Assembly (NCBI GenBank): GCA_037893245.1
Contig: JBAIAA010001513.1
Span: 62,001-126,000, forward strand
Length of the DNA stretch: 64,000 nucleotides
From: Crossaster papposus
Lineage: Eukaryota; Echinodermata; Asteroidea; Velatida; Solasteridae
Reading direction: 5' to 3'
Each line of letters starts with the position of its first letter. The stretch's first letter is position 1. Position numbers and translations under genes: made by a program. Below are positions 1 to 64,000 of this stretch, piece after piece. The notes beneath the pieces are model-generated. The model saw nothing but the letters and a program-made list of their open reading frames with translations. It ran no database searches and was not told the DNA's origin.

Positions 1-1785
1 CCTACTACTACATATTTAAGATTTGGTCTACAATCGGCATATCCCTACTACTACATATTTAAGATTTGGTCTACAATCGGCATATCCCTACTACTACATA
101 TTTAAGATTTGGTCTACAATCGGAATATCCCTACTGCTACATATTTAAGATTTGGTCTACAATCGGCATATCCCTACTACTACATATTTAAGATTTGGTC
201 TACAATCGGCATATCTCTACTACTACATATTTAAGATTTGGTCTACAATCGGCATATCCCTACTACTACATATTTAAGATTTGGTCTACAATCGGCATAT
301 CCCTATTACTACATATTTAAAATTTGGTCTACAATCGGCATATCCCTACTACTACATATTTAAGATTTGGTCTACAATCGGCATATCCCTACTACTACAT
401 ATTTAAGATTTGGTCTACAATCGGCATATCCCTACTACTACATATTTAAGATTTGGTCTACAATCGGCATATCCCTACTACTACTACATATTTAAGATTT
501 GGTCTACAATCGGCATATCCCTACTACTACATATTTAAGATTTGGTCTACAATCGGCATATCCCTACTACTACATATTTAAGATTTGGTCTATAATCGGC
601 ATATCCCTACTACTACATATTTAAGATTTGGTCTACAATCGGCATATCCCTACTACTACATATTTAAGATTTGGTCTACAATCGGCATATCCCTACTACT
701 ACATATTTAAGATTTGGTCTACAATCGGCATATCCCTACTACTACATATTTAAGATTTGGTCTACAATCGGCATATCCCTACTACTACATATTTAAGATT
801 TGGTCTACAATCGGCATATCCCTACTACTACATATTTAAGATTTGGTCTACAATCGGCATATCCCTACTACTACATATTTAAGATTTGGTCTACAATCGG
901 CATATCCCTACTACTACATATTTAAGAGTTGGTCTACAATCGGCATATCCCTACTACTACATATTTAAGATTTGGTCTACAATCGGCATATCCCTACTAC
1001 TACATATTTAAGATTTGGTCTACAATCGGAATATCCCTACTACTACATATTTAAGATTTGGTCTACAATCGGCATATCCCTACTAGTACATATTTAAGAT
1101 TTGGTCTACAATCGGCATATCTCTACTACTACATATTTAAGATTTGGTCTACAATCGGCATATCCCTACTACTACATATTTAAGATTTGGTCTACAATCG
1201 GCATATCCCTACTACTACATATTTAAGATTTGGTCTACAATCGGCATATCCCTACTACTACATATTTAAGATTTGGTCTACAATCGGCATATCCCTACTA
1301 CTACATATTTAAGATTTGGTCTACAATCGGCATATCCCTACTACTACATATTTAAGATTTGGTCTACAATCGGCATATCCCTACTACTACATATTTAAGA
1401 TTTGGTCTACAATCGGCATATCCCTACTACTACATATTTAAGATTTGGTCTACAATCGGCATATCCCTACTACTACATATTTAAGATTTGGTCTATAATC
1501 GGCATATCCCTACTACTACATATTTAAGATTTGGTCTACAATCGGCATATCCCTACTACTACATATTTAAGATTTGGTCTACAATCGGCATATCCCTACT
1601 ACTACATATTTAAGATTTGGTCTACAATCGGCATATCCCTACTACTACATATTTAAGATTTGGTCTACAATCGGCATATCCCTACTACTACATATTTAAG
1701 ATTTGGTCTACAATCGGCATATCCCTACTACTACATATTTAAGATTTGGTCTACAATCGGCATATCCCTACTACTACATATTTAA

Positions 1786-1896
1786 CTCGAGGGCTTGTTC
1801 CCACATCAGGTGTTTATTTCTACTGCACACTTCTTTCACTTTACATAATAATAAATGTGAGTTTGTTTTGTTATCAGATCAAATTGAGTTTTTTAA
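1786..1896 (+). repeat. 111-bp insert, copy 1
   Basis: The insert begins CTCGAGGGCTTGTTCCCACA directly after a monomer's TTTAA and ends in GAGTTTTTTAA, so TTAA lies at both edges. It contains AATAAA at insert bases 65-70. Compared with the majority sequence it has C to A at base 53, a change shared only with the copy at 6434. The next insert is 36 monomers plus one CTA triplet downstream. Confidence 0.95.
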
Positions 1897-3447
1897 GATT
1901 TGGTCTACAATCGGCATATCCCTACTACTACATATTTAAGATTTGGTCTATAATCGGCATATCCCTACAACTACATATTTAAGATTTGGTCTACAATCGG
2001 CATATCCCTACTACTACATATTTAAGATTTGGTCTACAATCGGCATATCCCTACTACTACATATTTAAGATTTGGTCTACAATCGGCATATCCCTACTAC
2101 TACATATTTAAGATTTGGTCTACAATCGGCATATCCCTACTACTACATATTTAAGATTTGGTCTACAATCGGCATATCCCTACTACTACATATTTAAGAT
2201 TTGGTCTACAATCGGCATATCCCTACTACTACATATTTAAGATTTGGTCTACAATCGGCATATCCCTACTACCACATATTTAAGATTTGGTCTACAATCG
2301 GCATATCCCTACTACTACATATTTAAGATTTGGTCTACAATCGGCATATCCCTACTACTACATATTTAAGATTTGGTCTACAATCGGCATATCCCTACTA
2401 CTACATATTTAAGATTTGGTCTACAATCGGCATATCCCTACTACTACTACATATTTAAGATTTGGTCTACAATCGGCATATCCCTACTACTACATATTTA
2501 AGATTTGGTCTACAATCGGCATATCCCTACTACTACATATTTAAGATTTGGTCTACAATCGGCATATCCCTACCTCTACATATTTAAGATTTGGTCTACA
2601 ATCGGCATATCCCTACTACTACATATTTAAGATTTGGTCTACAATCGGCATATTCCTACTACTACATATTTAAGATTTGGTCTACAATCGGCATATCCCT
2701 ACTACTACATATTTAAGATTTGGTCTACAATCGGCATATCCCTACTACTACATATTTAAGATTTGGTCTACAATCGGCATATCCCTACTACTACATATTT
2801 AAGATTTGGTCTACAATCGGCATATCTCTACTACTACATATTTAAGATTTGGTCTACAATCGGCATATCCCTACTACTACATATTTAAGATTTGGTCTAC
2901 AATCGGCATATCCCTACTACTACATATTTAAGATTTGGTCTGCAATCGGCATATCCCTACTACTACATATTTAAGATTTGGTCTATAATCGGCATATCCC
3001 TACTACTACATATTTAAGATTTGGTCTACAATCGGCATATCCCTACTACTACATATTTAAGATTTGGTCTACAATCGGCATATCCCTACTACTACATATT
3101 TAAGATTTGGTCTACAATCGGCATATCCCTACTACTACATATTTAAGATTTGGTCTACAATCGGCATATCCCTACTACTACATATTTAAGATTTGGTCTA
3201 CAATCGGCATATCCCTACTACTACATATTTAAGATTTGGTCTACAATCGGCATATCCCTACTACTACATATTTAAGATTTGGTCTACAATCGGCATATCC
3301 CTACTACTACATATTTAAGATTTGGTCTACAATCGGCATATCCCTACTACTACATATTTAAGATTTGGTCTACAATCGGCATATCCCTACTACTACATAT
3401 TTAAGATTTGGTCTACAATCGGCATATCCCTACTACTACATATTTAA

Positions 3448-3558
3448 CTCGAGGGCTTGTTCCCACATCAGGTGTTTATTTCTACTGCACACTTCTTTCC
3501 CTTTACATAATAATAAATGTGAGTTTGTTTTGTTATCAGATCAAATTGATTTTTTTAA
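3448..3558 (+). repeat. 111-bp insert, copy 2
   Basis: G to T at base 103 gives a seven-T tract (TTGATTTTTTT). The copies at 13808, 20005 and 23056 share this mark. Nine monomers plus one CTA separate it from the next copy. Confidence 0.95.
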
Positions 3559-3948
3559 GATTTGGTCTACAATCGGCATATCCCTACTACTACATATTTA
3601 AGATTTGGTCTATAATCGGCATATCCCTACTACTACATATTTAAGATTTGGTCTACAATCGGCATATCCCTACTACTACATATTTAAGATTTGGTCTACA
3701 ATCGGCATATCCCTACTACTACATATTTAAGATTTGGTCTACAATCGGCATATCCCTACTACTACATATTTAAGATTTGGTCTACAATCGGCATATCCCT
3801 ACTACTACTACATATTTAAGATTTGGTCTACAATCGGCATATCCCTACTACTACATATTTAAGATTTGGTCTACAATCGGCATATCCCTACTACTACATA
3901 TTTAAGATTTGGTCTACAATCGGCATATCCCTACTACTACATATTTAA

Positions 3949-4059
3949 CTCGAGGGCTTGTTCCCACATCAGGTGTTTATTTCTACTGCACACTTCTTTC
4001 CCTTTACATAATAATAAATGTGAGTTTGTTTTGTTATCAGATCAAATTGAGTTTTTTAA
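3949..4059 (+). repeat. 111-bp insert, copy 3
   Basis: This copy matches the majority sequence. Four monomers follow before the partial copy at 4232. Confidence 0.95.
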
Positions 4060-4231
4060 GATTTGGTCTACAATCGGCATATCCCTACTACTACATATTT
4101 AAGATTTGGTCTACAATCGGCATATCACTACTACTACATATTTAAGATTTGGTCTACAATCGGCATATCCCTACTACTACATATTTAAGATTTGGTCTAC
4201 AATCGGCATATCCCTACTACTACATATTTAA

Positions 4232-4298
4232 CTCGAGGGCTTGTTCCCACATCAGGTGTTTATTTCTACTGCACACTTCTTTCCCTTTACATATTTAA
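4232..4298 (+). repeat. Partial 111-bp insert, copy 4 (truncated)
   Basis: This copy starts normally at CTCGAG and keeps about the first 60 bases, to CTTTACAT. It then passes into the monomer end ATTTAA and a complete insert begins at 4299. The 67-bp unit looks like a duplication in which the insert's TTTACATA was joined to the monomer's CTACATAT across shared TACATA. The AATAAA half is missing. Confidence 0.93.
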
Positions 4299-4409
4299 CT
4301 CGAGGGCTTGTTCCCACATCAGGTGTTTATTTCTACTGCACACTTCTTTCCCTGTACATAATAATAAATGTGAGTTTGTTTTGTTATCAGATCAAATTGA
4401 GTTTTTTAA
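4299..4409 (+). repeat. 111-bp insert, copy 5
   Basis: This is a full copy directly after the truncated one. T to G at base 56 (CCCTGTACAT) is shared with the copies at 15535 and 16463. Forty-seven monomers plus one CTA follow. Confidence 0.95.
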
Positions 4410-6433
4410 GATTTGGTCTACAATCGGCATATCCCTACTACTACATATTTAAGATTTGGTCTACAATCGGCATATCCCTACTACTACATATTTAAGATTT
4501 GGTCTACAATCGGCATATCCCTACTACTACATATTTAAGATTTGGTCTACAATCGGCATATCCCTACTACTACATATTTAAGATTTGGTCTACAATCGGC
4601 ATATCCCTACTACTACATATTTAAGATTTGGTCTACAATCGGCATATCCCTACTACTACATATTTAAGATTTGGTCTACAATCGGCATATCCCTACTACT
4701 ACATATTTAAGATTTGGTCTACAATCGGCATATCCCTACTACTACATATTTAAGATTTGGTCTACAATCGGAATATCCCTACTGCTACATATTTAAGATT
4801 TGGTCTACAATCGGCATATCCCTACTACTACATATTTAAGATTTGGTCTACAATCGGCATATCTCTACTACTACATATTTAAGATTTGGTCTACAATCGG
4901 CATATCCCTACTACTACATATTTAAGATTTGGTCTACAATCGGCATATCCCTATTACTACATATTTAAAATTTGGTCTACAATCGGCATATCCCTACTAC
5001 TACATATTTAAGATTTGGTCTACAATCGGCATATCCCTACTACTACATATTTAAGATTTGGTCTACAATCGGCATATCCCTACTACTACATATTTAAGAT
5101 TTGGTCTACAATCGGCATATCCCTACTACTACTACATATTTAAGATTTGGTCTACAATCGGCATATCCCTACTACTACATATTTAAGATTTGGTCTACAA
5201 TCGGCATATCCCTACTACTACATATTTAAGATTTGGTCTATAATCGGCATATCCCTACTACTACATATTTAAGATTTGGTCTACAATCGGCATATCCCTA
5301 CTACTACATATTTAAGATTTGGTCTACAATCGGCATATCCCTACTACTACATATTTAAGATTTGGTCTACAATCGGCATATCCCTACTACTACATATTTA
5401 AGATTTGGTCTACAATCGGCATATCCCTACTACTACATATTTAAGATTTGGTCTACAATCGGCATATCCCTACTACTACATATTTAAGATTTGGTCTACA
5501 ATCGGCATATCCCTACTACTACATATTTAAGATTTGGTCTACAATCGGCATATCCCTACTACTACATATTTAAGAGTTGGTCTACAATCGGCATATCCCT
5601 ACTACTACATATTTAAGATTTGGTCTACAATCGGCATATCCCTACTACTACATATTTAAGATTTGGTCTACAATCGGAATATCCCTACTACTACATATTT
5701 AAGATTTGGTCTACAATCGGCATATCCCTACTAGTACATATTTAAGATTTGGTCTACAATCGGCATATCTCTACTACTACATATTTAAGATTTGGTCTAC
5801 AATCGGCATATCCCTACTACTACATATTTAAGATTTGGTCTACAATCGGCATATCCCTACTACTACATATTTAAGATTTGGTCTACAATCGGCATATCCC
5901 TACTACTACATATTTAAGATTTGGTCTACAATCGGCATATCCCTACTACTACATATTTAAGATTTGGTCTACAATCGGCATATCCCTACTACTACATATT
6001 TAAGATTTGGTCTACAATCGGCATATCCCTACTACTACATATTTAAGATTTGGTCTACAATCGGCATATCCCTACTACTACATATTTAAGATTTGGTCTA
6101 CAATCGGCATATCCCTACTACTACATATTTAAGATTTGGTCTATAATCGGCATATCCCTACTACTACATATTTAAGATTTGGTCTACAATCGGCATATCC
6201 CTACTACTACATATTTAAGATTTGGTCTACAATCGGCATATCCCTACTACTACATATTTAAGATTTGGTCTACAATCGGCATATCCCTACTACTACATAT
6301 TTAAGATTTGGTCTACAATCGGCATATCCCTACTACTACATATTTAAGATTTGGTCTACAATCGGCATATCCCTACTACTACATATTTAAGATTTGGTCT
6401 ACAATCGGCATATCCCTACTACTACATATTTAA

Positions 6434-6544
6434 CTCGAGGGCTTGTTCCCACATCAGGTGTTTATTTCTACTGCACACTTCTTTCACTTTACATAATAAT
6501 AAATGTGAGTTTGTTTTGTTATCAGATCAAATTGAGTTTTTTAA
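6434..6544 (+). repeat. 111-bp insert, copy 6
   Basis: C to A at base 53, as in the copy at 1786, exactly 4,648 bp away. The two copies belong to a recent block duplication. Confidence 0.95.
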
Positions 6545-7880
6545 GATTTGGTCTACAATCGGCATATCCCTACTACTACATATTTAAGATTTGGTCTATA
6601 ATCGGCATATCCCTACAACTACATATTTAAGATTTGGTCTACAATCGGCATATCCCTACTACTACATATTTAAGATTTGGTCTACAATCGGCATATCCCT
6701 ACTACTACATATTTAAGATTTGGTCTACAATCGGCATATCCCTACTACTACATATTTAAGATTTGGTCTACAATCGGCATATCCCTACTACTACATATTT
6801 AAGATTTGGTCTACAATCGGCATATCCCTACTACTACATATTTAAGATTTGGTCTACAATCGGCATATCCCTACTACTACATATTTAAGATTTGGTCTAC
6901 AATCGGCATATCCCTACTACCACATATTTAAGATTTGGTCTACAATCGGCATATCCCTACTACTACATATTTAAGATTTGGTCTACAATCGGCATATCCC
7001 TACTACTACATATTTAAGATTTGGTCTACAATCGGCATATCCCTACTACTACATATTTAAGATTTGGTCTACAATCGGCATATCCCTACTACTACTACAT
7101 ATTTAAGATTTGGTCTACAATCGGCATATCCCTACTACTACATATTTAAGATTTGGTCTACAATCGGCATATCCCTACTACTACATATTTAAGATTTGGT
7201 CTACAATCGGCATATCCCTACCTCTACATATTTAAGATTTGGTCTACAATCGGCATATCCCTACTACTACATATTTAAGATTTGGTCTACAATCGGCATA
7301 TTCCTACTACTACATATTTAAGATTTGGTCTACAATCGGCATATCCCTACTACTACATATTTAAGATTTGGTCTACAATCGGCATATCCCTACTACTACA
7401 TATTTAAGATTTGGTCTACAATCGGCATATCCCTACTACTACATATTTAAGATTTGGTCTACAATCGGCATATCTCTACTACTACATATTTAAGATTTGG
7501 TCTACAATCGGCATATCCCTACTACTACATATTTAAGATTTGGTCTACAATCGGCATATCCCTACTACTACATATTTAAGATTTGGTCTGCAATCGGCAT
7601 ATCCCTACTACTACATATTTAAGATTTGGTCTATAATCGGCATATCCCTACTACTACATATTTAAGATTTGGTCTACAATCGGCATATCCCTACTACTAC
7701 ATATTTAAGATTTGGTCTACAATCGGCATATCCCTACTACTACATATTTAAGATTTGGTCTACAATCGTCATATCCCTACTACTACATATTTAAGATTTG
7801 GTCTACAATCGGCATATCCCTACTACTACATATTTAAGATTTGGTCTACAATCGGCATATCCCTACTACTACATATTTAA

Positions 7881-7991
7881 CTCGAGGGCTTGTTCCCACA
7901 TCAGGTGTTTATTTCTACTGCACACTTCTTTCCCTTTACATAATAATAAATGTGAGTTTGTTTTGTTATCAGATCAAATTGAGTCTTTTAA
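7881..7991 (+). repeat. 111-bp insert, copy 7
   Basis: A private T to C at base 105 breaks the terminal T tract (GAGTCTTTTAA). Seventeen monomers follow. Confidence 0.95.
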
Positions 7992-8722
7992 GATTTGGTC
8001 TACAATCGGCATATCCCTACTACTACATATTTAAGATTTGGTCTACAATCGGCATATCCCTACTACTACATATTTAAGATTTGGTCTACAATTGGCATAT
8101 CCCTACTACTACATATTTAAGATTTGGTCTACAATCGGCATATCCCTACTACTACATATTTAAGATTTGGTCTACAATCGGCATATCCCTACTACTACAT
8201 ATTTAAGATTTGGTCTACAATCGGCATATCCCTACTACTACATATTTAAGATTTGGTCTACAATCGGCATATCCCTACTACTACATATTTAAGATTTGGT
8301 CTACAATCGGCATATCCCTACTACTACATATTTAAGATTTGGTCTACAATCGGCATATCCCTACTACTACATATTTAAGATTTGGTCTACAATCGGCATA
8401 TCCCTACTACTACATATTTAAGATTTGGTCTACAATCGGCATATCCCTACTACTACATATTTAAGATTTGGTCTACAATCGGCATATCCCTACTACTACA
8501 TATTTAAGATTTGGTCTACAATCGGCATATCCCTACTACTACATATTTAAGATTTGGTCTACAATCGGCATATCCCTACTACTACATATTTAAGATTTGG
8601 TCTACAATCGGCATATCCCTACTACTACATATTTAAGATTTGGTCTACAATCGGCATATCCCTACTACTACATATTTAAGATTTGGTCTACAATCGGCAT
8701 ATCCCTACTACTACATATTTAA

Positions 8723-8833
8723 CTCGAGGGCTTGTTCCCACATCAGGTGTTTATTTCTACTGCACACTTCTTTCCCTTTACATAATAATAAATGTGAGTT
8801 TGTTTTGTTATCAGATCAAATTGAGTTTTTTAA
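8723..8833 (+). repeat. 111-bp insert, copy 8
   Basis: Majority sequence. The interval to the next copy is 16 monomers plus the 447 bases added by the 443-bp transposon and its duplicated ATTT. Confidence 0.95.
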
Positions 8834-9257
8834 GATTTGGTCTACAATCGGCATATCCCTACTACTACATATTTAAGATTTGGTCTACAATCGGCATATC
8901 CCTACTACTACATATTTAAGATTTGGTCTACAATCGGCATATCCCTACTACTACATATTTAAGATTTGGTCTACAATCGGCATATCCCTACTACTACATA
9001 TTTAAGATTTGGTCTACAATCGGCATATCCCTACTACTACATATTTAAGATTTGGTCTACAATCGGCATATCCCTACTACTACATATTTAAGATTTGGTC
9101 TACAATCGGCATATCCCTACTACTACATATTTAAGATTTGGTCTACAATCGGCATAACCCTACTACTACATATTTAAGATTTGGTCTACAATCGGCATAT
9201 CTCTACTACTACATATTTAAGATTTGGTCTACAATCGGCATATCCCTACTACTACAT

Positions 9258-9261
9258 ATTT
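9258..9261. other. Left target-site duplication ATTT of the 443-bp transposon
   Basis: ATTT ends the interrupted monomer and recurs at 9705-9708. Removing the element and one ATTT restores an intact monomer, so the duplication is four bases. A 2-bp TT duplication with a one-base-longer terminal repeat (TGTGACC) cannot be excluded. Confidence 0.8.
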
Positions 9262-9289
9262 GTGACCGGCTCTGCAATAAAGGGTATTA
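9262..9289 (+). repeat. Left terminal inverted repeat of the 443-bp element
   Basis: The 28-bp end begins GTGACCGGCTCTGCAATAA. It pairs with 9677-9704 with five mismatches, at repeat bases 7, 8, 12, 13 and 20. Confidence 0.88.
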
Positions 9290-9676
9290 ATTCGCGCTGT
9301 GCATTATCATGTAATGGCCTACACAAAGTTGAGAGGGTAAACATTTCATCAAAATGCGATTTACATTTTTTGTCATGAATGACATCTTTAATACCCACAG
9401 TTTCAGGTTTCATTCACAGAAATGTTGATTTTGAAGAATAAAGTAGAACAAAAATACAATTTTATGTGCATCGTTCTGTTGTACTACAATAGAGCCGGCT
9501 TTTTCAAAGCCTGTTTTTTTAGTTGTGTAATTTGAACTCCAAGGAAGTAATCAGTATGTAAACATGTCATATATCCAAAACGGGAGGGGCTATGGAGCTC
9601 TGTTATATACCACATAAAAGCTTATGCTGTGGGCTTTCCAACCATGTATATAACTCAATTTCACTGTTTTGTGGCA

Positions 9677-9704
9677 TAATACCCATTATTGTGGAGTGGG
9701 TCAC
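9677..9704 (-). repeat. Right terminal inverted repeat of the 443-bp element
   Basis: Read on the minus strand it begins GTGACCCACTCCACAATAA and pairs with 9262-9289 at 23 of 28 bases. Confidence 0.88.
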
Positions 9705-9708
9705 ATTT
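9705..9708. other. Right target-site duplication ATTT of the 443-bp transposon
   Basis: Second copy of the ATTT target. It is followed by AAGATTTGG, which resumes the broken monomer in register. Confidence 0.8.
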
Positions 9709-9968
9709 AAGATTTGGTCTACAATCGGCATATCCCTACTACTACATATTTAAGATTTGGTCTACAATCGGCATATCCCTACTACTACATATTTAAGATT
9801 TGGTCTACAATCGGCATATCCCTACTACTACATATTTAAGATTTGGTCTACAATCGGCATATCCCTACTACTACATATTTAAGATTTGGTCTACAATCGG
9901 CATATCCCTACAACTACATATTTAAGATTTGGTCTACAATCGGCATATCCCTACTACTACATATTTAA

Positions 9969-10079
9969 CTCGAGGGCTTGTTCCCACATCAGGTGTTTAT
10001 TTCTACTGCACACTTCTTTCCCTTTACATAATAATAAATGTGAGTTTGTTTTGTTATCAGATCAAATTGAGTTTTTTAA
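9969..10079 (+). repeat. 111-bp insert, copy 9
   Basis: Majority sequence, the first copy downstream of the 443-bp element. Eleven monomers to the next copy (584-bp step, also seen at 46025, 48232, 52700 and 54925). Confidence 0.95.
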
Positions 10080-10552
10080 GATTTGGTCTACAATCGGCAT
10101 ATCCCTACTACTACATATTTAAGATTTGGTCTACAATCGGCATATCCCTACTACTACATATTTAAGATTTGGTCTACAATCGGCATATCCCTACTACTAC
10201 ATATTTAAGATTTGGTCTACAATCGGCATATCCCTACTACTACATATTTAAGATTTGGTCTACAATCGGCATATCCCTACTACTACATATTTAAGATTTG
10301 GTCTACAATCGGCATATCCCTACTACTACATATTTAAGATTTGGTCTACAATCGGCATATCCCTACTACTACATATTTAAGATTTGGTCTACAATCGGCA
10401 TATCCCTACTACTACATATTTAAGATTTGGTCTACAATCGGCATATCCCTACTACTACATATTTAAGATTTGGTCTACAATCGGCATATCCCTACTACTA
10501 CATATTTAAGATTTGGTCTACAATCGGCATATCCCTACTACTACATATTTAA

Positions 10553-10663
10553 CTCGAGGGCTTGTTCCCACATCAGGTGTTTATTTCTACTGCACACTTC
10601 TTTCCCTTTACATAATAATAAATGTGAGTTTGTTTTGTTATCAGATCAAATTGAGTTTTTTAA
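10553..10663 (+). repeat. 111-bp insert, copy 10
   Basis: Majority sequence. The following 27-monomer stretch is 5 bp short because the monomer near 11071 lost five bases after CGGCAT. Confidence 0.95.
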
Positions 10664-11819
10664 GATTTGGTCTACAATCGGCATATCCCTACTACTACAT
10701 ATTTAAGATTTGGTCTACAATCGGCATATCCCTACTACTACATATTTAAGATTTGGTCTACAATCGGCATATCCCTACTACTACATATTTAAGATTTGGT
10801 CTACAATCGGCATATCCCTACTACTACATATTTAAGATTTGGTCTACAATCGGCATATCCCTACTACTACATATTTAAGATTTGGTCTACAATCGGCATA
10901 TCCCTACTACTACATATTTAAGATTTAGTCTACAATCGGCATATCCCTACTACTACATATTTAAGATTTGGTCTACAATCGGCATATCCCTACTACTACA
11001 TATTTAAGATTTGGTCTACAATCGGCATATCTCTACTACTACATATTTAAGATTTGGTCTACAATCGGCATTACTACTACATATTTAAGATTTGGTCTAC
11101 AATCGGCATATCCCTACTACTACATATTTAAGATTTGGTCTACAATCGGCATATCCCTACTACTACATATTTAAGATTTGGTCTACAATCGGCATATCCC
11201 TACTACTACATATTTAAGATTTGGTCTACAATCGGCATATCCCTACTACTACATATTTAAGATTTGGTCTACAATCGGCATATCCCTACTACTACATATT
11301 TAAGATTTGGTCTACAATCGGCATATCCCTACTACTACATATTTAAGATTTGGTCTACAATCGGCATATCCCTACTACTACATATTTAAGATTTGGTCTA
11401 CAATCGGCATATCCCTACTACTACATATTTAAGATTTGGTCTACAATCGGCATATCCCTACTACTACATATTTAAGATTTGGTCTACAATCGGCATATCC
11501 CTACTACTACATATTTAAGATTTGGTCTATAATCGGCATATCCCTACTACTACATATTTAAGATTTGGTCTACAATCGGCATATCCCTACTACTACATAT
11601 TTAAGATTTGGTCTACAATCGGCATATCCCTACTACTACATATTTAAGATTTGGTCTACAATCGGCATATCCCTACTACTACATATTTAAGATTTGGTCT
11701 TCAATCGGCATATCCCTACTACTACATATTTAAGATTTGGTCTACAATCGGCATATCCCTACTACTACATATTTAAGATTTGGTCTACAATCGGCATATC
11801 CCTACTACTACATATTTAA

Positions 11820-11930
11820 CTCGAGGGCTTGTTCCCACATCAGGTGTTTATTTCTACTGCACACTTCTTTCCCTTTACATAATAATAAATGTGAGTTTGT
11901 TTTGTTATCAGATCAAATTGAGTTTTTTAT
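11820..11930 (+). repeat. 111-bp insert, copy 11
   Basis: The last base is A to T, so the right TTAA reads TTAT before GATTTGG. This is one of the copies in which an edge TTAA is not intact. Twenty-one monomers plus one CTA follow. Confidence 0.94.
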
Positions 11931-12836
11931 GATTTGGTCTACAATCGGCATATCCCTACTACTACATATTTAAGATTTGGTCTACAATCGGCATATCCCT
12001 ACTACTACATATTCAAGAGTTGGTCTACAATCGGCATATCCCTACTACTACATATTTAAGATTTGGTCTACAATCGGCATATCCCTACTACTACATATTT
12101 AAGATTTGGTCTACAATCGGCATATCCCTACTACTACATATTTAAGAATTGGTCTACAATCGGCATATCCCTACTACTACATATTTAAGATTTGGTCTAC
12201 AATCGGCATATCTCTACTACTACATATTTAAGATTTGGTCTACAATCGGCATATCCCTACTACTACTACATATTTAAGATTTGGTCTACAATCGGCATAT
12301 CCCTACTACTACATATTTAAGATTTGGTCTACAATCGGCATATCCCTACTACTACATATTTAAGATTTGGTCTACAATCGGCATATCCCTACTACTACAT
12401 ATTTAAGATTTGGTCTACAATCGGCATATCCCTACTACTACATATTTAAGATTTGGTCTACAATCGGCATATCCCTACAACTACATATTTAAGATTTGGT
12501 CTACAATCGGCATATCCCTACTACTACATATTTAAGATTTGGTCTATAATCGGCATATCCCTACTACTACATATTTAAGATTTGGTCTACAATCGGCATA
12601 TCCCTACTACTACATATTTAAGATTTGGTCTACAATCGGCATATCCCTACTACTACATATTTAAGATTTGGTCTACAATCGGCATATCCCTACTACTACA
12701 TATTTAAGATTTGGTCTATAATCGGCATATCCCTACTACTACATATTTAAGATTTGGTCTACAATCGGCATATCCCTACTACTACATATTTAAGATTTGG
12801 TCTACAATCGGCATATCCCTACTACTACATATTTAA

Positions 12837-12947
12837 CTCGAGGGCTTGTTCCCACATCATGTGTTTATTTCTACTGCACACTTCTTTCCCTTTACATAAT
12901 AATAAATGTGAGTTTGTTTTGTTATCAGATCAAATTGAGTTTTTTAA
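12837..12947 (+). repeat. 111-bp insert, copy 12
   Basis: G to T at base 24 (CATCATGTG) is shared only with the copy at 14607. In both cases the second monomer start after the insert reads AAGAGTTGG. Confidence 0.95.
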
Positions 12948-13807
12948 GATTTGGTCTACAATCGGCATATCCCTACTACTACATATTTAAGAGTTGGTCT
13001 ACAATCGGCATATCCCTACTACTACATATTTAAGATTTGGTCTACAATCGGCATATCCCTACTACTACATATTTAAGATTTGGTCTACAATCGGCATATC
13101 CCTACTACTACATATTTAAGATTTGGTCTACAATCGGCATATCCCTACTACTACATATTTAAGATTTGGTCTACAATCGGCATATCCCTACTACTACATA
13201 TTTAAGATTTGGTCTACAATCGGCATATCCCTACTACTACATATTTAAGATTTGGTCTACAATCGGCATATCCCTACTACTACATATTTAAGATTTGGTC
13301 TACAATCGGCATATCCCTACTACTACATATTTAAGATTTGGTCTACAATCGGCATATCCCTACTACTACATATTTAAGATTTGGTCTACAATCGGCATAT
13401 CCCTACTACTACATATTTAAGATTTAGTCTACAATCGGCATATCCCTACTACTACATATTTAAGATTTGGTCTACAATCGGCATATCCCTACTACTACAT
13501 ATTTAATATTTGGTCTATAATCGGCATATCCCTACTACTACATATTTAAGATTTGGTCTACAATCGGCATATCCCTACTACTACATATTTAAGATTTGGT
13601 CTACAATCGGCATATCCCTACTACTACATATTTAAGATTTGGTCTACAATCGGCATATCCCTACTACTACATATTTAAGATTTGGTCTACAATCGGCATA
13701 TCCCTACTACTACATATTTAAGATTTGGTCTACAATCGGCATATCCCTACAACTACATATTTAAGATTTGGTCTACAATCGGCATATCCCTACTACTACA
13801 TATTTAA

Positions 13808-13918
13808 CTCGAGGGCTTGTTCCCACATCAGGTGTTTATTTCTACTGCACACTTCTTTCCCTTTACATAATAATAAATGTGAGTTTGTTTTGTTATCAGA
13901 TCAAATTGATTTTTTTAA
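13808..13918 (+). repeat. 111-bp insert, copy 13
   Basis: G103T subtype. It is preceded by a CCTACAACTACAT monomer, as are the other G103T copies at 20005 and 23056. Sixteen monomers follow. Confidence 0.95.
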
Positions 13919-14606
13919 GATTTGGTCTACAATCGGCATATCCCTACTACTACATATTTAAGAATTGGTCTACAATCGGCATATCCCTACTACTACATAT
14001 TTAAGATTTGGTCTACAATCGGCATATCCCTACTACTACATATTTAAGATTTGGTCTACAATCGGCATATCCCTACTACTACATATTTAAGATTTGGTCT
14101 ACAATCGGCATATCCCTACTGCTACATGTTTAAGATTTGGTCTACAATCGGCATATCTCTACTACTACATATTTAAGATTTGGTCTACAATCGGCATATC
14201 CCTACTACTACATATTTAAGATTTGGTCTACAATCGGCATATCCCTACTACTACATATTTAAGATTTGGTCTACAATTGGCATATCCCTACTACTACATA
14301 TTTAAGATTTGGTCTACAATCGGCATATCCCTACTACTACATATTTAAGATTTGGTCTACAATCGGCATATCCCTACTACTACATATTTAAGATTTGGTC
14401 TACAATCGGCATATCCCTACTACTACATATTTAAGATTTGGTCTACAATCGGCATATCCCTACTACTACATATTTAAGATTTGGTCTATAATCGGCATAT
14501 CCCTACTACTACATATTTAAGATTTGGTCTACAATCGGCATATCCCTACTACTACATATTTAAGATTTGGTCTACAATCGGCATATCCCTACTACTACAT
14601 ATTTAA

Positions 14607-14717
14607 CTCGAGGGCTTGTTCCCACATCATGTGTTTATTTCTACTGCACACTTCTTTCCCTTTACATAATAATAAATGTGAGTTTGTTTTGTTATCAGAT
14701 CAAATTGAGTTTTTTAA
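14607..14717 (+). repeat. 111-bp insert, copy 14
   Basis: G24T subtype, partner of the copy at 12837. Nineteen monomers follow. Confidence 0.95.
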
Positions 14718-15534
14718 GATTTGGTCTACAATCGGCATATCCCTACTACTACATATTTAAGAGTTGGTCTACAATCGGCATATCCCTACTACTACATATT
14801 TAAGATTTGGTCTACAATCGGCATATCCCTACTACTACATATTTAAGATTTGGTCTACAATCGGCATATCCCTACTACTACATATTTAAGATTTGGTCTA
14901 CAATCGGCATATCCCTACTACTACATATTTAAGATTTGGTCTACAATCGGCATATCCCTACTACTACATATTTAAGATTTGGTCTACAATCGGCATATCC
15001 CTACTACTACATATTTAAGATTTGGTCTACAATCGGCATATCCCTACTACTACATATTTAAGATTTGGTCTACAATCGGCATATCCCTACTACTACATAT
15101 TTAAGATTTGGTCTATAATCGGCATATCCCTACTACTACATATTTAAGATTTGGTCTACAATCGGCATATCCCTACTACTACATATTTAAGATTTGGTCT
15201 ACAATCGGCATATCCCTACTACTACATATTTAAGATTTGGTCTACAATCGGCATATCCCTACTACTACATATTTAAGATTTGGTCTACAATCGGCATATC
15301 CCTACTACTACATATTTAAGATTTGGTCTACAATCGGCATATCCCTACTACTACATATTTAAGATTTGGTCTACAATCGGCATATCCCTACTACTACATA
15401 TTTAAGATTTGGTCTACAATCGGCCTATACCTACTACTACATATTTAAGATTTGGTCTACAATCGGCATATCCCTAATACTACATATTTAAGATTTGGTC
15501 TACAATCGGCATATCTTTACTACTACATATTTAA

Positions 15535-15645
15535 CTCGAGGGCTTGTTCCCACATCAGGTGTTTATTTCTACTGCACACTTCTTTCCCTGTACATAATAA
15601 TAAATGTGAGTTTGTTTTGTTATCAGATCAAATTGAGTTTTTTAA
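15535..15645 (+). repeat. 111-bp insert, copy 15
   Basis: T56G subtype. The two monomers upstream carry CCTAATACT and TATCTTTAC. This flank marks a 15-25 kb subfamily that also includes the copies at 17993, 19422, 21262, 22473 and 24485. Confidence 0.95.
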
Positions 15646-16462
15646 GATTTGGTCTACAATCGGCATATCCCTACTACTACATATTTAAGATTTGGTCTAC
15701 AATCGGCATATCCCTACTACTACATATTTAAGATTTGGTCTACAATCGGCATATCCCTACTACTACATATTTAAGATTTGGTCTACAATCGGCATATCCC
15801 TACTACTACATATTTAAGATTTGGTCTACAATCGGCATATCCCTACTACTGCATATTTAAGATTTGGTCTACAATCGGCATATCCCTACTACTACATATT
15901 TAAGATTTGGTCTACAATCGGCATATCCCTACTACTACATATTTAAGATTTGGTCTACAATCGGCATATCTCTACTACTACATATTTAAGATTTGGTATA
16001 CAATCGGCATATCCCTACTACTACATATTTAAGATTTGGTCTACAATCGGCATATCCCTACTACTACATATTTAAGATTTGGTCTACAATCGGCATATCC
16101 CTACTACTACATATTTAAGATTTGGTCTACAATCGGCATATCCCTACTACTACATATTTAAGATTTGGTCTACAATCGGCATATCCCTACTACTACATAT
16201 TTAAGATTTGGTCTACAATCGGCATATCCCTACTACTACATATTTAAGATTTGGTCTACAATCGGCATATCCCTACTACTACATATTTAAGATTTGGTCT
16301 ACAATCGGCATATCCCTACTACTACATATTTAAGATTTGGTCTACAATCGGCATATCCCTACTACTACATATTTAAGATTTGGTCTACAATCGGCATATC
16401 CCTACTACTACATATTTAAGATTTGGTCTACAATCGGCATATCTCTACTACTACATATTTAA

Positions 16463-16573
16463 CTCGAGGGCTTGTTCCCACATCAGGTGTTTATTTCTAC
16501 TGCACACTTCTTTCCCTGTACATAATAATAAATGTGAGTTTGTTTTGTTATCAGATCAAATTGAGTTTTTTAA
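16463..16573 (+). repeat. 111-bp insert, copy 16
   Basis: T56G subtype, 928 bp after the previous copy. Thirty-three uninterrupted monomers follow. Confidence 0.95.
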
Positions 16574-17992
16574 GATTTGGTCTACAATCGGCATATCCCT
16601 ACTACTACATATTTAAGATTTGGTCTACAATCGGCATATCCCTACTACTACATATTTAAGATTTGGTCTACAATCGGCATATCCCTACTACTACATATTT
16701 AAGATTTGGTCTACAATCGGCATATCCCTACTACTACATATTTAAGATTTGGTCTACAATCGGCATATCCCTACTACTGCATATTTAAGATTTGGTCTAC
16801 AATCGGCATATCCCTACTACTACATATTTAAGATTTGGTCTACAATCGGCATATCCCTACTACTACATATTTAAGATTTGGTCTACAATCGGCATATCTC
16901 TACTACTACATATTTAAGATTTGGTATACAATCGGCATATCCCTACTACTACATATTTAAGATTTGGTCTACAATCGGCATATCCCTACTACTACATATT
17001 TAAGATTTGGTCTACAATCGGCATATCCCTACTACTACATATTTAAGATTTGGTCTACAATCGGCATATCCCTACTACTACATATTTAAGATTTGGTCTA
17101 CAATCGGCATATCCCTACTACTACATATTTAAGATTTGGTCTACAATCGGCATATCCCTACTACTACATATTTAAGATTTGGTCTACAATCGGCATATCC
17201 CTACTACTACATATTTAAGATTTGGTCTACAATCGGCATATCCCTACTACTACATATTTAAGATTTGGTCTACAATCGGCATATCCCTACTACTACATAT
17301 TTAAGATTTGGTCTACAATCGGCATATCCCTACTACTACATATTTAAGATTTGGTCTACAATCGGCATATCTCTACTACTACATATTTAAGATTTGGTCT
17401 ACAATCGGCATATCCCTACTACTACATATTTAAGATTTGGTCTACAATCGGCATATCCCTACTACTACATATTTAAGATTTGTTCTACAATCGGCATATC
17501 CCTACTACTACATATTTAAGATTTGGTCTACAATCGGCATATCCCTACTACTACATATTTAAGATTTGGTCTACAATCGGCATATCCCTACTACTACATA
17601 TTTAAGATTTGGTCTATAATCGGCATATCCCTACTACTACATATTTAAGATTTGGTCTACAATCGGCATATCCCTACTACTACATATTTAAGATTTGGTC
17701 TACAATCGGCATATCCCTACTACTACATATTTAAGATTTGGTCTACAATCGGCATATCCCTACTACTACATATTTAAGATTTGGTCTACAATCGGCATAT
17801 CCCTACTACTACATATTTAAGATTTGGTCTACAATCGGCATATCCCTACTACTACATATTTAAGATTTGGTCTACAATCGGCCTATCCCTACTACTACAT
17901 ATTTAAGATTTGGTCTACAATCGGCATATCCCTAATACTACATATTTAAGATTTGGTCTACAATCGGCATATCTTTACTACTACATATTTAA

Positions 17993-18103
17993 CTCGAGGG
18001 CTTGTTCCCACATCAGGTGTTTATTTCTACTGCACACTTCTTTCCCTTTACATAATAATAAATGTGAGTTTGTTTTGTTATCAGATCAAATTGAGTTTTT
18101 TAA
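17993..18103 (+). repeat. 111-bp insert, copy 17
   Basis: Majority insert sequence with the TCTTTAC upstream flank. Eighteen monomers plus one CTA (888-bp step) to the next copy. The same step separates 23597 from 24485. Confidence 0.95.
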
Positions 18104-18880
18104 GATTTGGTCTACAATCGGCATATCCCTACTACTACATATTTAAGATTTGGTCTACAATCGGCATATCCCTACTACTACTACATATTTAAGATTTGGT
18201 CTACAATCGGCATATCCCTACTACTACATATTTAAGATTTGGTCTACAATCGGCATATCCCTACTACTACATATTTAAGATTTGGTCTACAATCGGCATA
18301 TCCCTACTACTGCATATTTAAGATTTGGTCTACAATCGGCATATCCCTACTACTACATATTTAAGATTTGGTCTACAATCGGCATATCCCTACTACTACA
18401 TATTTAAGATTTGGTCTACAATCGGCATATCTCTACTACTACATAATTAAGATTTGGTCTACAATCGGCATATCCCTACTACTACATATTTAAGATTTGG
18501 TCTACAATCGGCATATCCCTACTACTACATATTTAAGATTTGGTCTACAATCGGCATATCCCTACTACTACATATTTAAGATTTGGTCTACAATCGGCAT
18601 ATCCCTACTACTACATATTTAAGATTTGGTCTACAATCGGCATATCCCTACTACTACATATTTAAGATTTGGTCTACAATCGGCATATCCCTACTACTAC
18701 ATATTTAAGATTTGGTCTATAATCGGCATATCCCTACTACTACATATTTAAGATTTGGTCTACAATCGGCATATCCCTACTACTACATATTTAAGATTTG
18801 GTCTACAATCGGCATATCCCTACTACTACATATTTAAGATTTGGTCTACAATCGGCATATCCCTACTACTACATATTTAA

Positions 18881-18991
18881 CTCGAGGGCTTGTTCCCACA
18901 TCAGGTGTTTATTTATACTGCACACTTCTTTCCCTTTACATAATAATAAATGTGAGTTTGTTTTGTTATCAGATCAAATTGAGTTTTTTAA
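18881..18991 (+). repeat. 111-bp insert, copy 18
   Basis: C to A at base 35 (TTTATACTGC), shared with the copies at 21262 and 21932. The next monomer reads CAATTGGCAT. Ten monomers follow. Confidence 0.95.
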
Positions 18992-19421
18992 GATTTGGTC
19001 TACAATTGGCATATCCCTACTACTACATATTTAAGATTTGGTCTACAATCGGCATATCCCTACTACTACATATTTAAGATTTGGTCTACAATCGGCATAT
19101 CCCTACTTCTACATATTTAAGATTTGGTCTACAATCGGCATATCCCTACTACTACATATTTAAGATTTGGTCTACAATCGGCATATCCCTACTACTACAT
19201 GTTTAAGATTTGGTCTACAATCGGCATATCCCTACTACTACATATTTAAGATTTGGTCTACAATCGGCATATCCCTACTACTACATATTTAAGATTTGGT
19301 CTACAATCGGCCTATCCCTACTACTACATATTTAAGATTTGGTCTACAATCGGCATATCCCTAATACTACATATTTAAGATTTGGTCTACAATCGGCATA
19401 TCTTTACTACTACATATTTAA

Positions 19422-19532
19422 CTCGAGGGCTTGTTCCCACATCAGGTGTTTATTTCTACTGCACACTTCTTTCCCTTTACATAATAATAAATGTGAGTTT
19501 GTTTTGTTATCAGATCAAATTGAGTTTTTTAA
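19422..19532 (+). repeat. 111-bp insert, copy 19
   Basis: Majority sequence with TCTTTAC upstream. The step to the next copy is 11 monomers minus one base, because a monomer at 19790 lost an A. Confidence 0.95.
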
Positions 19533-20004
19533 GATTTGGTCTACAATCGGCATATCCCTACTACTACATATTTAAGATTTGGTCTACAATCGGCATATCC
19601 CTACTACTACATATTTAAGATTTGGTCTACAATCGGCATATCCCTACTACTACATATTTAAGATTTGGTCTACAATCGGCATATCCCTACTACTACATAT
19701 TTAAGATTTGGTCTACAATCGGCATATCCCTACTACTACATGTTTAAGATTTGGTCTACAATCGGCATATCCCTACTACTACATATTTAGATTTGGTCTA
19801 CAATCGGCATATCCCTACTACTACATATTTAAGATTTGGTCTACAATCGGCATATCCCTACTACTACATATTTAAGATTTGGTCTACAATCGGCATATCC
19901 CTACTACTACATATTTAAGATTTGGTCTACAATCGGCATATCCCTACAACTACATATTTAAGATTTGGTCTACAATCGGCATATCCCTACTACTACATAT
20001 TTAA

Positions 20005-20115
20005 CTCGAGGGCTTGTTCCCACATCAGGTGTTTATTTCTACTGCACACTTCTTTCCCTTTACATAATAATAAATGTGAGTTTGTTTTGTTATCAGATCA
20101 AATTGATTTTTTTAA
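20005..20115 (+). repeat. 111-bp insert, copy 20
   Basis: G103T subtype with the CCTACAACT monomer upstream. Twelve monomers follow. Confidence 0.95.
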
Positions 20116-20631
20116 GATTTGGTCTACAATCGGCATATCCCTACTACTACATATTTAAGATTTGGTCTACAATCGGCATATCCCTACTACTACATATTTA
20201 AGATTTGGTCTACAATCGGCATATCCCTACTACTACATATTTAAGATTTGGTCTACAATCGGCATATCCCTACTACTACATATTTAAGATTTGGTCTACA
20301 ATCGGCATATCCCTACTACTACATATTTAAGATTTGGTCTACAATCGGCATATCCCTACTACTACATATTTAAGATTTGGTCTACAATCGGCATATCCCT
20401 ACTACTACATATTTAAGATTTGGTCTACAATCGGCATATCCCTACTACTACATATTTAAGATTTGGTCTACAATCGGCATATCCCTACTACTACATATTT
20501 AAGATTTGGTCTATAATCGGCATATCCCTACTACTACATATTTAAGATTTGGTCTACAATCGGCATATCCCTACTACTACATATTTAAGATTTGGTCTAC
20601 AATCGGCATATCCCTACTACTACATATTTAA

Positions 20632-20742
20632 CTCGAGGGCTTGTTCCCACATCAGGTGTTTATTTCTACTGCACACTTCTTTCCCTTTACATAATAATAA
20701 ATGTGAGTTTGTTTTGTTATCAGATCAAATTGAGTTTTTTAA
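20632..20742 (+). repeat. 111-bp insert, copy 21
   Basis: Majority sequence. Twelve monomers plus one CTA follow. Confidence 0.95.
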
Positions 20743-21261
20743 GATTTGGTCTACAATCGGCATATCCCTACTACTACATATTTAAGATTTGGTCTACAAT
20801 CGGCATATCCCTACTACTACATATTTAAGATTTGGTCTATAATCGGCATATCCCTACTACTACATATTTAAGATTTGGTCTACAATCGGCATATCCCTAC
20901 TACTACATATTTAAGATTTGGTCTACAATCGGCATATCCCTACTACTACATATTTAAGATTTGGTCTACAATCGGCATATCCCTACTACTACATATTTAA
21001 GATTTGGTCTACAATCGGCATATCCCTACTACTACATATTTAAGATTTGGTCTACAATCGGCATATCCCTACTACTACATATTTAAGATTTGGTCTACAA
21101 TCGGCATATCCCTACTACTACTACATATTTAAGATTTGGTCTACAATCGGCCTATCCCTACTACTACATATTTAAGATTTGGTCTACAATCGGCATATCC
21201 CTAATACTACATATTTAAGATTTGGTCTACAATCGGCATATTTTTACTACTACATATTTAA

Positions 21262-21372
21262 CTCGAGGGCTTGTTCCCACATCAGGTGTTTATTTATACT
21301 GCACACTTCTTTCCCTTTACATAATAATAAATGTGAGTTTGTTTTGTTATCAGATCAAATTGAGTTTTTTAA
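21262..21372 (+). repeat. 111-bp insert, copy 22
   Basis: C35A, combined with a TATTTTTAC upstream flank derived from the TCTTTAC type. It looks like a mix of the flank subtype of 19422 and the insert subtype of 18881. Thirteen monomers follow. Confidence 0.95.
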
Positions 21373-21931
21373 GATTTGGTCTACAATCGGCATATCCCTA
21401 CTACTACATATTTAAGATTTGGTCTACAATCGGCATATCCCTACTACTACATATTTAAGATTTGGTCTACAATCGGCATATCCCTACTACTACATATTTA
21501 AGATTTGGTCTACAATCGGCATATCCCTACTACTACATATTTAAGATTTGGTCTACAATCGGCATATCCCTACTACTGCATATTTAAGATTTGGTCTACA
21601 ATCGGCATATCCCTACTACTACATATTTAAGATTTGGTCTACAATCGGCATATCCCTACTACTACATATTTAAGATTTGGTCTACAATCGGCATATCTCT
21701 ACTACTACATATTTAAGATTTGGTCTACAATCGGCATATCCCTACTACTACATATTTAAGATTTGGTCTACAATCGGCATATCCCTACTACTACATATTT
21801 AAGATTTGGTCTACAATCGGCATATCCCTACTACTACATATTTAAGATTTGGTCTACAATCGGCATATCCCTACTACTACATATTTAAGATTTGGTCTAC
21901 AATCGGCATATCCCTACTACTACATATTTAA

Positions 21932-22042
21932 CTCGAGGGCTTGTTCCCACATCAGGTGTTTATTTATACTGCACACTTCTTTCCCTTTACATAATAATAA
22001 ATGTGAGTTTGTTTTGTTATCAGATCAAATTGAGTTTTTTAA
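21932..22042 (+). repeat. 111-bp insert, copy 23
   Basis: C35A subtype, 3,051 bp from its partner at 18881. Ten monomers follow. Confidence 0.95.
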
Positions 22043-22472
22043 GATTTGGTCTACAATCGGCATATCCCTACTACTACATATTTAAGATTTGGTCTACAAT
22101 CGGCATATCCCTACTACTACATATTTAAGATTTGGTCTACAATCGGCATATCCCTACTTCTACATATTTAAGATTTGGTCTACAATCGGCATATCCCTAC
22201 TACTACATATTTAAGATTTGGTCTACAATCAGCATATCCCTACTACTACATGTTTAAGATTTGGTCTACAATCGGCATATCCCTACTACTACATATTTAA
22301 GATTTGGTCTACAATCGGCATATCCCTACTACTACATATTTAAGATTTGGTCTACAATCGGCCTATCCCTACTACTACATATTTAAGATTTGGTCTACAA
22401 TCGGCATATCCCTAATACTACATATTTAAGATTTGGTCTACAATCGGCATATCTTTACTACTACATATTTAA

Positions 22473-22583
22473 CTCGAGGGCTTGTTCCCACATCAGGTGT
22501 TTATTTCTACTGCACACTTATTTCCCTTTACATAATAATAAATGTGAGTTTGTTTTGTTATCAGATCAAATTGAGTTTTTTAA
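22473..22583 (+). repeat. 111-bp insert, copy 24
   Basis: Private C to A at base 48 (ACTTATTTCCC), TCTTTAC upstream flank. Eleven monomers minus one base follow. Confidence 0.95.
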
Positions 22584-23055
22584 GATTTGGTCTACAATCG
22601 GCATATCCCTACTACTACATATTTAAGATTTGGTCTACAATCGGCATATCCCTAATACTACATATTTAAGATTTGGTCTACAATCGGCATATCCCTACTA
22701 CTACATATTTAAGATTTGGTCTACAATCGGCATATCCCTACTACTACATATTTAAGATTTGGTCTACAATCGGCATATCCCTACTACTACATGTTTAATA
22801 TTTGGTCTACAATCGGCATATCCCTACTACTACATATTTAGATTTGGTCTACAATCGGCATATCCCTACTACTACATATTTAAGATTTGGTCTACAATCG
22901 GCATATCCCTACTACTACATATTTAAGATTTGGTCTACAATCGGCATATCCCTACTACTACATATTTAAGATTTGGTCTACAATCGGCATATCCCTACAA
23001 CTACATATTTAAGATTTGGTCTACAATCGGCATATCCCTACTACTACATATTTAA

Positions 23056-23166
23056 CTCGAGGGCTTGTTCCCACATCAGGTGTTTATTTCTACTGCACAC
23101 TTTTTTCCCTTTACATAATAATAAATGTGAGTTTGTTTTGTTATCAGATCAAATTGATTTTTTTAA
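23056..23166 (+). repeat. 111-bp insert, copy 25
   Basis: G103T subtype with a further C to T at base 48. Ten monomers follow. Confidence 0.95.
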
Positions 23167-23596
23167 GATTTGGTCTACAATCGGCATATCCCTACTACTA
23201 CATATTTAAGATTTGGTCTACAATCGGGATATCCCTACTACTACATATTTAAGATTTGGTCTACAATCGGCATATCCCTACTACTACATATTTAAGATTT
23301 GGTCTACAATCGGCATATCCCTACTACTACATATTTAAGATTTGGTCTACAATCGGCATATCCCTACTACTACATATTTAAGATTTGGTCTACAATCGGC
23401 ATATCCCTACTACTACATATTTAAGATTTGGTCTACAATCGGCATATCCCTACTACTACATATTTAAGATTTGGTCTACAATCGGCATATCCCTACTACT
23501 ACATATTTAAGATTTGGTCTATAATCGGCATATCCCTACTACTACATATTTAAGATTTGGTCTACAATCGGCATATCCCTACTACTACATATTTAA

Positions 23597-23707
23597 CTCG
23601 AGGGCTTGTTCCCACATCAGGTGTTTATTTCTACTGCACACTTCTTTCCCTTTACATAATAATAAATGTGAGTTTGTTTTGTTATCAGATCAAATTGAGT
23701 TTTTTAA
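23597..23707 (+). repeat. 111-bp insert, copy 26
   Basis: Majority sequence. The monomer after it carries CAATCGACAT. Eighteen monomers plus one CTA follow. Confidence 0.95.
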
Positions 23708-24484
23708 GATTTGGTCTACAATCGACATATCCCTACTACTACATATTTAAGATTTGGTCTACAATCGGCATATCCCTACTACTACATATTTAAGATTTGG
23801 TCTACAATCGGCATATCCCTACTACTACATATTTAAGATTTGGTCTACAATCGGCATATCCCTACTACTACATATTTAAGATTTGGTCTACAATCGGCAT
23901 ATCCCTACTACTACATATTTAAGATTTGGTCTACAATCGGCATATCCCTACTACTACATATTTAAGATTTGGTCTACAATCGGCATATCCCTACTACTAC
24001 ATATTTAAGATTTGGTCTACAATCGGCATATCCCTACTACTACATATTTAAGATTTGGTCTATAATCGGCATATCCCTACTACTACATATTTAAGATTTG
24101 GTCTACAATCGGCATATCCCTACTACTACATATTTAAGATTTGGTCTACAATCGGCATATCCCTACTACTACATATTTAAGATTTGGTCTACAATCGGCA
24201 TATCCCTACTACTACATATTTAAGATTTGGTCTACAATCGGCATATCCCTACTACTACATATTTAAGATTTGGTCTACAATCGGCATATCCCTACTACTA
24301 CATATTTAAGATTTGGTCTACAATCGGCATATCCCTACTACTACTACATATTTAAGATTTGGTCTACAATCGGCCTATCCCTACTACTACATATTTAAGA
24401 TTTGGTCTACAATCGGCATATCCCTAATACTACATATTTAAGATTTGGTCTACAATCGGCATATCTTTACTACTACATATTTAA

Positions 24485-24596
24485 CTCGAGGGCTTGTTCC
24501 CACATCAGGTGTTTATTTCTACTGCACACATCTTTCCCTTTACATAATAATAAATGTGAGTTTGTTTTGTTATCAGATCAAATTGAGTTTTTTTAA
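24485..24596 (+). repeat. Insert copy 27, 112 bp
   Basis: T to A at base 46, and the terminal T tract is one base longer, giving 112 bp. It is the only full copy that differs in length. TCTTTAC upstream flank. Twenty-four monomers follow. Confidence 0.95.
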
Positions 24597-25628
24597 GATT
24601 TGGTCTACAATCGGCATATCCCTACTACTACATATTTAAGATTTGGTCTACAATCGGCATATCCCTACTACTACATATTTAAGATTTGGTCTACAATCGG
24701 CATATCCCTACTACTACATATTTAAGATTTGGTCTACAATCGGCATATCCCTACTACTACATATTTAAGATTTGGTCTACAATCGGCATATCCCTACTAC
24801 TGCATATTTAAGATTTGGTCTACAATCGGCATATCCCTACTACTACATATTTAAGATTTGGTCTACAATCGGCATATCCCTACTACTACATATTTAAGAT
24901 TTGGTCTACAATCGGCATATCTCTACTACTACATATTTAAGATTTGGTCTACAATCGGCATATCCCTACTACTACATATTTAAGATTTGGTCTACAATCG
25001 GCATATCCCTACTACTACATATTTAAGATTTGGTCTACAATCGGCATATCCCTACTACTACATATTTAAGATTTGGTCTACAATCGGCATATCTCTACTA
25101 CTACATATTTAAGATTTGGTCTACAATCGGCATATCCCTACTACTACATATTTAAGATTTTGTCTACAATCGGCATATCCCTACTACTACATATTTAAGA
25201 TTTGGTCTACAATCGGCATATCCCTACTACTACATATTTAAGATTTGGTCTACAATCGGCATATCCCTACTACTACATATTTAAGATTTGGTCTACAATC
25301 GGCATATCCCTACTACTACATATTTAAGATTTGGTCTATAATCGGCATATCCCTACTACTACATATTTAAGATTTGGTCTACAATCGGCATATCCCTACT
25401 ACTACATATTTAAGATTTGGTCTACAATCGGCATATCCCTACTACTACATATTTAAGATTTGGTCTACAATCGGCATATCCCTACTACTACATATTTAAG
25501 ATTTGGTCTACAATCGGCCTATCCCTACTACTACATATTTAAGATTTGGTCTACAATCGGCATATCCCTACTACTACATATTTAAGATTTGGTCTACAAT
25601 CGGCATATCCCTACTACTACATATTTAA

Positions 25629-25739
25629 CTCGAGGGCTTGTTCCCACATCAGGTGTTTATTTCTACTGCACACTTCTTTCCCTTTACATAATAATAAATG
25701 TGAGTTTGTTTTGTTATCAGATCAAATTGAGTTTTTTAA
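25629..25739 (+). repeat. 111-bp insert, copy 28
   Basis: Majority sequence. Ten monomers follow, and a CGGCCTATCC monomer lies just upstream. Confidence 0.95.
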
Positions 25740-26169
25740 GATTTGGTCTACAATCGGCATATCCCTACTACTACATATTTAAGATTTGGTCTACAATCGG
25801 CATATCCCTACTACTACATATTTAAGATTTGGTCTACAATCGGCATATCCCTACTACTACATATTTAAGATTTGGTCTACAATCGGCATATCCCTACTAC
25901 AACATATTTAAGATTTGGTCTACAATCGGCATATCCCTACTACTACATATTTAAGATTTGGTCTACAATCGGCATATCCCTACTACTACATATTTAAGAT
26001 TTGGTCTACCATCGGCATATCCCTACTACTACATATTTAAGATTTGGTCTACAATCGGCATATCCCTACTACTACATATTTAAGATTTGGTCTACAATCG
26101 GCATATCCCTACTACTACATATTTAAGATTTGGTCTACAATCGGCATATCCCTACTACTACATATTTAA

Positions 26170-26280
26170 CTCGAGGGCTTGTTCCCACATCAGGTGTTTA
26201 TTTCTACTGCACACTTCTTTCCCTTTACATAATAATAAATGTGAGTTTGTTTTGTTATCAGATCAAATTGAGTTTTTTAA
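26170..26280 (+). repeat. 111-bp insert, copy 29
   Basis: Majority sequence. An ACCATCGG monomer lies about 161 bp upstream, a flank shared with many copies up to 54 kb. Six monomers follow (369-bp step). Confidence 0.95.
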
Positions 26281-26538
26281 GATTTGGTCTACAATCGGCA
26301 TATCCCTACTACTACATATTTAAGATTTGGTCTACAATCGGCATATCCCTACTACTACATATTTAAGATTTGGTCTACCATCGGCATATCCCTACTACTA
26401 CATATTTAAGATTTGGTCTACAATCGGCATATCCCTACTACTACATATTTAAGATTTGGTCTACAATCGGCATATCCCTACTACTACATATTTAAGATTT
26501 GGTCTACAATCGGCATATCCCTACTACTACATATTTAA

Positions 26539-26649
26539 CTCGAGGGCTTGTTCCCACATCAGGTGTTTATTTCTACTGCACACTTCTTTCCCTTTACATA
26601 ATAATAAATGTGAGTTTGTTTTGTTATCAGATCAAATTGAGTTTTTTAA
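26539..26649 (+). repeat. 111-bp insert, copy 30
   Basis: Majority sequence with ACCATCGG 161 bp upstream. Soon after it a monomer is damaged to AAGATAGGTC, one base short. Twenty-four monomers minus one base follow. Confidence 0.95.
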
Positions 26650-27680
26650 GATTTGGTCTACAATCGGCATATCCCTACTACTACATATTTAAGATAGGTC
26701 TACAATCGGCATATCCCTACTACTACATATTTAAGATTTGGTCTACAATCGGCATATCCCTACTACTACATATTTAAGATTTGGTCTACAATCGGCATAT
26801 CTCTAATACTACATATTTAAGATTTGGTCTACAATCGGCATATCCCTACTACTACATATTTAAGATTTGGTCTACAATCGGCATATCCCTACTACTACAT
26901 ATTTAAGATTTGGTCTACAATCGGCATATCCCTACTACTACATATTTAAGATTTGGTCTACAATCGGCATATCCCTACTACTACATATTTAAGATTTGGT
27001 CTACAATCGGCATATCCCTACTACTACATATTTAAGATTTGGTCTACAATCGGCCTATCCCTACTACTACATATTTAAGATTTGGTCTACAATCGGCATA
27101 TCCCTACTACTACATATTTAAGATTTGGTCTACAATCGGCATATCCCTACTACTACATAGTTAAGATTTGGTCTACAATCGGCATATCCCTACTACTACA
27201 TATTTAAGATTTGGTCTACAATCGGCATATCCCTACTACTACATATTTAAGATTTGGTCTACAATCGGCATATCCCTACTACTACATATTTAAGATTTGG
27301 TCTACAATCGGCATATCCCTACTACTACATATTTAAGATTTGGTCTACAATCGGCATATCCCTACTACTACATATTTAAGATTTGGTCTATAATCGGCAT
27401 ATCCCTACTACTACATATTTAAGATTTGGTCTACAATCGGCATATCCCTACTACTACATATTTAAGATTTGGTCTACAATCGGCATATCCCTACTACTAC
27501 ATATTTAAGATTTGGTCTACCATCGGCATATCCCTACTACTACATATTTAAGATTTGGTCTACAATCGGCATATCCCTACTACTACATATTTAAGATTTG
27601 GTCTACAATCGGCATATCCCTACTACTACATATTTAAGATTTGGTCTACAATCGGCATATCCCTACTACTACATATTTAA

Positions 27681-27791
27681 CTCGAGGGCTTGTTCCCACA
27701 TCAGGTGTTTATTTCTACTGCACATTTCTTTCCCTTTACATAATAATAAATGTGAGTTTGTTTTGTTATCAGATCAAATTGAGTTTTTTAA
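27681..27791 (+). repeat. 111-bp insert, copy 31
   Basis: C to T at base 45 (GCACATTTC), shared only with the copy at 29494. Fifteen monomers follow. Confidence 0.95.
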
Positions 27792-28436
27792 GATTTGGTC
27801 TACAATCGGCATATCCCTACTACTACATATTTAAGATTTGGTCTACAATCGGCCTATCCCTACTACTACATATTTAAGATTTGGTCTACAATCGGCATAT
27901 CCCTACTACTACATATTTAGGATTTGGTCTACAATCGGCATATCCCTACTACTACATATTTAAGATTTGGTCTACAATCGGCATATCCCTACTACTACAT
28001 ATTTAAGATTTGGTCTACAATCGGCATATCCCTACTACTACATATTTAAGATTTGGTCTACAATCGGCATATCCCTACTACTACATATTTAAGATTTGGT
28101 CTACAATCGGCATATCCCTACTACTACATATTTAAGATTTGGTCTACAATCGGCATATCCCTACTACTACATATTTAAGATTTGGTCTACAATCGGCATA
28201 TCCCTACTACTACATATTTAAGATTTGGTCTACAATCGGCATATCCCTACTACTACATATTTAAGATTTGGTATATAATCGGCATATCCCTACTACTACA
28301 TATTTAAGATTTGGTCTACAATCGGCATATCCCTACTACTACATATTTAAGATTTGGTCTACAATCGGCATATCCCTACTACTACATATTTAAGATTTGG
28401 TCTACAATCGGCATATCCCTACTACTACATATTTAA

Positions 28437-28547
28437 CTCGAGGGCTTGTTCCCACATCAGGTGTTTATTTCTACTGCACACTTCTTTCCCTTTACATAAT
28501 AATAAATGTGAGTTTGTTTTGTTATCAGATCAAATTGAGTTTTTTAA
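28437..28547 (+). repeat. 111-bp insert, copy 32
   Basis: Majority sequence. A TATATAATC monomer lies about 165 bp upstream, the same arrangement as at 30938 and 33801. Twenty-two monomers follow. Confidence 0.95.
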
Positions 28548-29493
28548 GATTTGGTCTACAATCGGCATATCCCTACTACTACATATTTAAGATTTGGTCT
28601 ACAATCGGCATATCCCTACTACTACATATTTAAGATTTGGTCTACAATCGGCATATCCCTACTACTACATATTTAAGATTTGGTCTACAATCGGCATATC
28701 CCTACTACTACATATTTAAGATTTGGTCTACAATCGGCATATCCCTACTACTACATATTTAAGATTTGGTCTACAATCGGCATATCCCTACTACTACATA
28801 TTTAAGATTTGGTCTACAATCGGCATATCCCTACTACTACATATTTAAGATTTGGTCTACAATCGGCATATCCCTACTACTACATATTTAAGATTTGGTC
28901 TACAATCGGCATATCCCTACTACTACATATTTAAGATTTGGTCTACAATCGGCATATCCCTACTACTACATATTTAAGATTTGGTCTACAATCGGCATAT
29001 CCCTACTACTACATATTTAAGATTTGGTCTACAATCGGCATATCCCTACTACTACATATTTAAGATTTGGTCTACAATCGGCATATCCCTACTACTACAT
29101 ATTTAAGATTTGGTCTACAATCGGCATATCCCTACTACTACATATTTAAGATTTGGTCTACAATCGGCATATCCCTACTACTACATATTTAAGATTTGGT
29201 CTATAATCGGCATATCCCTACTACTACATATTTAAGATTTGGTCTACAATCGGCATATCCCTACTACTACATATTTAAGATTTGGTCTACAATCGGCATA
29301 TCCCTACTACTACATATTTAAGATTTGGTCTACCATCGGCATATCCCTACTACTACATATTTAAGATTTGGTCTACAATCGGCATATCCCTACTACTACA
29401 TATTTAAGATTTGGTCTACAATCGGCATATCCCTACTACTACATATTTAAGATTTGGTCTACAATCGGCATATCCCTACTACTACATATTTAA

Positions 29494-29604
29494 CTCGAGG
29501 GCTTGTTCCCACATCAGGTGTTTATTTCTACTGCACATTTCTTTCCCTTTACATAATAATAAATGTGAGTTTGTTTTGTTATCAGATCAAATTGAGTTTT
29601 TTAA
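29494..29604 (+). repeat. 111-bp insert, copy 33
   Basis: C45T subtype with ACCATCGG 161 bp upstream. Thirty-one monomers follow. Confidence 0.95.
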
Positions 29605-30937
29605 GATTTGGTCTACAATCGGCATATCCCTACTACTACATATTTAAGATTTGGTCTACAATCGGCATATCCCTACTACTACATATTTAAGATTTGGTCT
29701 ACAATCGGCATATCCCTACTACTACATATTTAAGATTTGGTCTACAATCGGCATATTCCTACTACTACATATTTAAGATTTGGTCTACAATCGGCATATC
29801 CCTACTACTACATATTTAAGATTTGGTCTACAATCGGCCTATCCCTACTACTACATATTTAAGATTTGGTCTACAATCGGCATATCCCTACTACTACATA
29901 TTTAGGATTTGGTCTACAATCGGCATATCCCTACTACTACATATTTAAGATTTGGTCTACAATCGGCATATCCCTACTACTACATATTTAAGATTTGGTC
30001 TACAATCGGCCTATCCCTACTACTACATATTTAAGATTTGGTCTACAATCGGCATATCCCTACTACTACATATTTAAGATTTGGTCTACAATCGGCATAT
30101 CCCTACTACTACATATTTAAGATTTGGTCTACAATCGGCATATCCCTACTACTACATATTTAAGATTTGGTCTACAATCGGCATATCCCTACTACTACAT
30201 GTTTAAGATTTGGTCTACAATCGGCATATCCCTACTACTACATGTTTAAGATTTGGTCTACAATCGGCATATCCCTACTACTACATATTTAAGATTTGGT
30301 CTACAATCGGCATATCCCTACTACTACATATTTAAGATTTGGTCTACAATCGGCATATTCCTACTACAACATATTTAAGATTTGGTCTACAATCGGCATA
30401 TCTCTACTACTACATATTTAAGATTTGGTCTACAATCGGCATATCCCTACTACTACATATTTAAGATTTGGTCTACAATCGGCATATCCCTACTACTACA
30501 TATTTAAGATTTGGTCTACAATCGGCATATCCCTACTACTACATATTTAAGATTTGGTCTACAATCGGCATATCCCTACTACTACATATTTAAGATTTGG
30601 TCTACAATCGGCATATCCCTACTACTACATATTTAAGATTTGGTCTACAATCGGCATATCCCTACTACTACATATTTAAGATTTGGTCTACAATCGGCAT
30701 ATCCCTACTACTACATATTTAAGATTTGGTCTACAATCGGCATATCCCTACTACTACATATTTAAGATTTGGTATATAATCGGCATATCCCTACTACTAC
30801 ATATTTAAGATTTGGTCTACAATCGGCATATCCCTACTACTACATATTTAAGATTTGGTCTACAATCGGCATATCCCTACTACTACATATTTAAGATTTG
30901 GTCTACAATCGGCATATCCCTACTACTACATATTTAA

Positions 30938-31048
30938 CTCGAGGGCTTGTTCCCACATCAGGTGTTTATTTCTACTGCACACTTCTTTCCCTTTACATAA
31001 TAATAAATGTGAGTTTGTTTTGTTATCAGATCAAATTGAGTTTTTTAA
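30938..31048 (+). repeat. 111-bp insert, copy 34
   Basis: Majority sequence. Sixty-four uninterrupted monomers follow, one of the longest insert-free runs. Confidence 0.95.
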
Positions 31049-33800
31049 GATTTGGTCTACAATCGGCATATCCCTACTACTACATATTTAAGATTTGGTC
31101 TACAATCGGCATATCCCTACTACTACATATTTAAGATTTGGTCTACAATCGGCATATCCCTACTACTACATATTTAAGATTTGGTCTACAATCGGCATAT
31201 CCCTACTACTACATATTTAAGATTTGGTCTACAATCGGCATATCCCTACTACTACATATTTAAGATTTGGTCTACAATCGGCATATCCCTACTACTACAT
31301 ATTTAAGATTTGGTCTACAATCGGCATATCCCTACTACTACATATTTAAGATTTGGTCTACAATCGGCATATCCCTACTACTACATATTTAAGATTTGGT
31401 CTACAATCGGCATATCCCTACTACTACATATTTAAGATTTGGTCTACAATCGGCATATCCCTACTACTACATATTTAAGATTTGGTCTACAATCGGCATA
31501 TCCCTACTACTACATATTTAAGATTTGGTCTACAATCGGCATATCCCTACTACTACATATTTAAGATTTGGTCTACAATCGGCATATCCCTACTACTACA
31601 TATTTAAGATTTGGTCTACAATCGGCATATCCCTACTACTACATATTTAAGATTTGGTCTACAATCGGCATATCCCTACTACTACATATTTAAGATTTGG
31701 TCTACAATCGGCATATCCCTACTACTACATATTTAAGATTTGGTCTACAATCGGCATATCCCTACTACTACATATTTAAGATTTGGTCTACAATCGGCAT
31801 ATCCCTACTACTACATATTTAAGATTTGGTCTACAATCGGCATATCCATACTACTACATATTTAAGATTTGGTCTACAATCGGCATATCCCTACTACTAC
31901 ATATTTAAGATTTGGTCTACAATCGGCATATCCCTACTACTACATATTTAAGATTTGGTCTACAATCGGCATATCCCTACTACTACATATTTAAGATTTG
32001 GTCTACAATCGGCATATCCCTACTACTACATATTTAAGATTTGGTCTACAATCGGCATATCCCTACTACTACATATTTAAGATTTGGTCTACAATCGGCA
32101 TATCCCTACTACTACATATTTAAGATTTGGTCTACAATCGGCATATCCCTACTACTACATATTTAAGATTTGGTCTACAATCGGCATATCCCTACTACTA
32201 CATATTTAAGATTTGGTCTACAATCGGCATATCCCTACTACTACATATTTAAGATTTGGTCTACAATCGGCATATCCCTACTACTACATATTTAAGATTT
32301 GGTCTACAATCGGCATATCCCTACTACTACATATTTAAGATTTGGTCTACAATCGGCATATCCCTACTACTACATATTTAAGATTTGGTCTACAATCGGC
32401 ATATCCCTACTACTACATATTTAAGATTTGGTCTACAATCGGCATATCCCTACTACTACATATTTAAGATTTGGTCTACAATCGGCATATCCCTACTACT
32501 ACATATTTAAGATTTGGTCTACAATCGGCATATCCCTACTACTACATATTTAAGATTTGGTCTACAATCGGCATATCCCTACTACTACATATTTAAGATT
32601 TGGTCTACAATCGGCATATTCCTACTACTACATATTTAAGATTTGGTCTACAATCGGCATATCCCTACTACTACATATTTAAGATTTGGTCTACAATCGG
32701 CATATCCCTACTACTACATATTTAAGATTTGGTCTACAATCGGCATATCCCTACTACTACATATTTAAGATTTGGTCTACAATCGGCATATCCCTACTAC
32801 TACATATTTAAGATTTGGTCTACAATCGGCATATCCCTACTACTACATATTTAAGATTTGGTCTACAATCGGCCTATCCCTACTACTACATATTTAAGAT
32901 TTGGTCTACAATCGGCATATCCCTACTACTACATATTTAAGATTTGGTCTACAATCGGCATATCCCTACTACTACATATTTAAGATTTGGTCTACAATCG
33001 GCATATCCCTACTACTACATATTTAAGATTTGGTCTACAATCGGCATATCCCTACTACTACATGTTTAAGATTTGGTCTACAATCGGCATATCCCTACTA
33101 CTACATGTTTAAGATTTGGTCTACAATCGGCATATCCCTACTACTACATATTTAAGATTTGGTCTACAATCGGCATATCCCTACTACTACATATTTAAGA
33201 TTTGGTCTACAATCGGCATATTCCTACTACAACATATTTAAGATTTGGTCTACAATCGGCATATCTCTACTACTACATATTTAAGATTTGGTCTACAATC
33301 GGCATATCCCTACTACTACATATTTAAGATTTGGTCTACAATCGGCATATCCCTACTACTACATATTTAAGATTTGGTCTACAATCGGCATATCCCTACT
33401 ACTACATATTTAAGATTTGGTCTACAATCGGCATATCCCTACTACTACATATTTAAGATTTGGTCTACAATCGGCATATCCCTACTACTACATATTTAAG
33501 ATTTGGTCTACAATCGGCATATCCCTACTACTACATATTTAAGATTTGGTCTACAATCGGCATATCCCTACTACTACATATTTAAGATTTGGTCTACAAT
33601 CGGCATATCCCTACTACTACATATTTAAGATTTGGTATATAATCGGCATATCCCTACTACTACATATTTAAGATTTGGTCTACAATCGGCATATCCCTAC
33701 TACTACATATTTAAGATTTGGTCTACAATCGGCATATCCCTACTACTACATATTTAAGATTTGGTCTACAATCGGCATATCCCTACTACTACATATTTAA

Positions 33801-33911
33801 CTCGAGGGCTTGTTCCCACATCAGGTGTTTATTTCTACTGCACACTTCTTTCCCTTTACATAATAATAAATGTGAGTTTGTTTTGTTATCAGATCAAATT
33901 GAGTTTTTTAA
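33801..33911 (+). repeat. 111-bp insert, copy 35
   Basis: Majority sequence. Thirty-seven monomers follow. Confidence 0.95.
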
Positions 33912-35502
33912 GATTTGGTCTACAATCGGCATATCCCTACTACTACATATTTAAGATTTGGTCTACAATCGGCATATCCCTACTACTACATATTTAAGAT
34001 TTGGTCTACAATCGGCATATCCCTACTACTACATATTTAAGATTTGGTCTACAATCGGCATATCCCTACTACTACATATTTAAGATTTGGTCTACAATCG
34101 GCATATCCCTACTACTACATATTTAAGATTTGGTCTACAATCGGCATATCCCTACTACTACATATTTAAGATTTGGTCTACAATCGGCATATCCCTACTA
34201 CTACATATTTAAGATTTGGTCTACAATCGGCATATCCCTACTACTACATATTTAAGATTTGGTCTACAATCGGCATATCCCTACTACTACATATTTAAGA
34301 TTTGGTCTACAATCGGCATATCCCTACTACTACATATTTAAGATTTGGTCTACAATCGGCATATCCCTACTACTACATATTTAAGATTTGGTCTACAATC
34401 GGCATATCCCTACTACTACATATTTAAGATTTGGTCTACAATCGGCATATCCCTACTACTACATATTTAAGATTTGGTCTACAATCGGCATATCCCTACT
34501 ACTACATATTTAAGATTTGGTCTACAATCGGCATATCCCTACTACTACATATTTAAGATTTGGTCTACAATCGGCATATCCATACTACTACATATTTAAG
34601 ATTTGGTCTACAATCGGCATATCCCTACTACTACATATTTAAGATTTGGTCTACAATCGGCATATCCCTACTACTACATATTTAAGATTTGGTCTACAAT
34701 CGGCATATCCCTACTACTACATATTTAAGATTTGGTCTACAATCGGCATATCCCTACTACTACATATTTAAGATTTGGTCTACAATCGGCATATCCCTAC
34801 TACTACATATTTAAGATTTGGTCTACAATCGGCATATCCCTACTACTACATATTTAAGATTTGGTCTACAATCGGCATATCCCTACTACTACATATTTAA
34901 GATTTGGTCTACAATCGGCATATCCCTACTACTACATATTTAAGATTTGGTCTACAATCGGCATATCCCTACTACTACATATTTAAGATTTGGTCTACAA
35001 TCGGCATATCCCTACTACTACATATTTAAGATTTGGTCTACAATCGGCATATCCCTACTACTACATATTTAAGATTTGGTCTACAATCGGCATATCCCTA
35101 CTACTACATATTTAAGATTTGGTCTACAATCGGCATATCCCTACTACTACATATTTAAGATTTGGTATATAATCGGCATATCCCTACTACTACATATTTA
35201 AGATTTGGTCTACAATCGGCATATCCCTACTACTACATATTTAAGATTTGGTCTACAATCGGCATATCCCTACTACTACATATTTAAGATTTGGTCTACA
35301 ATCGGCATATCCCTACTACTACATATTTAAGATTTGGTCTACCATCGGCATATCCCTACTACTACATATTTAAGATTTGGTCTACAATCGGCATATCCCT
35401 ACTACTACATATTTAAGATTTGGTCTACAATCGGCATATCCCTACTACTACATATTTAAGATTTGGTCTACAATCGGCATATCCCTACTACTACATATTT
35501 AA

Positions 35503-35613
35503 CTCGAGGGCTTGTTCCCACATCAGGTGTTTATTTCTACTGCACACTTCTTTCCCTTTACATAATAATAAATGTGAGTTTGTTTTGTTATCAGATCAAA
35601 TTGAGTTTTTTAA
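35503..35613 (+). repeat. 111-bp insert, copy 36
   Basis: Majority sequence. TATATAATC lies about 336 bp and ACCATCGG about 161 bp upstream, the flank arrangement typical of most copies from here to 54 kb. Sixty-six monomers plus one CTA follow. Confidence 0.95.
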
Positions 35614-38454
35614 GATTTGGTCTACAATCGGCATATCCCTACTACTACATATTTAAGATTTGGTCTACAATCGGCATATCCCTACTACTACATATTTAAG
35701 ATTTGGTCTACAATCGGCATATCCCTACTACTACTACATATTTAAGATTTGGTCTACAATCGGCATATCCCTACTACTACATATTTAAGATTTGGTCTAC
35801 AATCGGCATATCCCTACTACTACATATTTAAGATTTGGTCTACAATCGGCATATCCCTACTACTACATATTTAAGATTTGGTCTACAATCGGCATATCCC
35901 TACTACTACATATTTAAGATTTGGTCTACAATCGGCATATCCCTACTACTACATATTTAAGATTTGGTCTACAATCGGCATATCCCTACTACTACATATT
36001 TAAGATTTGGTCTACAATCGGCATATCCCTACTACTACATATTTAAGATTTGGTCTACAATCGGCATATCCCTACTACTACATATTTAAGATTTGGTCTA
36101 CAATCGGCATATCCCTACTACTACATATTTAAGATTTGGTCTACAATCGGCATATCCCTACTACTACATATTTAAGATTTGGTCTACAATCGGCATATCC
36201 CTACTACTACATATTTAAGATTTGGTCTACAATCGGCATATCCCTACTACTACATATTTAAGATTTTGTCTACAATCGGCATATCCCTACTACTACATAT
36301 TTAAGATTTGGTCTACAATCGGCATATCCCTACTACTACATATTTAAGATTTGGTCTACAATCGGCATATCCATACTACTACATATTTAAGATTTGGTCT
36401 ACAATCGGCATATCCCTACTACTACATATTTAAGATTTGGTCTACAATCGGCATATCCCTAATACTACATATTTAAGATTTGGTCTACAATCGGCATATC
36501 CCTACTACTACATATTTAAGATTTGGTCTACAATCGGCATATCCCTACTACTACATATTTAAGATTTGGTCTACAATCGGCATATCCCTACTACTACATA
36601 TTTAAGATTTGGTCTACAATCGGCATATCCCTACTACTACATATTTAAGATTTGGTCTACAATCGGCATATCCCTACTACTACATATTTAAGATTTGGTC
36701 TACAATCGGCATATCCCTACTACTACATATTTAAGATTTGGTCTACAATCGGCATATCCCTACTACTACATATTTAAGATTTGGTCTACAACCGGCATAT
36801 CCCTACTACTACATATTTAAGATTTGGTCTACAACCGGCATATCCCTACTACTACATATTTAAGATTTGGTCTACAATCGGCATATCCCTACTACTACAT
36901 ATTTAAGATTTGGTCTACAATCGGCATATCCCTACTACTACATATTTAAGATTTGGTCTACAATCGGCATATCCCTACTACTACATATTTAAGATTTGGT
37001 CTACAATCGGCATATCCCTACTACTACATATTTAAGATTTGGTCTACAATCGGCATATCCCTACTACTACATATTTAAGATTTGGTCTACAATCGGCATA
37101 TCCCTACTACTACATATTTAAGATTTGGTCTACAATCGGCATATCCCTACTACTACATATTTAAGATTTGGTCTACAATCGGCATATCCCTACTACTACA
37201 TATTTAAGATTTGGTCTACAATCGGCATATCCCTACTACTACATATTTAAGATTTGGTCTACAATCGGCATATCCCTACTACTACATATTTAAGATTTGG
37301 TCTACAATCGGCATATCCCTACTACTACATATTTAAGATTTGGTCTACAATCGGCATATCCATACTACTACATATTTAAGATTTGGTCTACAATCGGCAT
37401 ATCCCTACTACTACATATTTAAGATTTGGTCTACAATCGGCATATCCCTAATACTACATATTTAAGATTTGGTCTACAATCGGCATATCCCTACTACTAC
37501 ATATTTAAGATTTGGTCTACAATCGGCATATCCCTACTACTACATATTTAAGATTTGGTCTACAATCGGCATATCCCTACTACTACATATTTAAGATTTG
37601 GTCTACAATCGGCATATCCCTACTACTACATATTTAAGATTTGGTCTACAATCGGCATATCCCTACTACTACATATTTAAGATTTGGTCTACAATCGGCA
37701 TATCCCTACTACTACATATTTAAGATTTGGTCTACAATCGGCATATCCCTACTACTACATATTTAAGATTTGGTCTACAACCGGCATATCCCTACTACTA
37801 CATATTTAAGATTTGGTCTACAATCGGCATATCCCTACTACTACATATTTAAGATTTGGTCTACAATCGGCATATCCCTACTACTACATATTTAAGATTT
37901 GGTCTACAATCGGCATATCCCTACTACTACATATTTAAGATTTGGTCTACAATCGGCATATCCCTACTACTACATATTTAAGATTTGGTCTACAATCGGC
38001 ATATCCCTACTACTACATATTTAAGATTTGGTCTACAATCGGCATATCCCTACTACTACATATTTAAGATTTGGTCTACAATCGGCATATCCCTACTACT
38101 ACATATTTAAGATTTGGTATATAATCGGCATATCCCTACTACTACATATTTAAGATTTGGTCTACAATCGGCATATCCCTACTACTACATATTTAAGATT
38201 TGGTCTACAATCGGCATATCCCTACTACTACATATTTAAGATTTGGTCTACAATCGGCATATCCCTACTACTACATATTTAAGATTTGGTCTACCATCGG
38301 CATATCCCTACTACTACATATTTAAGATTTGGTCTACAATCGGCATATCCCTACTACTACATATTTAAGATTTGGTCTACAATCGGCATATCCCTACTAC
38401 TACATATTTAAGATTTGGTCTACAATCGGCATATCCCTACTACTACATATTTAA

Positions 38455-38565
38455 CTCGAGGGCTTGTTCCCACATCAGGTGTTTATTTCTACTGCACACT
38501 TCTTTCCCTTTACATAATAATAAATGTGAGTTTGTTTTGTTATCAGATCAAATTGAGTTTTTTAA
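38455..38565 (+). repeat. 111-bp insert, copy 37
   Basis: Majority sequence with the TATATAATC and ACCATCGG flank. Sixty-two monomers plus one CTA follow. Confidence 0.95.
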
Positions 38566-41234
38566 GATTTGGTCTACAATCGGCATATCCCTACTACTAC
38601 ATATTTAAGATTTGGTCTACAATCGGCATATCCCTACTACTACATATTTAAGATTTGGTCTACAATCGGCATATCCCTACTACTACTACATATTTAAGAT
38701 TTGGTCTACAATCGGCATATCCCTACTACTACATATTTAAGATTTGGTCTACAATCGGCATATCCCTACTACTACATATTTAAGATTTGGTCTACAATCG
38801 GCATATCCCTACTACTACATATTTAAGATTTGGTCTACAATCGGCATATCCCTACTACTACATATTTAAGATTTGGTCTACAATCGGCATATCCCTACTA
38901 CTACATATTTAAGATTTGGTCTACAATCGGCATATCCCTACTACTACATATTTAAGATTTGGTCTACAATCGGCATATCCCTACTACTACATATTTAAGA
39001 TTTGGTCTACAATCGGCATATCCCTACTACTACATATTTAAGATTTGGTCTACAATCGGCATATCCCTACTACTACATATTTAAGATTTGGTCTACAATC
39101 GGCATATCCCTACTACTACATATTTAAGATTTGGTCTACAATCGGCATATCCCTACTACTACATATTTAAGATTTGGTCTACAATCGGCATATCCCTACT
39201 ACTACATATTTAAGATTTGGTCTACAATCGGCATATCCCTACTACTACATATTTAAGATTTGGTCTACAATCGGCATATCCCTACTACTACATATTTAAG
39301 ATTTGGTCTACAATCGGCATATCCATACTACTACATATTTAAGATTTGGTCTACAATCGGCATATCCCTACTACTACATATTTAAGATTTGGTCTACAAT
39401 CGGCATATCCCTAATACTACATATTTAAGATTTGGTCTACAATCGGCATATCCCTACTACTACATATTTAAGATTTGGTCTACAATCGGCATATCCCTAC
39501 TACTACATATTTAAGATTTGGTCTACAATCGGCATATCCCTACTACTACATATTTAAGATTTGGTCTACAATCGGCATATCCCTACTACTACATATTTAA
39601 GATTTGGTCTACAATCGGCATATCCCTACTACTACATATTTAAGATTTGGTCTACAATCGGCATATCCCTACTACTACATATTTAAGATTTGGTCTACAA
39701 TCGGCATATCCCTACTACTACATATTTAAGATTTGGTCTACAACCGGCATATCCCTACTACTACATATTTAAGATTTGGTCTACAACCGGCATATCCCTA
39801 CTACTACATATTTAAGATTTGGTCTACAATCGGCATATCCCTACTACTACATATTTAAGATTTGGTCTACAATCGGCATATCCCTACTACTACATATTTA
39901 AGATTTGGTCTACAATCGGCATATCCCTACTACTACATATTTAAGATTTGGTCTACAATCGGCATATCCCTACTACTACATATTTAAGATTTGGTCTACA
40001 ATCGGCATATCCCTACTACTACATATTTAAGATTTGGTCTACAATCGGCATATCCCTACTACTACATATTTAAGATTTGGTCTACAATCGGCATATCCCT
40101 ACTACTACATATTTAAGATTTGGTCTACAATCGGCATATCCCTACTACTACATATTTAAGATTTGGTCTACAATCGGCATATCCCTACTACTACATATTT
40201 AAGATTTGGTCTACAATCGGCATATCCCTACTACTACATATTTAAGATTTGGTCTACAATCGGCATATCCCTACTACTACATATTTAAGATTTGGTCTAC
40301 AATCGGCATATCCATACTACTACATATTTAAGATTTGGTCTACAATCGGCATATCCCTACTACTACATATTTAAGATTTGGTCTACAATCGGCATATCCC
40401 TAATACTACATATTTAAGATTTGGTCTACAATCGGCATATCCCTACTACTACATATTTAAGATTTGGTCTACAATCGGCATATCCCTACTACTACATATT
40501 TAAGATTTGGTCTACAATCGGCATATCCCTACTACTACATATTTAAGATTTGGTCTACAATCGGCATATCCCTACTACTACATATTTAAGATTTGGTCTA
40601 CAATCGGCATATCCCTACTACTACATATTTAAGATTTGGTCTACAATCGGCATATCCCTACTACTACATATTTAAGATTTGGTCTACAATCGGCATATCC
40701 CTACTACTACATATTTAAGATTTGGTCTACAACCGGCATATCCCTACTACTACATATTTAAGATTTGGTCTACAACCGGCATATCCCTACTACTACATAT
40801 TTAAGATTTGGTCTACAACCGGCATATCCCTACTACTACATATTTAAGATTTGGTCTACAATCGGCATATCCCTACTACTACATATTTAAGATTTGGTCT
40901 ACAATCGGCATATCCCTACTACTACATATTTAAGATTTGGTCTACAATCGGCATATCCCTACTACTACATATTTAAGATTTGGTCTACAATCGGCATATC
41001 CCTACTACTACATATTTAAGATTTGGTCTACAATCGGCATATCCCTACTACTACATATTTAAGATTTGGTCTACAATCGGCATATCCCTACTACTACATA
41101 TTTAAGATTTGGTCTACAATCGGCATATCCCTACTACTACATATTTAAGATTTGGTCTACAATCGGCATATCCCTACTACTACATATTTAAGATTTGGTC
41201 TACAATCGGCATATCCCTACTACTACATATTTAA

Positions 41235-41345
41235 CTCGAGGGCTTGTTCCCACATCAGGTGTTTATTTCTACTGCACACTTCTTTCCCTTTACATAATAA
41301 TAAATGTGAGTTTGTTTTGTTATCAGATCAAATTGAGTTTTTTAA
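41235..41345 (+). repeat. 111-bp insert, copy 38
   Basis: Majority sequence, but without ACCATCGG or TATATAATC in the upstream monomers. Fifty-two monomers plus one CTA follow. Confidence 0.95.
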
Positions 41346-43584
41346 GATTTGGTCTACAATCGGCATATCCCTACTACTACATATTTAAGATTTGGTCTAC
41401 AATCGGCATATCCCTACTACTACATATTTAAGATTTGGTCTACAATCGGCATATCCCTACTACTACTACATATTTAAGATTTGGTCTACAATCGGCATAT
41501 CCCTACTACTACATATTTAAGATTTGGTCTACAATCGGCATATCCCTACTACTACATATTTAAGATTTGGTCTACAATCGGCATATCCCTACTACTACAT
41601 ATTTAAGATTTGGTCTACAATCGGCATATCCCTACTACTACATATTTAAGATTTGGTCTACAATCGGCATATCCCTACTACTACATATTTAAGATTTGGT
41701 CTACAATCGGCATATCCCTACTACTACATATTTAAGATTTGGTCTACAATCGGCATATCCCTACTACTACATATTTAAGATTTGGTCTACAATCGGCATA
41801 TCCATACTACTACATATTTAAGATTTGGTCTACAATCGGCATATCCCTACTACTACATATTTAAGATTTGGTCTACAATCGGCATATCCCTACTACTACA
41901 TATTTAAGATTTGGTCTACAATCGGCATATCCCTACTACTACATATTTAAGATTTGGTCTACAATCGGCATATCCCTACTACTACATATTTAAGATTTGG
42001 TCTACAATCGGCATATCCCTACTACTACATATTTAAGATTTGGTCTACAATCGGCATATCCCTACTACTACATATTTAAGATTTGGTCTACAATCGGCAT
42101 ATCCCTACTACTACATATTTAAGATTTGGTCTACAATCGGCATATCCCTACTACTACATATTTAAGATTTGGTCTACAATCGGCATATCCCTACTACTAC
42201 ATATTTAAGATTTGGTCTACAATCGGCATATCCATACTACTACATATTTAAGATTTGGTCTACAATCGGCATATCCCTACTACTACATATTTAAGATTTG
42301 GTCTACAATCGGCATATCCCTACTACTACATATTTAAGATTTGGTCTACAATCGGCATATCCCTACTACTACATATTTAAGATTTGGTCTACAATCGGCA
42401 TATCCCTACTACTACATATTTAAGATTTGGTCTACAATCGGCATATCCCTACTACTACATATTTAAGATTTGGTCTACAATCGGCATATCCCTACTACTA
42501 CATATTTAAGATTTGGTCTACAATCGGCATATCCCTACTACTACATATTTAAGATTTGGTCTACAATCGACATATCCCTACTACTACATATTTAAGATTT
42601 GGTCTACAATCGGCATATCCCTACTACTACATATTTAAGATTTGGTCTACAATCGGCATATCCCTACTACTACATATTTAAGATTTGGTCTACAACCGGC
42701 ATATCCCTACTACTACATATTTAAGATTTGGTCTACAACCGGCATATCCCTACTACTACATATTTAAGATTTGGTCTACAACCGGCATATCCCTACTACT
42801 ACATATTTAAGATTTGGTCTACAATCGGCATATCCCTACTACTACATATTTAAGATTTGGTCTACAATCGGCATATCCCTACTACTACATATTTAAGATT
42901 TGGTCTACAATCGGCATATCCCTACTACTACATATTTAAGATTTGGTCTACAATCGGCATATCCCTACTACTACATATTTAAGATTTGGTCTACAATCGG
43001 CATATCCCTACTACTACATATTTAAGATTTGGTCTACAATCGGCATATCCCTACTACTACATATTTAAGATTTGGTCTACAATCGGCATATCCCTACTAC
43101 TACATATTTAAGATTTGGTCTACAATCGGCATATCCCTACTACTACATATTTAAGATTTGGTCTACAATTGGCATATCCCTACGACTACATGTTTAAGAT
43201 TTGGTCTACAATCGGCATATCCCTACTACTACATATTTAAGATTTGGTCTACAATCGGCATATCCCTACTACTACATATTTAAGATTTGGTCTACAATCG
43301 GCATATCCCTACTACTACATATTTAAGATTTGGTCTATAATCGGCATATCCCTACTACTACATATTTAAGATTTGGTCTACAATCGGCATATCCCTACTA
43401 CTACATATTTAAGATTTGGTCTACAATCGGCATATCCCTACTACTACATATTTAAGATTTGGTCTACCATCGGCATATCCCTACTACTACATATTTAAGA
43501 TTTGGTCTACAATCGGCATATCCCTACTACTACATATTTAAGATTTGGTCTACAATCGGCATATCCCTACTACTACATATTTAA

Positions 43585-43695
43585 CTCGAGGGCTTGTTCC
43601 CACATCAGGTGTTTATTTCTACTGCACACTTCTTTCCCTTTACATAATAATAAATGTGAGTTTGTTTTGTTATCAGATCAAATTGAGTTTTTTAA
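43585..43695 (+). repeat. 111-bp insert, copy 39
   Basis: Majority sequence. ACCATCGG is one monomer closer (118 bp) than usual. The next monomer has CAATTGGCAT. Twenty-five monomers follow. Confidence 0.95.
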
Positions 43696-44770
43696 GATTT
43701 GGTCTACAATTGGCATATCCCTACTACTACATATTTAAGATTTGGTCTACAATCGGCATATCCCTACTACTACATATTTAAGATTTGGTCTACAATCGGC
43801 ATATCCCTACTACTACATATTTAAGATTTGGACTACAATCGGCATATCCCTACTACTACATATTTAAGATTTGGTCTACAATCGGCATATCTCTAATACT
43901 ACATATTTAAGATGTGGTCTACAATCGGCATATCCCTACTACTACATATTTAAGATTTGGTCTACAATCGGCATATCCCTACTACTACATATTTAAGATT
44001 TGGTCTACAATCGGCATATCCCTACTACTACATATTTAAGATTTGGTCTACAATCGGCATATCCCTACTACTACATATTTAAGATTTGGTCTACAATCGG
44101 CATATCCCTACTACTACATATTTAAGATTTGGTCTACAATCGGCCTATCCCTACTACTACATATTTAAGATTTGGTCTACAATCGGCATATCCCTACTAC
44201 TACATATTTAAGATTTGGTCTACAATCGGCATATCCCTACTACTACATATTTAAGATTTGGTCTACAATCGGCATATCCCTACTACTACATATTTAAGAT
44301 TTGGTCTACAATCGGCATATCCCTACTACTACATATTTAAGATTTGGTCTACAATCGGCATATCCCTACTACTACATATTTAAGATTTGGTCTACAATCG
44401 GCATATCCCTACTACTACATATTTAAGATTTGGTCTACAATCGGCATATCCCTACTACTACATATTTAAGATTTGGTCTATAATCGGCATATCCCTACTA
44501 CTACATATTTAAGATTTGGTCTACAATCGGCATATCCCTACTACTACATATTTAAGATTTGGTCTACAATCGGCATATCCCTACTACTACATATTTAAGA
44601 TTTGGTCTACCATCGGCATATCCCTACTACTACATATTTAAGATTTGGTCTACAATTGGCATATCCCTACTACTACATATTTAAGATTTGGTCTACAATC
44701 GGCATATCCCTACTACTACATATTTAAGATTTGGTCTACAATCGGCATATCCCTACTACTACATATTTAA

Positions 44771-44881
44771 CTCGAGGGCTTGTTCCCACATCAGGTGTTT
44801 ATTTCTACTGCACACTTCTTTCCCTTTACATAATAATAAATGTGAGTTTGTTTTGTTATCAGATCAAATTGAGTTTTTTAA
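44771..44881 (+). repeat. 111-bp insert, copy 40
   Basis: Majority sequence, first insert of unit A. Eighteen monomers follow. Confidence 0.95.
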
Positions 44882-45655
44882 GATTTGGTCTACAATCGGC
44901 ATATCCCTACTACTACATATTTAAGATTTGGTCTACAATCGGCATATCCCTACTACTACATATTTAAGATTTGGTCTACAATCGGCATATCCCTACTACT
45001 ACATATTTAAGATTTGGTCTACAATCGGCATATCCCTACTTCTACATATTTAAGATTTGGTCTACAATCGGCATATCCCTACTACTACATATTTAAGATT
45101 TGGTCTACAATCGGCATATCCCTACTACTACATATTTAAGATTTGGTCTACAATCGGCATATCCTTACTACTACATATTTAAGATTTGGTCTACAATCGG
45201 CATATCCCTACTACTACATATTTAAGATTTGGTCTACAATCGGCATATCCCTACTACTACATATTTAAGATTTGGTCTACAATCGGCATATCCTTACTAC
45301 TACATATTTAAGATTTGGTATATAATCGGCATATCCCTACTACTACATATTTAAGATTTGGTCTACAATCGGCATATCCCTACTACTACATATTTAAGAT
45401 TTGGTCTACAATCGGCATATCCCTACTACTACATATTTAAGATTTGGTCTACAATCGGCATATCCCTACTACTACATATTTAAGATTTGGTCTGCCATCG
45501 GCATATCCCTACTACTACATATTTAAGATTTGGTCTACAATCGGCATATCCCTACTACTACATATTTAAGATTTGGTCTACAATCGGCATATCCCTACTA
45601 CTACATATTTAAGATTTGGTCTACAATCGGCATATCCCTACTACTACCTATTTAA

Positions 45656-45766
45656 CTCGAGGGCTTGTTCCCACATCAGGTGTTTATTTCTACTGCACAC
45701 TTCTTTCCCTTTACATAATAATAAATGTGAGTTTGTTTTGTTATCAGATCAAATTGAGTTTTTTAA
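45656..45766 (+). repeat. 111-bp insert, copy 41
   Basis: Majority insert. The monomer end before it reads CTACCTATTTAA instead of CTACATATTTAA, as at 47863. Six monomers follow. Confidence 0.95.
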
Positions 45767-46024
45767 GATTTGGTCTACAATCGGCATATCCCTACTACTA
45801 CATATTTAAGATTTGGTCTACAATCGGCATATCCCTACTACTACATATTTAAGATTTGGTCTACAATCGGCATATCCCTACTACTACATATTTAAGATTT
45901 GGTCTACAATCGGCATATCCCTACTACTACATATTTAAGATTTGGTCTACAATCGGCATATCCCTACTACTACATATTTAAGATTTGGTCTACAATCGGC
46001 ATATCCCTACTACTACATATTTAA

Positions 46025-46135
46025 CTCGAGGGCTTGTTCCCACATCAGGTGTTTATTTCTACTGCACACTTCTTTCCCTTTACATAATAATAAATGTGAG
46101 TTTGTTTTGTTATCAGATCAAATTGAGTTTTTTAA
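46025..46135 (+). repeat. 111-bp insert, copy 42
   Basis: Majority sequence. Eleven monomers follow. Confidence 0.95.
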
Positions 46136-46608
46136 GATTTGGTCTACAATCGGCATATCCCTACTACTACATATTTAAGATTTGGTCTACAATCGGCATA
46201 TCCCTACTACTACATATTTAAGATTTGGTCTACAATCGGCATATCCCTACTACTACATATTTAAGATTTGGTCTACAATCGGCATATCCCTACTACTACA
46301 TATTTAAGATTTGGTATATAATCGGCATATCCCTACTACTACATATTTAAGATTTGGTCTACAATCGGCATATCCCTACTACTACATATTTAAGATTTGG
46401 TCTACAATCGGCATATCCCTACTACTACATATTTAAGATTTGGTCTACCATCGGCATATCCCTACTACTACATATTTAAGATTTGGTCTACAATCGGCAT
46501 ATCCCTACTACTACATATTTAAGATTTGGTCTACAATCGGCATATCCCTACTACTACATATTTAAGATTTGGTCTACAATCGGCATATCCCTACTACTAC
46601 ATATTTAA

Positions 46609-46719
46609 CTCGAGGGCTTGTTCCCACATCAGGTGTTTATTTCTACTGCACACTTCTTTCCCTTTACATAATAATAAATGTGAGTTTGTTTTGTTATCAG
46701 ATCAAATTGAGTTTTTTAA
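46609..46719 (+). repeat. 111-bp insert, copy 43
   Basis: Majority sequence, last insert of unit A. Six monomers lead to unit B. Confidence 0.95.
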
Positions 46720-46977
46720 GATTTGGTCTACAATCGGCATATCCCTACTACTACATATTTAAGATTTGGTCTACAATCGGCATATCCCTACTACTACATA
46801 TTTAAGATTTGGTCTACAATCGGCATATCCCTACTACTACATATTTAAGATTTGGTCTACAATCGGCATATCCCTACTACTACATATTTAAGATTTGGTC
46901 TACAATCGGCATATCCCTACTACTACATATTTAAGATTTGGTCTACAATCGGCATATCCCTACTACTACATATTTAA

Positions 46978-47088
46978 CTCGAGGGCTTGTTCCCACATCA
47001 GGTGTTTATTTCTACTGCACACTTCTTTCCCTTTACATAATAATAAATGTGAGTTTGTTTTGTTATCAGATCAAATTGAGTTTTTTAA
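46978..47088 (+). repeat. 111-bp insert, copy 44
   Basis: Majority sequence, first insert of unit B, 2,207 bp after its partner at 44771. Eighteen monomers follow. Confidence 0.95.
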
Positions 47089-47862
47089 GATTTGGTCTAC
47101 AATCGGCATATCCCTACTACTACATATTTAAGATTTGGTCTACAATCGGCATATCCCTACTACTACATATTTAAGATTTGGTCTACAATCGGCATATCCC
47201 TACTACTACATATTTAAGATTTGGTCTACAATCGGCATATCCCTACTTCTACATATTTAAGATTTGGTCTACAATCGGCATATCCCTACTACTACATATT
47301 TAAGATTTGGTCTACAATCGGCATATCCCTACTACTACATATTTAAGATTTGGTCTACAATCGGCATATCCTTACTACTACATATTTAAGATTTGGTCTA
47401 CAATCGGCATATCCCTACTACTACATATTTAAGATTTGGTCTACAATCGGCATATCCCTACTACTACATATTTAAGATTTGGTCTACAATCGGCATATCC
47501 TTACTACTACATATTTAAGATTTGGTATATAATCGGCATATCCCTACTACTACATATTTAAGATTTGGTCTACAATCGGCATATCCCTACTACTACATAT
47601 TTAAGATTTGGTCTACAATCGGCATATCCCTACTACTACATATTTAAGATTTGGTCTACAATCGGCATATCCCTACTACTACATATTTAAGATTTGGTCT
47701 GCCATCGGCATATCCCTACTACTACATATTTAAGATTTGGTCTACAATCGGCATATCCCTACTACTACATATTTAAGATTTGGTCTACAATCGGCATATC
47801 CCTACTACTACATATTTAAGATTTGGTCTACAATCGGCATATCCCTACTACTACCTATTTAA

Positions 47863-47973
47863 CTCGAGGGCTTGTTCCCACATCAGGTGTTTATTTCTAC
47901 TGCACACTTCTTTCCCTTTACATAATAATAAATGTGAGTTTGTTTTGTTATCAGATCAAATTGAGTTTTTTAA
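47863..47973 (+). repeat. 111-bp insert, copy 45
   Basis: Preceded by the CTACCTATTTAA variant junction, as at 45656. Six monomers follow. Confidence 0.95.
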
Positions 47974-48231
47974 GATTTGGTCTACAATCGGCATATCCCT
48001 ACTACTACATATTTAAGATTTGGTCTACAATCGGCATATCCCTACTACTACATATTTAAGATTTGGTCTACAATCGGCATATCCCTACTACTACATATTT
48101 AAGATTTGGTCTACAATCGGCATATCCCTACTACTACATATTTAAGATTTGGTCTACAATCGGCATATCCCTACTACTACATATTTAAGATTTGGTCTAC
48201 AATCGGCATATCCCTACTACTACATATTTAA

Positions 48232-48342
48232 CTCGAGGGCTTGTTCCCACATCAGGTGTTTATTTCTACTGCACACTTCTTTCCCTTTACATAATAATAA
48301 ATGTGAGTTTGTTTTGTTATCAGATCAAATTGAGTTTTTTAA
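48232..48342 (+). repeat. 111-bp insert, copy 46
   Basis: Majority sequence. Eleven monomers follow. Confidence 0.95.
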
Positions 48343-48815
48343 GATTTGGTCTACAATCGGCATATCCCTACTACTACATATTTAAGATTTGGTCTACAAT
48401 CGGCATATCCCTACTACTACATATTTAAGATTTGGTCTACAATCGGCATATCCCTACTACTACATATTTAAGATTTGGTCTACAATCGGCATATCCCTAC
48501 TACTACATATTTAAGATTTGGTATATAATCGGCATATCCCTACTACTACATATTTAAGATTTGGTCTACAATCGGCATATCCCTACTACTACATATTTAA
48601 GATTTGGTCTACAATCGGCATATCCCTACTACTACATATTTAAGATTTGGTCTACCATCGGCATATCCCTACTACTACATATTTAAGATTTGGTCTACAA
48701 TCGGCATATCCCTACTACTACATATTTAAGATTTGGTCTACAATCGGCATATCCCTACTACTACATATTTAAGATTTGGTCTACAATCGGCATATCCCTA
48801 CTACTACATATTTAA

Positions 48816-48926
48816 CTCGAGGGCTTGTTCCCACATCAGGTGTTTATTTCTACTGCACACTTCTTTCCCTTTACATAATAATAAATGTGAGTTTGTTTTG
48901 TTATCAGATCAAATTGAGTTTTTTAA
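48816..48926 (+). repeat. 111-bp insert, copy 47
   Basis: Majority sequence, last insert of unit B. Twenty-nine monomers follow, including ACAACCGG, ACAACAGG and ACAACCGG in a row (about 49326-49412), which recalls the triplet near 40733 and 42694. Confidence 0.95.
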
Positions 48927-50173
48927 GATTTGGTCTACAATCGGCATATCCCTACTACTACATATTTAAGATTTGGTCTACAATCGGCATATCCCTACTA
49001 CTACATATTTAAGATTTGGTCTACAATCGGCATATCCCTACTACTACATATTTAAGATTTGGTCTACAATCGGCATATCCCTACTACTACATATTTAAGA
49101 TTTGGTCTACAATCGGCATATCCCTACTACTACATATTTAAGATTTGGTCTACAATCGGCATATCCCTACTACTACATATTTAAGATTTGGTCTACAATC
49201 GGCATATCCCTACTACTACATATTTAAGATTTGGTCTACAATCGGCATATCCCTACTACTACATATTTAAGATTTGGTCTACAATCGGCATATCCCTACT
49301 ACTACATATTTAAGATTTGGTCTACAACCGGCATATCCCTACTACTACATATTTAAGATTTGGTCTACAACAGGCATATCCCTACTACTACATATTTAAG
49401 ATTTGGTCTACAACCGGCATATCCCTACTACTACATATTTAAGATTTGGTCTACAATCGGCATATCCCTACTACTACATATTTGAGATTTGGTCTACAAT
49501 CGGCATATCCCTACTACTACATATTTAAGATTTGGTCTACAATCGGCATATCCCTACTACTACATATTTAAGATTTGGTCTACAATCGGCATATCCCTAC
49601 TACTACATATTTAAGATTTGGTCTACAATCGGCATATCCCTACTACTACATATTTAAGATTTGGTCTACAATCGGCATATCCCTACTACTACATATTTAA
49701 GATTTGGTCTACAATCGGCATATCCCTACTACTACATATTTAAGATTTGGTCTACAATCGGCATATCCCTACTACTACATATTTAAGATTTGGTCTACAA
49801 TCGGCATATCCCTACTACTACATATTTAAGATTTGGTCTACAATCGGCATATCCCTACTACTACATATTTAAGATTTGGTCTACAATCGGCATATCCCTA
49901 CTACTACATATTTAAGATTTGGTCTACAATCGGCATATCCCTACTACTACATATTTTAGATTTGGTCTATAATCGGCATATCCCTACTACTACATATTTA
50001 AGATTTGGTCTACCATCGGCATATCCCTACTACTACATATTTAAGATTTGGTCTACAATCGGCATATCCCTACTACTACATATTTAAGATTTGGTCTACA
50101 ATCGGCATATCCCTACTACTACATATTTAAGATTTGGTCTACAATCGGCATATCCCTACTACTACATATTTAA

Positions 50174-50284
50174 CTCGAGGGCTTGTTCCCACATCAGGTG
50201 TTTATTTCTACTGCACACTTCTTTCCCTTTACATAATAATAAATGTGAGTTTGTTTTGTTATCAGATCAAATTGAGTTTTTTAA
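50174..50284 (+). repeat. 111-bp insert, copy 48
   Basis: Majority sequence. Five monomers upstream the AAGATTTGG start is altered to TTAGATTTGG. Seven monomers follow. Confidence 0.95.
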
Positions 50285-50585
50285 GATTTGGTCTACAATC
50301 GGCATATCCCTACTACTACATATTTAAGATTTGGTCTACAATCGGCATATCCCTACTACTACATATTTAAGATTTGGTCTACAATCGGCATATCCCTACT
50401 ACTACATATTTAAGATTTGGTCTACAATCGGCATATCCCTACTACTACATATTTAAGATTTGGTCTACAATCGGCATATCCCTACTACTACATATTTAAG
50501 ATTTGGTCTACAATCGGCATATCCCTACTACTACATATTTAAGATTTGGTCTACAATCGGCATATCCCTACTACTACATATTTAA

Positions 50586-50696
50586 CTCGAGGGCTTGTTC
50601 CCACATCAGGTGTTTATTTCTACTGCACACTTCTTTCCCTTTACATAATAATAAATGTGAGTTTGTTTTGTTATCAGATCAAATTGAGTTTTTTAA
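50586..50696 (+). repeat. 111-bp insert, copy 49
   Basis: Majority sequence. Twenty-six monomers follow. Confidence 0.95.
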
Positions 50697-51814
50697 GATT
50701 TGGTCTACAATCGGCATATCCCTACTACTACATATTTAAGATTTGGTCTACAATCGGCATATCCCTACTACTACATATTTAAGATTTGGTCTACAATCGG
50801 CATATCCCTACTACTACATATTTAAGATTTGGTCTACCATCGGCATATCCCTACTACTACATATTTAAGATTTGGTCTACAATCGGCATATCCCTACTAC
50901 TACATATTTAAGATTTGGTCTACAATCGGCATATCCCTACTACTACATATTTAAGATTTGGTCTACAATCGGCATATCCCTACTACTACATATTTAAGAT
51001 TTGGTCTACAATCGGCATATCCCTACTACTACATATTTAAGATTTGGTCTACAATCGGCATATCCCTACTACTACATATTTAAGATTTGGTCTACAATCG
51101 GCATATCCCTACTACTACATATTTAAGATTTGGTATATAATCGGCATATCCCTACTACTACATATTTAAGATTTGGTCTACAATCGGCATATCCCTACTA
51201 CTACATATTTAAGATTTGGTCTACAATCGGCATATCCCTACTACTACATATTTAAGATTTGGTCTACAATCGGCATATCCCTACTACTACATATTTAAGA
51301 TTTGGTCTACCATCGGCATATCCCTACTACTACATATTTAAGATTTGGTCTACAATCGGCATATCCCTACTACTACATATTTAAGATTTGGTCTACAATC
51401 GGCATATCCCTACTACTACATATTTAAGATTTGGTCTACAATCGGCATATCCCTACTACTACATATTTAAGATTTGGTCTACAATCGGCATATCCCTACT
51501 ACTACATATTTAAGATTTGGTCTACAATCGGCATATCCCTACTACTACATATTTAAGATTTGGTCTACAATCGGCATATCCCTACTACTACATATTTCAG
51601 ATTTGGTCTATAATCGGCATATCCCTACTACTACATATTTAAAATTTGGTCTACAATCGGCATATCCCTACTACTACATATTTAAGATTTGGTCTACAAT
51701 CGGCATATCCCTACTACTACATATTTAAGATTTGGTCTACAATCGGCATATCCCTACTACTACATATTTAAGATTTGGTCTACAATCGGCATATCCCTAC
51801 TACTACATATTTAA

Positions 51815-51925
51815 CTCGAGGGCTTGTTCCCACATCAGGTGTTTATTTCTACTGCACACTTCTTTCCCTTTACATAATAATAAATGTGAGTTTGTTTTGT
51901 TATCAGATCAAATTGAGTTTTTTAA
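51815..51925 (+). repeat. 111-bp insert, copy 50
   Basis: Majority sequence. A monomer about 220 bp upstream reads TTTCAGATTT. Eighteen monomers follow. Confidence 0.95.
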
Positions 51926-52699
51926 GATTTGGTCTACAATCGGCATATCCCTACTACTACATATTTAAGATTTGGTCTACAATCGGCATATCCCTACTAC
52001 TACATATTTAAGATTTGGTCTACAATCGGCATATCCCTACTACTACATATTTAAGATTTGGTCTACCATCGGCATATCCCTACTACTACATATTTAAGAT
52101 TTGGTCTACAATCGGCATATCCCTACTACTACATATTTAAGATTTGGTCTACAATCGGCATATCCAAACTACTACATATTTAAGATTTGGTCTACAATCG
52201 GCATATCCCTACTACTACATATTTAAGATTTGGTCTACAATCGGCATATCCCTACTACTACATATTTAAGATTTGGTCTACAATCGGCATATCCCTACTA
52301 CTACATATTTAAGATTTGGTCTACAATCGGCATATCCCTACTACTACATATTTAAGATTTGGTATATAATCGGCATATCCCTACTACTACATATTTAAGA
52401 TTTGGTCTACAATCGGCATATCCCTACTACTACATATTTAAGATTTGGTCTACAATCGGCATATCCCTACTACTACATATTTAAGATTTGGTCTACAATC
52501 GGCATATCCCTACTACTACATATTTAAGATTTGGTCTACCATCGGCATATCCCTACTACTACATATTTAAGATTTGGTCTACAATCGGCATATCCCTACT
52601 ACTACATATTTAAGATTTGGTCTACAATCGGCATATCCCTACTACTACATATTTAAGATTTGGTCTACAATCGGCATATCCCTACTACTACATATTTAA

Positions 52700-52810
52700 C
52701 TCGAGGGCTTGTTCCCACATCAGGTGTTTATTTCTACTGCACACTTCTTTCCCTTTACATAATAATAAATGTGAGTTTGTTTTGTTATCAGATCAAATTG
52801 AGTTTTTTAA
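52700..52810 (+). repeat. 111-bp insert, copy 51
   Basis: Majority sequence with TATATAATC and ACCATCGG upstream. Eleven monomers follow. Confidence 0.95.
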
Positions 52811-53283
52811 GATTTGGTCTACAATCGGCATATCCCTACTACTACATATTTAAGATTTGGTCTACAATCGGCATATCCCTACTACTACATATTTAAGATT
52901 TGGTCTACAATCGGCATATCCCTACTACTACATATTTAAGATTTGGTCTACAATCGGCATATCCCTACTACTACATATTTAAGATTTGGTCTACAATCGG
53001 CATATCCCTACTACTACATATTTAAGATTTGGTCTATAATCGGCATATCCCTACTACTACATATTTAAGATTTGGTCTACAATCGGCATATCCCTACTAC
53101 TACATATTTAAGATTTGGTCTACAATCGGCATATCCCTACTACTACATATTTAAGATTTGGTCTACCATCGGCATATCCCTACTACTACATATTTAAGAT
53201 TTGGTCTACAATCGGCATATCCCTACTACTACATATTTAAGATTTGGTCTACAATCGGCATATCCCTACTACTACATATTTAA

Positions 53284-53394
53284 GATGAGGGCTTGTTCCC
53301 ACATCAGGTGTTTATTTCTACTGCACACTTCTTTCCCTTTACATAATAATAAATGTGAGTTTGTTTTGTTATCAGATCAAATTGAGTTTTTTAA
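53284..53394 (+). repeat. 111-bp insert, copy 52, with an altered left junction
   Basis: The first three bases read GAT instead of CTC (TTTAAGATGAGGGCTTG). That equals the start of a normal monomer (TTTAAGAT) joined to the insert from its fourth base, with no net length change. Local conversion by monomer sequence explains it better than three separate substitutions. Eighteen monomers follow. Confidence 0.93.
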
Positions 53395-54168
53395 GATTTG
53401 GTCTACAATCGGCATATCCCTACTACTACATATTTAAGATTTGGTCTACAATCGGCATATCCCTACTACTACATATTTAAGATTTGGTCTACAATCGGCA
53501 TATCCCTACTACTACATATTTAAGATTTGGTCTACCATCGGCATATCCCTACTACTACATATTTAAGATTTGGTCTACAATCGGCATATCCCTACTACTA
53601 CATATTTAAGATTTGGTCTACAATCGGCATATCCCTACTACTACATATTTAAGATTTGGTCTACAATCGGCATATCCCTACTACTACATATTTAAGATTT
53701 GGTCTACAATCGGCATATCCCTACTACTACATATTTAAGATTTGGTCTACAATCGGCATATCCCTACTACTACATATTTAAGATTTGGTCTACAATCGGC
53801 ATATCCCTACTACTACATATTTAAGATTTGGTATATAATCGGCATATCCCTACTACTACATATTTAAGATTTGGTCTACAATCGGCATATCCCTACTACT
53901 ACATATTTAAGATTTGGTCTACAATCGGCATATCCCTACTACTACATATTTAAGATTTGGTCTACAATCGGCATATCCCTACTACTACATATTTAAGATT
54001 TGGTCTACCATCGGCATATCCCTACTACTACATATTTAAGATTTGGTCTACAATCGGCATATCCCTACTACTACATATTTAAGATTTGGTCTACAATCGG
54101 CATATCCCTACTACTACATATTTAAGATTTGGTCTACAATCGGCATATCCCTACTACTACATATTTAA

Positions 54169-54279
54169 CTCGAGGGCTTGTTCCCACATCAGGTGTTTAT
54201 TTCTACTGCACACTTCTTTCCCTTTACATAATAATAAATGTGAGTTTGTTTTGTTATCAGATCAAATTGAGTTTTTGAA
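54169..54279 (+). repeat. 111-bp insert, copy 53
   Basis: T to G at base 109 changes the right edge to TTGAA, so the right TTAA is lost. Fifteen monomers follow. Confidence 0.94.
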
Positions 54280-54924
54280 GATTTGGTCTACAATCGGCAT
54301 ATCCCTACTACTACATATTTAAGATTTGGTCTACAATCGGCATATCCCTACTACTACATATTTAAGATTTGGTCTACAATCGGCATATCCCTACTACTAC
54401 ATATTTAAGATTTGGTCTACAATCGGCATATCCCTACTACTACATATTTAAGATTTGGTCTACAATCGGCATATCCCTACTACTACATATTTAAGATTTG
54501 GTCTACAATCGGCATATACCTACTACTACATATTTAAGATTTGGTCTACAATCGGCATATCCCTACTACTACATATTTAAGATTTGGTCTACAATCGGCA
54601 TATCCCTACTACTACATATTTAAGATTTGGTCTACAATCGGCATATCCCTACTACTACATATTTAAGATTTGGTCTACAATCGGCATATCCCTACTACTA
54701 CATATTTAAGATTTGGTCTACAATCGGCATATCCCTACTACTACATATTTAAGATTTGGTCTACAATCGGCATATCCCTACTACTACATATTTAAGATTT
54801 GGTCTACAATCGGCATATCCCTACTACTACATATTTAAGATTTGGTCTACAATCGGCATATCCCTACTACTACATATTTAAGATTTGGTCTACAATCGGC
54901 ATATCCCTACTACTACATATTCAA

Positions 54925-55035
54925 CTCGAGGGCTTGTTCCCACATCAGGTGTTTATTTCTACTGCACACTTCTTTCCCTTTACATAATAATAAATGTGAG
55001 TTTGTTTTGTTATCAGATCAAATTGAGTTTTTTAA
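54925..55035 (+). repeat. 111-bp insert, copy 54
   Basis: The monomer end before it reads CATATTCAA, so the left TTAA is TCAA here. The insert itself is the majority form. Eleven monomers follow. Confidence 0.94.
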
Positions 55036-55508
55036 GATTTGGTCTACAATCGGCATATCCCTACTACTACATATTTAAGATTTGGTCTACAATCGGCATA
55101 TCCCTACTACTACATATTTAAGATTTGGTCTACAATCGGCATATCCCTACTACTACATATTTAAGATTTGGTCTACAATCGGCATATCCCTACTACTACA
55201 TATTTAAGATTTGGTCTACATTCGGCATATCCCTACTACTACATATTTAAGATTTGGTCTACAATCGGCATATCCCTACTACTACATATTTAAGATTTGG
55301 TCTACAATCGGCATATCCCTACTACTACATATTTAAGATTTGGTCTACAATCGGCATATCCCTACTACTACATATTTAAGATTTGGTCTACAATCGGCAT
55401 ATCCCTACTACTACATATTTAAGATTTGGTCTACAATCGGCATATCCCTACTACTACATATTTAAGATTTGGTCTACAATCGGCATATCCCTACTACTAC
55501 ATATTTAA

Positions 55509-55619
55509 CTCGAGGGCTTGTTCCCACATCAGGTGTTTATTTCTACTGCACACTTCTTTCCCTTTACATAATAATAAATGTGAGTTTGTTTTGTTATCAG
55601 ATCAAATTGAGTTTTTTAA
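55509..55619 (+). repeat. 111-bp insert, copy 55
   Basis: Majority sequence, head of the first 928-bp unit. Confidence 0.95.
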
Positions 55620-56436
55620 GATTTGGTCTACAATCGGCATATCCCTACTACTACATATTTAAGATTTGGTCTACAATCGGCATATCCCTACTACTACATA
55701 TTTAAGATTTGGTCTACAATCGGCATATCCCTACTACTACATATTTAAGATTTGGTCTACAATCGGCATATCCCTACTACTACATATTTAAGATTTGGTC
55801 TACAATCGGCATATCCCTACTACTACATGTTTAAGATTTGGTCTACAATCGGCATATCCCTACTACTACATATTTAAGATTTGGTCTACAATCGGCATAT
55901 CCCTACTACTACATATTTAAGATTTGGTCTACAATCGGCATATCCCTACAACTACATATTTAAGATTTGGTCTACAATCGGCATATCCCTACTACTACAT
56001 ATTTAAGATTTGGTCTACAATCGGCATATCTCTACTACTACATATTTAAGATTTGGTCTACAATCGGCATATCCCTACTACTACATATTTAAGATTTGGT
56101 CTACAATCGGCATATCCCTACTACTACATATTTAAGATTTGGTCTACAATCGGCATATCCCTACTACTACATATTTAAGATTTGGTCTACAATCGGCATA
56201 TCCCTACTACTACATATTTAAGATTTGGTCTACAATCGGCATATCCCTACTACTACATATTTAAGATTTGGTCTACAATCGGCATATCCCTACTACTACA
56301 TATTTAAGATTTGGTCTACAATCGGCATATCCCTACTACTACATATTTAAGATTTGGTCTACAATCGGCATATCCCTACTACTACATATTTAAGATTTGG
56401 TCTACAATCGGCATATCCCTACTACTACATATTTAA

Positions 56437-56547
56437 CTCGAGGGCTTGTTCCCACATCAGGTGTTTATTTCTACTGCACACTTCTTTCCCTTTACATAAT
56501 AATAAATGTGAGTTTGTTTTGTTATCAGATCAAATTGAGTTTTTTAA
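56437..56547 (+). repeat. 111-bp insert, copy 56
   Basis: Majority sequence, head of the second 928-bp unit. Twenty-nine monomers follow. Confidence 0.95.
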
Positions 56548-57794
56548 GATTTGGTCTACAATCGGCATATCCCTACTACTACATATTTAAGATTTGGTCT
56601 ACAATCGGCATATCCCTACTACTACATATTTAAGATTTGGTCTACAATCGGCATATCCCTACTACTACATATTTAAGATTTGGTCTACAATCGGCATATC
56701 CCTACTACTACATATTTAAGATTTGGTCTACAATCGGCATATCCCTACTACTACATGTTTAAGATTTGGTCTACAATCGGCATATCCCTACTACTACATA
56801 TTTAAGATTTGGTCTACAATCGGCATATCCCTACTACTACATATTTAAGATTTGGTCTACAATCGGCATATCCCTACAACTACATATTTAAGATTTGGTC
56901 TACAATCGGCATATCCCTACTACTACATATTTAAGATTTGGTCTACAATCGGCATATCTCTACTACTACATATTTAAGATTTGGTCTACAATCGGCATAT
57001 CCCTACTACTACATATTTAAGATTTGGTCTACAATCGGCATATCCCTACTACTACATATTTAAGATTTGGTCTACAATCGGCATATCCCTACTACTACAT
57101 ATTTAAGATTTGGTCTACAATCGGCATATCCCTACTACTACATATTTAAGATTTGGTCTACAATCGGCATATCCCTACTACTACATATTTAAGATTTGGT
57201 CTACAATCGGCATATCCCTACTACTACATATTTAAGATTTGGTCTACAATCGGCATATCCCTACTACTACATATTTAAGATTTGGTCTACAATCGGCATA
57301 TCCCTACTACTACATATTTAAGATTTGGTCTACAATCGGCATATCCCTACTACTACATATTTAAGATTTGGTCTACAATCGGCATATCCCTACTACTACA
57401 TATTTAAGATTTGGTCTACAATCGGCATATCCCTACTACTACATATTTAAGATTTGGTATACAAACGGCATATCCCTACTACTACATATTTAAGATTTGG
57501 TCTACAATCGGCATATCCCTACTACTACATATTTAAGATTTGGTCTACAATCGCCATATCCCTACTACTACATATTTAAGATTTGGTCTACAATCGGCAT
57601 ATACCTACTACTACATATTTAAAATTTGGTCTACAATCGGCATATCCCTACTACTACATATTTAAGATTTGGTCTACAATCGGCATATCCCTACTACTAC
57701 ATATTTAAGATTTGGTCTACAATCGGCATATCCCTACTACTACATATTTAAGATTTGGTCTACAATCGGCATATCCCTACTACTACATATTTAA

Positions 57795-57905
57795 CTCGAG
57801 GGCTTGTTCCCACATCAGGTGTTTATTTCTACTGCACACTTCTTTCCCTTTACATAATAATAAATGTGAGTTTGTTTTGTTATCAGATCAAATTGAGTTT
57901 TTTAA
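57795..57905 (+). repeat. 111-bp insert, copy 57
   Basis: Majority sequence, 83 bp before the piggyBac-like element. The upstream monomers are unusually variable (TATACAAACGG, CAATCGCCAT, CATATACCTAC between 57469 and 57603). Confidence 0.95.
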
Positions 57906-57984
57906 GATTTGGTCTACAATCGGCATATCCCTACTACTACATATTTAAGATTTGGTCTACAATCGGCATATCCCTACTACTACA

Positions 57985-57988
57985 TTAA
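57985..57988. other. Left TTAA target duplication of the piggyBac-like element
   Basis: TTAA directly precedes CCCTCAGCC. The flank reads CTACATTAA instead of the normal CTACATATTTAA, so three bases are missing next to the insertion. Confidence 0.92.
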
Positions 57989-58001
57989 CCCTCAGCCACA
58001 C
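57989..58001 (+). repeat. Left terminal inverted repeat, piggyBac-like element
   Basis: CCCTCAGCCACAC. It differs from the complement of the right end (CCCTCGGCTGCAC) at bases 6, 9 and 10. Confidence 0.9.
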
Positions 58002-58003
58002 GA

Positions 58004-58023
58004 CGTGAGTCCAAAGGGTGGAC
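58004..58023 (+). repeat. Left internal inverted repeat, piggyBac-like element
   Basis: Contains CCAAAGGG and GGAC, two bases inside the terminal repeat. It is the short-spacer end, probably part of the transposase recognition sequence by analogy with piggyBac. Confidence 0.87.
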
Positions 58024-58566
58024 AAAAACTATGTGTTTGTTTATATATTTTATTTTTTTCAGTCAATGGAGCTGTCCTTTTTTTTCATCTATCCCTAGAT
58101 CCTGCTGAATGGACTGGGACAAAAATTCTAACCCAGGAGGTCATTCAGGGGTGAAACATCCCTTCAAAATAATGGTTTTGGCCAAAAGCCATAGAGTTGT
58201 GCAGACAAATCGAAATCTGATCCCTTTGTGTATAGCCGCTGTCAAAAAAAGTCTCTGACATCTCTTTGAGCGGCTTTGGTAGAGAACAAACACAGCTGTT
58301 ATCAATCGTGACCCAGATATCCCCTGGGGGGTAGTTAGAGCTGTTGGTCGTTGTTATTTGTATCCTATGGCTGTTTCATGTCTGTATTGCGCAATACTGA
58401 TTTCAATGTTTACATGCTTGCAATGGATGTCCTTAAAAAAATACATAAAATAGCCAGAATGTTTAAATCTTTGATATGTGTGTCCAGGGTCCTTATATCC
58501 ATCTGTTGAGACCGTGAGAAAAAGATTTGTACCCCCAAACACAGTTCATTACCCCCAACATAAAAC
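58024..58566. other. Interior of the piggyBac-like element, no gene seen
   Basis: About 540 bp of mixed sequence with no tandem repeats. The only frame of note is 62 codons on the minus strand (58354-58542). It has no recognisable domain and no coding support beyond length. Confidence 0.8.
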
Positions 58567-58586
58567 GTCCCCCCTTTGGAGGCACG
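58567..58586 (-). repeat. Right internal inverted repeat, piggyBac-like element
   Basis: Its complement contains CGTG, CCAAAGGG and GGAC and matches 58004-58023 at 17 of 20 bases. It is 29 bp from the right terminal repeat, and that spacer includes a run of eight A. Confidence 0.87.
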
Positions 58587-58615
58587 AGGCGGGAGATGCG
58601 AAAAAAAATGAGCTA

Positions 58616-58628
58616 GTGCAGCCGAGGG
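58616..58628 (-). repeat. Right terminal inverted repeat, piggyBac-like element
   Basis: Minus-strand reading CCCTCGGCTGCAC, immediately followed on the plus strand by TTAA. Confidence 0.9.
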
Positions 58629-58632
58629 TTAA
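58629..58632. other. Right TTAA target duplication of the piggyBac-like element
   Basis: TTAA joins directly to GATTTGG, which restores the monomer. Confidence 0.92.
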
Positions 58633-58639
58633 GATTTGG

Positions 58640-59757
58640 TCTACAATCGGCATATCCCTACTACTACATATTTAAGATTTGGTCTACAATCGGCATATCC
58701 CTACTACTACATATTTAAGATTTGGTCTACAATCGGCATATCCCTACTACTACATATTTAAGATTTGGTATACAATCGGCATATCCCTACTACTACATAT
58801 TTAAGATTTGGTCTACAATCGGCATATCCCTACTACTACATATTTAAGATTTGGTCTACAATCGGCATATCCCTACTACTACATATATAAGATTTGGTCT
58901 ACAATCGGCATATCCCTACTACTACATATTTAAGATTTGGTCTACAATCGGCATATCCCTACTACTACATATTTAAGATTTGGTCTTCAATCGGCATATC
59001 CCTACTACTACATATTTAAGATTTGGTCTACAATCGGCATATCCCTACTACTACATATTTAAGATTTGGTCTACAATCGGCATATCCCTACTACTACATA
59101 TTTAAGATTTGGTCTACAATCGGCATATCCCTACTACTACATATTTAAGATTTGGTATATAATCGGCATATCCCTACTACTACATATTTAAGATTTGGTC
59201 TACAATCGGCATATCCCTACTACTACATATTTAAGATTTGGTCTACAATCGGCATATCCCTACTACTACATATTTAAGATTTGGTCTACAATCGGCATAT
59301 CCCTACTACTACATATTTAAGATTTGGTATACAATCGGCATATCCCTACTACTACATATTTAAGATTTGGTCTACAATCGGCATATCCCTACTACTACAT
59401 ATTTAAGATTTGGTCTACAATCGGCATATCCCTACTACTACATATATAAGATTTGGTCTACAATCGGCATATCCCTACTACTACATATTTAAGATTTGGT
59501 CTACAATCGGCATATCCCTACTACTACATATTTAAGATTTGGTCTTCAATCGGCATATCCCTACTACTACATATTTAAGATTTGGTCTACAATCGGCATA
59601 TCCCTACTACTACATATTTAAGATTTGGTCTACAATCGGCATATCCCTACTACTACATATTTAAGATTTGGTCTACAATCGGCATATCCCTACTACTACA
59701 TATTTAAGATTTGGTATATAATCGGCATATCCCTACTACTACATATTTAAGATTTGG
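58640..59757 (+). repeat. 559-bp (13-monomer) higher-order repeat, two units
   Basis: Four variants repeat at exactly 559 bp: GGTATACAATC (about 58768 and 59327), CATATATAAG (58882 and 59441), GGTCTTCAATC (about 58984 and 59543) and GGTATATAATC (about 59157 and 59716). No 111-bp insert is present. The repeat starts within a few monomers of the piggyBac-like element. No copy of that element separates the two units, so the duplication either did not include it or came first. Confidence 0.9.
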
Positions 59758-61599
59758 TCTACAATCGGCATATCCCTACTACTACATATTTAAGATTTGG
59801 TCTACAATCGGCATATCCCTACTACTACATATTTAAGATTTGGTCTACAATCGGCATATCCCTACTACTACATATTTAAGATTTGGTCTACAATCGGCAT
59901 ATCCCTACTACTACATATTTAAGATTTGGTCTACAATCGGCATATCCCTACTACTACATATTTAAGATTTGGTCTACAATCGGCATATCCCTACTACTAC
60001 ATATTTAAGATTTGGTCTACAATCGGCATATCCCTACTACTACATATTTAAGATTTGGTCTACAATCGGCATATCCCTACTACTACATATTTAAGATTTG
60101 GTCTACAATCGGCATATCCCTACTACTACATGTTTAAGATTTGGTCTACAATCGGCATATCCCTACTACTACATATTTAAGATTTGGTCTACAATCGGCA
60201 TATCCCTACTACTACATGTTTAAGATTTGGTCTACAATCGGCATATCCCTACTACTACATATTTAAGATTTGGTCTACAATCGGCATATCCCTACTACTA
60301 CACATTTAAGATTTGGTATACAATCGGCATATCCCTACTACTACACATTTAAGATTTGGTCTACAATCGGCATATCCCTACTACTACATATTTAAGATTT
60401 GGTCTACAATCGGCATATCCCTACTACTACATATTTAAGATTTGGTCTACAATCGGCATATCCCTACTACTACATATTTAAGATTTGGTCTACAATCGGC
60501 ATATCCCTACTACTACATATTTAAGATTTGGTCTACAATCGGCATATCCCTACTACTACATATTTAAGATTTGGTCTACAATCGGCATATCCCTACAACT
60601 ACATATTTAAGATTTGGTCTACAATCGGCATATCCCTACTACTACATATTTAAGATTTGGTCTACAATCGGCATATCCCTACTACTACATATTTAAGATT
60701 TAGTCTACAATCGGCATATCCCTACTACTACATATTTAAGATTTGGTCTACAATCGGCATATCCCTACTACTACATATTTAAGATTTGGTCTACAATCGG
60801 CATATCCCTACTACTACATATTTAAGATTTGGACTACAATCGGCATATCCCTACTACTACATATTTAAGATTTGGTCTACAATCGGCATATCTCTAATAC
60901 TACATATTTAAGATTTGGTCTACAATCGGCATATCCCTACTACTACATATTTAAGATTTGGTCTACAATCGGCATATCCCTACTACTACATATTTAAGAT
61001 TTGGTCTACAATCGGCATATCCCTACTACTACATATTTAAGATTTGGTCTACAATCGGCATATCCCTACTACTACATATTTAAGATTTGGTCTACAATCG
61101 GCATATCCCTACTACTACATATTTAAGATTTGGTCTACAATCGGCCTATCCCTACTACTACATATTTAAGATTTGGTCTACAATCGGCATATCCCTACTA
61201 CTACATATTTAAGATTTGGTCTACAATCGGCATATCCCTACTACTACATATTTAAGATTTGGTCTACAATCGGCATATCCCTACTACTACATATTTAAGA
61301 TTTGGTCTACAATCGGCATATCCCTACTACTACATATTTAAGATTTGGTCTACAATCGGCATATCCCTACTACTACATATTTAAGATTTGGTCTACAATC
61401 GGCATATCCCTACTACTACATATTTAAGATTTGGTCTATAATCGGCATATCCCTACTACTACATATTTAAGACTTGGTCTACAATCGGCATATCCCTACT
61501 ACTACATATTTAAGATTTGGTCTACAATCGGCATATCCCTACTACTACATATTTAAGATTTGGTCTACAATCGGCATATCCCTACTACTACATATTTAA

Positions 61600-61710
61600 C
61601 TCGAGGGCTTGTTCCCACATCAGGTGTTTATTTCTACTGCACACTTCTTTCCCTTTACATAATAATAAATGTGAGTTTGTTTTGTTATCAGATCAAATTG
61701 AGTTTTTTAA
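61600..61710 (+). repeat. 111-bp insert, copy 58
   Basis: Majority sequence. The upstream monomer starts AAGACTTGG. Only five monomers (326-bp step) separate it from the next copy, the shortest spacing apart from the copies around 4.0-4.3 kb. Confidence 0.95.
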
Positions 61711-61925
61711 GATTTGGTCTACAATCGGCATATCCCTACTACTACATATTTAAGATTTGGTCTACAATCGGCATATCCCTACTACTACATATTTAAGATT
61801 TGGTCTACAATCGGCATATCCCTACTACTACATATTTAAGATTTGGTCTACAATCGGCATATCCCTACTACTACATATTTAAGATTTGGTCTACAATCGG
61901 CATATCCCTACTACTACATATTTAA

Positions 61926-62036
61926 CTCGAGGGCTTGTTCCCACATCAGGTGTTTATTTCTACTGCACACTTCTTTCCCTTTACATAATAATAAACGTGA
62001 GTTTGTTTTGTTATCAGATCAAATTGAGTTTTTTAA
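61926..62036 (+). repeat. 111-bp insert, copy 59
   Basis: Private T to C at base 71, just after AATAAA (AATAAACGTG). Thirty-nine monomers follow. Confidence 0.95.
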
Positions 62037-63339
62037 GATTTGGTCTACAATCGGCATATCCCTACTACTACATATTTAAGATTTGGTCTACAATCGGCAT
62101 ATCCCTACTACTACATATTTAAGATTTGGTCTACAATCGGCATATCCCTACTACTACATATTTAAGATTTGGTCTACAATCGGCATATCCCTACTACTAC
62201 ATATTTAAGATTTGGTCTACAATCGGCATATCCCTACTACTACATATTTAAGATTTGGTCTACAATCGGCATATCCCTACTACTACATATTTAAGATTTG
62301 GTCTACAATCGGCATATCCCTACTACTACATATTTAAGATTTGGTCTACAATCGGCATATCCCTACTACTACATATTTAAGATTTGGTCTACAATCGGCA
62401 TATCCCTACTACTACATATTTAAGATTTGGTCTACAATCGGCATATCCCTACTACTACATATTTAAGATTTGGTCTACAATCGGCATATCCCTACTACTA
62501 CATATTTAAGATTTGGTCTACAATCGGCATATCCCTACTACTACATATTTAAGATTTGGTCTACAATCGGCATATCCCTACTACTACATATTTAAGATTT
62601 GGTCTACAATCGGCATATCCCTACAACTACATATTTAAGATTTGGTCTACAATCGGCATATCCCTACTACTACATATTTAAGATTTGGTCTACAATCGGC
62701 ATATCCCTACTACTACATATTTAAGATTTGGTCTACAATCGGCATATCCCTACTACTACATATTTAAGATTTGGTCTACAATCGGCATATCCCTACTACT
62801 ACATATTTAAGATTTGGTCTACAATCGGCATATCCCTACTACTACATATTTAAGATTTGGACTACAATCGGCATATCCCTACTACTACATATTTAAGATT
62901 TGGTCTACAATCGGCATATCTCTAATACTACATATTTAAGATTTGGTCTACAATCGGCATATCCCTACTACTACATATTTAAGATTTGGTCTACAATCGG
63001 CATATCCCTACTACTACATATTTAAGATTTGGTCTACAATCGGCATATCCCTACTACTACATATTTAAGATTTGGTCTACAATCGGCATATCCCTACTAC
63101 TACATATTTAAGATTTGGTCTACAATCGGCATATCCCTACTACTACATATTTAAGATTTGGTCTACAATCGGCCTATCCCTACTACTACATATTTAAGAT
63201 TTGGTCTACAATCGGCATATCCCTACTACTACATATTTAAGATTTGGTCTACAATCGGCATATCCCTACTACTACATATTTAAGATTTGGTCTACAATCG
63301 GCATATCCCTACTACTACATATTTAAGATTTGGTCTACA

Positions 63340-63683
63340 ATCAGCATATCCCTAATACTACATATTTAAGATTTGGTCTATAATCGGCATATCCCTACTA
63401 CTACATATTTAAGATTTGGTCTACAATCGGCATATCCCTACTACTACATATTTAAGATTTGGTCTACAATCGGCATATCCCTACTACTACATATTTAAGA
63501 TTTGGTCTACAATCAGCATATCCCTAATACTACATATTTAAGATTTGGTCTATAATCGGCATATCCCTACTACTACATATTTAAGATTTGGTCTACAATC
63601 GGCATATCCCTACTACTACATATTTAAGATTTGGTCTACAATCGGCATATCCCTACTACTACATATTTAAGATTTGGTCTACA
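63340..63683 (+). repeat. 172-bp (4-monomer) higher-order repeat, two units
   Basis: CAATCAGCATATCCCTAATAC followed by TCTATAATC occurs at 63341 and again at 63513, exactly four monomers apart. Confidence 0.85.
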
Positions 63684-63713
63684 ATCGGCATATCCCTACT
63701 ACTACATATTTAA

Positions 63714-63824
63714 CTCGAGGGCTTGTTCCCACATCAGGTGTTTATTTCTACTGCACACTTCTTTCCCTTTACATAATAATAAATGTGAGTTTGTTTTGTT
63801 ATCAGATCAAATTGAGTTTTTTAA
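63714..63824 (+). repeat. 111-bp insert, copy 60
   Basis: Majority sequence, the last in the window. The second monomer after it reads CAATCTGCAT. Confidence 0.95.
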
Positions 63825-64000
63825 GATTTGGTCTACAATCGGCATATCCCTACTACTACATATTTAAGATTTGGTCTACAATCTGCATATCCCTACTACT
63901 ACATATTTAAGATTTGGTCTACAATCGGCATATCCCTACTACTACATATTTAAGATTTGGTCTACAATCGGCATATCCCTACTACTACATATTTAAGATT

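Follow-up and report, generated by a model that had tools for sequence, protein, structure and literature searches.

Satellites with higher-order or composite units combine short monomers with long homogeneous arrays, in which larger blocks are amplified together and the array edge is more diverged. In addition, piggyBac-like elements carry terminal inverted repeats of the CCYT type. Furthermore, Scalvenzi and Pollet proposed a microhomology model for tandem repeats in miniature inverted-repeat transposable elements (MITEs); as a review describes it, slippage or repair at AT-rich direct repeats no shorter than 5 bp alters the copy number (PMC12628747).

The window analysed here, a stretch of 64,000 bp from Crossaster papposus, is the interior of an array that extends farther along a 333,353-bp contig, and the stretches L009, L010 and L011 of this contig consist of the same 43-bp satellite. 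COX1, read under genetic codes 5 and 9, shows asparagines at conserved sites under code 9. A Viterbi parse divided the window into 1312 monomers of 43 bp (M), 59 copies of a 111-bp segment (I), one 67-bp partial unit (P) and two unrelated elements.

1..64000, forward strand: 43-bp satellite array (Viterbi parse).
1786..63824, forward strand: 59 full copies of the 111-bp segment (BLAST and parse), starting at 1786, 3448, 3949, 4299, 6434, 7881, 8723, 9969, 10553, 11820, 12837, 13808, 14607, 15535, 16463, 17993, 18881, 19422, 20005, 20632, 21262, 21932, 22473, 23056, 23597, 24485, 25629, 26170, 26539, 27681, 28437, 29494, 30938, 33801, 35503, 38455, 41235, 43585, 44771, 45656, 46025, 46609, 46978, 47863, 48232, 48816, 50174, 50586, 51815, 52700, 53284, 54169, 54925, 55509, 56437, 57795, 61600, 61926 and 63714.
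4232..4298, forward strand: P, composed of the first 62 bases of the segment and an end of monomer type (BLAST and parse).
57985..58632, no strand assigned: piggyBac-like miniature element with inverted ends, TTAA-CCCTCAGCC ... GCCGAGGG-TTAA, not part of the satellite unit.
9262..9706, no strand assigned: second miniature element with 29-nt inverted ends (GTGACC.../...GGTCAC) and ATTT on both sides, not part of the unit.

As in satellite DNA, we found long head-to-tail arrays of near-identical units. The locus resembles composite satellites in its short monomers, long homogeneous arrays, co-amplified larger blocks and diverged edge. However, the spacing between segments varies from 1 to 86 monomers, local near-identical blocks occur but no single fixed higher-order period was seen, and the smaller module acts as a free sub-repeat. 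Like the MITE repeats described in PMC12628747, M lies between direct repeats with a length of 5 bp or more (TTTAA); in contrast to them, no inverted-end MITE was found around the unit, and the host of the repeat is the satellite unit itself. The papers listed by targeted literature searches included no description of this satellite.

BLAST with the 111-bp sequence gave 60 matches in the window, namely the 59 full copies and one partial match at 4232; three matches that end 1 to 3 bases before the segment edge were counted as full copies. The segment measures 111 bp in 58 of the 59 copies and 112 bp in one (24485-24596). Its right neighbour is monomer base 1 in every copy, and its left neighbour is the last base of a monomer in all copies but one (4299), which directly follows P. 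The flanks of the segment join into a perfect monomer. Orientation and phase are uniform across all copies in the window, where 9-mer cover (stretches of at least 15) revealed neither monomers nor segments on the reverse strand. BLAST and parse agree with the first-pass annotation, which had described 59 copies at one phase, edged by TTTAA and TTAA. The copies differ from their own consensus at 0.4% of bases, which excludes chance resemblance, and only 16 distinct changes occur among them. Segment-free stretches also exist (70 monomers in L035, at least 119 in L017). The boundaries of P fall at TACATA, a motif common to the monomer end and the segment; of the 138 P units in L009-L031 and the window, 137 are followed by a full copy (129) or a further P (8), and the remaining one by a non-satellite piece.

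By a hand count from the copy table, TTAA is intact on both sides of 56 of the 59 copies, the exceptions being 54925 (left TCAA), 11820 (right TTAT) and 54169 (right TGAA). Both the segment and P begin with CTCGAG, an XhoI site; the copy at 53284 has GAT in place of the initial CTC. The direct repeat common to both edges is 5 bp (TTTAA), not 4, and a flanking repeat of at least 5 bp has a chance of about 1%. The segment had been suspected to be the remnant of a TTAA-targeting transposon, with the caveat that clear terminal inverted repeats were lacking. The TTAA edges agree with this suspicion, but the caveat also holds and weighs against it: the best end-to-end alignment scored 10.5, and 909 of 1000 shuffles reached at least that value. 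Thus, the segment has the TTAA duplication of piggyBac-like elements and MITEs but neither CCYT-type ends nor any other terminal inverted repeat, in contrast to the element at 57985-58632, which combines TTAA with CCCT-type inverted ends. The consensus monomer holds exactly one TTAA, so uniform phase alone cannot exclude repeated TTAA-targeted insertion. The argument that such uniformity speaks against independent insertions is therefore not supported, since a TTAA-specific transposon would give the same phase. In addition, derivation of the segment from the monomer was rejected (alignment no better than shuffles, of which 221 of 1000 reached the score), as was a single-strand hairpin (z = 0.34).

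Multi-kilobase blocks that hold several segment copies recur almost unchanged in the window. Two examples are as follows.

1..3232, forward strand: duplicated block of 3232 bp; its second copy, at an offset of 4648 bp (4649-7880), carries 1 mismatch.
44508..46977, forward strand: duplicated block of 2470 bp with several segments; its second copy (46715-49184) carries 2 mismatches.

Furthermore, rare flank variants are common to copies more often at matching than at shifted offsets. At the fourth to eighth monomer from the segment, sharing per 1000 in the window was 17.7 (matching) versus 2.6-6.5 (shifted) on the left and 4.3 versus 0.4-1.6 on the right. The same-haplotype comparison of flanks was mixed, with several window offsets (such as -12, -8 and -5) opposing linkage. 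The test of matching versus shifted offsets was used in place of a first Mantel test on 308 copies minus 11 with a cut-off flank, which gave 0.118 and 0.121 for insert versus flanks and 0.065 for left versus right, values reached by 0 of 199 permutations; it was set aside because 67-bp units distorted the left-flank distances (median 72 edits). The single orientation, the common flank variants and the near-identical duplications favour co-amplification. Thus, the earlier proposal of a single origin, with larger units amplified afterwards, is supported by the matching-offset variants and the nearly unchanged blocks.

A different picture was seen at an array edge. On contig C123, where the array starts between 1,752,120 and 1,754,000, the edge is a 154-bp repeat in which one 111-bp segment alternates with one 43-bp unit; TTTAA adjoins M on both sides. 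Monomer runs in the two edge loci (L079 and L080) have length 1 in 42 of 42 cases, one of these runs being truncated where its locus ends, and Tandem Repeats Finder gave periods of 153-155 among its rows for L080. M-M junctions were absent from 13 of 13 probes between 1,754,000 and 1,778,120; probes farther in, at 1.82 and 1.86 Mb, held 3 and 4. Diversity of I was 0.0485 at the edge (n = 41), versus 0.0066 in the window (59) and 0.0166 in all core loci (310), and diversity of M was 0.0284 at the edge (41) versus 0.0115 in the core (5658); the edge is thus roughly 2.5 to 7 times as diverse as the core or window. The M consensus is identical in edge and core, a single site separates the two I consensus sequences, and diversity within the edge exceeds the edge-core distance. 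The first-pass annotation had treated the segment as inserted, a polarity that may be wrong, because this edge alternates the segment with a single monomer and is more diverged than the core rich in 43-bp units.

Genome-wide pattern searches found 38,274 I-M junctions, and I-M-I with a single monomer at 11,243 places. I and M are both bounded by TTTAA, yet no I-I junction was found genome-wide. Under geometric run lengths, about 17 would be expected in the 283 runs read, which contained none. Run patterns were nearly alike in L015, L016, L024 and L025, and also in L028 and L029, which may be mutual copies. Counts repeated without L015, L016, L025 and L029 kept their shape, and 256 runs remained without the four look-alike loci (about 16 I-I expected).

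From these results we propose, with a probability of roughly 0.6, that the ancestral unit was 154 bp long (I plus one M), the segment being its larger part and no insert, and that the 43-bp part expanded later. Our confidence is moderate, because a single array edge was read completely. We infer both the direction and the slippage step. At the start, M would have lain between two 5-bp TTTAA direct repeats inside the 154-bp unit, and slippage or microhomology at TTTAA could, as a rare event, have duplicated it. Homology between adjacent monomers would then allow unequal exchange, by which runs may become longer or shorter (1 to 86), and larger blocks with several segments would be duplicated as well. 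P would have formed likewise, on TACATA. This order of events is supported by the 1:1 edge with its higher divergence and same M consensus, by abundant I-M and I-M-I with zero I-I, by the flank variants common at matching offsets in the window, and by the same microhomology geometry at the 67-bp unit. It is also supported by segment-free L035, which has the lowest monomer mismatch of the parsed stretches (0.17%), although this is no proof of youth because L035 also holds seven odd-length units. The core tiles count against it: segment density and monomer divergence were not significantly correlated in the 29 core tiles alone (Spearman 0.25, p = 0.19) and became so only with five extra loci (0.40, p = 0.02), and core monomer divergence in runs of 1-3, 4-9, 10-29 and 30 or more monomers (0.0073, 0.0053, 0.0068 and 0.0057) showed no steady rise toward shorter runs.

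Alternatively, the 43-bp satellite could be older, and one segment could have entered one monomer, by TTAA transposition or by repair capture at TTTAA microhomology, and spread with larger units. We consider this unlikely, though it is the strongest competitor. The flanks that join to a perfect monomer with TTTAA on either side, the common flank variants and near-identical blocks, and the long segment-free stretches all agree with it. Moreover, at the C123 edge the array may have contracted locally to a single monomer per segment, after which homogenisation stopped; consensus identity and the within-edge diversity fit such a contraction, if both radiated from one sequence. The missing I-I junctions fit insertion too, once exchange proceeds in monomers, and a 5-bp edge repeat is also expected from target duplication. 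However, the sole edge read is a diverged 1:1 repeat, the mismatch of L035 is the lowest and not the highest, the segment lacks terminal inverted repeats, and no dispersed copy was seen in searches poorly suited to finding one. A DNA search with the 111-bp sequence returned no matches, very common words probably being skipped. Exact segment heads with a left base other than A occur at 405 places genome-wide; among the first 100, given without flanks, 99 share a contig with other listed places, and the remaining one lies on C66, which carries the satellite at 43-53 kb.

Both modules could also descend from a single transposable element that contained an internal tandem repeat; its tandem copies would have become the satellite, and its terminal parts, joined end to end, would make the 111 bp. 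The same limited sample of places, a weak search, gave no dispersed element carrying the modules. Such an origin seems quite improbable, although internal tandem repeats have been described in Helitron-like elements and a Xenopus MITE. One route described in the review starts from a repeat between AT-rich direct repeats with a minimum length of 5 bp (PMC12628747), and TTTAA flanks M here. Many independent insertions of a TTAA-targeting element are hardly credible. The single TTAA per monomer would set their phase, and the piggyBac-like element did land on TTAA within the array. However, the junction and flank data strongly oppose them: flank variants are common at the matching offset, and I-I is absent genome-wide although every segment ends in TTAA; in addition, all 59 copies share one orientation and inverted ends are missing.

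If the 154-bp unit came first, an apparent insertion at a uniform satellite site can be misread in direction when only the homogenised core is seen. Candidate intermediates coexist in one genome (the 1:1 edge unit, short runs, long runs and a stretch of 43-bp units alone), which would allow a direct test of how part of a longer satellite gives rise to a shorter one. It is also conceivable, though very doubtful, that I never touches I because of a constraint, such as a bound protein needing at least one 43-bp spacer, with M as an elastic spacer; the array would then preserve natural traces of selection acting on satellite spacing. The alternative is that I-I is absent through the mechanics of homologous exchange only. 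A scan with the CENP-B box motif gave no hit on either strand of the window, and positions 1700-4500 matched no Rfam family up to E = 1. By happenstance, two forward reading frames are open in the 111-bp consensus.

The parse of the window (bases 62001-126000 of contig C1511, 333,353 bp, in an assembly of 1.02 Gb and 1841 contigs) into 43-bp monomers, 111-bp segments, 67-bp partial units and other elements showed that it is a single 43-bp satellite (monomer GATTTGG...CATATTTAA). There were 1312 monomers, 59 full segments (111 bp long, except for a single copy of 112 bp), one 67-bp unit and two other elements. All 59 segments had the same orientation and preceded the identical monomer base, and the left neighbour was a monomer for 58 of them and the 67-bp unit for one. 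Thus, the segment copies described in the first-pass annotation are real and lie at the coordinates given there. In addition, the copy at 53284-53394 begins with GAT, the first three bases of the monomer, in place of CTC, perhaps through conversion or template switch.

Twenty further loci of 10 kb from 15 contigs and three from C1511 were read; they were drawn from satellite search matches and are not a random sample. All were the same satellite, except for non-satellite pieces in two stretches (L019 and L026) and parse gaps of 1-3 bases. The window and stretches L009-L031 together held 5727 monomers, 317 segments and 138 67-bp units. The monomer runs between segments ranged from 1 to 86, and no segment directly followed by a segment or a 67-bp unit was found in this parse. 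Genome-wide, there were 38,274 segment-monomer junctions (27-bp pattern, at most 2 mismatches), 11,243 places with a single monomer between two segments (71-bp pattern, at most 3 mismatches; the ratio is approximate, the pattern lengths being unequal) and 0 segment-segment junctions (27-bp pattern, at most 2 mismatches), with 0 matches for the reversed-pattern controls. Furthermore, one stretch (C86:1-3000) had 70 monomers and no 111-bp segment, with the lowest mismatch seen (0.17%) and seven odd-length units, five of them 42 bp.

Stepwise probes located the start of the array on contig C123 between 1,752,120 and 1,754,000. All 13 probes from 1,754,000 to 1,778,120, and likewise the probe at 1.78 Mb, were satellite without a monomer-monomer junction; deeper in the contig we found three such junctions in the 1.82 Mb probe and four in the 1.86 Mb probe. 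In the two full stretches from this edge (L079 and L080), the monomer runs were of length 1 in 42 of 42 cases, and 29 67-bp units were interspersed. Tandem Repeats Finder on L080 gave periods of 153-155 bp, and also 67-bp and shorter ones. Since all runs were of length 1 and the periods were 153-155 bp, the satellite at this edge is a 154-bp unit of segment plus monomer. The L079 parse also held a 9-bp segment piece, interpreted as the truncated final unit of the array. A further piece of 1 bp, attributed to parse noise, forms with its neighbour one apparent segment-segment contact.

The diversity of the segment was 0.0485 at the edge, 0.0066 in the window and 0.0166 in all core loci, and that of the monomer was 0.0284 at the edge versus 0.0115 in the core. 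Mean distances within the edge, within the core and between them were 0.0476, 0.0168 and 0.0405 for the segment, and 0.0287, 0.0119 and 0.0211 for the monomer. For example, 80G>T was found in 27 of 41 edge segments and was absent from 310 core copies. None of the 41 edge segments was identical to the window consensus, and the consensus monomer was the same at edge and core.

The most economical reading is that the 154-bp unit is ancestral and that its 43-bp part was duplicated and then expanded. Slippage or microhomology would have duplicated the 43-bp part, which is bounded by TTTAA, and exchange between monomers would then have expanded it; an equivalent step on TACATA would have made the 67-bp unit. 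A review (PMC12628747) describes this route for repeats in a Xenopus MITE, where the direct repeats measure at least 5 bp. However, the evidence comes from a single edge, and the 29 core tiles gave no significant correlation of monomer divergence with segment density (Spearman 0.25, p=0.19), with 0.40 and p=0.02 once five further loci join these tiles. The reverse order, in which a 43-bp satellite existed first and received a single insertion, is possible. The monomer runs fit both: a geometric law predicts about 17 zero-length runs among 283 (mean length 16), or about 16 among 256 without four look-alike loci (L015, L016, L025 and L029), and 0 were seen in either count. Homologous exchange within monomers would give this pattern under either polarity, since it keeps at least one monomer.

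The consensus monomer contains one TTAA and one TTTAA, so a TTAA-specific transposon could insert at that site only. Thus, uniform phase alone does not exclude independent insertions, and the earlier argument that they would not be this uniform is not upheld. Nevertheless, the single orientation, the lack of inverted ends in an end-to-end comparison of the 111-bp segment, the shared flanks and the absence of segment-segment junctions speak against independent insertion. Under either polarity, the suggested TTAA-transposon origin of the segment found no support except the TTAA itself.

The shared flanks were measured as identical rare monomer variants at equal distance from two segment copies, against offsets shifted by 1-3 monomers; the comparisons carry no p-value because the pairs are not independent. 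For monomers 4 to 8 in the window, there were 17.7 per 1000 comparisons on the left versus 2.6-6.5 at shifted offsets, and 4.3 per 1000 on the right versus 0.4-1.6. With different-haplotype segment pairs only (window, monomers 4 to 9), the values were 13.4 versus 2.7-6.1 and 3.4 versus 0.8-2.4. The peak was weaker across all loci (4.4 versus 1.6-2.6 on the left and 2.0 versus 1.0-1.6 on the right; 234 non-redundant copies, different haplotypes), and comparison by segment haplotype had a mixed outcome. In addition, blocks of 3232 bp with 1 mismatch and 2470 bp with 2 mismatches were repeated. Of the single insertion and later amplification of larger units proposed in the first-pass annotation, the amplification is thus supported by shared flanks and recurring blocks and stands under either polarity, and the insertion is only possible.

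The 67-bp unit consists of bases 1-62 of the segment and a monomer-type end, and TACATA is common to the monomer end and the segment, spaced 67 bp. In the window and L009-L031, its right neighbour was a segment in 129 cases, another 67-bp unit in 8, a non-satellite piece in 1 and a monomer in 0. A tandem duplication on the 6-bp repeat within the composite unit explains it best. The 129 segments after a 67-bp unit bear some variants absent in the other 188 (for instance, 17C>T in 12 versus 0), and the 67-bp unit and the segment after it may as a pair be a separate subfamily.

Three inserted elements were found in the array:
Window 57985-58632: miniature element of piggyBac-like type flanked by TTAA, TTAA-CCCTC ends, 17-nt inverted ends (82% complementary, TTAA counted in); the monomer on its left flank is short by 3 bp
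Window 9262-9706: second miniature element, 29-nt inverted ends GTGACC/GGTCAC (83% complementary), ATTT on both sides
L019, about 8743-9403: inserted element, inverted ends CGTCGTGTGCC/GGCACACGACG, ATAT on both sides

Unlike the two window elements, the 111-bp segment carries nothing similar to their ends. Furthermore, about 3.1 kb of non-satellite DNA (L026, 6353-9502) interrupts a 111-bp segment or 67-bp unit.

COX1 lies on a mitochondrial contig of the assembly; at several sites where asparagine is conserved, it reads Lys under table 5 and Asn under table 9, the echinoderm/flatworm code. Of four tRNAs upstream of it, three are on the minus strand, and together with the code this gene order is consistent with a sea star. 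A 301-bp query had two 100% matches each on C1511 and C289 with an equal spacing of 4648 bp, which are haplotype copies or a recent duplication. The multi-megabase contig C8 (L032 and L034) has genes of the COX1 family whose reading frames stay open over long distances with the standard code, and is probably a bacterium in the assembly. On the 1.5-Mb contig C625, all 12 stretches read (L012-L016 and L051-L057) were satellite. The first seven, which reach about 0.89 Mb, are in + orientation and the other five, from about 1.07 Mb, are in - orientation, which indicates an inversion or misjoin between these positions.
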